From assembly GCA_963680875.1 (NCBI GenBank), contig OY804575.1, forward strand, positions 27,137,034 to 27,201,033: 64,000 nucleotides of DNA, in the 5' to 3' direction. The position numbers and the translations under genes were made by a program. Origin of the DNA: Bathymodiolus brooksi. Its lineage: Eukaryota > Mollusca > Bivalvia > Mytilida > Modiolidae. The notes beneath the pieces were generated by a model. The model did no database searches. It was not told the origin of the DNA and saw nothing but the letters and a program-made list of their open reading frames with translations. Positions 1-64,000 of the stretch are shown here, piece by piece (positions within the stretch are counted from its first letter, which is position 1; each line of letters starts with the position of its first letter).

Positions 1-118
1 AGGGTAGATCACCTATGTGTGGGTAGCTTTCAACAAGATATTCACAAGAAAAAATACATACTGAGAACTATTTTACCCAACTCGTATGTCGAATAAACCA
101 CGGTGACTTACATTACAG

Positions 119-195
119 GTCTTAAGTGTAGAATGTGTTTCTATGCAGAAGATATTACAAAGTGTGGAGCTACAACACAATGTCCAGACGGCGAA
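119..195 (+). CDS. Possible internal exon of a cysteine-rich secreted protein
   Basis: A 77-base stretch is bounded by a good acceptor (cattacag before 119) and a consensus donor (gaa then gtaagt at 196). In the open frame it encodes about 25 residues with the pattern CRMC, then KC, then QC, ending in PDGE. This spacing resembles the first half of the Cys-rich (Ly6-like) domains common in mollusc secreted proteins, where the next exon would start with the following Cys. The entry phase (two bases left over, gt) is the same as that of the ShKT exon at 4214, so both could belong to one plus-strand gene. No matching second-half exon was found between 196 and 4213, so this is a candidate only. 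Confidence 0.35.
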
Positions 196-924
196 GTAAG
201 TTTGTTTTACATGAACATGTGTTCGATGACGTTAGTGGCACGACAATCATTGCCCCCAACAGTCATGAATACGACAAAGCAAATTTCGACAGTCATTCAT
301 TCAAGGCTTTAATGTCCTCTCAGAAGTCTCTGTTTTCACCTAGACGAAACTAAAAATGCTTGTCCTGTCAAACATATTAGACTTGAAACAAGATGTGTCT
401 GCTATTTCTGCTCATCTTAGATAAGTGATGTGATTCTTCTTGCTTCGGAGTCTTTAGGCGAAGAACATTTAACTCGTAACTCAGCTAAAGCTCATTCTTC
501 TTCCTTGGCTTCTATTTCTGATGTTTTGTTCGCTGGAGGTGTCAAAATTCTATAAGCCTTATTTAGTATACGATCACTCAAGTAGACAACTCTGTTCTTG
601 ACCTATAATTGCTGTTTAACAGATTGCATTTTCGTTGGTTTCCGAGAAATAAGAGATCTGGTGGCCTCGGGGCTATTAAGAATTGCAATCCATTATATTC
701 TAATAGAATGCCGTATACCATGGTTTGCACATTTAAGCAGGGACGCGCACTCAGTACGCTCCCATCGAAATCTGCGCCTGGTATAACTGCAATATCGTTG
801 AAAGAAGTGTTGAACACCTATAGCATAACCGTATTACCACATAAGATAGCTTAATTCTCATTCATGGCGAAGTGTTTTTGATACAACTCATGCGTCGATA
901 TTCCTGTTTTGTTCATCAGTTAAA
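196..924. other. Intergenic or intronic; possible decayed coding remnant
   Basis: No intact gene is visible. Parts of 360-855 read like degraded protein-coding sequence: short open stretches in shifting frames, rich in Ser and Arg, the longest being 81 codons at 609-854. This suggests an old retroelement or pseudogene with several stops and frameshifts, but no family could be named. Confidence 0.2.
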
Positions 925-1071
925 CTAACCATATATATAAGTGAAATATTGTTGAAAGTTGCGCTAACCAAACTAATCAAAATATATAAGTGAAATATTG
1001 TTGAAAGTTGCGCTAACCAAACTAATCAAAATATATAAGTGAAATATTGTTGAAAGTTGCGCTAAGCACAC
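925..1071. repeat. 49-bp tandem repeat, about 3 copies, derived from a SINE tail
   Basis: The unit repeats at a spacing of 49 bp (gcgctaacc at 961 and again at 1010). Its core, gaaatattgttgaaagttgc, is the reverse complement of the conserved segment found in the SINEs near 39140, 39990 and 41705. The array therefore looks like the tail of a plus-strand SINE that expanded in tandem. Confidence 0.8.
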
Positions 1072-1789
1072 AGCACAACCAAACAAATACTACTGCATAT
1101 TGTGTATGTGGTATGTTTTAATGAATATTGTCAAGAAAAGTTTGCAGATAATAATGTCTCGAGAAATTACAGATATGTTTCATAGTTGGAATTCTTATTT
1201 TATTTGCCAGAAGTTTGTCAAAACGTGCTTAGAATTAGACATTGGAAAATCATTATGGTAACATGCTTGCGACAGGATAAGCATGACCTCTCGAAGTAAA
1301 TCTTTCACTTCAGTTCCTTAGTGAAACTACCCTAAGTTAATCCGTCTGTGTTTCCCAGGTGTTGTTTTGTTTATCTGTACATATTGTAATTTTTCGTTTT
1401 GTTCCTTAAATCCTATATTTTTGGTTAAAACAATATTTGGCTTTAACTTTATTTTCAGCATTGTGGGATACACACATTTTCTAGTATTTCTGGTTTTAAA
1501 AGATACCACGCCGGATGTCTTTCCACGGAAGTAAGTTGAAACTTAGATTTTGCATATTTTCTTACAAACAATGTTGTTTTCAATGGTGGCACTATATGTT
1601 TATTTATTTTACCTGATTCTCAACTATCTTAATATATTAAAGGAAAATAGTTTGGACATTGCATTGGTAGAGTACAAGACCAGGAAAGATTGTATGGCAC
1701 AAGACCATTAAAATAATCAGATGAGAACCGAGAAAAGATATTAAAATTATGTGGCTTTCCAATTGTTTCACTTCAAGCGTATCTGATTA
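1072..1789. other. No gene seen
   Basis: AT-rich sequence without a supported exon, RNA gene or clear repeat. Short open frames here lack domain features or convincing splice sites. Confidence 0.5.
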
Positions 1790-1945
1790 AGATTATTATA
1801 GAAACGCCTCGTGCGCACTAAATTAGATATCTACATTTTTATAATAACCCAGGGGTCGATGAAAGAAATGGATTGATTAATTGACTTATTGGCCGGTTGT
1901 TTAACGTCAAATGGGTAGCATTTCAAATAAAACATGGTTTTAGCT
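1790..1945. repeat. Dispersed repeat fragment (gcgcactaaatta family plus adjoining piece)
   Basis: The segment around 1800-1840 (cgcctcgtgcgcactaaatt followed by tatctac) recurs near 63753-63793. The following segment with gattgattaattgac and a ttgtttaacgtc core resembles another short repeat that is common in mussel DNA; that second part is recognised from general knowledge, not from a second copy in this window. Confidence 0.5.
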
Positions 1946-2569
1946 CACTTGAACAATTATACTCATAAAGTTATTTTTTAGATTGTAAAATCATTTTAAC
2001 CAAACAACTACAATCAAATTCCACACCCGTCCCATACTTTTGTTGTATGCCGCTATCCAGATTGCGTTTTGACATTCTCATAGCAAGGGAAATTTCACAT
2101 GAGAAAGTTCGTGTTACAACCAGAAGCCTGTGATTTGATATACACGTGACGTGACTCAATATTGTGTTCTATATGGATGAAACTAATAATTGAAAGAAGA
2201 ACACACAGCACCTTTTAAATCATCTGGTTTCACTTCCGTTATCTTTTGGGAGTACATGCTATCCGATCTTCTGCTTATTTTGAATTTCATGTTTGACTGT
2301 TGTTTTGTTAATTCGGATTTAGATTTTTGTACTGTTTCTTCTAATTGATATTTTACATTTACCTTGAACCAATAGAACAAACATACAAACAATGATGTAT
2401 TTGGTTGTGTTACCCTAAACATATTGTTTTCTTCTCGTAGATTGAACTTAATATTTTAAAATTGTACACATCGTTTTAGGTTTGCGATGGGAAACTAGTG
2501 GCTCCGATAAACATTGTTGGCAGACGTAGACGAAGGCAGGTAAACACTGTATCAATAAAGTGTTGTGAC
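1946..2569. other. No gene seen
   Basis: AT-rich DNA. Minus-strand open frames of 60-80 codons occur but have biased, low-complexity composition, no domain motif and no splice context that would support an exon. Confidence 0.5.
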
Positions 2570-3520
2570 ACCGATCTTTGTAATGTAGACCCAGATAATG
2601 TACCAACAGGTAAAGAATCGTTACAAGTGTAGACACAGTGCTATATAGACCTACATATTATACCAATTGTTATGGTAAATCAACAGTCATATAAGCAATG
2701 CAATATAGACACAAATCATGTACTCACGGATAGACAATTATACCAACAGATATATAAACAGTGTAATGTGGACCCAACTATTGTACCAACAGGTAACCAA
2801 GTTAGCATAGTAATAAAAATGGACTTCAGACTAAGAAGAGTTTGAAGATACCAAAGGGGTTGTCAGAATCCGTAAATCGAAGGACAGACAATACAATGTC
2901 CAAAAAAAGGACAAACAACGATCTACAAAACATACACATAAACGAAAGATCAAGTAACACGAACCCCACTAAAAACCGGAGGTGAACTCATATTCTCCGG
3001 AAGGGTAGGCAGTTCCTGCTCCACTGGTGGCACCCGTCATGTTAATCTAGTTACAAATCCGACGATAAGCCATGAACGAGGAAAGGACCGGAAAATGTTT
3101 ACGACAAGTGGAACATATATGTGGTCATTTGTGACACAGATATTGTACTACAAGGTATAAAAAAATGTACTGATAGCTATAAAATCAGTGTAATGTGGAC
3201 CAAATTATTATATCAACAGGTACAACAACAATGTATATATAAACCTATACATTGCAACATCAGGTATAGTAACAATGTGATGTAGACTAAAATATTGTAC
3301 CAACAAATAAAAAAATATATACCGGCAGGTATAATATAAACACACATAATGTACCACAATAAAAACAAATATACTAAAAGACATATACCTTGCACAGTAA
3401 TCAAGTATATTGCAATAATGCATTAATGTAAGTCTACTTTCCTTATTATAACCTGACAACACCCACGGAATTGTAAACAAGTACACCGACGGGCATTGAA
3501 ACCATGTAATGTAAAAATAA
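2570..3520. repeat. Decayed minisatellite, interrupted by a dispersed repeat
   Basis: A motif like tgtaatgtagacccaaatat followed by tgtaccaacaggta recurs with many changes near 2580, 2640, 2700, 2763, 3190, 3230, 3276, 3345 and 3505, at irregular spacing of about 40-65 bp. The regular series stops between about 2815 and 3185, where a different repeat is inserted. Confidence 0.65.
2866..3060. repeat. Dispersed mussel-type repeat (CACTAAAAACCGG family)
   Basis: This block shares ccgtaaatcgaaggacagac, the ggacaaacaacgatctac segment and the cactaaaaaccgg segment with blocks at 6698-6850 (and its three array copies) and, more distantly, at 40966-41175. Its right half, with the ctccggaagggtaggcag motif and a tggcacccgt end, matches a repeat I recognise as frequent in Mytilus sequences. 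It splits the decayed minisatellite around it. Confidence 0.75.
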
Positions 3521-3965
3521 ATGGGGAAATGCGAAATGAGGATAATTTATCCATTACCTGTGATCATCCCCGTGTCTTTAATCTGACAATGTTGTAATGA
3601 ACGAATATCTAGCCATACTAGTGCTGTACAACATAATTTATTGGCACTTTGCGGTTTCAGCGATTGTTGATCAATAATGACATACAAAGCGACAGGCACA
3701 AAAAAAAAGACATTTCTGATAGCTTTCTCAGTTGTTTTTGGTCTATTTTCATTGGCCAATGATGTTACGCTAGACAATCATTGACTGCAGCATTGACATA
3801 TTGATCATATTTATATCAACAAAGTTTGTTTTTGTTATTGTCTGCAGTATTTCAACATTTTGTTTTATAATGACATCTGAACAGTAAAGTGGTAAATCAG
3901 AACTAACCAGAAAATACAAACAAAGACTACATATAAAGTAAAGCATGTAGTTTTCATGCATAGTG
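3521..3965. other. No gene seen
   Basis: AT-rich sequence; open frames of 67-76 codons on the minus strand have no supporting features. Confidence 0.45.
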
Positions 3966-4145
3966 TTCCACATGGCCTGGTTGTCTAACAGTTAAGGAAT
4001 TCTGACCTCAGGCCTAACACCACTAACAAGTTCTAAGGCGTAGACATCCACCTCAACACTGTATATGTTGTAACTGCCCAGGGTTTTCTCTGCAACAAAT
4101 CTGATAATCTTGATATAGCTGAAAGTGACGATAAATACCAATAAC
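3966..4145 (+). repeat. Old tRNA-derived SINE, plus orientation
   Basis: The left end, tggcctggttgtctaacagt, is a tRNA-like head, and the right end carries gatatagctgaaagtgacg, the reverse complement of the conserved segment of the minus-strand SINEs at 39121, 39965 and 41681. The internal promoter B box is degraded (caagttctaagg), which fits an old copy. It lies just upstream of the ShKT exon, probably in its intron. Confidence 0.65.
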
Positions 4146-4213
4146 CTCCAATGTTCAACTACTAGAGGTTCTTCAATTCGAATGAATTACAACACTATAT
4201 GTATTTTTACCAG

Positions 4214-4758
4214 GTTTACCAACCACATCTAACAGCGCATTAAATCAGTCCACCACAGAGACGGAACACATGACAACTTCGCCTGCCGTAACATCGGGGT
4301 TACAGACAGCATCATCAACAAAGTCCACATCTACATGTGTTGACCATCCCGACTGTCAGCTTCTTCTGCAACAGTTCCCTATCTGTAACGCTTCTAACTC
4401 AGTCATGAATATATGTCCAAAAACATGTGGATCTTGTGCGATGACAACCACACCTTCCACTTGTATGGACAAGTCAGAAGACTGTCAAATTTTAATTGCC
4501 CATTTCCATGTTTGCACAGATATTGAATTTTCTTTAGAAAAATGTCAAAAGTCATGTAGCTTATGTAACTACCATACTACTACAATGTCCAACAGAGAAA
4601 CACCAATGCTTTTTACATCACCAAACAGAGAAACACCAGTAACTTCTACATCACCAAACAGAGAAACACCAGTACCTTCAACATTACTAAATAGAGAAAC
4701 ACCAATGCCTTCAACAGTACCAAATAGAGAAACTCCACCGCAAATACTGCAGTACTAG
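4214..4758 (+). CDS. Last exon of a secreted protein with two ShKT domains
   Basis: The exon begins after a pyrimidine-rich acceptor (tatttttaccag ending at 4213), is entered with two leftover bases, and stays open to TAG at 4756-4758. It encodes a Thr/Ser-rich linker, then two six-cysteine ShKT domains: the first runs from CVDHPDC to KTCGSC, the second from CMDKSEDC to CSLC. The tail has about five 11-residue repeats beginning NRETP. ShKT domains are common in mollusc extracellular proteins, often as protein-protein or matrix modules; nothing here indicates a venom toxin. Upstream exons, including a signal peptide, were not identified. The ATG at 4270 is internal to the exon and is unlikely to be the real start. 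The sequence from 4574 onward is part of the array, so only this copy is joined to the rest of the gene. Confidence 0.75.
4591..4740 (+). repeat. 33-bp coding repeats (NRETP tail)
   Basis: The core agagaaacacca recurs every 33 bp or so, encoding NRETP followed by a variable MPST- or VPST-like stretch. The last unit is cut short (NRETPPQ) before the stop. In A2-A4 the first unit reads NKETP because of one base change. Confidence 0.8.
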
Positions 4759-6182
4759 AATTTGTATTTAAAAACCTGCATGAATTTTGATACCCTATAA
4801 ATCACCATACATCTTTGAAAAATGAAAGTTTGTCCCAAAGCGTAATACAACTTTCTTTATATAAATTCATTTGCACTATCCGATCTTATCAAAACAAATT
4901 TTTCACAATGAAGAAATCAGGAACCGGTTTCTAGTAATTTCTTGTAACATAAATTATAGCTACACAGTATATTCAAATAAGAAGCTTGGACATTTTTGAT
5001 AAAAGTTAGTCCCCAATATAGCAGTACTTTTTTTTATCCCTAAAAATTGTTTGCGAACTCGTAAAAAATTTTCACTTACTAGTTTCAATTTGGAAATAAA
5101 TTGAACATAAATGAGCTACCGGGTATATGACATTTTTTTTGCAAGAAATGCCAATATGAATTGTAAGAATATTATTTTGAAATAAATGATATGTTAATAT
5201 TTTGATTTGATGTTTATTGAGAATAGTAGATAATAAGAACTATATACCTGGTTAGTTTATTATGACAATACAAGATATCACCTAGAAATAGCACAGGATG
5301 TCCGCAGGAACACGTCACCTTCGTTCTTCACTCTCTCTGTCGACTATCGTCCGTAATATTAGGAAAATTCACCTTTTTTCAATACAGCTTGACCAAATAA
5401 TTATTTAGGAAATAATTCAACTTAGATCGTACTCACAAAGTTTGTGTTTTTGAACCGATGATAAGTTCAATTTAGTCACCCTACCTAAATCAAGAACGTT
5501 TGAGAGACTCTTACAGAAATGTAAAAAATAGTTATTTGCCTATGTTCCTCATTCACGACTTGTCACTTGATTTATAACAAGAGTATTACGAAGGATGCTT
5601 CTAGCGGTGCATGAACTACTTTACCTTCCAGATTACCATAGTTCACCACGGTTTTTATTGTGGTTCGTATTGCTCAATCTTTAGTTTTTGTAGATCATTG
5701 TTTGCCCTTTTGTCCCTTTTCTTTGGTCATTGTATTCTCTATCTTCTTCGACTTACGGCTTCTGATTACCCCTTTGGTATCTTCAAACCTTTCAGAGAAT
5801 TATAAATGATATTGTTTTGTTAGCTTTACAGCAGTACACGATACATACTTTATAAGTGTCCGATTTATGACTATTTTTAAATAACAATATCTACAATGCA
5901 AAATCTGATTTGTTGTTGGCTTGATAATGGGGGTATGAAAAACACATGTCGACACGAGATTTGGAAAACAACTAATTGCATAGTGTCTGTGATTTGCGTT
6001 CTTTTCCTATACCTGAATATTCTAACAATGGACATATTTAAAAAAAAAAAAAAAATTAGCACAAAATAGACCGTTTTGAAAATATAAAGCCAACCTTTTC
6101 CCGATTTATTTCGTGAACATGCCACCCAAAAATTTGTCGTCACTACAGTATATGATCACTAGTAGTTTCAATGGACCAATTC
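4759..6182. other. 3' UTR and spacer of segment A; contains a mussel-type repeat
   Basis: No gene is seen. The first part is the likely 3' UTR of the ShKT gene. Around 5635-5800 (tagatcattgtttgcccttt, then ttacccctttggtatcttc) the sequence resembles a very common mussel dispersed repeat; its 64-codon open frame is repeat-derived. The same stretch recurs in A2 (14318-15739), A3 (23896-25317) and A4 (33474-34895). Confidence 0.55.
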
Positions 6183-6282
6183 AGAAATGACGTTGCATTA
6201 TGGGTAAAAAAAATTACGAGGACGCTACGACGCCATATTTATTGAGCCAGAAAACGTAAACAAAATCAGCTGAGCCGTAACA

Positions 6283-6693
6283 ATGCCAAATATTTGCATC
6301 ATTTGTCACAGGACTTCCAGAAAATTCAAAAATATCAATTTCATACCATTTCCTAAGAAATTTGAAATACGAGAAAAATGGTTGAAAGCCCTTAAATTGA
6401 CTGAAAACGATCTGAAAGCGTCAAGTCGAGTTTACTCTTTTCATTTCTTTGATGGCGAACGTAAGAAAAATGACGTTCCGTCTCTCGAAATTGGAGAAAA
6501 ATATGGTGCAAAGAGTGGTAGGAAAAATCCTAAAGATAAAATGAGACAATATGAAAAGAACCAAGTGAAGCAAAACGGCAAAAAATTTAATAATACTTCC
6601 CAAAAATCTCCCCACCCGGAGGTCACAAGCTTGCCGGTATCTGAACTTAATCATGTTGAGAAAATCGAAGTGGGACCGTCTGCCGTTTGGTGA
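6283..6693 (+). CDS. THAP-like zinc-finger ORF, A1 copy (degenerate finger)
   Basis: The 136-codon ORF starts at an ATG with a plausible context (gtaacaatg). Residues 1-60 have the layout of a THAP DNA-binding domain: Cys5 and Cys8, the conserved FPK near 23-25, Trp33, and an SFHF segment with His54. THAP fingers use a C2CH set of zinc ligands, and the third ligand, expected just before SFHF, is Tyr51 here. The C-terminal 75 residues are Lys/Asn-rich and have no recognised domain. The ORF may be a first exon (a gtatct donor-like site lies near 6635) or a relic of a gene or DNA transposon that used a THAP domain. All four copies share the Tyr, so the change predates the array. Confidence 0.55.
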   Translation: MPNICIICHRTSRKFKNINFIPFPKKFEIREKWLKALKLTENDLKASSRVYSFHFFDGERKKNDVPSLEIGEKYGAKSGRKNPKDKMRQYEKNQVKQNGKKFNNTSQKSPHPEVTSLPVSELNHVEKIEVGPSAVW

Positions 6694-6697
6694 TAAC

Positions 6698-6850
6698 GTT
6701 AAGAATCCGTAAATCGAAGGACAGACAACACAATTGCCAAACAAAAAGAAAAAGGACAAAAGGACAAACAACGATCTACGAAACATGCACATAAAACTAA
6801 ACTAAAGATGGAGTAACACGAACTCCACTAAAAACCGGGAGTAAATGGAG
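6698..6850. repeat. Dispersed mussel-type repeat inside A1
   Basis: Shares the aatccgtaaatcgaaggaca start and the cactaaaaaccggg end with the block at 2866-3060. It directly follows the stop of the THAP-like ORF, so the ORF's 3' end may be repeat-derived. Copies lie at about 16255-16408, 25833-25986 and 35411-35564. Confidence 0.75.
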
Positions 6851-6961
6851 ACAAACTTTTAAAAAAAAAGAATATAATTGATATTCATTTTCATCTTTGT
6901 CACACATATTATATATAAACAGCTACACAATGATTTACAATGATAAAAAAATGGATATAAT

Positions 6962-8187
6962 TTATCTGTAGGACGACCTACTTCTATGTCTACCACCTTG
7001 TGACCTTGAACTATCCTGTCGTTTGAAACCCGATTCTCGTTCGTTATTGTGACGACCTCTTTGGTCTCTATAGCTATCTCTATATCTGTCATGGTCAGAC
7101 GATTGTTTATTATTGGATGATCGCATGCGCGACGTGGAATTACTACGTTGTTTCCCTTGGTCTCCTCGTCGGGACCGCATCCCTTCATTTTCTATATCGT
7201 CGACATCCTTGTGTCTTCTATGTGAGTCAGTACGTCCCCTTCTTTGACTAGATGATCTCTCGCTGGTATGTCTGTTATCGCGTTTTCTGTGGTCATCATA
7301 TCGATCATCGCGATATCTACTATCATCATATCGATCATCGCGATATTTACGATCATCGTATCGATCATCGCGATATCTACGATCATCATATCGATCGTTT
7401 TGTCTATTCTGTCTATCGTGATATCGATCTGAAACCGATGATAGATAAGTAGCACCGCTATCGTCCGTGTGAACACTTTCTGTTTTATGTCTGTGACCAG
7501 TACTATTTCTGTGTTCATTGTTATATTTATCATGTTTATGTTTCATATCGTCTCTGTGAGTATACCTCCCCCTTCCTTTATCATCTGAATCATCATCTTC
7601 ATCGTCTCTACTTTTGTGTCTTTTAGACATTTCTCTATCTCTTCCTCTAGATTCTATTCTATCTCTGTGTCTGTCTCTCTCCTTTTCATTCTTTTTCACA
7701 GAATCACTTCTCTCTTTATGTTTGTTCCCTTCTCTTTCAGTTTTTCTCACTGAGTCACCACGAGATCGTGTCTCCTTTGAGGACAAATTATCATGGTATT
7801 TTTCTTTTTCACTCTTTCTAGCGGAATCAACAACATCCGGATAGTTTATATTCTCTTCCTCTCTATCATTTCGATAACTCCTTCTACTTTTTTTATCTCT
7901 CGAAAACTCCTCTTGATTCGAACGATTGTTTTGATCCGTACTGTTATGGCTTTTCACGTCTTTTGCATGTTCCCCTTTTATGTTTGAAGACGCCACACTT
8001 GTTCCGTCATTTGAAAAACCATGATTGTCATAACTTTTAGATGATCTAGATTTAGATATGCCGTCACTGCTAGTTGAATCTTTCTCACTTTTTTTCGAAA
8101 CATCCGAGAACGCAACATGTGAATGAGATCGGAAGGATCTTCTGCTACTCCCCGGAGCAATTCCACAGTTCGACAATGGTTGTTCAG
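6962..8187 (-). pseudogene. Detached last exon of an Arg/Ser/Asp-rich protein (A1)
   Basis: On the minus strand a strong acceptor (tttttctttacag, just above 8187) opens an exon of about 408 codons ending at TAA in 6962-6964. The product is very hydrophilic, rich in Arg, Ser, Asp, Lys and His, with RS, RD and ERD runs and four 10-residue repeats of the RYDDRxYRDD type; it ends RSRSSYR. Such low-complexity RS/RD tails occur in nuclear RNA-processing proteins, but no structured domain is present, so the protein is not named. The upstream exons should lie at higher coordinates; here the LINE L1 intervenes and then unrelated DNA, so this copy is probably not part of a working gene. Confidence 0.6.
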
Positions 8188-8675
8188 CTGTAAAGAAAAA
8201 TAAGAAGATATTGTTATTACCAAATATGACATAATTATTCCCTATCATAGTGTTGCCATTTAAACTATCAGAGGAACGACTGAAACAAAGTTCATTAAGA
8301 AAAAATATATAACGTCTACGTGTTTATTTGACATGTTTGGCTTTCACGTGTCTTTCCACTATGGCAAACATACTTTTTCTGAAAGCTAAACCGAAAATAT
8401 TGTTAGTTAAAATAAAAAAAATACTCAGGTTATGTCCCCTTGGTGATAGACGTGTCTAACATTACTCTTGCAAGTTTTCGTTAATTATATGTGTTTTACT
8501 GGATATATTCAGAAGATATTTGGTGAGATCACACAATTTTACACGAAAACAAACATAATTAACTTTCCATGATCAGAAACATTACAGAATGTGATATTTA
8601 CTTTGTTTACATGTTCCAACATTACACAACTATGAGCTGTACTCACTTTTTCAATTGACGACTTTCTCACATATA

Positions 8676-10514
8676 ATGGATCATAACGTTAATTCGAGTA
8701 AAAATCTAGTCTATACAGATCTCCAAACTTGTTCATTACCATGTGGTCAAAATAAATTTACTGAAAATATCAGTTCTACAGATAGTAGTGAAATTCATTT
8801 ACTACGGGAATTTCTCCCCCACGATGGTTTGTGTGATTTTCAATCCACCACCGTTGATATTAACCCGAATCCATCTGATATCATCTTACAACGAGTCGAA
8901 GACGAATGCAACGGCTTACCACGGGACACATTTATTTCTAATTTGATTAAATTGTGTAATAATGACACTGAATCATTAGAACAGTTACGCCTTCAATATT
9001 TTATCATTACCAAGAAAAAAATGGATTTCCCGTTCCCATCCGCAGTGTTAAAGAAAAGAATTCACCCCAAAACAAAAACGGGTGAGCCATTGATAAATAA
9101 ACTAGGTCGTGACTGTTTCCTTCTACGCCTGGCATCTAAAGGTGAATATTCAGATGATTTAAAGGATGTTTTCAATCTGAAATCATCCGCGAGAAACAAT
9201 TCATGTGTAGACTCTGAAGTAGTTACCTCTACCCCACATACATGTTCAGACTACTCCGTACTTGAAACCTTGATCAAAATTGAGAGTTCAATGCTTGAGA
9301 TGAAAGTTAACTATGAAAAAGAACAATCAGTATTAAATGATAAAATAGATAATCTCTATAAAACAAATGAAAAACTTGACTATAATTTCAACAAGCAGAA
9401 AGAACGTTTAAATAATGTACAAACCCAACTGAATTCGACCAGAAACGCAAACACAAAATTGAATGAAACTATCACCAGTCTTGAAAAACAAATTAAAGAA
9501 TTATTGACTCATCAATCTGAATTGAAGCGTGGTCACATTGAGCAAAAGAACATGAAACGAACTACAGACTCCACATTCAATGAAATAAAAGAAAGCGTAA
9601 AACATAACGCGAACTTAATTGAGAAGTGTAAGAAAAAATCAGACAGTACATCTCTTCTGGCATACGATCTTAAAATGCGTCTTGATTCCGAAGCTAGTCG
9701 TATAACTAATATTACCGACTCTCGTGCAACTGGTATCTGCAGTCTAAAAACTCGTGTTCAAGTAATCGGTGAATGTGTTAAAGATATGGAATCGACTGTC
9801 GAAGAAATCCCAAGTAAAGTGAAGTCGTGCTTAGCGTCGATAACTGAAATCCGTAAACGTGTGAATGCCATAGAAAAGAACTGTAATCAAATAAACACTC
9901 CAGCTACAAAGTCATACGCCATGGCTATTTCTGAAGTACCACGGAAAGAGAACACGGTCCTGTCAGGTGAACCACCTCCACAACTAGTAAAGTCTACACA
10001 ATCATCTCTATCAAATCCAAATTTTATTTTTGATAATCCTACTAGTATTATAGCACCTACAAAGAATATTGAAACTGTCACAAATCACACTGACCACTAC
10101 ATAAAAAACATTTCTGAAACTAATACTTTCAACGAGACTAGTGATACTAGGACCACTATTCCTGCATACTTTCCTAGATCAATGTGTAACCCAACTTCAA
10201 TCGACTTCAAAGGGGTTGTGAAAAAAACAAGACGAATTAGTAGATTCTATATTGGTGGTATTGATAAGTCCTGTTCATCCGAAGAGTCAATGCGCAAGTT
10301 TCTCTTGGATCGGAATATACATGTAACATTTTTGCGATATTTTTATCGTCCATCAAGAGGAACTGCGGCTGCTCAATTAAATGTTAATATGGACGACGAA
10401 CATCTATTGAAACAACCAAACTTTTGGCCAGAAGGAATTTTCATGAAGCCGTGGTTACCGTGGGAACAATTTATTAATGAACATTCCATTGAACAAAAAC
10501 ATGGACGGTACTAA
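8676..10514 (+). CDS. LINE ORF1 protein, intact (L1)
   Basis: About 612 codons, taking the first real ATG (8676). ORF1 proteins of LINEs bind element RNA and form ribonucleoprotein particles. The N-terminal third is acidic and includes a conserved-looking KLGRDCFLLRLA segment; roughly residues 210-300 form a Lys/Glu/Asn-rich coiled coil; residues near 520-600 (FYIGGIDK, then FLRYFYRPSRGTAAAQLNV, then FWPEGIFMKPWLPW) look like the RRM-type domain of mollusc LINE ORF1 proteins. No CCHC knuckle is present. It overlaps the start of ORF2, in another frame. This is the only one of the three copies with an uninterrupted ORF1. Confidence 0.8.
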   Translation: MDHNVNSSKNLVYTDLQTCSLPCGQNKFTENISSTDSSEIHLLREFLPHDGLCDFQSTTVDINPNPSDIILQRVEDECNGLPRDTFISNLIKLCNNDTESLEQLRLQYFIITKKKMDFPFPSAVLKKRIHPKTKTGEPLINKLGRDCFLLRLASKGEYSDDLKDVFNLKSSARNNSCVDSEVVTSTPHTCSDYSVLETLIKIESSMLEMKVNYEKEQSVLNDKIDNLYKTNEKLDYNFNKQKERLNNVQTQLNSTRNANTKLNETITSLEKQIKELLTHQSELKRGHIEQKNMKRTTDSTFNEIKESVKHNANLIEKCKKKSDSTSLLAYDLKMRLDSEASRITNITDSRATGICSLKTRVQVIGECVKDMESTVEEIPSKVKSCLASITEIRKRVNAIEKNCNQINTPATKSYAMAISEVPRKENTVLSGEPPPQLVKSTQSSLSNPNFIFDNPTSIIAPTKNIETVTNHTDHYIKNISETNTFNETSDTRTTIPAYFPRSMCNPTSIDFKGVVKKTRRISRFYIGGIDKSCSSEESMRKFLLDRNIHVTFLRYFYRPSRGTAAAQLNVNMDDEHLLKQPNFWPEGIFMKPWLPWEQFINEHSIEQKHGRY

Positions 10515-13500
10515 ACGTCAACTCACGTTAATGTGTTGGAACTGTAGAGGTATATTTTCCTGTATACCTTACTTATCGGAATGTTTAATGGAGACAGACG
10601 TATCAATTTGTGCCTTGTCAGAACATTGGTTGAGAACATTTCAATTACACGTTCTAGATACGATCGACGATAATTATGTATCCATTGGAAATAGTTCAGA
10701 TGAAGGCAACCCAACGGCAATAACGTGTAATTATCGATCCGGAGTAGCCTTTCTTATCTCTAAAGACATTTATCCGTTTGTGTCTGTTATAGAAGTTGAC
10801 AGCAACAGGATTACTGGCATTGAATTGTCCATACCTGGATGTGAAAGCTACTTTATATTCTCGCTATACCTACCTGCAATAACCCAATCTAGCGATTCTT
10901 TTAGAGACCACATTGATCTTCTTTCAGAATTAGTATCTGTTTATAATGAAATTGGAACAGTTATTTTAATGGGTGACTTTAACTCCAAAATTGGTGGCCC
11001 AAGATACCAAGTTACAAACAATGTCAGAGCAAAGCTGTGTAGTTCTTTAATGGGTGAACATAACCTTTTCTCAGTTAATATGGAACTATTCTGTAAAGGC
11101 CCAATCGTCACTTTCCAATCTTACGATGGTGGACCTTCAACATGTATTGATCATATTTTAATGAACAATGCGAAGAAACATACAGTTATTCATGCTGAAG
11201 TGTTGGATAACCACTCTTTTGCACTATCTGATCACCACCCCGTACTCTGCACTCTAATACTAGAATCTGTTATCCCGACATGGCCTGTTAAAAATTATGA
11301 ACAGTCGGTTTCATGGGACAAAGCACACAGAACACATAAAACATTAGATTATTCTTATGCTGTATCACAGAACTTATGGACATTAGAATTTCCACAAGTT
11401 AATGACACCGATACAATAGAAATATATTATTCTAAAATTATTGATGCGATTAAAAAGGCAGAGAACGAAACACTTCCTTATAAAAAATTCAAGCGCCATG
11501 CGAAACCATATTGGAATGATAATCTGACAAATCTCCGTGATTCTATGCGCACTCATCGCATTAACTGGATTAACAACTGCCATTGCTATAACCAAACCTG
11601 TACTTATTTTCAACGCTACAAGTCGACAAAAAAAGTGTTTCGTGAATTCTTAAGGAAAGCATTGGATGAATATGAAAGTTCATTAGCTAAACAAATTGAG
11701 GAAGATATTGACTATGATCAGAAGTCCGTATGGTCTATAATAAATAAACGTAAGAAAAAACCTTCTATTTGTAACGCATTAAAGAAAGGAGATAGTGTTT
11801 TTACCGATCCAAATGATGTCAGCAATATATGGTATGACCATTTTCGGAACGTCTTTTCGCCGTCTACATACAGCGATCAAGGCCGTCAGGATGAAATATC
11901 TGAACGGGTTTCTACTATTCGAACACTAGTAAAAGAACGAATTCGTGACGATGAAATGGTAATCAAGCTATCAGATGTGAGTGAAATTTGTACACGCCTT
12001 AAAAACAACAAAGCTTGCGGTCACGACAATATTTCATATGAACATATAAAATATGGCGGGAAACTCCTTATCAAACACTTATGCTACCTGTTTAACTTAT
12101 CGCTACAATATGCGTATATTCCGAATGATTGGAGGAAAAGCATCATCATTTTATTATACAAAGGTGATAATAAACCAAGAACTGACACAAACTCATATCG
12201 AGGTATCTCTCTTGTGCCAAGCATAACCAAAATTTTCGAAAAAATACTAGACTTACTTCTAACCTCTATACGAAAAGACTTTCCTAACGTTCAACAAGTT
12301 GCTTTATCAAAAACTTTTATCTAGTATGAATGCATCTTTCAATCTTCAGGAAGTAACAATACATCATGTCGAAAAAAACGGAACAATAATAATAATCCTA
12401 CTTGACAGCACGAAAGCGTTTGACACTGTTCCTCATGACGGTCTTCGCGTCAAATTGTTCGATTATGGTGCAGCTGGAAAGCTATGGCTTCTGCTCGACA
12501 ACATGTATAATAACTTAAGTAGTTCGGTCTTATGTAACGGAATATTATCAAAGTGGTTTAAACATAATCGTGGTGTGCGACAAGGAAGCGCATTGTCAGC
12601 GAAATTGTATCTTATATTCATTAATGATTTAATAAACGAACTTGTATTATGCAACAAAGGTGCCTACTTGTACGACTTAAATGCAAGCTCACCTGTCCAA
12701 GCAGATGATATTTCCATTATCGCAACTAACCGTGAATCTGCTCAAGAAATGGTCGAAATCTGCGAACGTTACAGCAAAGCATGGAGTTTTTCGTTTTCAC
12801 CAGCAAAAAGTAAGTTATTGCAGTTTGGAAAACATTCTATAGGACGAAATGTTATTTTGTATAATGAACCTATTACCCAAGTATCCAGTGCGAAACACGT
12901 CGGTATTGTATTGGACACATCATTAAAGACTATGGAACGTACATTGAATGCTTGTAGATCACTCAGAGGTACTGTAATGTCCATGTTACGTACTGGTGTT
13001 CATCCAGCGGTCTTAAATCCCCTCGTATGTGCAAAAATAATTCGTCAAGTTTGCTACCCCAAGACCTTATATGGATGTGAGTTATGGCGTGAACTGAGTA
13101 AGACAGAAACGCTCATGTTAGAACGGACCCATCGTTACATATGTAAGACTATTCAAGGACTACCAAAACTTACTAGAAGCGATATGTGTCTATCACTAAT
13201 CGGATGGTACACAATTAATGCATTCATCAGTGAAAGAAAACTTCTATTCTTTGGGAGAATCTGTAATTTACCACAGACGGTCATATCATTTCGTATTCTA
13301 ATACGAAGACTTTTTGTTATAAAACATTCAGCAAATAACCACAAACCACTTGGATTTACAAATGACTGTGTGAAACTTTTTCAAAAATATAATCTGATGG
13401 AATTTGTAGATGTATTTCTAATGAATAGGACATTTCCATTAATGCGGATTTGGAAACATTTAGTGTATGATACCATTCATAAGTACGAACTTAGTGAGTG

Positions 13501-13951
13501 GACACAACGACTTAATGACGATGATGAATTTGACAGTTTCAAGAGTATACATCAAGTATACCAACCTCATCCGGCTTGGACAGTCGCTTTAAGTCATCCA
13601 CATCTCCGCAAACAAGCGCACTATATTGTATCACTGTGCTGCTTAATACGTAATACCACTAATAACTTTTTATGTGACAAGTGTGGTAAATTTTTCAATG
13701 ACCCGTGTATTCACGCCACAACATCATGCGACTATCTATCAAACATTCGCGATAAATTTTGGACTGAAATTATAAGTTTGGACCCTATAACATTCAGTGC
13801 TTTTCTGGGATGTAAATCTGATGACGAACTATGTTTCATCTTACTATCGTGCGACACTGATTTTGAACTTGACAATGATAATATGGCCAGATTTCAATTA
13901 CTATGTGTTACCTACGTATACAGATGTTGTAACGGATTTAACTGCCAATGA
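10477..13951 (+). pseudogene. LINE ORF2, endonuclease and reverse transcriptase, frameshifted (L1)
   Basis: ORF2 is the endonuclease plus reverse transcriptase that nicks the target and copies element RNA. The first part (10477-12324; ATGs at 10477 and 10501) has the APE-type endonuclease residues WNCRG (21-25), Glu49 in SEHW, GDFN (166-169) and SDHH (251-254), followed by RT motifs NNKACGHDNI and YRGISLV. The second part (open from 12299, stop in 13949-13951) has RT motif A (LDSTKAFDTV), motif B (GVRQGSALS), motif C (QADD, where many families have YADD or FADD) and a C-terminal CDKC...H...C zinc knuckle. The two parts are in different frames; one extra T in gctttat near 12302 would explain it. 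All three copies share this break. Confidence 0.85.
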
Positions 13952-14102
13952 ACTCGAATACTGTCGAAAGTCTTATTATACTTGAATATTGAATTAACAG
14001 TCAATTATTGGATTATCTCTCTTTTTTTGTTTCATTCCTTATAAACTGCATTTTTTCTTTTAATTGTAACATTGTCATTTGATATATTGTTTGTACAACT
14101 TT

Positions 14103-14132
14103 ACTCTCCTAATGGAGGCAAATAAAGAATAT
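14103..14132 (+). promoter_or_regulatory. LINE 3' end: hairpin plus AATAAA
   Basis: The last 30 bases hold a small perfect hairpin, ctcc-taat-ggag, followed by gcaaataaagaatat. Short 3' hairpins are the recognition element for reverse transcriptase in several LINE groups with no poly(A) tail; that role here is inferred. Identical in L2 and L3. Confidence 0.55.
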
Positions 14133-14317
14133 ATACTACTACAATGTCCAACAAAGAAACACCAATGCTTTTTACATCACCAAACAGAGAAACACCAGTA
14201 ACTTCTACATCACCAAACAGAGAAACACCAGTACCTTCAACATTACTAAATAGAGAAACACCAATGCCTTCAACAGTACCAAATAGAGAAACTCCACCGC
14301 AAATACTGCAGTACTAG
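14133..14317 (+). pseudogene. Orphan 3' piece of the ShKT exon (A2)
   Basis: Only the NRETP tail repeats, the stop and the 3' UTR are present; both ShKT domains and the splice acceptor are missing because segment A starts inside the exon. It follows the LINE end directly. Confidence 0.85.
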
Positions 14318-15839
14318 AATTTGTATTTAAAAACCTGCATGAATTTTGATACCCTATAAATCACCATACATCTTTGAAAAATGAAAGTTTGTCCCAAAGC
14401 GTAATACAACTTTCTTTATATAAATTCATTTGCACTATCCGATCTTATCAAAACAAATTTTTCACAATGAAGAAATCAGGAACCGGTTTCTAGTAATTTC
14501 TTGTAACATAAATTATAGCTACACAGTATATTCAAATAAGAAGCTTGGACATTTTTGATAAAAGTTAGTCCCCAATATAGCAGTACTTTTTTTTATCCCT
14601 AAAAATTGTTTGCGAACTCGTAAAAAATTTTCACTTACTAGTTTCAATTTGGAAATAAATTGAACATAAATGAGCTACCGGGTATATGACATTTTTTTTG
14701 CAAGAAATGCCAATATGAATTGTAAGAATATTATTTTGAAATAAATGATATGTTAATATTTTGATTTGATGTTTATTGAGAATAGTAGATAATAAGAACT
14801 ATATACCTGGTTAGTTTATTATGACAATACAAGATATCACCTAGAAATAGCACAGGATGTCCGCAGGAACACGTCACCTTCGTTCTTCACTCTCTCTGTC
14901 GACTATCGTCCGTAATATTAGGAAAATTCACCTTTTTTCAATACAGCTTGACCAAATAATTATTTAGGAAATAATTCAACTTAGATCGTACTCACAAAGT
15001 TTGTGTTTTTGAACCGATGATAAGTTCAATTTAGTCACCCTACCTAAATCAAGAACGTTTGAGAGACTCTTACAGAAATGTAAAAAATAGTTATTTGCCT
15101 ATGTTCCTCATTCACGACTTGTCACTTGATTTATAACAAGAGTATTACGAAGGATGCTTCTAGCGGTGCATGAACTACTTTACCTTCCAGATTACCATAG
15201 TTCACCACGGTTTTTATTGTGGTTCGTATTGCTCAATCTTTAGTTTTTGTAGATCATTGTTTGCCCTTTTGTCCCTTTTCTTTGGTCATTGTATTCTCTA
15301 TCTTCTTCGACTTACGGCTTCTGATTACCCCTTTGGTATCTTCAAACCTTTCAGAGAATTATAAATGATATTGTTTTGTTAGCTTTACAGCAGTACACGA
15401 TACATACTTTATAAGTGTCCGATTTATGACTATTTTTAAATAACAATATCTACAATGCAAAATCTGATTTGTTGTTGGCTTGATAATGGGGGTATGAAAA
15501 ACACATGTCGACACGAGATTTGGAAAACAACTAATTGCATAGTGTCTGTGATTTGCGTTCTTTTCCTATACCTGAATATTCTAACAATGGACATATTTAA
15601 AAAAAAAACAAATTAGCACAAAATAGACCGTTTTGAAAATATAAAGCCAACCTTTTCCCGATTTATTTCGTGAACATGCCACCCAAAAATTTGTCGTCAC
15701 TACAGTATATGATCACTAGTAGTTTCAATGGACCAATTCAGAAATGACGTTGCATTATGGGTAAAAAAAATTACGAGGACGCTACGACGCCATATTTATT
15801 GAGCCAGAAAACGTAAACAAAATCAGCTGAGCCGTAACA

Positions 15840-16250
15840 ATGCCAAATATTTGCATCATTTGTCACAGGACTTCCAGAAAATTCAAAAATATCAATTTCA
15901 TACCATTTCCTAAGAAATTTGAAATACGAGAAAAATGGTTGAAAGCCCTTAAATTGACTGAAAACGATCTGAAAGCGTCAAGTCGAGTTTACTCTTTTCA
16001 TTTCTTTGATGGCGAACGTAAGAAAAATGACGTTCCGTCTCTCGAAATTGGAGAAAAGTATGGTGCAAAGAGTGGTAGGAAAAATCCTAAAGATAAAATG
16101 AGACAATATGAAAAGAACCAAGTGAAGCAAAACGGCAAAAAATTTAATAATACTTCCCAAAAATCTCCCCACCCGGAGGTCACAAGCTTGCCGGTATCTG
16201 AACTTAATCATGTTGAGAAAATCGAAGTGGGACCGTCTGCCGTTTGGTGA
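15840..16250 (+). CDS. THAP-like ORF, A2 copy
   Basis: The protein is identical to the A1 copy, including Tyr in place of the third zinc ligand. One silent base change (aaatat to aagtat) separates it from A1. Same upstream sequence, so if A1 is transcribed this copy could be too. Confidence 0.5.
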   Translation: MPNICIICHRTSRKFKNINFIPFPKKFEIREKWLKALKLTENDLKASSRVYSFHFFDGERKKNDVPSLEIGEKYGAKSGRKNPKDKMRQYEKNQVKQNGKKFNNTSQKSPHPEVTSLPVSELNHVEKIEVGPSAVW

Positions 16251-16540
16251 TAACGTTAAGAATCCGTAAATCGAAGGACAGACAACACAATTGCCAAACC
16301 AAAAGAAAAAGGACAAAAGGACAAACAACGATCTACGAAACATGCACATAAAACTAAACTAAAGATGGAGTAACACGAACTCCACTAAAAACCGGGAGTA
16401 AATGGAGACAAACTTTAAAAAAAAAAAGAATATAATTGATGTAATGGATGGAGTGTATGATATTCATTTTCATCTTTGTCACACATATTATATATAAACA
16501 GCTACACAATGATTTACAATGATAAAAAAATGGATATAAT

Positions 16541-17766
16541 TTATCTGTAGGACGACCTACTTCTATGTCTACCACCTTGTGACCTTGAACTATCCTGTCG
16601 TTTGAGACCCGATTCTCGTTCGTTATTGTGACGACCTCTTTGGTCTCTATAGCTATCTCTATATCTGTCATGGTCAGACGATTGTTTATTATTGGATGAT
16701 CGCATGCGCGACGTGGAATTACTACGTTGTTTCCCTTGGTCTCCTCGTCGGGACCGCATCCCTTCATTTTCTATATCGTCGACATCCTTGTGTCTTCTAT
16801 GTGAGTCAGTACGTCCCCTTCTTTGACTAGATGATCTCTCGCTGGTATGTCTGTTATCGCGTTTTCTGTGGTCATCATATCGATCATCGCGATATCTACT
16901 ATCATCATATCGATCATCGCGATATTTACGATCATCGTATCGATCATCGCGATATCTACGATCATCATATCGATCGTTTTGTCTATTCTGTCTATCGTGA
17001 TATCGATCTGAAACCGATGATAGATAAGTAGCACCGCTATCGTCCGTGTGAACACTTTCTGTTTTATGTCTGTGACCAGTACTATTTCTGTGTTCATTGT
17101 TATATTTATCATGTTTATGTTTCATATCGTCTCTGTGAGTATACCTCCCCCTTCCTTTATCATCTGAATCATCATCTTCATCGTCTCTACTTTTGTGTCT
17201 TTTAGACATTTCTCTATCTCTTCCTCTAGATTCTATTCTATCTCTGTGTCTGTCTCTCTCCTTTTCATTCTTTTTCACAGAATCACTTCTCTCTTTATGT
17301 TTGTTCCCTTCTCTTTCAGTTTTTCTCACTGAGTCACCACGAGATCGTGTCTCCTTTGAGGACAAATTATCATGGTATTTTTCTTTTTCACTCTTTCTAG
17401 CGGAATCAACAACATCCGGATAGTTTATATTCTCTTCCTCTCTATCATTTCGATAACTCCTTCTACTTTTTTTATCTCTCGAAAACTCCTCTTGATTCGA
17501 ACGATTGTTTTGATCCGTACTGTTATGGCTTTTCACGTCTTTTGCATGTTCCCCTTTTATGTTTGAAGACGCCACACTTGTTCCGTCATTTGAAAAACCA
17601 TGATTGTCATAACTTTTAGATGATCTAGATTTAGATATGCCGTCACTGCTAGTTGAATCTTTCTCACTTTTTTTCGAAACATCCGAGAACGCAACATGTG
17701 AATGAGATCGGAAGGATCTTCTGCTACTCCCCGGAGCAATTCCACAGTTCGACAATGGTTGTTCAG
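16541..17766 (-). pseudogene. Detached last exon of the Arg/Ser/Asp-rich protein (A2)
   Basis: Open throughout with the same acceptor; encodes ESGLKRQ where A1 has ESGFKRQ. Upstream on its strand lies LINE L2, so its own upstream exons are not adjacent. Confidence 0.6.
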
Positions 17767-18254
17767 CTGTAAAGAAAAATAAGAAGATATTGTTATTACC
17801 AAATATGACATAATTATTCCCTATCATAGTGTTGCCATTTAAACTATCAGAGGAACGACTGAAACAAAGTTCATTAAGAAAAAATATATAACGTCTACGT
17901 GTTTATTTGACATGTTTGGCTTTCACGTGTCTTTCCACTATGGCAAACATACTTTTTCTGAAAGCTAAACCGAAAATATTGTTAGTTAAAATAAAAAAAA
18001 TACTCAGGTTATGTCCCCTTGGTGATAGACGTGTCTAACATTACTCTTGCAAGTTTTCGTTAATTATATGTGTTTTACTGGATATATTCAGAAGATATTT
18101 GGTGAGATCACACAATTTTACACGAAAACAAACATAATTAACTTTCCATGATCAGAAACATTACAGAATGTGATATTTACTTTGTTTACATGTTCCAACA
18201 TTACACAACTATGAGCTGTACTCACTTTTTCAATTGACGACTTTCTCACATATA

Positions 18255-20092
18255 ATGGATCATAACGTTAATTCGAGTAAAAATCTAGTCTATACAGATC
18301 TCCAAACTTGTTCATTACCATGTGGTCAAAATAAATTTACTGAAAATATCAGTTCTACAGATAGTAGTGAAATTCATTTACTACGGGAATTTCTCCCCCA
18401 CGATGGTTTGTGTGATTTTCAATCCACCACCGTTGATATTAACCCGAATCCATCTGATATCATCTTACAACGAGTCGAAGACGAATGCAACGGCTTACCA
18501 CGGGACACATTTATTTCTAATTTGATTAAATTGTGTAATAATGACACTGAATCATTAGAACAGTTACGCCTTCAATATTTTATCATTACCAAGAAAAAAA
18601 TGGATTCCCGTTCCCATCCGCAGTGTTAAAGAAAAGAATTCACCCCAAAACAAAAACGGGTGAGCCATTGATAAATAAACTAGGTCGTGACTGTTTCCTT
18701 CTACGCCTGGCATCTAAAGGTGAATATTCAGATGATTTAAAGGATGTTTTCAATCTGAAATCATCCGCGAGAAACAATTCATGTGTAGACTCTGAAGTAG
18801 TTACCTCTACCCCACATACATGTTCAGACTACTCCGTACTTGAAACCTTGATCAAAATTGAGAGTTCAATGCTTGAGATGAAAGTTAACTATGAAAAAGA
18901 ACAATCAGTATTAAATGATAAAATAGATAATCTCTATAAAACAAATGAAAAACTTGACTATAATTTCAACAAGCAGAAAGAACGTTTAAATAATGTACAA
19001 ACCCAACTGAATTCGACCAGAAACGCAAACACAAAATTGAATGAAACTATCACCAGTCTTGAAAAACAAATTAAAGAATTATTGACTCATCAATCTGAAT
19101 TGAAGCGTGGTCAGATTGAGCAAAAGAACATGAAACGAACTACAGACTCCACATTCAATGAAATAAAAGAAAGCGTAAAACATAACGCGAACTTAATTGA
19201 GAAGTGTAAGAAAAAATCAGACAGTACATCTCTTCTGGCATACGATCTTAAAATGCGTCTTGATTCCGAAGCTAGTCGTATAACTAATATTACCGACTCT
19301 CGTGCAACTGGTATCTGCAGTCTAAAAACTCGTGTTCAAGTAATCGGTGAATGTGTTAAAGATATGGAATCGACTGTCGAAGAAATCCCAAGTAAAGTGA
19401 AGTCGTGCTTAGCGTCGATAACTGAAATCCGTAAACGTGTGAATGCCATAGAAAAGAACTGTAATCAAATAAACACTCCAGCTACAAAGTCATACGCCAT
19501 GGCTATTTCTGAAGTACCACGGAAAGAGAACACGGTCCTGTCAGGTGAACCACCTCCACAACTAGTAAAGTCTACACAATCATCTCTATCAAATCCAAAT
19601 TTTATTTTTGATAATCCTACTAGTATTATAGCACCTACAAAGAATATTGAAACTGTCACAAATCACACTGACCACTACATAAAAAACATTTCTGAAACTA
19701 ATACTTTCAACGAGACTAGTGATACTAGGACCACTATTCCTGCATACTTTCCTAGATCAATGTGTAACCCAACTTCAATCGACTTCAAAGGGGTTGTGAA
19801 AAAAACAAGACGAATTAGTAGATTCTATATTGGTGGTATTGATAAGTCCTGTTCATCCGAAGAGTCAATGCGCAAGTTTCTCTTGGATCGGAATATACAT
19901 GTAACATTTTTGCGATATTTTTATCGTCCATCAAGAGGAACTGCGGCTGCTCAATTAAATGTTAATATGGACGACGAACATCTATTGAAACAACCAAACT
20001 TTTGGCCAGAAGGAATTTTCATGAAGCCGTGGTTACCGTGGGAACAATTTATTAATGAACATTCCATTGAACAAAAACATGGACGGTACTAA
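18255..20092 (+). pseudogene. LINE ORF1, frameshifted (L2)
   Basis: One T is missing in the run after atgga near 18601-18606 (ggattcccg where L1 has ggatttcccg). The first part ends at 18629 after about 124 codons; the rest is open from 18623 to 20092 in the next frame. A Gln replaces the His of L1 in the coiled coil (RGQIEQ). L3 has the same lesion. Confidence 0.85.
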
Positions 20093-23000
20093 ACGTCAAC
20101 TCACGTTAATGTGTTGGAACTGTAGAGGTATATTTTCCTGTATACCTTACTTATCGGAATGTTTAATGGAGACAGACGTATCAATTTGTGCCTTGTCAGA
20201 ACATTGGTTGAGAACATTTCAATTACACGTTCTAGATACGATCGACGATAATTATGTATCCATTGGAAATAGTTCAGATGAAGGCAACCCAACGGCAATA
20301 ACGTGTAATTATCGATCCGGAGTAGCCTTTCTTATCTCTAAAGACATTTATCCGTTTGTGTCTGTTATAGAAGTTGACAGCAACAGGATTACTGGCATTG
20401 AATTGTCCATACCTGGATGTGAAAGCTACTTTATATTCTCGCTATACCTACCTGCAATAACCCAATCTAGCGATTCTTTTAGAGACCACATTGATCTTCT
20501 TTCAGAATTAGTATCTGTTTATAATGAAATTGGAACAGTTATTTTAATGGGTGACTTTAACTCCAAAATTGGTGGCCCAAGATACCAAGTTACAAACAAT
20601 GTCAGAGCAAAGCTGTGTAGTTCTTTAATGGGTGAACATAACCTTTTCTCAGTTAATATGGAACTATTCTGTAAAGGCCCAATCGTCACTTTCCAATCTT
20701 ACGATGGTGGACCTTCAACATGTATTGATCATATTTTAATGAACAATGCGAAGAAACATACAGTTATTCATGCTGAAGTGTTGGATAACCACTCTTTTGC
20801 ACTATCTGATCACCACCCCGTACTCTGCACTCTAATACTAGAATCTGTTATCCCGACATGGCCTGTTAAAAATTATGAACAGTCGGTTTCATGGGACAAA
20901 GCACACAGAACACATAAAACATTAGATTATTCTTATGCTGTATCACAGAACTTATGGACATTAGAATTTCCACAAGTTAATGACACCGATACAATAGAAA
21001 TATATTATTCTAAAATTATTGATGCGATTAAAAAGGCAGAGAACGAAACACTTCCTTATAAAAAATTCAAGCGCCATGCGAAACCATATTGGAATGATAA
21101 TCTGACAAATCTCCGTGATTCTATGCGCACTCATCGCATTAACTGGATTAACAACTGCCATTGCTATAACCAAACCTGTACTTATTTTCAACGCTACAAG
21201 TCGACAAAAAAAGTGTTTCGTGAATTCTTAAGGAAAGCATTGGATGAATATGAAAGTTCATTAGCTAAACAAATTGAGGAAGATATTGACTATGATCAGA
21301 AGTCCGTATGGTCTATAATAAATAAACGTAAGAAAAAACCTTCTATTTGTAACGCATTAAAGAAAGGAGATAGTGTTTTTACCGATCCAAATGATGTCAG
21401 CAATATATGGTATGACCATTTTCGGAACGTCTTTTCGCCGTCTACATACAGCGATCAAGGCCGTCAGGATGAAATATCTGAACGGGTTTCTACTATTCGA
21501 ACACTAGTAAAAGAACGAATTCGTGACGATGAAATGGTAATCAAGCTATCAGATGTGAGTGAAATTTGTACACGCCTTAAAAACAACAAAGCTTGCGGTC
21601 ACGACAATATTTCATATGAACATATAAAATATGGCGGGAAACTCCTTATCAAACACTTATGCTACCTGTTTAACTTATCGCTACAATATGCGTATATTCC
21701 GAATGATTGGAGGAAAAGCATCATCATTTTATTATACAAAGGTGATAATAAACCAAGAACTGACACAAACTCATATCGAGGTATCTCTCTTGTGCCAAGC
21801 ATAACCAAAATTTTCGAAAAAATACTAGACTTACTTCTAACCTCTATACGAAAAGACTTTCCTAACGTTCAACAAGTTGCTTTATCAAAAACTTTTATCT
21901 AGTATGAATGCATCTTTCAATCTTCAGGAAGTAACAATACATCATGTCGAAAAAAACGGAACAATAATAATAATCCTACTTGACAGCACGAAAGCGTTTG
22001 ACACTGTTCCTCATGACGGTCTTCGCGTCAAATTGTTCGATTATGGTGCAGCTGGAAAGCTATGGCTTCTGCTCGACAACATGTATAATAACTTAAGTAG
22101 TTCGGTCTTATGTAACGGAATATTATCAAAGTGGTTTAAACATAATCGTGGTGTGCGACAAGGAAGCGCATTGTCAGCGAAATTGTATCTTATATTCATT
22201 AATGATTTAATAAACGAACTTGTATTATGCAACAAAGGTGCCTACTTGTACGACTTAAATGCAAGCTCACCTGTCCAAGCAGATGATATTTCCATTATCG
22301 CAACTAACCGTGAATCTGCTCAAGAAATGGTCGAAATCTGCGAACGTTACAGCAAAGCATGGAGTTTTTCGTTTTCACCAGCAAAAAGTAAGTTATTGCA
22401 GTTTGGAAAACATTCTATAGGACGAAATGTTATTTTGTATAATGAACCTATTACCCAAGTATCCAGTGCGAAACACGTCGGTATTGTATTGGACACATCA
22501 TTAAAGACTATGGAACGTACATTGAATGCTTGTAGATCACTCAGAGGTACTGTAATGTCCATGTTACGTACTGGTGTTCATCCAGCGGTCTTAAATCCCC
22601 TCGTATGTGCAAAAATAATTCGTCAAGTTTGCTACCCCAAGACCTTATATGGATGTGAGTTATGGCGTGAACTGAGTAAGACAGAAACGCTCATGTTAGA
22701 ACGGACCCATCGTTACATATGTAAGACTATTCAAGGACTACCAAAACTTACTAGAAGCGATATGTGTCTATCACTAATCGGATGGTACACAATTAATGCA
22801 TTCATCAGTGAAAGAAAACTTCTATTCTTTGGGAGAATCTGTAATTTACCACAGACGGTCATATCATTTCGTATTCTAATACGAAGACTTTTTGTTATAA
22901 AACATTCAGCAAATAACCACAAACCACTTGGATTTACAAATGACTGTGTGAAACTTTTTCAAAAATATAATCTGATGGAATTTGTAGATGTATTTCTAAT

Positions 23001-23529
23001 GAATAGGACATTTCCATTAATGCGGATTTGGAAACATTTAGTGTATGATACCATTCATAAGTACGAACTTAGTGAGTGGACACAACGACTTAATGACGAT
23101 GATGAATTTGACAGTTTCAAGAGTATACATCAAGTATACCAACCTCATCCGGCTTGGACAGTCGCTTTAAGTCATCCACATCTCCGCAAACAAGCGCACT
23201 ATATTGTATCACTGTGCTGCTTAATACGTAATACCACTAATAACTTTTTATGTGACAAGTGTGGTAAATTTTTCAATGACCCGTGTATTCACGCCACAAC
23301 ATCATGCGACTATCTATCAAACATTCGCGATAAATTTTGGACTGAAATTATAAGTTTGGACCCTATAACATTCAGTGCTTTTCTGGGATGTAAATCTGAT
23401 GACGAACTATGTTTCATCTTACTATCGTGCGACACTGATTTTGAACTTGACAATGATAATATGGCCAGATTTCAATTACTATGTGTTACCTACGTATACA
23501 GATGTTGTAACGGATTTAACTGCCAATGA
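20055..23529 (+). pseudogene. LINE ORF2, frameshifted (L2)
   Basis: Parts 20055-21902 and 21877-23529 match the L1 proteins residue for residue, and the break between endonuclease/RT start and RT motif A sits at the same extra T. Confidence 0.85.
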
Positions 23530-23710
23530 ACTCGAATACTGTCGAAAGTCTTATTATACTTGAATATTGAATTAACAGTCAATTATTGGATTATCTCTCT
23601 TTTTTTGTTTCATTCCTTATAAACTGCATTTTTTCTTTTAATTGTAACATTGTCATTTGATATATTGTTTGTACAACTTTACTCTCCTAATGGAGGCAAA
23701 TAAAGAATAT

Positions 23711-23895
23711 ATACTACTACAATGTCCAACAAAGAAACACCAATGCTTTTTACATCACCAAACAGAGAAACACCAGTAACTTCTACATCACCAAACAGAG
23801 AAACACCAGTACCTTCAACATTACTAAATAGAGAAACACCAATGCCTTCAACAGTACCAAATAGAGAAACTCCACCGCAAATACTGCAGTACTAG
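23711..23895 (+). pseudogene. Orphan 3' piece of the ShKT exon (A3)
   Basis: Tail repeats and stop codon only, directly after L2; carries the NKETP form of the first repeat. Confidence 0.85.
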
Positions 23896-25417
23896 AATTT
23901 GTATTTAAAAACCTGCATGAATTTTGATACCCTATAAATCACCATACATTTTTGAAAAATGAAAGTTTGTCCCAAAGCGTAATACAACTTTCTTTATATA
24001 AATTCATTTGCACTATCCGATCTTATCAAAACAAATTTTTCACAATGAAGAAATCAGGAACCGGTTTCTAGTAATTTCTTGTAACATAAATTATAGCTAC
24101 ACAGTATATTCAAATAAGAAGCTTGGACATTTTTGATAAAAGTTAGTCCCCAATATAGCAGTACTTTTTTTTATCCCTAAAAATTGTTTGCGAACTCGTA
24201 AAAAATTTTCACTTACTAGTTTCAATTTGGAAATAAATTGAACATAAATGAGCTACCGGGTATATGACATTTTTTTTGCAAGAAATGCCAATATGAATTG
24301 TAAGAATATTATTTTGAAATAAATGATATGTTAATATTTTGATTTGATGTTTATTGAGAATAGTAGATAATAAGAACTATATACCTGGTTAGTTTATTAT
24401 GACAATACAAGATATCACCTAGAAATAGCACAGGATGTCCGCAGGAACACGTCACCTTCGTTCTTCACTCTCTCTGTCGACTATCGTCCGTAATATTAGG
24501 AAAATTCACCTTTTTTCAATACAGCTTGACCAAATAATTATTTAGGAAATAATTCAACTTAGATCGTACTCACAAAGTTTGTGTTTTTGAACCGATGATA
24601 AGTTCAATTTAGTCACCCTACCTAAATCAAGAACGTTTGAGAGACTCTTACAGAAATGTAAAAAATAGTTATTTGCCTATGTTCCTCATTCACGACTTGT
24701 CACTTGATTTATAACAAGAGTATTACGAAGGATGCTTCTAGCGGTGCATGAACTACTTTACCTTCCAGATTACCATAGTTCACCACGGTTTTTATTGTGG
24801 TTCGTATTGCTCAATCTTTAGTTTTTGTAGATCATTGTTTGCCCTTTTGTCCCTTTTCTTTGGTCATTGTATTCTCTATCTTCTTCGACTTACGGCTTCT
24901 GATTACCCCTTTGGTATCTTCAAACCTTTCAGAGAATTATAAATGATATTGTTTTGTTAGCTTTACAGCAGTACACGATACATACTTTATAAGTGTCCGA
25001 TTTATGACTATTTTTAAATAACAATATCTACAATGCAAAATCTGATTTGTTGTTGGCTTGATAATGGGGGTATGAAAAACACATGTCGACACGAGATTTG
25101 GAAAACAACTAATTGCATAGTGTCTGTGATTTGCGTTCTTTTCCTATACCTGAATATTCTAACAATGGACATATTTAAAAAAAAAACAAATTAGCACAAA
25201 ATAGACCGTTTTGAAAATATAAAGCCAACCTTTTCCCGATTTATTTCGTGAACATGCCACCCAAAAATTTGTCGTCACTACAGTATATGATCACTAGTAG
25301 TTTCAATGGACCAATTCAGAAATGACGTTGCATTATGGGTAAAAAAAATTACGAGGACGCTACGACGCCATATTTATTGAGCCAGAAAACGTAAACAAAA
25401 TCAGCTGAGCCGTAACA

Positions 25418-25828
25418 ATGCCAAATATTTGCATCATTTGTCACAGGACTTCCAGAAAATTCAAAAATATCAATTTCATACCATTTCCTAAGAAATTTGA
25501 AATACGAGAAAAATGGTTGAAAGCCCTTAAATTGACTGAAAACGATCTGAAAGCGTCAAGTCGAGTTTACTCTTTTCATTTCTTTGATGGCGAACGTAAG
25601 AAAAATGACGTTCCGTCTCTCGAAATTGGAGAAAAGTATGGTGCAAAGAGTGGTAGGAAAAATCCTAAAGATAAAATGAGACAATATGAAAAGAACCAAG
25701 TGAAGCAAAACGGCAAAAAATTTAATAATACTTCCCAAAAATCTCCCCACCCGGAGGTCACAAGCTTGCCGGTATCTGAACTTAATCATGTTGAGAAAAT
25801 CGAAGTGGGACCGTCTGCCGTTTGGTGA
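25418..25828 (+). CDS. THAP-like ORF, A3 copy
   Basis: 136 codons with the same predicted protein as A1 and A2. No change restores the missing cysteine ligand. Confidence 0.5.
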   Translation: MPNICIICHRTSRKFKNINFIPFPKKFEIREKWLKALKLTENDLKASSRVYSFHFFDGERKKNDVPSLEIGEKYGAKSGRKNPKDKMRQYEKNQVKQNGKKFNNTSQKSPHPEVTSLPVSELNHVEKIEVGPSAVW

Positions 25829-26118
25829 TAACGTTAAGAATCCGTAAATCGAAGGACAGACAACACAATTGCCAAACCAAAAGAAAAAGGACAAAAGGAC
25901 AAACAACGATCTACGAAACATGCACATAAAACTAAACTAAAGATGGAGTAACACGAACTCCACTAAAAACCGGGAGTAAATGGAGACAAACTTTAAAAAA
26001 AAAAAGAATATAATTGATGTAATGGATGGAGTGTATGATATTCATTTTCATCTTTGTCACACATATTATATATAAACAGCTACACAATGATTTACAATGA
26101 TAAAAAAATGGATATAAT

Positions 26119-27344
26119 TTATCTGTAGGACGACCTACTTCTATGTCTACCACCTTGTGACCTTGAACTATCCTGTCGTTTGAGACCCGATTCTCGTTCG
26201 TTATTGTGACGACCTCTTTGGTCTCTATAGCTATCTCTATATCTGTCATGGTCAGACGATTGTTTATTATTGGATGATCGCATGCGCGACGTGGAATTAC
26301 TACGTTGTTTCCCTTGGTCTCCTCGTCGGGACCGCATCCCTTCATTTTCTATATCGTCGACATCCTTGTGTCTTCTATGTGAGTCAGTACGTCCCCTTCT
26401 TTGACTAGATGATCTCTCGCTGGTATGTCTGTTATCGCGTTTTCTGTGGTCATCATATCGATCATCGCGATATCTACTATCATCATATCGATCATCGCGA
26501 TATTTACGATCATCGTATCGATCATCGCGATATCTACGATCATCATATCGATCGTTTTGTCTATTCTGTCTATCGTGATATCGATCTGAAACCGATGATA
26601 GATAAGTAGCACCGCTATCGTCCGTGTGAACACTTTCTGTTTTATGTCTGTGACCAGTACTATTTCTGTGTTCATTGTTATATTTATCATGTTTATGTTT
26701 CATATCGTCTCTGTGAGTATACCTCCCCCTTCCTTTATCATCTGAATCATCATCTTCATCGTCTCTACTTTTGTGTCTTTTAGACATTTCTCTATCTCTT
26801 CCTCTAGATTCTATTCTATCTCTGTGTCTGTCTCTCTCCTTTTCATTCTTTTTCACAGAATCACTTCTCTCTTTATGTTTGTTCCCTTCTCTTTCAGTTT
26901 TTCTCACTGAGTCACCACGAGATCGTGTCTCCTTTGAGGACAAATTATCATGGTATTTTTCTTTTTCACTCTTTCTAGCGGAATCAACAACATCCGGATA
27001 GTTTATATTCTCTTCCTCTCTATCATTTCGATAACTCCTTCTACTTTTTTTATCTCTCGAAAACTCCTCTTGATTCGAACGATTGTTTTGATCCGTACTG
27101 TTATGGCTTTTCACGTCTTTTGCATGTTCCCCTTTTATGTTTGAAGACGCCACACTTGTTCCGTCATTTGAAAAACCATGATTGTCATAACTTTTAGATG
27201 ATCTAGATTTAGATATGCCGTCACTGCTAGTTGAATCTTTCTCACTTTTTTTCGAAACATCCGAGAACGCAACATGTGAATGAGATCGGAAGGATCTTCT
27301 GCTACTCCCCGGAGCAATTCCACAGTTCGACAATGGTTGTTCAG
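26119..27344 (-). pseudogene. Detached last exon of the Arg/Ser/Asp-rich protein (A3)
   Basis: Same protein as the A2 copy, open to the stop, with the acceptor intact; L3 lies where the upstream intron should continue. Confidence 0.6.
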
Positions 27345-27832
27345 CTGTAAAGAAAAATAAGAAGATATTGTTATTACCAAATATGACATAATTATTCCCT
27401 ATCATAGTGTTGCCATTTAAACTATCAGAGGAACGACTGAAACAAAGTTCATTAAGAAAAAATATATAACGTCTACGTGTTTATTTGACATGTTTGGCTT
27501 TCACGTGTCTTTCCACTATGGCAAACATACTTTTTCTGAAAGCTAAACCGAAAATATTGTTAGTTAAAATAAAAAAAATACTCAGGTTATGTCCCCTTGG
27601 TGATAGACGTGTCTAACATTACTCTTGCAAGTTTTCGTTAATTATATGTGTTTTACTGGATATATTCAGAAGATATTTGGTGAGATCACACAATTTTACA
27701 CGAAAACAAACATAATTAACTTTCCATGATCAGAAACATTACAGAATGTGATATTTACTTTGTTTACATGTTCCAACATTACACAACTATGAGCTGTACT
27801 CACTTTTTCAATTGACGACTTTCTCACATATA

Positions 27833-29670
27833 ATGGATCATAACGTTAATTCGAGTAAAAATCTAGTCTATACAGATCTCCAAACTTGTTCATTACCATG
27901 TGGTCAAAATAAATTAACTGAAAATATCAGTTCTACAGATAGTAGTGAAATTCATTTACTACGGGAATTTCTCCCCCACGATGGTTTGTGTGATTTTCAA
28001 TCCACCACCGTTGATATTAACCCGAATCCATCTGATATCATCTTACAACGAGTCGAAGACGAATGCAACGGCTTACCACGGGACACATTTATTTCTAATT
28101 TGATTAAATTGTGTAATAATGACACTGAATCATTAGAACAGTTACGCCTTCAATATTTTATCATTACCAAGAAAAAAATGGATTCCCGTTCCCATCCGCA
28201 GTGTTAAAGAAAAGAATTCACCCCAAAACAAAAACGGGTGAGCCATTGATAAATAAACTAGGTCGTGACTGTTTCCTTCTACGCCTGGCATCTAAAGGTG
28301 AATATTCAGATGATTTAAAGGATGTTTTCAATCTGAAATCATCCGCGAGAAACAATTCATGTGTAGACTCTGAAGTAGTTACCTCTACCCCACATACATG
28401 TTCAGACTACTCCGTACTTGAAACCTTGATCAAAATTGAGAGTTCAATGCTTGAGATGAAAGTTAACTATGAAAAAGAACAATCAGTATTAAATGATAAA
28501 ATAGATAATCTCTATAAAACAAATGAAAAACTTGACTATAATTTCAACAAGCAGAAAGAACGTTTAAATAATGTACAAACCCAACTGAATTCGACCAGAA
28601 ACGCAAACACAAAATTGAATGAAACTATCACCAGTCTTGAAAAACAAATTAAAGAATTATTGACTCATCAATCTGAATTGAAGCGTGGTCAGATTGAGCA
28701 AAAGAACATGAAACGAACTACAGACTCCACATTCAATGAAATAAAAGAAAGCGTAAAACATAACGCGAACTTAATTGAGAAGTGTAAGAAAAAATCAGAC
28801 AGTACATCTCTTCTGGCATACGATCTTAAAATGCGTCTTGATTCCGAAGCTAGTCGTATAACTAATATTACCGACTCTCGTGCAACTGGTATCTGCAGTC
28901 TAAAAACTCGTGTTCAAGTAATCGGTGAATGTGTTAAAGATATGGAATCGACTGTCGAAGAAATCCCAAGTAAAGTGAAGTCGTGCTTAGCGTCGATAAC
29001 TGAAATCCGTAAACGTGTGAATGCCATAGAAAAGAACTGTAATCAAATAAACACTCCAGCTACAAAGTCATACGCCATGGCTATTTCTGAAGTACCACGG
29101 AAAGAGAACACGGTCCTGTCAGGTGAACCACCTCCACAACTAGTAAAGTCTACACAATCATCTCTATCAAATCCAAATTTTATTTTTGATAATCCTACTA
29201 GTATTATAGCACCTACAAAGAATATTGAAACTGTCACAAATCACACTGACCACTACATAAAAAACATTTCTGAAACTAATACTTTCAACGAGACTAGTGA
29301 TACTAGGACCACTATTCCTGCATACTTTCCTAGATCAATGTGTAACCCAACTTCAATCGACTTCAAAGGGGTTGTGAAAAAAACAAGACGAATTAGTAGA
29401 TTCTATATTGGTGGTATTGATAAGTCCTGTTCATCCGAAGAGTCAATGCGCAAGTTTCTCTTGGATCGGAATATACATGTAACATTTTTGCGATATTTTT
29501 ATCGTCCATCAAGAGGAACTGCGGCTGCTCAATTAAATGTTAATATGGACGACGAACATCTATTGAAACAACCAAACTTTTGGCCAGAAGGAATTTTCAT
29601 GAAGCCGTGGTTACCGTGGGAACAATTTATTAATGAACATTCCATTGAACAAAAACATGGACGGTACTAA
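27833..29670 (+). pseudogene. LINE ORF1, frameshifted (L3)
   Basis: Carries the same single-T loss as L2, giving a short first part ending at 28207 and a long second part open from 28201 to 29670. Sharing this lesion shows L2 and L3 descend from one frameshifted parent. Confidence 0.85.
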
Positions 29671-32600
29671 ACGTCAACTCACGTTAATGTGTTGGAACTG
29701 TAGAGGTATATTTTCCTGTATACCTTACTTATCGGAATGTTTAATGGAGACAGACGTATCAATTTGTGCCTTGTCAGAACATTGGTTGAGAACATTTCAA
29801 TTACACGTTCTAGATACGATCGACGATAATTATGTATCCATTGGAAATAGTTCAGATGAAGGCAACCCAACGGCAATAACGTGTAATTATCGATCCGGAG
29901 TAGCCTTTCTTATCTCTAAAGACATTTATCCGTTTGTGTCTGTTATAGAAGTTGACAGCAACAGGATTACTGGCATTGAATTGTCCATACCTGGATGTGA
30001 AAGCTACTTTATATTCTCGCTATACCTACCTGCAATAACCCAATCTAGCGATTCTTTTAGAGACCACATTGATCTTCTTTCAGAATTAGTATCTGTTTAT
30101 AATGAAATTGGAACAGTTATTTTAATGGGTGACTTTAACTCCAAAATTGGTGGCCCAAGATACCAAGTTACAAACAATGTCAGAGCAAAGCTGTGTAGTT
30201 CTTTAATGGGTGAACATAACCTTTTCTCAGTTAATATGGAACTATTCTGTAAAGGCCCAATCGTCACTTTCCAATCTTACGATGGTGGACCTTCAACATG
30301 TATTGATCATATTTTAATGAACAATGCGAAGAAACATACAGTTATTCATGCTGAAGTGTTGGATAACCACTCTTTTGCACTATCTGATCACCACCCCGTA
30401 CTCTGCACTCTAATACTAGAATCTGTTATCCCGACATGGCCTGTTAAAAATTATGAACAGTCGGTTTCATGGGACAAAGCACACAGAACACATAAAACAT
30501 TAGATTATTCTTATGCTGTATCACAGAACTTATGGACATTAGAATTTCCACAAGTTAATGACACCGATACAATAGAAATATATTATTCTAAAATTATTGA
30601 TGCGATTAAAAAGGCAGAGAACGAAACACTTCCTTATAAAAAATTCAAGCGCCATGCGAAACCATATTGGAATGATAATCTGACAAATCTCCGTGATTCT
30701 ATGCGCACTCATCGCATTAACTGGATTAACAACTGCCATTGCTATAACCAAACCTGTACTTATTTTCAACGCTACAAGTCGACAAAAAAAGTGTTTCGTG
30801 AATTCTTAAGGAAAGCATTGGATGAATATGAAAGTTCATTAGCTAAACAAATTGAGGAAGATATTGACTATGATCAGAAGTCCGTATGGTCTATAATAAA
30901 TAAACGTAAGAAAAAACCTTCTATTTGTAACGCATTAAAGAAAGGAGATAGTGTTTTTACCGATCCAAATGATGTCAGCAATATATGGTATGACCATTTT
31001 CGGAACGTCTTTTCGCCGTCTACATACAGCGATCAAGGCCGTCAGGATGAAATATCTGAACGGGTTTCTACTATTCGAACACTAGTAAAAGAACGAATTC
31101 GTGACGATGAAATGGTAATCAAGCTATCAGATGTGAGTGAAATTTGTACACGCCTTAAAAACAACAAAGCTTGCGGTCACGACAATATTTCATATGAACA
31201 TATAAAATATGGCGGGAAACTCCTTATCAAACACTTATGCTACCTGTTTAACTTATCGCTACAATATGCGTATATTCCGAATGATTGGAGGAAAAGCATC
31301 ATCATTTTATTATACAAAGGTGATAATAAACCAAGAACTGACACAAACTCATATCGAGGTATCTCTCTTGTGCCAAGCATAACCAAAATTTTCGAAAAAA
31401 TACTAGACTTACTTCTAACCTCTATACGAAAAGACTTTCCTAACGTTCAACAAGTTGCTTTATCAAAAACTTTTATCTAGTATGAATGCATCTTTCAATC
31501 TTCAGGAAGTAACAATACATCATGTCGAAAAAAACGGAACAATAATAATAATCCTACTTGACAGCACGAAAGCGTTTGACACTGTTCCTCATGACGGTCT
31601 TCGCGTCAAATTGTTCGATTATGGTGCAGCTGGAAAGCTATGGCTTCTGCTCGACAACATGTATAATAACTTAAGTAGTTCGGTCTTATGTAACGGAATA
31701 TTATCAAAGTGGTTTAAACATAATCGTGGTGTGCGACAAGGAAGCGCATTGTCAGCGAAATTGTATCTTATATTCATTAATGATTTAATAAACGAACTTG
31801 TATTATGCAACAAAGGTGCCTACTTGTACGACTTAAATGCAAGCTCACCTGTCCAAGCAGATGATATTTCCATTATCGCAACTAACCGTGAATCTGCTCA
31901 AGAAATGGTCGAAATCTGCGAACGTTACAGCAAAGCATGGAGTTTTTCGTTTTCACCAGCAAAAAGTAAGTTATTGCAGTTTGGAAAACATTCTATAGGA
32001 CGAAATGTTATTTTGTATAATGAACCTATTACCCAAGTATCCAGTGCGAAACACGTCGGTATTGTATTGGACACATCATTAAAGACTATGGAACGTACAT
32101 TGAATGCTTGTAGATCACTCAGAGGTACTGTAATGTCCATGTTACGTACTGGTGTTCATCCAGCGGTCTTAAATCCCCTCGTATGTGCAAAAATAATTCG
32201 TCAAGTTTGCTACCCCAAGACCTTATATGGATGTGAGTTATGGCGTGAACTGAGTAAGACAGAAACGCTCATGTTAGAACGGACCCATCGTTACATATGT
32301 AAGACTATTCAAGGACTACCAAAACTTACTAGAAGCGATATGTGTCTATCACTAATCGGATGGTACACAATTAATGCATTCATCAGTGAAAGAAAACTTC
32401 TATTCTTTGGGAGAATCTGTAATTTACCACAGACGGTCATATCATTTCGTATTCTAATACGAAGACTTTTTGTTATAAAACATTCAGCAAATAACCACAA
32501 ACCACTTGGATTTACAAATGACTGTGTGAAACTTTTTCAAAAATATAATCTGATGGAATTTGTAGATGTATTTCTAATGAATAGGACATTTCCATTAATG

Positions 32601-33107
32601 CGGATTTGGAAACATTTAGTGTATGATACCATTCACAAGTACGAACTTAGTGAGTGGACACAACGACTTAATGACGATGATGAATTTGACAGTTTCAAGA
32701 GTATACATCAAGTATACCAACCTCATCCGGCTTGGACAGTCGCTTTAAGTCATCCACATCTCCGCAAACAAGCGCACTATATTGTATCACTGTGCTGCTT
32801 AATACGTAATACCACTAATAACTTTTTATGTGACAAGTGTGGTAAATTTTTCAATGACCCGTGTATTCACGCCACAACATCATGCGACTATCTATCAAAC
32901 ATTCGCGATAAATTTTGGACTGAAATTATAAGTTTGGACCCTATAACATTCAGTGCTTTTCTGGGATGTAAATCTGATGACGAACTATGTTTCATCTTAC
33001 TATCGTGCGACACTGATTTTGAACTTGACAATGATAATATGGCCAGATTTCAATTACTATGTGTTACCTACGTATACAGATGTTGTAACGGATTTAACTG
33101 CCAATGA
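29633..33107 (+). pseudogene. LINE ORF2, frameshifted (L3)
   Basis: Parts 29633-31480 and 31455-33107; the protein sequences are the same as in L1 and L2, with the shared break just before RT motif A. Confidence 0.85.
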
Positions 33108-33288
33108 ACTCGAATACTGTCGAAAGTCTTATTATACTTGAATATTGAATTAACAGTCAATTATTGGATTATCTCTCTTTTTTTGTTTCATTCCTTATAA
33201 ACTGCATTTTTTCTTTTAATTGTAACATTGTCATTTGATATATTGTTTGTACAACTTTACTCTCCTAATGGAGGCAAATAAAGAATAT

Positions 33289-33473
33289 ATACTACTACAA
33301 TGTCCAACAAAGAAACACCAATGCTTTTTACATCACCAAACAGAGAAACACCAGTAACTTCTACATCACCAAACAGAGAAACACCAGTACCTTCAACATT
33401 ACTAAATAGAGAAACACCAATGCCTTCAACAGTACCAAATAGAGAAACTCCACCGCAAATACTGCAGTACTAG
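33289..33473 (+). pseudogene. Orphan 3' piece of the ShKT exon (A4)
   Basis: Tail repeats, stop and UTR only, directly after L3. Confidence 0.85.
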
Positions 33474-34995
33474 AATTTGTATTTAAAAACCTGCATGAAT
33501 TTTGATACCCTATAAATCACCATACATTTTTGAAAAATGAAAGTTTGTCCCAAAGCGTAATACAACTTTCTTTATATAAATTCATTTGCACTATCCGATC
33601 TTATCAAAACAAATTTTTCACAATGAAGAAATCAGGAACCGGTTTCTAGTAATTTCTTGTAACATAAATTATAGCTACACAGTATATTCAAATAAGAAGC
33701 TTGGACATTTTTGATAAAAGTTAGTCCCCAATATAGCAGTACTTTTTTTTATCCCTAAAAATTGTTTGCGAACTCGTAAAAAATTTTCACTTACTAGTTT
33801 CAATTTGGAAATAAATTGAACATAAATGAGCTACCGGGTATATGACATTTTTTTTGCAAGAAATGCCAATATGAATTGTAAGAATATTATTTTGAAATAA
33901 ATGATATGTTAATATTTTGATTTGATGTTTATTGAGAATAGTAGATAATAAGAACTATATACCTGGTTAGTTTATTATGACAATACAAGATATCACCTAG
34001 AAATAGCACAGGATGTCCGCAGGAACACGTCACCTTCGTTCTTCACTCTCTCTGTCGACTATCGTCCGTAATATTAGGAAAATTCACCTTTTTTCAATAC
34101 AGCTTGACCAAATAATTATTTAGGAAATAATTCAACTTAGATCGTACTCACAAAGTTTGTGTTTTTGAACCGATGATAAGTTCAATTTAGTCACCCTACC
34201 TAAATCAAGAACGTTTGAGAGACTCTTACAGAAATGTAAAAAATAGTTATTTGCCTATGTTCCTCATTCACGACTTGTCACTTGATTTATAACAAGAGTA
34301 TTACGAAGGATGCTTCTAGCGGTGCATGAACTACTTTACCTTCCAGATTACCATAGTTCACCACGGTTTTTATTGTGGTTCGTATTGCTCAATCTTTAGT
34401 TTTTGTAGATCATTGTTTGCCCTTTTGTCCCTTTTCTTTGGTCATTGTATTCTCTATCTTCTTCGACTTACGGCTTCTGATTACCCCTTTGGTATCTTCA
34501 AACCTTTCAGAGAATTATAAATGATATTGTTTTGTTAGCTTTACAGCAGTACACGATACATACTTTATAAGTGTCCGATTTATGACTATTTTTAAATAAC
34601 AATATCTACAATGCAAAATCTGATTTGTTGTTGGCTTGATAATGGGGGTATGAAAAACACATGTCGACACGAGATTTGGAAAACAACTAATTGCATAGTG
34701 TCTGTGATTTGCGTTCTTTTCCTATACCTGAATATTCTAACAATGGACATATTTAAAAAAAAAACAAATTAGCACAAAATAGACCGTTTTGAAAATATAA
34801 AGCCAACCTTTTCCCGATTTATTTCGTGAACATGCCACCCAAAAATTTGTCGTCACTACAGTATATGATCACTAGTAGTTTCAATGGACCAATTCAGAAA
34901 TGACGTTGCATTATGGGTAAAAAAAATTACGAGGACGCTACGACGCCATATTTATTGAGCCAGAAAATGTAAACAAAATCAGCTGAGCCGTAACA

Positions 34996-35406
34996 ATGCC
35001 AAATATTTGCATCATTTGTCACAGGACTTCCAGAAAATTCAAAAATATCAATTTCATACCATTTCCTAAGAAATTTGAAATACGAGAAAAATGGTTGAAA
35101 GCCCTTAAATTGACTGAAAACGATCTGAAAGCGTCAAGTCGAGTTTACTCTTTTCATTTCTTTGATGGCGAACGTAAGAAAAATGACGTTCCGTCTCTCG
35201 AAATTGGAGAAAAGTATGGTGCAAAGAGTGGTAGGAAAAATCCTAAAGATAAAATGAGACAATATGAAAAGAACCAAGTGAAGCAAAACGGCAAAAAATT
35301 TAATAATACTTCCCAAAAATCTCCCCACCCGGAGGTCACAAGCTTGCCGGTATCTGAACTTAATCATGTTGAGAAAATCGAAGTGGGACCGTCTGCCGTT
35401 TGGTGA
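34996..35406 (+). CDS. THAP-like ORF, A4 copy
   Basis: Same protein as the other three copies. The upstream region differs by one base (gaaaatgtaaac for gaaaacgtaaac). Confidence 0.5.
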   Translation: MPNICIICHRTSRKFKNINFIPFPKKFEIREKWLKALKLTENDLKASSRVYSFHFFDGERKKNDVPSLEIGEKYGAKSGRKNPKDKMRQYEKNQVKQNGKKFNNTSQKSPHPEVTSLPVSELNHVEKIEVGPSAVW

Positions 35407-35696
35407 TAACGTTAAGAATCCGTAAATCGAAGGACAGACAACACAATTGCCAAACCAAAAGAAAAAGGACAAAAGGACAAACAACGATCTACGAAACATG
35501 CACATAAAACTAAACTAAAGATGGAGTAACACGAACTCCACTAAAAACCGGGAGTAAATGGAGACAAACTTTAAAAAAAAAAAGAATATAATTGATGTAA
35601 TGGATGGAGTGTATGATATTCATTTTCATCTTTGTCACACATATTATATATAAACAGCTACACAATGATTTACAATGATAAAAAAATGGATATAAT

Positions 35697-36922
35697 TTAT
35701 CTGTAGGACGACCTACTTCTATGTCTACCACCTTGTGACCTTGAACTATCCTGTCGTTTGAGACCCGATTCTCGTTCGTTATTGTGACGACCTCTTTGGT
35801 CTCTATAGCTATCTCTATATCTGTCATGGTCAGACGATTGTTTATTATTGGATGATCGCATGCGCGACGTGGAATTACTACGTTGTTTCCCTTGGTCTCC
35901 TCGTCGGGACCGCATCCCTTCATTTTCTATATCGTCGACATCCTTGTGTCTTCTATGTGAGTCAGTACGTCCCCTTCTTTGACTAGATGATCTCTCGCTG
36001 GTATGTCTGTTATCGCGTTTTCTGTGGTCATCATATCGATCATCGCGATATCTACTATCATCATATCGATCATCGCGATATTTACGAGCATCGTATCGAT
36101 CATCGCGATATCTACGATCATCATATCGATCGTTTTGTCTATTCTGTCTATCGTGATATCGATCTGAAACCGATGATAGATAAGTAGCACCGCTATCGTC
36201 CGTGTGAACACTTTCTGTTTTATGTCTGTGACCAGTACTATTTCTGTGTTCATTGTTATATTTATCATGTTTATGTTTCATATCGTCTCTGTGAGTATAC
36301 CTCCCCCTTCCTTTATCATCTGAATCATCATCTTCATCGTCTCTACTTTTGTGTCTTTTAGACATTTCTCTATCTCTTCCTCTAGATTCTATTCTATCTC
36401 TGTGTCTGTCTCTCTCCTTTTCATTCTTTTTCACAGAATCACTTCTCTCTTTATGTTTGTTCCCTTCTCTTTCAGTTTTTCTCACTGAGTCACCACGAGA
36501 TCGTGTCTCCTTTGAGGACAAATTATCATGGTATTTTTCTTTTTCACTCTTTCTAGCGGAATCAACAACATCCGGATAGTTTATATTCTCTTCCTCTCTA
36601 TCATTTCGATAACTCCTTCTACTTTTTTTATCTCTCGAAAACTCCTCTTGATTCGAACGATTGTTTTGATCCGTACTGTTATGGCTTTTCACGTCTTTTG
36701 CATGTTCCCCTTTTATGTTTGAAGACGCCACACTTGTTCCGTCATTTGAAAAACCATGATTGTCATAACTTTTAGATGATCTAGATTTAGATATGCCGTC
36801 ACTGCTAGTTGAATCTTTCTCACTTTTTTTCGAAACATCCGAGAACGCAACATGTGAATGAGATCGGAAGGATCTTCTGCTACTCCCCGGAGCAATTCCA
36901 CAGTTCGACAATGGTTGTTCAG
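35697..36922 (-). CDS. Last exon of an Arg/Ser/Asp-rich protein, the copy joined to unique DNA (A4)
   Basis: This is the only copy whose upstream side (higher coordinates, minus strand) is not a LINE, so it is the best candidate for the exon used by the real gene. The acceptor (ctttacag above 36922), frame and stop match the other copies. It has one private change in the 10-residue repeat block (RYDARKY for RYDDRKY). No upstream exon was recognised between 37162 and 64000; the intron may be long or the exons may lie outside the window. The 20 or so codons before the acceptor, open in frame with an ATG, are intron sequence. Confidence 0.6.
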
Positions 36923-37161
36923 CTGTAAAGAAAAATAAGAAGATATTGTTATTACCAAATATGACATAATTATTCCCTATCATAGTGTTGCCATTTAAAC
37001 TATCAGAGGAACGACTGAAACAAAGTTCATTAAGAAAAAATATATAACGTCTACGTGTTTATTTGACATGTTTGGCTTTCACGTGTCTTTCCACTATGGC
37101 AAACATACCTTTTCTGAAAGCTAAACAGAAAATATTGTTAGTTAAAATAAAAAAAAATACT

Positions 37162-37730
37162 GTTGTGGCAATATGACATCTTTATGTATTTTATGTCTTC
37201 GTCTTCCTTGTGGTTCTGGATTCACTTTCGGATCGACACCTTCTTGTTATCCGTGCCATTGAACTTTTGAATTTCCACATTTCCTCGCATTCCTATGTAT
37301 ATCAATTCCAAAGTTGCTGTCGTTATGTTATCATGTGTACAATTGTATTGAATCACGCAAGTACGTGTGTTTCTTAAACAACACATAGTATTGTCCTCAG
37401 TCCTATATTTTGTTCAAACTACAAATGCGATCACACATTATCCATGAACTTCTAGGCAACAAATAATGCGCTCTGCGCTCCTTTGTCCATTAATTTGTTT
37501 GAAATAAAATTCAGATCACGCTTTTTCCATGTTTTTTCTAATCAACAAATAACAGGTTCTTCTGTCATACATTTTGTTCGAACTACAATGCGTTTACGCA
37601 TTTCACAGGTACGTCTGAATAATATATAGAGGACGGAATTAAATATTAATTAACTTTAATTAATTGGTTTACCCAATACAGTTGTTACAACATTTTATTA
37701 AATAAAAAAAATGTTGCTATATCAGTATTC
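37162..37730. repeat. Decayed tandem repeat around tttgttcaaactacaa
   Basis: Similar stretches (tttgttcaaactacaaatgc, then gatcacac, then ttctaggcaacaaataa) recur near 37410, 37490 and 37570, and again near 38200 and 38285, with a spacing of about 80-90 bp. The copies are strongly diverged. No gene is seen. Confidence 0.5.
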
Positions 37731-38190
37731 AAATCCTTGCATGAAAGTATTTCCTTCGTATCATTTGACAGTCTTTGTCTTAGTCTGTGGTCACACAAAG
37801 TCTCAAATTGATGAACTCAAGATTTGTTCAATGAGTAGATTCTATGTCGCTTACGATAATGAGGACGTTTCGTCCTCTATTACATCTTTGCATGAAAGAA
37901 TTTTCTTTCGAATTATTTGGCTGTCTATTAATGGCTGCAGCCTCACAAAATCTCGATTGAACTCTAGATTTGTTCAATGAGTTCTAGGTCGCTTACGGTA
38001 ACGATAACGTATCGCCCTCTAGGCTCTAATACATCTTTGCATGAAAGTATTTTCCTTCACGAGTATCATTTGGCTGTCTATTAATGGCTGCGGCCTCACA
38101 AAATCTCGATTTGTAATTGATGAACCTGAGATTTGTTCAATGAATAGATTGTAGGTCAAATACGACAATGGGGACATTCCGTCCTTTAAA
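37731..38190. repeat. About 150-bp tandem repeat, 3 copies
   Basis: Units start with tccttgcatgaaagtatt or tctttgcatgaaagaatt at 37731, 37881 and 38030. Each contains the ggctgtctattaatggctgc segment (in units 2 and 3), a cacaaa-tctc segment, gatttgttcaatga and a gtccgtcctc-like end. The 89-codon open frame over it is a product of the repeat. Confidence 0.7.
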
Positions 38191-38349
38191 AGACTCCTCG
38201 TGTCATACAATTCGTTCAAAATACAAGCGTGTCATTCTCTTTACTCTGCCTTCTTAAGCAATAAATAATACTATCAATCGTTCCACATTTCGTTCAAACT
38301 ACAACTGAGATCACAATTCTTACAGCTTCTTCTGAAGCAACAATAGTAA

Positions 38350-39120
38350 GCCCCCTTTAAAGTACAAATGAGACAGGCTAAAACATATCAACATAACATT
38401 CTTTTATCAACTGTTTATACCAGAAGTTTGTAAATCTGTAAATCAGTCAATAGAGATACTATATATAAATTCTAACTGACATTAATAGTAACATAATCTT
38501 CAACGAAAAAGAAAAAAACTTTTATACTGTTATTGTTACATTGAGGAAAGGACCCCCCCCTTTTGTATTTTGTTCATCTATTATTTAAATAATAAACTTA
38601 AATTTTACTTATTTAATCGTCAAATGTCATCGAAAGTCCACATTTTTTACTATACATCGTACACAAATTCCCTTTAAAAATATAAATAATTTATAAGAAA
38701 CTTGCCACATAAGATATGTCAATGCCTATTACAATGAAATTGTAATACAGTAATGGTATACTTACCAGTATGGTTATGGAGTTAATGTGCGGGCATGGAG
38801 TCAATTCAAAAATTAGTATTTTCTAGGATTTTATATTACTATTTGAGCTGTAGAGTACAAGATAATGTACATCCGTTGATGTACTGTACATTTTCAATTC
38901 AAACATATGGAATTAACTTTCATATTTGAAAAGATATTAGAAAATATTTGTATGTTAAAAGTAAAGTGCTTACATAATTTTAAATCAGATACTTATTAAA
39001 TACAAAGTATAACAGCTAGTTCTTTGTGGCATTAGTAGAGTAGAATATACATGAATGGGAATCGTTCTTGAACTTCAATCAAACTATATAATCAGGGATG
39101 CCTAAATGTGTTTCTGTTAT
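38350..39120. other. No gene seen
   Basis: AT-rich single-copy-looking DNA with a short C run at 38551-38559. No supported exon or repeat. Confidence 0.45.
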
Positions 39121-39375
39121 TTGGTTTGGTTTGGCTTTATGGTGCTTAACGCCACTTTCAACAATATTTCAGTTATATGGTGGTGGTTAGTTTTATTAGT
39201 GGAGGAAACCGGAGGACCCGGCAAAACCACCGACCTGTCGCAAGTCGCTGACAAACTTTATCACATAATGTTGTACAACTCACCCTGATCGAGATTCGAA
39301 CTCGCAACATCAGTGGTGATAGGCACAGATTGCATAGGTAGTTGTAAATCCAACTTCCATACCATCACGGCCCCT
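39121..39375 (-). repeat. tRNA-derived SINE, copy a
   Basis: Read on the minus strand it has a tRNA-like head (ggccgtgatggtatgg) and a near-perfect Pol III B box (gagttcgaatctcgatc). The rest contains a conserved body (gaggaaaccggaggacccgg on the plus strand) and the gccactttcaacaatatttc segment shared by all copies. It resembles the widespread mollusc SINEs of the V/Meta-SINE type; the exact family is inferred. Confidence 0.85.
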
Positions 39376-39690
39376 TCTGTTATTTGGAAATCAAAATTGT
39401 TTTAGAAAGAAATCAAAAAAGGAAAAGACATGATTAATATCTAATTGACTTTAACTTATAACATTTCACATGTACCCATCCTCATTTGTCTGGATTTCTA
39501 TTTACTACCAGCTGTATGTAAAAGTACCATGATAAATGAACATGATAAGTTGTCTAACAGAACAATTTCAAACCAGTCCGCGTAATTAAAAAATATTTTA
39601 ACAACGTCAGAGGCAAACCAATTTTCAAAAATATCGAAATTTTTCTAAAATGTTAATACCTATACACCACAGGTACTTACTTGTCTCATC
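39376..39690. other. No gene seen
   Basis: AT-rich spacer between SINE copies with no supported feature. Confidence 0.4.
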
Positions 39691-39694
39691 AACC

Positions 39695-39862
39695 ATGTAT
39701 ACACAGATTATATATGTGTGTTTGGTTTTTTATATGTCAGCGACACATGGGACGAAACTGATATATGAACACATGGATTTGTTTGTCATAAAACCATTAA
39801 TCTGTGTTAAAATCATTGTCACTAGTGTTGACATCGAGTCATGTTTGTCACAAAAGGATTAA
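39695..39862 (+). CDS. Weak candidate: short ORF with a signal-peptide-like start
   Basis: From the ATG at 39695 the frame encodes about 55 residues. The first 19 (MYTQIIYVCLVFYMSATHG) look like a signal peptide with a hydrophobic core and small residues at the expected cleavage site. The remainder has two cysteines and ends at TAA. No domain is recognised. It could be a first exon, a small secreted peptide or chance; splice and expression evidence are absent. Confidence 0.2.
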   Translation: MYTQIIYVCLVFYMSATHGTKLIYEHMDLFVIKPLICVKIIVTSVDIESCLSQKD

Positions 39863-39964
39863 TCAAATTGTTATAACAAATGTCGGTATTTACCAACCAT
39901 AATCTTTATTTACTCTACAGATCTCACACAAACCTTTTTCTTTTGTGTGTAATCAAATGGAAAA

Positions 39965-40227
39965 TGGTTGTTTGTTTGTTTTATGGTGTTTAACGTCACT
40001 TTCAACAATATTTCAGTTATATCGTGGGGGTCAGTTTTATTGGTGGAGGAAACCGGAGGACCCGGAGAAACTCGCCGACCTGTCGCAAGTCACTGACAAA
40101 CTTTATCACATAATGTTGTACACCACGCCCTGATCGAGATTCGAACTCATAACATTAGTGGTGATAGGTACTGATTGCATAGGTAGTTGTAAATCCAACT
40201 ACCATACGATTAAGGCCACGACGGTCC
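39965..40227 (-). repeat. tRNA-derived SINE, copy b
   Basis: Second copy in the same orientation, about 85-90 percent like copy a by eye. Its 5' end (plus-strand ccacgacggtc) extends a little further than in copy a. The 62-codon open frame on the plus strand is a shadow of the SINE body. Confidence 0.85.
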
Positions 40228-40520
40228 CGAATTAGTATTTTAAAATATATACCGGTACATGTAAGATGAACTTGTGAAACAGAGCAACAATCTGGATACA
40301 ACACAGTTTTGAAATGTCACAAAGGTCAAGGTAGCCCCAACAAAATTGTTAAAACAACCAACTATGTCACTTCAGTTCAGTAGGCGAATAGGAAATAAAC
40401 AGATCGTATCAGAAATTATCTTTATCTTTTTAACATTTTTTTCTTTTCGAATTATGTTTTTTTTTAAGTTCTTGTGCTTCAATATTATTTCATTTGTTTA
40501 TTAAAATCCCATGATTTCAG
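40228..40520. other. No gene seen
   Basis: AT-rich DNA, ending in the pyrimidine-rich stretch before the acceptor at 40520. Confidence 0.4.
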
Positions 40521-40628
40521 ATTGAACTAACAGGTGATAAGAAATTGATTTACCTACAAACTCGGAAAAGTGGCTGTGTATCAATAGTGGTCCCAATGAT
40601 AATTATTGTATTTACAATCTTCTTGTGA
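40521..40628 (+). CDS. Candidate terminal exon encoding a C-terminal membrane anchor
   Basis: After an acceptor-like sequence (cccatgatttcag) the frame is open for 35 codons to TGA at 40626-40628. The product begins IELTGDKKLIYLQTRKSG and ends in a 17-residue hydrophobic stretch starting CVSIVVPMIII. That layout (short charged part, then a hydrophobic tail at the very end) fits the last exon of a tail-anchored or GPI-signal-bearing protein. The partner exons are not identified; short length makes chance possible. Confidence 0.3.
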   Translation: MELTGDKKLIYLQTRKSGCVSIVVPMIIIVFTIFL

Positions 40629-40838
40629 GTTGTTAGCACGTAAACGTGACACGTCAAAGAGAAAAAGAAAAATCAGCATACAAATCAATAACAGAAATAC
40701 CTCAAATGAAGAACAAACAAAGAACCATGAAATTAAGCACATGGCTGTTTTTGATTTTTAAGATCATCTGTGAGGAATAGAAAGGTTTCTAGCTTTTAAA
40801 ATACACATGTGACGATTTATACTAGACTGATTGATTGA

Positions 40839-41025
40839 TGCTTAACGACAACTTTAGCAGTATTTCAGCTATATCGTGGCATATTTATACTAGATGCATG
40901 CATATAGATGGCATTATTATGAATGTACAAATTTAATCGGAGCTAAGAGTGATAATCAGAAGCCGTACATCGAAGGAGGATGTTTGATGGTGTTTAACGC
41001 CACCTTCAACAATATTTCAGTTACA
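40839..41025 (-). repeat. SINE tail fragments
   Basis: Two pieces (gatgcttaacgacaacttta at about 40848 and ggtgtttaacgccaccttca at about 40989) carry the conserved SINE segment without head or body. The second runs into a CACTAAAAACCGG-type repeat. Confidence 0.65.
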
Positions 41026-41175
41026 GACAATATAAAGGTAAAAAGAAACAGGACAACAAAGACAAATCACGGTCCTCAAAACGCTACACGCACCCCACCA
41101 AAAACCGGCAGTGAAAATGTTCTCGGGAATAGTATGCAGTCATGCTTCCCTAGTGGCACTGTTGGTGTAACTCAT
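40966..41175. repeat. Dispersed mussel-type repeat with a SINE fragment inside it
   Basis: Pieces gccgtacatcgaaggagg, then (after the SINE segment) ggacaacaaagacaaatcac, ccccaccaaaaaccggcag and gcttccctagtggcactgt match the order seen at 2866-3060 at lower identity. Confidence 0.6.
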
Positions 41176-41380
41176 TAAAATGTAGAAGTGTTCATCATTT
41201 TAAAGACATTTATATTCATAGCAGGTCATACTGCCATCTTGAATGAAATCACACAGCAGAAGACATTCCATTCATTCTACAGGCCTAATCTGCATATCCA
41301 ACAAAAATTATCAGTCATTTGTTAAATAATTCAGATATAATATTTTTGAAGCCTTGCATCAATGTTTTGTTCCTATCAGT

Positions 41381-41539
41381 CCAGACGTTTCAGTGAAAAT
41401 GTATATCAGTGCGTTTTACCTCTATAGTAACAGAGACTTTGATGGTTGGGACGGAGTCACCAGGCACATTTTAACAGTACCGGCCACAAGAATGATATAT
41501 GCCAACGGACGTCAGTTGTTAAAATTACAATTCGAGTGA
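41381..41539 (+). CDS. Candidate terminal exon, unknown product
   Basis: An acceptor-like site (tgttcctatcag) at 41380 precedes an open frame that encodes about 52 residues ending LLKLQFE and TGA. The composition (SAFYLYSNRDFDGWDG, then TRHILTVPATRMIYANGRQ) looks like real globular protein and not repeat-derived, but the family was not recognised. It may belong with the candidate exons at 39695 and 40521 or be independent. Confidence 0.3.
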   Translation, partial: PDVSVKMYISAFYLYSNRDFDGWDGVTRHILTVPATRMIYANGRQLLKLQFE

Positions 41540-41680
41540 TTCAGATTTGGAAAAAACAAGGGGCGTTTAAAACATCAAATTACGATGATTTTTTTTATTA
41601 GTTTAAACTCATTCTTTGTTTTCATGAAAATTAAACGAACTTGGGTATAACTCTCTTTACACTATATATATATATTTACA

Positions 41681-41940
41681 TTGTTTGTTTGGTTGATGAT
41701 GCTTAAAGCCACTTTCAACAATATTTCAGTTATATCGTGGCGGTTCGTTTTATTGATGGAGGAAACCGGAGGACTCGGAGAAAATTACAGACTTGTCGCA
41801 AGTCACTGACAAACTTATCACATAATGTTTTACACCTCGCCCTGATCGAGATTCGAACTCACAACATTAGTGGTGATAACCACTGATTGCATAGGTAGTT
41901 GTAAATCCAACTACCATACGATCACGGCCACGACGGCCTC
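41681..41940 (-). repeat. tRNA-derived SINE, copy c
   Basis: Third minus-strand copy, with the B box on the minus strand reading gagttcgaatctcgatc and the longer 5' end like copy b. A short TA run (tatatatatata) flanks its 3' end. Confidence 0.85.
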
Positions 41941-42130
41941 CAATATATATGTATCATGAAAATGAATAACTATTTAGTAAAGGCCTTGTACATATCATGA
42001 GATAAGCCTATGCATAAGTAAACTGTAAAGGTTTCCCTACCTGACAATATATACATGTATATACAGATAATTTAGTGGGAGCAACAGGAGTCAAACAATT
42101 TAACAAGTGATTTAACCGATATAAAGTTGA

Positions 42131-42335
42131 TAAAGTAATAATTTTTTGATTAGAAAACGGAAAAATCTAAATATTTTGTAAAGCGTAGATTTTTTTTTAA
42201 CGCATCCAACGAGAGTTTTGTCATGAATTTTACTACCATTTTGGAATTGTATAAATATTTACGGTTGAAATTATTCTGAAGGCCCTGCTCATCTGAAAAA
42301 TTACCAATTTTTGGCGATATTTTGGTCTTTATTTC
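42131..42335 (+). repeat. Left terminal inverted repeat of the transposon
   Basis: Outer 30 bases match the right end exactly; inner portions match in blocks to about 42335. Confidence 0.85.
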
Positions 42336-42862
42336 AGGCTAAGTTCTTCAAAATAGGCCAAGTTTGCTCGTTAAATGTGACAGCCAACTCACCGTGGACG
42401 TAATCCCATATAACAATAGGAACGACGGTGGTCCCGCAGCTGGTCTATTGTCTCTCGTCGAAGTGCCGGAGAAGGCTATTGTTCCCTTCATGGTTAATGC
42501 ATTTGACTACGTGACATTTATACACATGCTTACCTGAGATTTACCTCGAAAATTTTGAAAAAAACTTGAAATCATAAATTTCCATAATTACTGATTTTTA
42601 ATTTGACCAAGCTATTTCAATCTTTCTGAAATAATTCGAAAAAGAACGGTCTTTTCTGCTAATAAATTCACTGAAGTTAGACATAGAGTACACAATTATT
42701 GGATATGAATAAAATTTTATAGGTAAAAACGTTATGTACAATCTGTTATTTACAACCGGTATACCCGTTCAATATGTAATCATGTTGGACTGGATTCAGC
42801 TTTCCTCGTCGCTGGACTCGTCGTCATCAAAATCAATTATTATTGGGGGAATCTCACTCCTA

Positions 42863-44074
42863 TCAATGCAATTCTCTTTCCCATACTCCTTTTCTATTTT
42901 TAAATACATGGTCTTCTGCCTTCGCCCAAACTTCCTTTGTAATTCTGCCAAACCCCCCATAAACAAGTTCTTTCACATCCTTCAAACGAAAAGTTGTATT
43001 GTTTTCTGCAACAAACCCTTTAACCTGTGCCCAAATAAGTTCTATGGGGTTCAATTCGCAATGGCGAACAGGGGTTCTTAGAACTTCGTGACCGTGTAGG
43101 TTGGCAATTTTATCAGTTTTAAAAACGGAAAGGAGTTTCTTAAATTTGATTTTTTCATAAAGTTGTTTTTTAGTTTCAAGGAGCTGAAAAGGAATGTTGT
43201 GTTTTGAAAGATAATCTTGTAAGACAGCTTTTCTCTGATTAAAGTTTGGCACAACAGTTTCTTCAGTCTTGATGTTGTGATAACTGGCATTATCTAAAAC
43301 GATAACACTTGGGCTTTTTAATGCTGGCATAAGCTGATTTTCGAACCAGTTTAGAAAGATGGGCCCGTTCATTTCTTGGTGATAATCCCCATCTTTAGCT
43401 TTGGCAAGAAAAACCAAATCACACCTATCAATCAAACCCTCCTCACGATTACCAGCGTGCAAAACTATCAACCTTTTACCTTTTCCTGAAGGGATCTTTG
43501 GGGCATCAGAACCATCAACTGGTAACCACATGTAGTCAGTGGCATGATTCTGATTAACCCAGGTCTCATCCAAATATACAATTTCATACCCATCCTCTCG
43601 AAACTTCCTGATTTTTCGGAGGTAATTACACCGATCATTTATTACTGACCTCTGATCATATAAAAGCCTCCTATTATCGCCGGATTTTTTGTACTTATAA
43701 CCAAGATCTAATAAAGTTAAAGTAAGCGTTGATTTCGAGATTTTAATTGTATCTTCAATTTCTTTCTTAATTTTTGAGACTGTTGGGGCAATTTTCCTGT
43801 TGTACATGCTATGAACGGTCCGTTTAATAACGCAACGGTCAAAATCATCAAGAGTTTTCTTTCTTTCTTTCGGTCTGTTGGATTCAGGAGGACTTTTACC
43901 GTTTACAACTCTATGCACAGAACTGTAAGATATGCCAGCAGCCTTGCATGTTCTTTTAATCAAATTATCTGGGGAATAAAATGGTCTTCCCCTGGCCTTC
44001 TCAAGCTGAAAAAACTTGAATAGATTTAACACAATGTTTTTACAATCTTTTGACAAGTCCTTTGTTTTACCCAT
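42863..44074 (-). CDS. Tc1/mariner-superfamily transposase, DD83E type, intact
   Basis: 403 codons without a break. The enzyme cuts and rejoins the element at its inverted repeats. Residues 1-60 form an N-terminal helix-turn-helix-like region (KAAGISYSSVHRVVNGK), followed by a second DNA-binding part to about 130. The catalytic triad is Asp169 (VYLDETW), Asp261 (IVLDNASYHN) and Glu345 (CELNPIELIW). There are 83 residues between the second Asp and the Glu, far more than the 34 of Tc1 and close to the DD82E (Sailor) family described from molluscs and other invertebrates; that family assignment is inferred from spacing. The start Met is the first of the frame and has a short 5' leader inside the right inverted repeat. 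Full length and intact residues suggest a recently active element. Confidence 0.92.
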   Translation of the reverse strand: MGKTKDLSKDCKNIVLNLFKFFQLEKARGRPFYSPDNLIKRTCKAAGISYSSVHRVVNGKSPPESNRPKERKKTLDDFDRCVIKRTVHSMYNRKIAPTVSKIKKEIEDTIKISKSTLTLTLLDLGYKYKKSGDNRRLLYDQRSVINDRCNYLRKIRKFREDGYEIVYLDETWVNQNHATDYMWLPVDGSDAPKIPSGKGKRLIVLHAGNREEGLIDRCDLVFLAKAKDGDYHQEMNGPIFLNWFENQLMPALKSPSVIVLDNASYHNIKTEETVVPNFNQRKAVLQDYLSKHNIPFQLLETKKQLYEKIKFKKLLSVFKTDKIANLHGHEVLRTPVRHCELNPIELIWAQVKGFVAENNTTFRLKDVKELVYGGFGRITKEVWAKAEDHVFKNRKGVWERELH

Positions 44075-44249
44075 TCTTGCGATGTTTATATTTTTGTTAA
44101 GATGTCAAAAAATAGGTTTATGAAGAAATTTTATGTGAACTTTTAGAAAGATTTTAAAGTTTAAAAATGGAGTGTCAAAATATGCCTGTACACGTGTCTC
44201 TGTCTCTATCAAGGTAAGATTTACCTGGCTGCTACCTCTAGTTAGTTTA

Positions 44250-44460
44250 CTCCCACCTCTATTTTGGCGGTAAAAATCGGGGAAAATGTCAAATTTCAGA
44301 TGAGTGCAGCAATAATGAAAGGTTATTGTTAGATGAAATGCATATTTTAAAAATGGTAGTAAAATTCTGCACAAAACTCTCGTTTACTTGTGTTTTAAAA
44401 ATGTATTGTTTTCAAGAAAACTCAAATTTTCCGTTTTCTAATCAAAAAATTATTACTTTA
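44250..44460 (-). repeat. Right terminal inverted repeat of the transposon
   Basis: Mirror of the left repeat. It lies upstream of the transposase start and probably contains its promoter. Confidence 0.85.
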
Positions 44461-44696
44461 GTTCACTTATTTATATACACACCAAAAATCAATTGCCGTA
44501 CAATACAAATATTTGAGTGAGATAGACAAGCAAGAATTTAAATCAGAATATTTCAATACTGACTGTAATATGTTACTAATGTGACTGACTGGAACCATTT
44601 TTAAGTGATGTCCATTATGGAGACAAAATCATAAAGGAAACACTACAACCCTAGATTGTATTTAGACTCAACTGATGTGTGTAACCTGATGCATCC

Positions 44697-47600
44697 ATGT
44701 TGGGTTTGATATCGGTATATAACATACCAAATATAAGTACATGTTGGGTTTGATATCGGTATATAACATACCAAATATAAGTACATGTTGGGTTTGATAT
44801 CGGTATATAACATACCAAATATAAGTACATGTTGGCTTTGATATCGGTATATAACATACCAAATATAAGTACATGTTGGGTTTGATATCGGTATATAACA
44901 TACCAAATATAAGTACATGTTGGGTTTGATATCGGTATATAACATACCAAATATAAGTACATGTTGGGTTTGATATCGGTATATAACATACCAAATATAA
45001 GTACATGTTGGGTTTGATATCGGTATATAACATACCAAATATAAGTACATGTTGGGTTTGATATCGGTATATAACATACCAAATATAAGTACATGTTGGG
45101 TTTGATAACGGTATATAACATACCAAATATAAGTACATGTTGGGTTTGATATCGGTATATAACATACCAAATATAAGTACATGTTGGGTTTGATATCGGT
45201 ATATAACATACCAAATATAAGTACATGTTGGGTTTGATATCGGTATATAACATACCAAATATAAGTACATGTTGGGTTTGATATCGGTATATAACATACC
45301 AAATATAAGTACATGTTGGGTTTGATATCGGTATATAACATACCAAATATAAGTACATGTTGGGTTTGATATCGGTATATAACATACCAAATATAAGTAC
45401 ATGTTGGGTTTGATATCGGTATATAACATACCAAATATAAGTACATGTTGGGTTTGATATCGGTATATAACATACCAAATATAAGTACATGTTGGGTTTG
45501 ATATCGGTATATAACATACCAAATATAAGTACATGTTGGGTTTGATATCGGTATATAACATACCAAATATAAGTACATGTTGGGTTTGATATCGGTATAT
45601 AACATACCAAATATAAGTACATGTTGGCTTTGATATCGGTATATAACATACTAAATATAAGTACATGTTGGCTTTGATATCGGTATATAACATACCAAAT
45701 ATAAGTACATGTTGGGTTTGATATCGGTATATAACATACCAAATATAAGTACATGTTGGGTTTGATATCGGTATATAACATACCAAATATAAGTACATGT
45801 TGGGTTTGATATCGGTATATAACATACCAAATATAAGTACATGTTGGGTTTGATATCGGTATATAACATACCAAATATAAGTACATGTTGGGTTTGATAT
45901 CGGTATATAACATACCAAATATAAGTACATGTTGGGTTTGATATCGGTATATAACATACCAAATATAAGTACATGTTGGGTTTGATATCGGTATATAACA
46001 TACCAAATATAAGTACATGTTGGGTTTGATATCGGTATATAACATACCAAATATAAGTACATGTTGGGTTTGATAACGGTATATAACATACCAAATATAA
46101 GTACATGTTGGGTTTGATATCGGTATATAACATACCAAATATAAGTACATGTTGGGTTTGATATCGGTATATAACATACCAAATATAAGTACATGTTGGG
46201 TTTGATATCGGTATATAACATACCAAATATAAGTACATGTTGGGTTTGATATCGGTATATAACATACCAAATATAAGTACATGTTGGGTTTGATATCGGT
46301 ATATAACATACCAAATATAAGTACATGTTGGGTTTGATATCGGTATATAACATACCAAATATAAGTACATGTTGGGTTTGATATCGGTATATAACATACC
46401 AAATATAAGTACATGTTGGGTTTGATATCGGTATATAACATACCAAATATAAGTACATGTTGGGTTTGATATCGGTATATAACATACCAAATATAAGTAC
46501 ATGTTGGGTTTGATATCGGTATATAACATACCAAATATAAGTACATGTTGGCTTTGATATCGGTATATAACATACCAAATATAAGTACATGTTGGGTTTG
46601 ATAACGGTATATAACATACCAAATATAAGTACATGTTGGGTTTGATATCGGTATATAACATACCAAATATAAGTACATGTTGGGTTTGATATCGGTATAT
46701 AACATACCAAATATAAGTACATGTTGGGTTTGATATCGGTATATAACATACCAAATATAAGTACATGTTGGGTTTGATATCGGTATATAACATACCAAAT
46801 ATAAGTACATGTTGGGTTTGATATCGGTATATAACATACCAAATATAAGTACATGTTGGGTTTGATATCGGTATATAACATACCAAATATAAGTACATGT
46901 TGGGTTTGATATCGGTATATAACATACCAAATATAAGTACATGTTGGGTTTGATATCGGTATATAACATACCAAATATAAGTACATGTTGGGTTTGATAT
47001 CGGTATATAACATACCAAATATAAGTACATGTTGGGTTTGATATCGGTATATAACATACCAAATATAAGTACATGTTGGGTTTGATATCGGTATATAACA
47101 TACCAAATATAAGTACATGTTGGGTTTGATATCGGTATATAACATACCAAATATAAGTACATGTTGGGTTTGATATCGGTATATAACATACCAAATATAA
47201 GTACATGTTGGGTTTGATATCGGTATATAACATACCAAATATAAGTACATGTTGGGTTTGATATCGGTATATAACATACCAAATATAAGTACATGTTGGG
47301 TTTGATATCGGTATATAACATACCAAATATAAGTACATGTTGGGTTTGATATCGGTATATAACATACCAAATATAAGTACATGTTGGGTTTGATATCGGT
47401 ATATAACATACCAAATATAAGTACATGTTGGGTTTGATATCGGTATATAACATACCAAATATAAGTACATGTTGGGTTTGATATCGGTATATAACATACC
47501 AAATATAAGTACATGTTGGCTTTGATATCGGTATATAACATACCAAATATAAGTACATGTTGGCTTTGATATCGGTATATAACATACCAAATATAAGTAC

Positions 47601-50600
47601 ATGTTGGCTTTGATATCGGTATATAACATACCAAATATAAGTACATGTTGGGTTTGATATCGGTATATAACATACCAAATATAAGTACATGTTGGCTTTG
47701 ATATCGGTATATAACATACCAAATATAAGTACATGTTGGCTTTGATATCGGTATATAACATACCAAATATAAGTACATGTTGGCTTTGATATCGGTATAT
47801 AACATACCAAATATAAGTACATGTTGGCTTTGATATCGGTATATAACATACTAAATATAAGTACATGTTGGGTTTGATATCGGTATATAACATACCAAAT
47901 ATAAGTACATGTTGGGTTTGATATCGGTATATAACATACCAAATATAAGTACATGTTGGGTTTGATATCGGTATATAACATACCAAATATAAGTACATGT
48001 TGGGTTTGATATCGGTATATAACATACCAAATATAAGTACATGTTGGGTTTGATATCGGTATATAACATACCAAATATAAGTACATGTTGGCTTTGATAT
48101 CGGTATATAACATACCAAATATAAGTACATGTTGGCTTTGATATCGGTATATAACATACCAAATATAAGTACATGTTGGGTTTGATATCGGTATATAACA
48201 TACCAAATATAAGTACATGTTGGGTTTGATATCGGTATATAACATACCAAATATAAGTACATGTTGGGTTTGATATCGGTATATAACATACCAAATATAA
48301 GTACATGTTGGGTTTGATATCGGTATATAACATACCAAATATAAGTACATGTTTGGTTTGATATCGGTATATAACATACCAAATATAAGTACATGTTGGG
48401 TTTGATATCGGTATATAACATACCAAATATAAGTACATGTTGGGTTTGATATCGGTATATAACATACCAAATATAAGTACATGTTGGGTTTGATATCGGT
48501 ATATAACATACCAAATATAAGTACATGTTGGGTTTGATATCGGTATATAACATACCAAATATAAGTACATATTGGGTTTGATATCGGTATATAACATACC
48601 AAATATAAGTACATGTTGGGTTTGATATCGGTATATAACATACTAAATATAAGTACATGTTGGGTTTGATATCGGTATATAACATACCAAATATAAGTAC
48701 ATGTTGGGTTTGATATCGGTATATAACATACCAAATATAAGCACATGTTGGGTTTGATATAGGTATATAACATACCAAATATAAGTACATGTTGGGTTTG
48801 ATATCGGTATATAACATACCAAATATAAGTACATGTTGGGTTTGATATCGGTATATAACATACTAAATATAAGTACATGTTGGGTTTGATATCGGTATAT
48901 AACATACCAAATATAAGTACATGTTGGGTTTGATATCGGTATATAACATACTAAATATAAGTACATGTTGGGTTTGATATCGGTATATAACATACCAAAT
49001 ATAAGTACATGTTGGGTTTGATATCGGTATATAACATACTAAATATAAGTACATGTTGGGTTTGATATCGGTATATAACATACCAAATATAAGTACATGT
49101 TGGGTTTGATATCGGTATATAACATACCAAATATAAGTACATGTTGGGTTTGATATCGGTATATAACATACCAAATATAAGTACATGTTGGGTTTGATAT
49201 CGGTATATAACATACCAAATATAAGTACATGTTGGGTTTGATATCGGTATATAACATACCAAATATAAGTACATGTTGGGTTTGATATCGGTATATAACA
49301 TACCAAATATAAGTACATGTTGGGTTTGATATCGGTATATAACATACTAAATATAAGTACATGTTGGGTTTGATATCGGTATATAACATACCAAATATAA
49401 GTACATGTTGGGTTTGATATCGGTATATAACATACCAAATATAAGTACATGTTGGGTTTGATATCGGTATATAACATACTAAATATAAGTACATGTTGGG
49501 TTTGATATCGGTATATAACATACCAAATATAAGTACATGTTGGGTTTGATATCGGTATATAACATACCAAATATAAGTACATGTTGGGTTTGATATCGGT
49601 ATATAACATACTAAATATAAGTACATGTTGGGTTTGATATCGGTATATAACATACCAAATATAAGTACATGTTGGGTTTGATATCGGTATATAACATACC
49701 AAATATAAGTACATGTTGGGTTTGATATCGGTATATAACATACCAAATATAAGTACATGTTGGGTTTGATATCGGTATATAACATACTAAATATAAGTAC
49801 ATGTTGGGTTTGATATCGGTATATAACATACCAAATATAAGTACATGTTGGGTTTGATATCGGTATATAACATACTAAATATAAGTACATGTTGGGTTTG
49901 ATATCGGTATATAACATACTAAATATAAGTACATGTTGGGTTTGATATCGGTATATAACATACCAAATATAAGTACATGTTGGGTTTGATATCGGTATAT
50001 AACATACCAAATATAAGTACATGTTGGGTTTGATATCGGTATATAACATACCAAATATAAGTACATGTTGGGTTTGATATCGGTATATAACATACTAAAT
50101 ATAAGTACATGTTGGGTTTGATATCGGTATATAACATACCAAATATAAGTACATGTTGGGTTTGATATCGGTATATAACATACTAAATATAAGTACATGT
50201 TGGGTTTGATATCGGTATATAACATACCAAATATAAGTACATGTTGGGTTTGATATCGGTATATAACATACTAAATATAAGTACATGTTGGGTTTGATAT
50301 CGGTATATAACATACCAAATATAAGTACATGTTGGGTTTGATATCGGTATATAACATATTAAATATAAGTACATGTTGGGTTTGATATCGGTATATAACA
50401 TACCAAATATAAGTACATGTTGGGTTTGATATCGGTATATAACATACTAAATATAAGTACATGTTGGGTTTAATATCGGTATATAACATACCAAATATAA
50501 GTACATGTTGGGTTTGATATCGGTATATAACATACTAAATATAAGTACATGTTGGGTTTGATATCGGTATATAACATACCAAATATAAGTACATGTTGGG

Positions 50601-51294
50601 TTTGATATCGGTATATAACATACCAAATATAAGTACATGTTGGGTTTGATATCGGTATATAACATACTAAATATAAGTACATGTTGGGTTTGATATCGGT
50701 ATATAACATACCAAATATAAGTACATGTTGGGTTTGATATCGGTATATAACATACTAAATATAAGTACATGTTGGGTTTGATATCGGTATATAACATACT
50801 AAATATAAGTACATGTTGGGTTTGATATCGGTATATAACATACCAAATATAAGTACATGTTGGGTTTGATATCGGTATATAACATACTAAATATAAGTAC
50901 ATGTTGGGTTTGATATCGGTATATAACATACCAAATATAAGTACATGTTGGGTTTGATATCGGTATATAACATACTAAATATAAGTACATGTTGGGTTTG
51001 ATATCGGTATATCACATACTAAATATAAGTACATGTTGGGTTTGATATCGGTATATAACATACCAAATATAAGTACATGTTGGGTTTGATATCGGTATAT
51101 AACATACTAAATATAAGTACATGTTGGGTTTGATATCGGTATATAACATACTAAATATAAGTACATGTTGGGTTTGATATCGGTATATAACATACCAAAT
51201 ATAAGTACATGTTGGGTTTGATATCGGTATATAACATACCAAATATAAGTACATGTTGGGTTTGATATCGGTATATAACATACTAAATATAAGT
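44697..51294. repeat. 44-bp satellite array, 150 units, no net indel
   Basis: The unit begins atgttgggtttgatatcggt and contains an imperfect dyad, ggtat-ataac-atacc, and the palindrome gatatc. First unit starts at 44697 and last at 51253: 6,556 bp, exactly 149 x 44, so the register never changes. Variation is by substitution only. Common variants are ggcttt for gggttt (clustered about 47515-48135), gataacgg for gatatcgg (3 units), and tactaaat for taccaaat, which is rare before 48640 and then appears about every second unit. Because 44 is not a multiple of 3 and the minus strand has no stop in any of the three phases, very long minus-strand open frames appear; they are artefacts. Confidence 0.97.
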
Positions 51295-52288
51295 AAACAG
51301 CATCCCCCTCGTTATCCTTTCTTCAAGTACATTTTTACCCAAAATTTCAGTTTTAAGATCGCCAGATGATTATATTCTAAGAAAAAAAGACCACATGAAT
51401 AAAAATCGAATATGAATACAAAAATAATCCATAATAAGAGTTGTAAACATTTGGTGATTGAAGGATTCACAATCATGCAACATGAGGATTTTCACATGTG
51501 ATACCAATCCTAAAATGTTATACAACTTCTGGTTTCAGATATCTATTACTGCTAAGCTCTTTTCAAAATAACAAAATTAGTCTGATATTTAGCAAAGTTG
51601 GAATTTAAATATTTTGAAATCCTATTGTTACTTGTCTCAGCCTTTGTTCATTTCATTTCAGAAATACACGATTGTTAAATACGTTTACAAAAAATATTGG
51701 TCTGAGAATCTCCAAGGATGTTTATAAAAGTTGGAATTCAAATATTTGAAATCCTATGTCACAGTTTTTTCCTTAGGTTTCTAGAAATGTACGGTTACAG
51801 GATGCTTTTCCAGAAAATAATAGGTCTGATTCTTCTAACATATTTACCAAAGTTGGAATTGCTATCTATCCTACACCAGAACTTATTCAAGATATTCACA
51901 TGCAAAAACGATTTTGAAATCAAATCATATTACTAAAGTCATCGCTTAGTAAACAAGACTAAATTCTCAGAATCTCTATTTAAACAACATTATTAAGAAA
52001 AAAAACTGATGGAACGTGCTAATCTGGTTATGTTTCATAAAAAAAATTATAAGTTTTAACGCAAAATAATATGCAATATCATTCATTTTCGAACTTAGCC
52101 AAGGCCTTTGTAATAGAAAGCTTCCTGTAAAATATTACACACAAAAAAAGAGCACAGACTGGTTGGCTCGGAATCAGGATAATGTGTCCAAGTGAAGCGA
52201 CATGTCTACCCGAGAACTGTTGTTTCAGTGAGGTAGCACTATAAAAATACAACCAAGCGTGTTGGCCAAGTACAAAGCGAACATCATT
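51295..52288. other. No gene seen; imperfect duplication at 51590-51870
   Basis: The segments starting aaagttggaatttaaatatt near 51594, aaagttggaattcaaatatt near 51728 and aaagttggaattg near 51849 repeat with a spacing of about 122-133 bp, together with similar agaaata(or gt)acggtt and ggtctga parts. The rest is AT-rich DNA with no supported exon. Confidence 0.5.
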
Positions 52289-52578
52289 ATCTCATCACAT
52301 TTAGATTGTTCTCTCCGTAATATCAATGAAAAACATCTCATCACATGTAGCTTGTTCTCTCCGTAATATCAATTAAAAACATCTCATCACATTTAGCTTG
52401 TTCTCTCCGTAATATCAATGAAAAACATCTCATCACATGTAGCTTGTTCTCTCCGTAATATCAATGAAAAGCATCTCATCACATTTAGCTTGTTCTCTCC
52501 ATTTAGCTTGTTCTCTCCGTAATATCATTTAGCTTGTTCTCTCCGTAATATCATTTAGCTTGCTCTCTCCGTAATATA
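52289..52578. repeat. 46-bp minisatellite passing into a 26-bp one
   Basis: Units beginning atctcatcacatttagcttg start at 52289, 52335, 52381, 52427 and 52473, exactly 46 bp apart. After the fifth start the 20-base part containing atctcatcac is lost and only the 26-bp core (atttagcttgttctctccgt plus aatatc) continues for about three units. Confidence 0.9.
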
Positions 52579-53064
52579 AAAAGTTTATATTCCGATACCA
52601 AGATCTTGTCGAAATATATTCCGTCTCTGCAGAAAAGATTATAAACGATGGATTTTCATATAGTGAAAATGTATAAAGATAAGTGGTCAAAAACAAAAAT
52701 GTCAAAAATATTATTTTTATCAATGTGTGACGTAAAAATGTTTTTGACATTCACTTCACTGAGTTTGGTGCTGTTATGACAACTGTTTTACCTGTTTTGT
52801 TCAAGTATTGTTATAAATACTGTTATATTGACAGCCGGAAACTTTGAGCCGTAATGAAAGAGGGGGGGGGGGGGGGGGGGGGTGGCGCTTTAAAATCTGA
52901 TTCAACCCACCATTTCTTTAGAAATGCCTGTACCAAGTCAGGGTCATTACGGTTTTCACAGTTTTCCGGTTGTTGACTGATTTTGTCTGTTTATATACTT
53001 ATGAGTTTTGACTTTCCCTTTGTAAGATTGCTCGGAGTTCGGCAATTTTGTTATTACCCTTATC
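52579..53064. repeat. Insertion splitting the minisatellite, with a 21-G run and mussel-type repeat
   Basis: A run of 21 G lies at 52862-52882. The part at about 52925-53050 (aaatgcctgtaccaagtcag, then cttatgagttttgac) matches a dispersed repeat I recognise as very common in mussel DNA. The minisatellite resumes directly after it. Confidence 0.7.
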
Positions 53065-53428
53065 ATTTAGCTTGTTCTCTCCGTAATATCATTTAGCTTG
53101 CTCTCTCCGTAATATCATTTAGCTTGTTCTCTCCGTAATATCATTTAGCTTGTTCTCTCCGTAATATCATTTAGCTTGTTCTCTCCGTAATATCATTTAA
53201 CTTGTTCTCTCCATAATATCATTTAACTTGTTCTCTCCGTAATATCATTTAGCTTGTTCTCTCCGTAATATCATTTAGCTTGTTCTCTCCGTAATATCAT
53301 TTAACTTGTTCTCTCCATAATATCATTTAACTTGTTCTCTCCGTAATATCATTTAGCTTGTTCTCTCCATAATATCATTTAGCTTGTTCTCTCCATAATA
53401 TCATTTAGCTTGTTCTCTCCGTAATATC
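53065..53428. repeat. 26-bp minisatellite, exactly 14 units
   Basis: 14 x 26 = 364 bp fills 53065-53428. Unit atttagcttgttctctccgt plus aatatc. Variants are ttaactt for ttagctt and ctccat for ctccgt, and these two tend to occur in neighbouring units. Confidence 0.92.
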
Positions 53429-53860
53429 AATGAATACTTGCCCACTTGGCCTTAAACAATAATCACTAGCTCATTCTCCTATTAAAACAATCCCGGTCGA
53501 CTGAAGTACATGTAGTACCACATATCAAGAAAGATAAACCATATGTGTAAACCATGTAATATTTGAGTCATAATATAATAACAACATTAATATTTCCTTT
53601 CCACTGCAAATTGTGGTATTACCAAGGAGACAACATATAGTTAGGGCTTATGTCAGAAACATAAATTTGATTGAGTTATCTACAAAATGTCACAGAAATA
53701 GCACTTGAATTTCTATCTTGTATTGAATATACACTTATTTACATATACTACGTTTTATTGTATATTTCCTTGTTCAAATTTTAATAATTATCAGTACACG
53801 ACACGATATCTGGACATATTGCTAAAAATAAGCAGATCAACTATTTTAAAATATACACAA
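53429..53860. other. No gene seen
   Basis: AT-rich sequence without a supported feature. Confidence 0.45.
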
Positions 53861-53918
53861 AAGGGGTGCTGCTCAATTTGTCCCATGTCCAATTTGTCCC
53901 AACTGTAATTTATCAATG

Positions 53919-54060
53919 TGGATCATATTTTTTTTAGATTTAGTAACAAAATAAAAGATGGAATATGTTCAATGTAATTTTTTCTTAGATTTAGTAAAAT
54001 ATGTGGATCATTTTTTTTTAGATTTAGTTAAAAAAAAAAGATGGAATATGTTCAATGTGG
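53919..54060. repeat. About 82-bp imperfect tandem duplication
   Basis: The pattern tgtggatcat, T run, agatttagt, A run, agatggaatatgttcaatgt occurs at about 53919-53975 and again at 54001-54058. Confidence 0.7.
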
Positions 54061-54468
54061 ACAATAAAAAGTATTGCTCTGTGTAATAAGCCACTACCTT
54101 ACTTGACTATCCTAATTTTAAGCTATAATTTGGTTATAGTTCTTTGATGATAGATCAAACAAATGCTTCAATAATCAGCTTGGGCATAATTATTGAATGA
54201 TCTGACTGAAGTACAGGTTATTGGTTTTTTTTAATATTACTTGATTGCTTTTTGATTGGCAATTTTTTTAGCATCAAGTCAATTAGTATAGTTAATGTTT
54301 ATAGAACAGTTACTCTTAACTAACAATGGCGGATATGACCAACATGTAAATCTGCAGTCGAATATTTTTTTGTTTGTTAGCAGGTAGGAGCAATGGTGTG
54401 TCTCAATAAGCAAATGAAAGAACTCTTTAAGCTCGCAATCAAGCTTTATATTGTGTTTTGATATCTGT

Positions 54469-55509
54469 ATGGGCAAGAGAAAGCGCAAACCCGCTTCCCA
54501 GGGAACCACGATATCAACATTGAGTTCGTCCCAGTCGAGTGCACCGCCACAAACAACAACAATGGAAATGAACTTTTCTCCTTCACAATTATATAGTCCA
54601 AGTGAAATGTTGGCAGCGTCAAATAATATCCTCTACGGACAACCTGCAATCCCGCATCTCTCCTTTAACACACCAGTCATACCGTCGGCACCAAATACTA
54701 CTCCAATTCAACCACGACTTCCGCCCCCCTTTTTACACCAAAGTCCGCAGAGTCCTCAGAGCATACCGCAAGGTTTAGAGAGATATTTCAATGACATTAA
54801 CAATAAGTTATCAAAGTTAGATTTGTTGGACAATATTGTTCAACGGCTGAGTGGTCTTGAAAATCAGTATGCAGGGTTTCAAACGCAAATGGTACAGCTA
54901 AGAACCGACATCAATAAAGTCACTGCACGAGTTGACGGGGATGAGAGACAACGACAGGTGTTTGAAAATACAGTTATAAATCTAGAAAACCAAAACCGGG
55001 ACTTACAACAACAAAATTATGAACTGAACGAAGAATTTTTAAAAATGCAAACCAGAACGATGAAAGATAACTTGATCATTGCGGGAATACCAGAATATGT
55101 TGACGAAAATACAGAGACAGTAATAAAAACGTTTATAAATGATGTTTTGAAAGTTCCAGGTGATATTCCGCTTCACGTCGCTCATAGATTGCGAAAACGT
55201 AGAGATCGGCGCCCACGCTCAATAGTCGCCAAATTCGAGCATCGTAAGGACAGAGATCGTGTACTTGAGGTAGTCAAAACTGGTGTTCTCAATGAAACCG
55301 ATTTTAGTGTGAATGAGCAATATCCGATGGCTATTAACGAACGAAGGCAGGCATAACTACCAAAACTCCGTGAAGAAAAAAGGAAAAACAATCGTGCATT
55401 TATTAGGTATGATAAATTGTATGTCAATGGAATCCCGTGGAATCCTCCACCCATTGTACCCGATGTTTTTCAACAGAGAAATGGGTCGAATCCAGGACCT
55501 GTAATTTAG
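54469..55509 (+). pseudogene. LINE ORF1 protein with a premature stop
   Basis: ATG at 54469 (MGKRKRKP). The N-terminal part is Ser/Pro/Gln-rich (to about residue 100); a coiled coil follows (about 105-200, with NQNRDLQQQNYELNEE); then comes the RNA-binding domain with NLIIAGIPE, AHRLRKRRDRRPRSIVAKFE and the INERRQA end. A TAA at 55354-55356 interrupts the frame, which then stays open (LPKLREEKRKNNRAF...NPGPVI) to a TAG at 55507-55509. The NxGP-type end is typical of LINE ORF1 proteins, so the TAA is probably a nonsense mutation. Confidence 0.75.
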
Positions 55510-58500
55510 GACAGGCCAACAAGAGGAAGGAACTCGGTGGCTTGTTGCCCGAAATTTTCCGAAATAAAATTTTGTTCTATTAACGTTTGTGGTCTGAAGT
55601 CAAAACTGTTATTACCTGACTTTGATGATTTAATAAAATGTCATGATATCTGTATTTTTCTCGAAAGTAAAATAGATGATTTAGATATCCTTAATTTGCC
55701 AAATGGATATAAGTCATTTTCTAAGTGTAGACAGAAATTTTGTAAAAAGTCTGGTGGTATAACTATAGTATTTAAAACTGAGTATGAAAGATATTTGAAT
55801 TTTCCTAAAACTGATTCTGAGTATATTCAGTGGATAAAGTTTTCTAAAGATATTTTTTCAGATGAGTTTTTATTGGGATGTGTGTACATACCCCCTGAAA
55901 ATTCGAAATACTCGACTATAGATGCATTCACAGAAATTGAAAATGAATTTATCTCATTATTAGGAAATAACAGTCGATATGCTCTGGTTAGCGATTTTAA
56001 TGCTAAAACGTCCGATTTGCCAGATTTTTGTTGCCCAGATGAAAATTTTCTTGATATTATAAATTTAAGATATGATGAAGAAATTTTGAAATATTTTTAT
56101 GACCATAATAATTTAGTTGAAAATGGAGTATCGTTATATCGGTACACACAATGCACTTGCCGACCGAATACTTATGGGAAAAGGCTTATCGAATTATGTA
56201 AGAAAAATAATATATATTTTGTAAACTCAAGAGTTGGTAATGATAAATATATAGGAAATGTCACTTGTAATAACACAAGTATTGTAGACTACCTTTTGTT
56301 GTCCTCAAATATGTTTACTGATTTAAATACTTTTCAAGTAGAGGATTTTAATCCCTTATTTTCAGATGTACATTCTGGGTTAAATTTTTCATTTAAATGT
56401 CCGACATTAGAAAGTGAGAATACTGTAACAAAACAACAGTATATTAAGTGGAACAATGAAAAGAAAACAGAATTTATAGAGCATATGAGTGTAAATGAAA
56501 CTGACAGTATTAGAAATATAGAGGTCATGATAGATGAATTACATGTAAAACAAAATATTTTACAATCTGATATTGATATTGTGGTCAAAAATTTATGTGA
56601 TTTGTTTAGTAAATCTTCATCTTATGTATTTGGTACAGTAAACAAAAAACCTAGGAATAGAAATTCAAGTAATAAGCCATGGTATAATGCAAATTGTAAA
56701 ACCAAAAGAAAGATTTTTCACAGGTGTAGAAGAATATACGGTCATGTTAAAAATCAGGTAAATAAAAATGCTATGAAACGTGCAAGTAAAGAATACAAAC
56801 GTGAAATGTCTAAAAGTTTTAAAGAGTATCAGTTGAAAACTGCTACTGCACTTAGAGAAAAATCTAAAAAAGATCCTAAGGGCTTATGGAAATTGTTAAA
56901 TAATATTGATAAGCCCAAATCTGATTCTGGTAGTAATGTGGGTTTGGATGCTTTTTATGAATACTTTAAGAATCAAAATGAGACTCCTGATGGAGATGAT
57001 GAGGTAGATATTGATTTTGATAAAATCCCACCAGAAAACATTAACAATATTTTAAATTCGCATATCACAGAGGATGAAATTCTCTGTGCTGTGAAAAATC
57101 TTAAAAATAACAAAGCTTCTGGGTGCGATAATATAGTTAATGAACATATCAAACATACAATTCATATGATGATGCCAATATATTGTAAATTATTTAACTT
57201 AATTTTAAATACTGGTAAGATTCCTTATTCATGGTCAGAAGGTATTATTTTACCAATTTATAAAAATAAAGGTAATGTGTCTGAGCCAAGCTCGTACAGA
57301 CCAATTACATTAGTGTCGTGTTTAGGAAAGACCTTTACAGCAATTTTAAATAATAGACTTAGTCAGTTGTCAGATGAAATAGAATTAATTACAGAAGCTC
57401 AAACTGGCTTTAGGAAGGGCTATGGTACAACTGATAATATTTTTACACTGTATGCTTTGTTCTCTATTTACCAGTCCCTTGGGAAAAAATTGTATTGTAC
57501 CTTCGTCGATTTCTCCAAGGCATTTGACTCTATCTCCAGAGCTGCTCTGTGGGTCAAGCTACAAAATGCTGATATTAATGGAAAAATTCTTAAAGTCATA
57601 CATAATCTCTATGATAATGTAAAATCTTGTGTGAGAAATAATCAAGAATATTCTGCCTTTTTCAGATGTGACATTGGGGTTAGACAGGGAGAAAATGTAT
57701 CTCCCTTTCTGTTTGCTCTTTATTTAAATGATCTTGAAAAATTCTTTATACAAAATGACATTAATAGTTTAGAAAAGGTTGAAACTTTATGTGCAGATAA
57801 TCTCCATATCTATATTAAAATATTTGCATTGTTATATGCAGATGACACCATAATTCTTGCTGAAACTCCTGAATCTTTACAGAATGCTTTGAATAGTTTT
57901 GAAAATTATTGTACACGGTGGAAGTTGAAAGTGAATCTAAATAAAACAAAAGTTGTAATTTTTTGTAAGAGGAAATCCAGACATATTCAGTCCTTTAAGC
58001 TTTTTGGATATTGTAGACTCTTACTCATATTTGGGTGTCACTTTTAATTACACAGGCACATTCTTAAAAGATAAGAAACTTAAGTCAGAACAGGCGCAAA
58101 AGGCACTTTTTAGCTTATATAGAAAGTTACGTAATATATCTGTGCCAGTAGATTTACAACTTAAACTATTCGACACCCTCATACTCCCCATCCTAACATA
58201 TGGATGTGCAGTTTGGGGGTACGAAAATGTACAAGTGTTAGAAAAAATACATTTGCAATTCTGTAGAAATATTCTTAAAATAAGAACTAGTACACCTAAT
58301 TTTATGTCATATGGTGAGATTGGTAGAGCCCCTATTGATGTTGTCATTAATGTAAGAATGATCTCTTTTTGGAATAAGCTTCTCACTTATAACCAAAAAT
58401 TAAGTAGTATATTATACAGGATTATGTATATGCTTAGTCAAAGAGAAAATGTTAATTTTAAATGGATCAATCATATTAAGTCTATTTTTGATAATGTAGG

Positions 58501-58999
58501 CCTTAGTTATGTTTGGAATCAACAAAATCCAATTCATTTAGTTGAATTAAAACTCACAGTGAAACAAAAGCTCACAGATCAATTTATACAGAAATGGTAC
58601 AATCTTATAGCTACTTCTTCTAGGGGAAACCTATATGGGCAATTTAAAATGGAATTTAAATTGGAAAACTATTTGCTTAAATTATCTCCAAACGAGAGAA
58701 CCGTAATTACTAAATTAAGGTGTTGTAATTTAAAAATACCTGTAGAAACAGGTAGATGGGTAAATATCCCGAGAGAAGAAAGAATATGTCACTTGTGTCA
58801 CAATGATATTGGATCCGAGTATCATTATATTTTTGAATGTTCATTTCCTAATGTTGTAGATATAAGAAAAAAACATATACCTAGTTATTATACTAAATAT
58901 CCAAATTTCCAAAAAATGATAGGACTTTTATCACTTTGTAATGTTCCAGTTTTGAAAAATTTATCACTGTTTATTAGTAAACTTAGAAAATATTTATAA
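55510..58999 (+). pseudogene. LINE ORF2, endonuclease and reverse transcriptase, frameshifted
   Basis: Endonuclease motifs: SINVCGL, LESK, SDFNAKT (most families have GDFN) and SDVHSGL. RT motifs: NNKASGCDNI, SYRPITLVS, TGFRKGYGTTDN, VDFSKAFDSI (motif A), GVRQGENVSP (B) and LLYADDTII (C), all in the frame ending at 58047. A frameshift near 58000, probably a short deletion, moves the C-terminal part (SYSYLGVTF thumb region, and CHLCHNDIGSEYHYIFEC zinc knuckle) to the frame 58004-58999. No ATG precedes the endonuclease domain; the frame is the same as that of ORF1, separated only by the TAG at 55507. Confidence 0.85.
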
Positions 59000-59110
59000 T
59001 CCAGTGATATTGTGTTTGATTGCCTGTTAGTCATATCCATCATTGTATTTTTGTATTATATGTTATTGTTTGTATTCCTCTTGTTACACATGTATTGTGT
59101 CAGAGAGTAT

Positions 59111-59116
59111 AATAAA
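59111..59116 (+). terminator. Polyadenylation signal of the second LINE
   Basis: AATAAA after the ORF2 stop, followed within 15 bases by the apparent element end. Confidence 0.5.
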
Positions 59117-59125
59117 AGATTGAAA

Positions 59126-59367
59126 GCTTAACCAGTTTTGTGTATATTTTACAATATAGTTTTTACTCATTGTCCTTTTTTATGAAACCAAACACAAACA
59201 TCAAAGAAACAAAAGAAATATGCAATCATCTTGGGAGTTGGGGGAAGACAAAATATTGTCTTCTTATAGGTCAAATACATTAAAACCAATCATATTAAAA
59301 CATTACACACAAAAAAACAAATATAAAAGGAAAATGTTTAGAGTCACTGCATATATAAACTTTCATC
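59126..59367. promoter_or_regulatory. Short leader with a TATA-like box before the zinc-finger exon
   Basis: catatataaac at about 59349-59359 lies 10-20 bases before the ATG at 59368, too close for a normal TATA-driven start unless the leader is very short. No other feature is seen in this stretch. Confidence 0.25.
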
Positions 59368-59479
59368 ATGTCATCCGAATGTGTTATCTGCAGTCGGCCA
59401 GTTCGTGTTAAAAACCATGCCTTCACAGTTCAAGCTCTTTGTTGTGATTTGTGTAATTCTTGGACCCACAGAACCTGTG
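59368..59479 (+). CDS. Orphan first exon encoding a PHD/RING-like zinc finger
   Basis: The ATG at 59368 opens 37 codons ending at a consensus donor (tgtg then gtaagt at 59480). The product starts MSSECVICSRPVRVKNH and continues with CCDLCNSWTHRTC, giving a C-x2-C, C-C-x2-C, W-x-H-x2-C layout like PHD-type fingers found at the start of many mollusc transposon-encoded and host proteins. No following exon was found before the inverted repeat at 60118, so it is probably a remnant left inside the element described above or the first exon of a gene with a long intron. Confidence 0.5.
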
Positions 59480-60117
59480 GTAAGTACAAATGTATTATAT
59501 ATTTATTATATTCCAATTAGGAATGAAAGAATAATGTACCTTTTGTCATAATAATTTCGATATTTATGTATGTAAAAGGAAATGGACTTCAGCAAAATTG
59601 ATTCATCAAAAGATCATTTTCAAACTGTTGATTTTACATTTTTATCATTTTTTTAAAACAGAAAACACTCATCCTACTATTATTAATAATTTATTATATT
59701 TTCATTAGTATGTCAATGAGTGCTAGATGTTTTTACTTTTTAATTAAATATTCAATATCAGTCTGGAATAGAGTTCTACTAAGATGTGTATTTTAGTACT
59801 AGACTTCGACTGTAAAGGTCCTGCTAATGTCCATTCAGTCAAAGTGAAATGGAAGATGAAGTTTGCTAAATTGATCTGTTGTATTATTATTTAAATTGAT
59901 AAAAGACAACATTCATTGTTAGTCAAATAATTAAATGTCAAATAATACATTTATATACATTTGGGTATGGATTAAAATATGCAAAATAACACCCCCTAAA
60001 AAGAAAAAAAAATGCAGTGAAACTGCAATATTGAGATTCAGTCTCAACACCCAAAGTTATAAGCACACACATGTCTTTACAAATTTGAGAGAAGAAAAAA
60101 TATAACCATTTTGAAAA
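59480..60117. other. No gene seen
   Basis: AT-rich, possibly intron of the zinc-finger exon. An 80-codon minus-strand frame over 59938-60180 runs through the inverted-repeat motifs and is not supported. Confidence 0.4.
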
Positions 60118-60195
60118 AAGTTGGGACAAATTGGAACCGGGACAAATTGACCAAAGTTGGGACGAATTGGTTTGGGACAAATTGACCTGTATCCT

Positions 60196-61255
60196 TATTA
60201 AGTCGGTTAAGTTGTCCCCTCTTCAAAGGTAGATTTTAAACAGCAAAACGACGACAAACAGTTAAAGAGGCATTAGCTGCGATGTTGACCAAAACAATTA
60301 TGTGTTTTGGAAATTGGTAAATAGCTTTAAAATGATAAAATAAAGGTAAATATTTCACATTAAACAGCTTATCGTACCACTTTTCGCCTTTTGAGAACGA
60401 AAATTACCATCGATTTGTTATTTCCTTGCAAGCAAATAATTTGACCTCGCTTTCTCCGTATGCAACTGACCTTACTAGTGACAGGTAAAAACGAATAATT
60501 TGTATTTTGTCGCCGCTTATTAACTGCAAACTTGCATGGTAGAAATAAGTGCATTGTTGTACTGATTTAATGACGATTCGGCAAACTCCGTAAACAATGC
60601 CGATAATTAATAAGATGGCGTCCATTTCTTGATCGATTTCAAAACACAAGCAGTTGCACCTTTTTTCCCCGATGCGCGTACATTTCATAACATTTATCAG
60701 TTACGAAACACGTTTTATTAAGGCATCAATCATATCTGATAGTTTTTATGGGTAACAAAAATTTACTATTTTGGTTGTTGTATAGGCAATTTTTATGTTT
60801 TTGTAAATAATATTTTTTTGTTCTTGGAATATATTTTTGTAAATAGTCTAGCACAATTGTGTGAATAATTTGTCACAATTGTGCAGTTACACTTTAATGA
60901 CTGTTTAATCAGGTTTCATAATTGAGCTTTTACGAAGTTATTTTGAAAACAGGTGTTTTGTATTTTTCTAGTTTTGCTAATGTTTGTTTTCTTATTATGC
61001 TTAAGTTTGTTAATTAAAATGACAATATTCAATTTCTTTTAAGTGTCAAGTTCAATTAGATAGTTTGTCACCTAAGTTGAGCTAATCAAATAAAGAACCA
61101 TTAATGTTAATCCGGCGGACATCGGACAATTTCTCAATTAGGCCCATTGTATTAAACAGGTATTATAATACCTCACATAATAAAGAATCAATTCTATTGG
61201 TTAAAAGATAATCACATGACATAAAATAATCTGGATATTTTTGCTTCTAATCGCC
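60196..61255. other. No gene seen
   Basis: AT-rich DNA. A 94-codon minus-strand frame at 60404-60688 has a hydrophobic stretch (MDAILLIIGIVYGVC) but no homology that I recognise and no splice support. Confidence 0.35.
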
Positions 61256-61362
61256 GCCAACGATGAATAACCTCAAGAATTACACACGTCCATTGAATAA
61301 CCCTATTATTCAACGGTGAATAACCCTCGAAAATTACAACGTCCAGTGAATAACCCTAATGA
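61256..61362. repeat. Short repeat of gaataaccct units
   Basis: The motif gaataacc(ct) occurs five times between about 61265 and 61360, joined by similar acgtcca-type pieces and one inverted copy (attattcaacg). Confidence 0.65.
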
Positions 61363-61420
61363 AATAATACTTTAACAATTCAAATATTAAACAGTATATT
61401 TCAACTGTTTGTTCGGTATA

Positions 61421-61584
61421 ATAAAACAGTTACGGCCCTCTGAATCGGTGAATATCCAAAATTGTCAACCCCTCTAGGGTTGTTTCCCTCGGGCTAAAGC
61501 CCTCGGGGAAACCCGAGGGAAATAACCCTAGTGTGGTTGACAATTTTGGATATTCACCTCTTCCAAGGCCGTAATTGTATATTA
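61421..61584. repeat. Palindromic snap-back element (MITE-like), about 160 bp
   Basis: The arms ggtgaatatccaaaattgtc and gacaattttggatattcacc are perfect reverse complements; the inversion continues inward (agggttgtttccctcggg against cccgagggaaataaccct) to a central ctaaagccctcgggga, and outward with cagttacggcc against ggccgtaattg. Such symmetry fits a foldback element or a MITE. No target duplication was fixed by eye. Confidence 0.85.
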
Positions 61585-62100
61585 ACATATGCTTATCGTT
61601 TTAGGATTAACGCCAAATTACTAATTTTAACTGCGCTATAAAAAGTAGATTTTAATATTCGTACGCTGTTACTTAGAAACAAATTTTAATTCTTAAATTT
61701 TATTGGTTAATTCGAATTGTTTTCAAATCCCCTATAAAAAGCAATGTTTTGCTGGATGCTGCACTTCTATGTGCGTATCCAGAATAATAAAGATTTAAAA
61801 TTTATTAAGTTTTATTTGAATATTTTCAGCCATCAACCAAGAACAACTTGTCATTTCTGTTGGTCGGCAAAAAAGGGTCTACCGAGCATTCCCCAAGCGA
61901 AAAGCTTAAATACGTCAAAACACAACTTTATGACTATTAAAGTTGCCACAAATGACATTTCAAAACTATTTACGCAGTCAGTGAAGCACATTTAGTCCTT
62001 GGATGATGAAGGTTCAGATTCTATGGACACATCTATCAAAATTAAACTGACTCACTGAATTTAAACAATGATTTTCAAAAATCAAAAAGATAAACAAACG
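61585..62100. other. No gene seen
   Basis: An 83-codon frame at 61744-61995 (MFCWMLHFYV...) has no recognised domain. The rest is AT-rich. Confidence 0.35.
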
Positions 62101-62149
62101 ATTCATACTTCTACTAACTATTGTTTTGTGAGTGAAACTCTACTTTTCT

Positions 62150-62335
62150 GTGACGGAAAATTCACTAACCATTATTTAGCAACTATTACCATATGAGGGA
62201 GTGTTCAATGACCATTATTCTAGGAGATTAAAGTCTACTTGCTATTACCCTATGAGGGTAAGCCCACAAACCACTACCCTAGCAGGGAAGATGTACTAAC
62301 CATTATTCTTTAAGTTAGTTTTTTTTGTTAGTAAC
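62150..62335. repeat. Decayed tandem repeat around ctaaccattattc and atgaggg
   Basis: Pieces such as cactaaccattattta, atgaccattattctagg, ctattaccctatgagggt, accactaccctagcaggg and ctaaccattattctt recur about every 40-60 bp. Confidence 0.55.
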
Positions 62336-62439
62336 ATTAACATAGTTAGAAACAATGCAGTAATGCCTGACTTCTGCAGTGACCATTGTTATTCAATATT
62401 GGAAATAAATTTTAGATCATTACGTGAAAATTCATCCTT

Positions 62440-63100
62440 GATTATACTGTTGACTATGAATCCATCAAAACCCACCTAGACTTAATTAAATGGCAAGACA
62501 ACTTAAACGAAACAAATGTTATCAACAACTTTATTAATGATGAAATTTCATTTTGCATAAACAGCTTCATACCACAAAAAATTATCAGTGTCCGACCTAA
62601 AGACAAACCATGGATGAACAGCAATGTAAGACGAAGAATGAGGCAGCGCAACAGAGCTCACAAAAAGGCCAAACAGAAAAATATCACAGACTATTGGAAA
62701 AAGTATAGAGATATAAGAAATGAAGTTATTTCCCTTGTCTGTGAAGTTAAAAACAAATATTTATCTAAACTTCAAAATATATTGGTTGATAAGACAATTG
62801 CTCCTGGTAAATGGTGGAGAGTTGCTAAATCAATTTGTCAATTCAAAAATAGAACTACTACATCTAGCCCAATTAATGTAAATACCGGTAATAATATTAT
62901 GACTCATCCTTTTGACAAATCAAATGCCTCTAATGAATACTTCACTTCAATTTCTACGCTTGACAATGAGCCTGAGCTCCATGATCTCCCCCCACTGTCA
63001 CCTTGTGAACTATTTGATATAGTTATAACAGAACAAGATGTAGTAGATCAATTTTCAAATCTTAAAAATAAATAAGCCACCAGGTCCTGATAAGTTTTTT
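62440..63100 (+). pseudogene. LINE fragment, endonuclease-to-RT linker region
   Basis: An open stretch from about 62440 through the ATG at 62614 to the stop at 63075 encodes the region between endonuclease and reverse transcriptase: DKPWMNSNVRRRMRQRNRAH, then a basic helix-rich part, KWWRVAKS and a DVVDQFSNLKN end. A shift of one base then gives NKPPGPDK, the start of RT motif 1, after which the sequence ends in a T run. Both the endonuclease and catalytic RT parts are missing. It belongs to a third LINE type in this window. Confidence 0.75.
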
Positions 63101-63262
63101 TTTTGCAAATGCATTTCCCCCCTCCCCCCCCCCCTTTTCCCGTCCCATTCGGGTTGAAAGTTCTGTTTCCGGTTTAAAAGGTTGCTTTCTTAATAATGGA
63201 TACGCATATTTATTAGTGCTTTGTGTGGCCTTGTTTCAATCATTTGCGTTAAAAGATTGGGA
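63101..63262. other. Pyrimidine-rich tract and spacer
   Basis: A T run (63095-63104) and C-rich tract (63117-63134) follow the LINE fragment. No gene is seen. Confidence 0.5.
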
Positions 63263-63440
63263 CAGTGGGCGTTGAATGCCACTTGCCATAACAACTGTTT
63301 GATAATGGCGGTCGGTTTATTCCGTAAATAAGTGACAAAACTTTATCACAAAAGATTGTACCGCGTACAAGATCGGGGTCCAACTTTCAACCTTAGGTGA
63401 CAAGTATGGCAAGCTATTCTCGTCAAAACTAAGCCTCGGC
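63263..63440 (-). repeat. Strongly diverged tRNA-SINE copy
   Basis: The order gttgaatgccactt, ggcggtcggtttatt, agtgacaaaactttatcaca, agattgtacc and aagatcggggtccaa follows the SINE body at 39121-39375, with much change. The B box is degraded. Confidence 0.6.
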
Positions 63441-63735
63441 CATTTTTCAGAAAAACAAAATACACACAGATTAAAAAACCTTTTAAGAAACACGATCTGA
63501 GAATTAAAAATTACACACCTAGGTTTTAAAACATATTTAGAACTAAAATTACAGATTCATGCACATATCATGTCATAGCATACTTAATCCGAGTCTACAA
63601 GATTGAAACAACTAAAATTGCATATATTCTGATGTTTTTATATGAAATATGCAAGTCTTTCTTAATCAACTAGCTTTCAATATATCAACTAACTTCACAA
63701 AAATCTTTAAATTATTGGAGTTTCCAATCTTTTGA
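63441..63735. other. No gene seen
   Basis: AT-rich sequence with no supported feature. Confidence 0.4.
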
Positions 63736-63739
63736 TTAT

Positions 63740-63800
63740 GAGCGTTATTCCAGAAACGCGTCGTGCGCACTAAATTATATATCTACGCGTTTATTCATCC
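63740..63800. repeat. Second copy of the gcgcactaaatta dispersed repeat
   Basis: gaaacgcgtcgtgcgcacta followed by aattatatatctacgcg matches 1800-1840. The remaining bases to 64000 end with an AATAAA at about 63960 and could be part of a longer repeat or a gene's 3' end cut by the window edge. Confidence 0.6.
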
Positions 63801-64000
63801 ATAATCTTTTGCATTATTTTTTATATGGTTTTGATCAGATCCCATATTTCGGCCTCATCTTGGTGCAATTCATAGCATCACCAGTAGTTTCGTTAATCTA
63901 GATGCTCACCTGCATGAGTCTGTATTCCGCACCTGTTTATTCATACACAGCTTGTGTTCAATAAAGTCTTGGGTTTAAAAAAAATATATTTTATTCATTT

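Follow-up and report, generated by a model that had tools for sequence, protein, structure and literature searches.

A 3.85-kb target duplication probably founded a LINE array in Bathymodiolus brooksi, and long flanking duplications recur at other copies of the same family

Target-site duplications (TSDs) of APE-type LINEs usually measure about 10-20 bp (PMC6895275), and the placing and making of the second joint is an old gap in the LINE integration mechanism (PMC2881922, PMC6895275). De novo insertions of engineered human L1 in NER-deficient cell lines were reported to carry TSDs of a few bp at the shortest and 5.3 kb at the longest, with a median of 1495 bp in the deficient cells, along with some target deletions; the authors proposed a distant second nick and pointed out that large TSDs could copy exons and could recombine (PMC5223499). 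In HeLa cells, L1 caused radical target changes in both directions, extremely long TSDs as well as deletions (Gilbert et al., in PMC2912911), which are described as confined to 5'-truncated copies (PMC2912911). In tumours, direct tandem duplications can have their ends bridged by a single L1, whose 3' joint lies at an endonuclease site and whose other end lies downstream; these events are described as somatic, rare and Mb-scale (PMC7058536). The rotifer element R9, which is rDNA-specific, has an exceptionally long TSD of 126 bp (cited in PMC6895275). Finally, at Drosophila Bar a retroelement of the LTR type (roo) sits at a tandem-duplication junction with empty outer edges, a structure ascribed to recombination of two separate roo copies (PMC13322080).

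We analysed 64,000 nucleotides (the window) of contig OY804575.1 of the bivalve Bathymodiolus brooksi (assembly GCA_963680875.1). Self-BLAST and segment comparison revealed a sharp-edged array at 4574-37161 in which copies of a host segment, A, alternate with copies of a LINE, L, in the order A-L-A-L-A-L-A (Table 1). Positions 4574-27582 and 14133-37161 share 99.8% identity, and identity beyond the outer array edges amounted to 0 bases in 6/6 comparisons, which bears out the earlier note's description of an array with LINE-free outer edges. The copy number is that of the assembly (2.0 Gb in 136 contigs). Units of 9.6 kb that are nearly identical are difficult to assemble. However, the array is embedded in a contig of 176 Mb, the private changes of its copies follow an ordered pattern and the same layout is found at loci independent of this one, of which two have just one LINE; we therefore see very little chance of an assembly artefact.

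Table 1. Features of the array and of the host genes within and across its edges (window coordinates).
Feature	Position	Strand	Length	Description
ShK-domain (Pfam) open frame	4186..4755	+		Stop-to-stop frame that begins in the left flank and crosses into A1
A1	4574-8425		3852 bp	Host DNA, left copy of the probable 3.85-kb target duplication
THAP-domain open frame	6274..6690	+		Inside A1, repeated in A2-A4
L1	8426-14132	+	5707 bp	Full-length LINE
LINE ORF1	8676..10511	+	612 aa	Open in L1; 1-base deletion in L2 and L3
LINE ORF2 region	10447..13948	+		Endonuclease and reverse transcriptase; one frameshift near 12263-12321
A2	14133-18004		3872 bp	Hybrid: mostly A4-like columns up to 2476, A1-like from 2802
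L2	18005-23710	+	5706 bp	
A3	23711-27582		3872 bp	Hybrid as A2; one mismatch to A2
L3	27583-33288	+	5706 bp	
A4	33289-37161		3873 bp	Right copy; continues into unique right flank without LINE
Host gene last coding exon	35700..36920	-		Within A4; corresponds to residues 222-617 of P0121, the Mytilus trossulus orthologue

Besides ORF1, L encodes an APE-type endonuclease together with a reverse transcriptase. Relatives of ORF1 are 608-621 aa long and align over 99-100% of the query. The ORF2 frameshift is common to L1, L2 and L3. Elsewhere in the family, the C4 copy holds RVT_1 and Exo_endo_phos within a single open frame, the best solved relatives being human L1 ORF2p, and one array of L copies has both frames open. 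L is a young APE-type LINE (non-LTR retrotransposon). Concatemers of the form LTR-internal-LTR have the same look, with A as the long terminal repeat and L as the interior of an LTR-type element. We rejected this reading, to which we assign next to no probability: A holds host exons, L gave no integrase match, and the flanks of other L copies differ from A and are unrelated to it. Furthermore, the first 1001 bp of A are fully matched in the assembly by the four array copies only; the two other matches were partial, at 70-71% identity.

The edges of L proved to be true LINE ends, as the earlier note had assumed. L ends in ...AATAAAGAATAT, and L1 begins with CA at 8426-8427, followed by GGTTATG...; this CA is absent from most other full-length copies. 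Nine other full-length rows begin between L positions 2 and 5 and share the terminus ...AATAAAGAATAT. They represent 7 distinct insertions, as the pair at C4:148 belongs to one array and C4:28 and C4:33 share both flanks. Across the family the 3' end is constant, the 5' end varies between complete copies and ones truncated as far as about 5340, and the tails are AT-repeats rather than poly(A). The family is sparse, its 3' end giving at least 42 rows in 2 Gb, and no copies of L were found in the public viral_contigs and genome_contigs collections. The window also holds a second LINE whose ends were not clear on one look.

Host genes cross both edges of the array. The ShK frame spans the left edge, which shows that the left flank and A1 were adjacent before the insertion. 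The right edge is spanned by the last intron of a P0121-like gene: its last coding exon, present also in A1, A2 and A3 and thus in four copies, lies in A4, and its upstream exons are found on the right of A4 at a distance of 51-60 kb, with none within the window. The match to residues 7-109 is interrupted by three stops, which probably stem from an intron. Because structures of two host genes cross the left and the right edge, the parent locus would have been an uninterrupted flank-A-flank.

The inner copies, A2 and A3, are A4-like in their 5' part and A1-like in their 3' part. All 8 changes private to A1 fall in columns 22-2476, where A4 has 1 private change against 4 beyond (Fisher P 0.007). 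Column 240, in which A2 groups with A1, is at odds with a single crossover. This direction of the hybrids matches the prediction for unequal crossing-over in flank-A-L-A-flank.

We surveyed the target sites of this one LINE family at 21 scorable sites, the window included. At 5 of them, direct repeats of 418, ~719, 916, ~928 and ~3860 bp end at both LINE ends. The large flanking duplications for which the earlier note had looked to other copies are thus present at C4:148.1M (916 bp), C15:16.95M (~928 bp), C8:9.47M (~719 bp) and C1:27.06M (418 bp). Three of the five loci are arrays with empty outer edges and two carry a single LINE; the copies are 5'-truncated at two loci and full-length in the window and on C4 and C15. 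A 28-bp duplication was found at one further site, and target deletions of 125 and 6 bp, measured against repeat copies without the LINE, at two, which shows that the position of the second joint can shift either way. The remaining 13/21 sites exhibited no clear duplication within the searched range, and a TSD of 10-20 bp above chance was found at none of the 21. Repeats of 9 bp (A-rich/AT-rich, C8:66.8M) and 8 bp (C16:86.7M) are at the edge of chance, reached by 4 and 7 of 240 mismatched pairs, respectively. A tentative 106-bp deletion at C8:66.8M, deduced from a 30-bp match, was left out of the counts. Genome-wide searches with the down-flanks of L021 and L029 matched high-copy repeats, of which 40/621 and 40/1501 candidates were scored, so that these two sites may yet have a distant second copy.

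The 3' joint reads C/(T)AT (the stroke marks the joint) at 6/8 readable sites, in duplications and deletions alike, although the drawing of maximal matches biases the base before the joint. The second-joint sites have no common motif; the 5' joints of full-length copies contain extra bases, and those of two truncated copies show microhomology. ATACT stands at the start and at the end of A, a coincidence with a chance of about 0.2%. It was dropped as a general target motif, as the other four long duplications have unlike ends.

Tandem duplications are common, and A could have been duplicated first, the LINE landing later exactly on the A-A junction. Such an order of events is hardly credible, since a base-exact hit would be required independently at five loci. 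A stronger candidate at first was the route described for Bar (PMC13322080): two insertions of the same LINE at opposite edges of A on different chromosomes, followed by unequal recombination inside the LINE. This would yield the exact anatomy observed, one element between copies and empty outer sites, without an unusual insertion. It would also account for ATACT at both ends of A, which the single-insertion account leaves to chance, and for the divergence of A1 and A4 (18 mismatches in 3.85 kb) exceeding that of L1 and L3 (3 in 5.7 kb). We now consider it improbable because four further loci share the anatomy: in a sparse family, 5/21 sites would each need two same-orientation insertions within 0.4-3.9 kb. 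Furthermore, at the two loci with 5'-truncated copies both insertions would have to suit the crossover, and from the measured deletions it is evident that single insertions already have a loose second joint. Recurrence at five loci thus favors single insertions.

Taken with the host genes that cross the edges, the survey supports the parent flank-A-LINE-A-flank postulated in the earlier note, and we regard a single LINE insertion with a 3.85-kb target duplication, expanded into an array by unequal crossing-over, as very probable. Target-primed reverse transcription would have copied one LINE RNA into the left edge of A. The far end of the cDNA (the LINE 5' end), which usually joins 10-20 bp away, would then have been attached to a DNA end ~3.85 kb downstream, so that repair duplicated the stretch between both joints. 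Left and right A would have differed by about a dozen changes at the time of recombination. Unequal crossing-over of right A with left A would have created a second LINE along with a hybrid inner A, and another round would have added the third LINE, the host exons inside A being copied along as the array grew.

The distant DNA end could be a second nick, as in the earlier note's proposal that the target was nicked twice, 3.85 kb apart. A different free end, such as one on the sister chromatid, would give the same product. Joining of the cDNA end to a break or nascent strand of the sister chromatid, or its extension there, is the model proposed for L1-mediated tandem duplications in tumours (PMC7058536). 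The lack of a common motif at second-joint sites is consistent with it, and the extra 5'-joint bases and microhomology fit end joining or template jumping. However, a distant second nick accounts for the same data, and the tumour cases are Mb-sized as opposed to the kb-sized duplications at L. We hold sister-chromatid joining to be a substantial possibility, if not the expected one.

L resembles L1 in NER-deficient cells in that direct repeats longer than 100 bp extend to both element ends at 5/21 sites. It differs from what is reported there as a natural element in an animal genome rather than an engineered one in repair-deficient human lines, with three of its five large duplications already arrays, no short-TSD majority and AT-repeat tails (PMC5223499). 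Like the tumour events, L bridges direct tandem duplications, but at several loci of an assembled genome (PMC7058536). Full-length copies of L are involved as well, unlike in the HeLa account (PMC2912911), and its duplications of 418 bp to 3.9 kb are variable and lie at scattered sites, unlike that of R9 (PMC6895275). Human L1 is already known to make target-site duplications of kilobase size in cultured cells deficient in repair; their repeated occurrence in a natural germline family looks new, and either the element or host repair may be responsible.

L offers a natural case in which the second-joint step looks loose, with about 20 sites for comparison. It also suggests a direct route from insertion to tandem array, the large duplication giving the homology and unequal crossing-over completing the process, of which the single A-L-A, two-unit and three-unit stages are all readable in the same genome. 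In the window, this route would have given a host gene four copies of its last exon, the duplication enabling the growth of the array. Whether the family dispenses with close second-strand cleavage as a built-in trait, so that the cDNA end can be joined at any point up to a few kb from the first nick, is in our estimation nearly an even proposition. If so, ordinary germline insertion would create kb-scale target duplications or deletions, and this LINE would regularly give rise to duplicated exons and to new tandem arrays.

Four copies of the host segment A alternate with three of the LINE L in the window array, giving a tandem unit of 9.56-9.58 kb. We observed that its outer edges are sharp, as six comparisons revealed no identical base past them, confirming that the outermost A copies run into DNA without the LINE, as the earlier note had claimed. 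A search of the assembly with the first 1001 bp of A returned the four array copies as the only full-length matches, along with two partial matches (70-71%). Short interspersed repeats are present within A, including one with copies 71-77% alike in the left flank (window 2840-3083) and at A1 positions 972-1215 and 2129-2265. Elsewhere, the window contains an open frame encoding a DDE_3 transposase-like product of 413 aa (42866-44104, minus strand), a satellite-like array of ~150 copies of a 44-bp unit with adjacent copies ~99% alike (44696-51295), and a second LINE unlike L (54418-58996). This LINE has an ORF1-like frame, a reverse-transcriptase frame (RVT_1, E 4e-37) and a further frame overlapping the latter; its ends were sought and not found.

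Arrays, target changes and host gene matches. The window lies at C1:27137034-27201033 of the 2.0-Gb assembly; B and D, duplicated target segments; Lt, 5'-truncated LINE; P0121, Mytilus trossulus orthologue of the host gene in A.
Feature	Position	Strand	Target change	Remark
A1	window 4574-8425
L1	window 8426-14132
A2	window 14133-18004
L2	window 18005-23710
A3	window 23711-27582
L3	window 27583-33288
A4	window 33289-37161			ends at C1 27174194
P0121 residues 7-109	C1 27234336-27234638	minus		three internal stops, probably intron
P0121 residues 109-155	C1 27231215-27231352	minus
P0121 residues 156-219	C1 27225496-27225684	minus
P0121 residues 222-617	each of A1, A2, A3, A4 (C1)	minus
Window array			duplication, 3852-3873 bp	three LINEs
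C15:16.95M			duplication, ~928 bp	copies 94-96%; ~622-bp insert between 13-bp repeats in upstream copy
C4:148.1M	C4:148136000-148155800		duplication, 916 bp	B-L-B-L-B (L023, L024)
C8:9.47M			duplication, ~719 bp	D-Lt-D-Lt-D; LINE truncated at 3092
C1:27.06M			duplication, 418 bp	LINE truncated at 4435
C2:4.66M			duplication, 28 bp
C19:27.88M			deletion, 125 bp
C1:98.0M			deletion, 6 bp

L codes for ORF1, an APE-type endonuclease and a reverse transcriptase, and its closest named protein relatives are from Mytilus. One ORF2 frameshift is common to L1, L2 and L3, and of these only L1 has ORF1 open over its full length. Its 5.7 kb is near the mean of bivalve Proto2 elements (5675 bp, PMC10294476), a likeness of length alone that is no proof of clade. 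Parts of ORF1 have 99-100% identical matches in two proteins from metagenome-type sources (P0126 and P0127, contigs of 7.0 and 1.6 kb), so public data from elsewhere also contain near-identical copies. With the first 560 bp of L as query, 14 rows were listed: the three window copies, nine starting at L position 2-5, and two that are 5'-truncated. The nine full-length rows outside the window represent seven insertions, because the C4:148 pair forms one array and the C4:28 and C4:33 copies have the same two flanks. Each of the nine extends to L position 5707 (...AATAAAGAATAT), and in most of them AT repeats come next. Therefore, the edges of L are the ends of the LINE, as first proposed.

Host genes cross both edges of the array. 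On the left, an open frame with a ShK domain (4186-4755) crosses 4573/4574. For the host gene in A, four relatives (49-52%) were found in three Mytilus species, which makes a mytilid outside Mytilus the probable source of the DNA. One of them, P0121 of M. trossulus, maps to C1. Since A4 ends with the upstream exons still farther right, the last intron of the P0121-like gene spans the right edge. This gene structure indicates a parent with a single A between its original flanks, in line with the earlier note. A long terminal repeat was also considered and rejected, as A is host DNA.

With the last 560 bp of L as query, at least 42 rows were obtained (best 40 of 50 candidates scored), 27 of which, representing 23 loci, were examined; C12:0.43M, from the 5' search, was left out of the count as it is without a 3' end. 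C4:28.26M (L028) and C4:33.45M (L029), 5.2 Mb apart on one chromosome, have both flanks in common (93.6% downstream), indicating that the inserted LINE was duplicated along with its surroundings. Counting them as one insertion gave 22 sites, 21 of them scorable, as C14:100.78M sits in a minisatellite. LINE 3' ends lie at C15:16.95M, 17.00M and 17.03M, within 80 kb, and the latter two may have arisen from the first by segmental duplication. Two older copies (92%) lie in opposite orientation ~21 kb apart, at C3:26.06M (+) and C3:26.08M (-).

Direct repeats of at least 418 bp end at both LINE ends at 5 of the 21 scorable sites. The window array is thus joined by four further sites with large flanking duplications (418 to ~928 bp), a recurrence for which the earlier note had suggested looking. 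Three of these five loci are arrays whose outer edges carry no LINE, and the stretch examined contains a single LINE at both C15:16.95M and C1:27.06M. Target deletions were measured at two of the 21 sites by comparison with a different copy of the target repeat that lacks L. Thirteen sites exhibited no clear duplication within the ranges searched, and at most of them longer ones could lie beyond: ~12 kb either side (C1:154.1M), 2 kb (C4:28/33M, C4:88.6M), 2.8-6.3 kb upstream (C8:66.8M, C14:73.9M, C4:2.6M, C8:57.5M, C16:90.6M), 5.4 kb (C6:126.9M, C4:70.1M) and 3 kb (C16:86.7M, C13:30.0M, C15:27.1M). The downstream flank of C4:88.6M has no second copy longer than ~140 bases among the best 40 of 105 candidates. 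Furthermore, when 16 copies were compared with 240 mismatched flank pairs, the usual 10-20-bp target duplication was not seen: C2 alone clearly exceeded chance, and the repeats at C8:66.8M (AT-rich, 9 bp) and C16:86.7M (8 bp) were reached by 4 and 7 of the 240 pairs, respectively.

Exchange between two separate LINE insertions, as described for Bar (PMC13322080), yields this anatomy at a single locus, but five such events would be needed in a family that is sparse, making it very improbable. Still more far-fetched is a tandem duplication of A preceding the LINE, which requires a base-exact landing five times. ATACT stands at both the start and the end of A, and two random places have a 5-mer in common in 0.18% of draws; since the ends of the other four duplications are not alike, we leave this to chance.

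Between A1 and A4 there are 18 mismatches and 25 gap columns, vs 3 mismatches and 1 gap column between L1 and L3. So, before the recent expansion, A-L-A either already had diverged A copies or was built from two haplotypes. With a run of adjacent columns taken as one change, the eight A1-private changes all fall within columns 22-2476 and the five A4-private changes at columns 1682, 2802, 3823, 3841 and 3863 (Fisher P 0.007). A2 and A3 are accordingly hybrids, A4-like over most of the first part and A1-like in the last; the exception is column 240, where A2 has the A1 state and A3 the A4 state. Crossing-over between the right A and the left A in flank-A-L-A-flank would leave this pattern.

Six of eight readable sites have 3' joints (slash, undisturbed site) reading ACC/ATACT, GGC/TATTA, TCC/TATTG, GCC/ATTTA, TGC/TATGC and CAC/ATAAT, where drawing by maximal match biases the base preceding the joint; C15 (AT run) and C8 (TTA/TTTTT) diverge. 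The motif was found at duplication sites and at deletion sites, a pattern that fits a first nick of a single kind and a second step that varies. Extra bases (2-10) occur at the five readable full-length 5' joints (window, C4, C15, C2 and C19), microhomology at those of C8 and C1:27.06M, and the second-joint sites are unlike one another. These joints fit a form of target-primed reverse transcription that would join the cDNA end at variable distance on either side. Published schemes derive duplications from downstream and deletions from upstream second cleavage (PMC2881922), staggers usually measure 10-20 bp in APE LINEs and 126 bp in R9 (PMC6895275), and L1 duplications in NER-deficient human cells reach 5.3 kb (median 1495 bp), for which a distant second nick is the authors' own speculation (PMC5223499). 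Such a nick could have made the second joint here. Joining to the sister chromatid, as modelled for the duplications that L1 mediates in tumours (PMC7058536), is a serious contender somewhat short of an even chance; a distant second nick accounts equally for the present data.

In the open-access papers examined, kb-scale LINE target duplications come from cultured cells or tumours, and none reports recurrent kb germline duplications by a natural LINE family. The LINE copies of the C4 array differ at 2 of 5711 bases and both ORFs are open in both, so intact copies of this family exist or did until recently.
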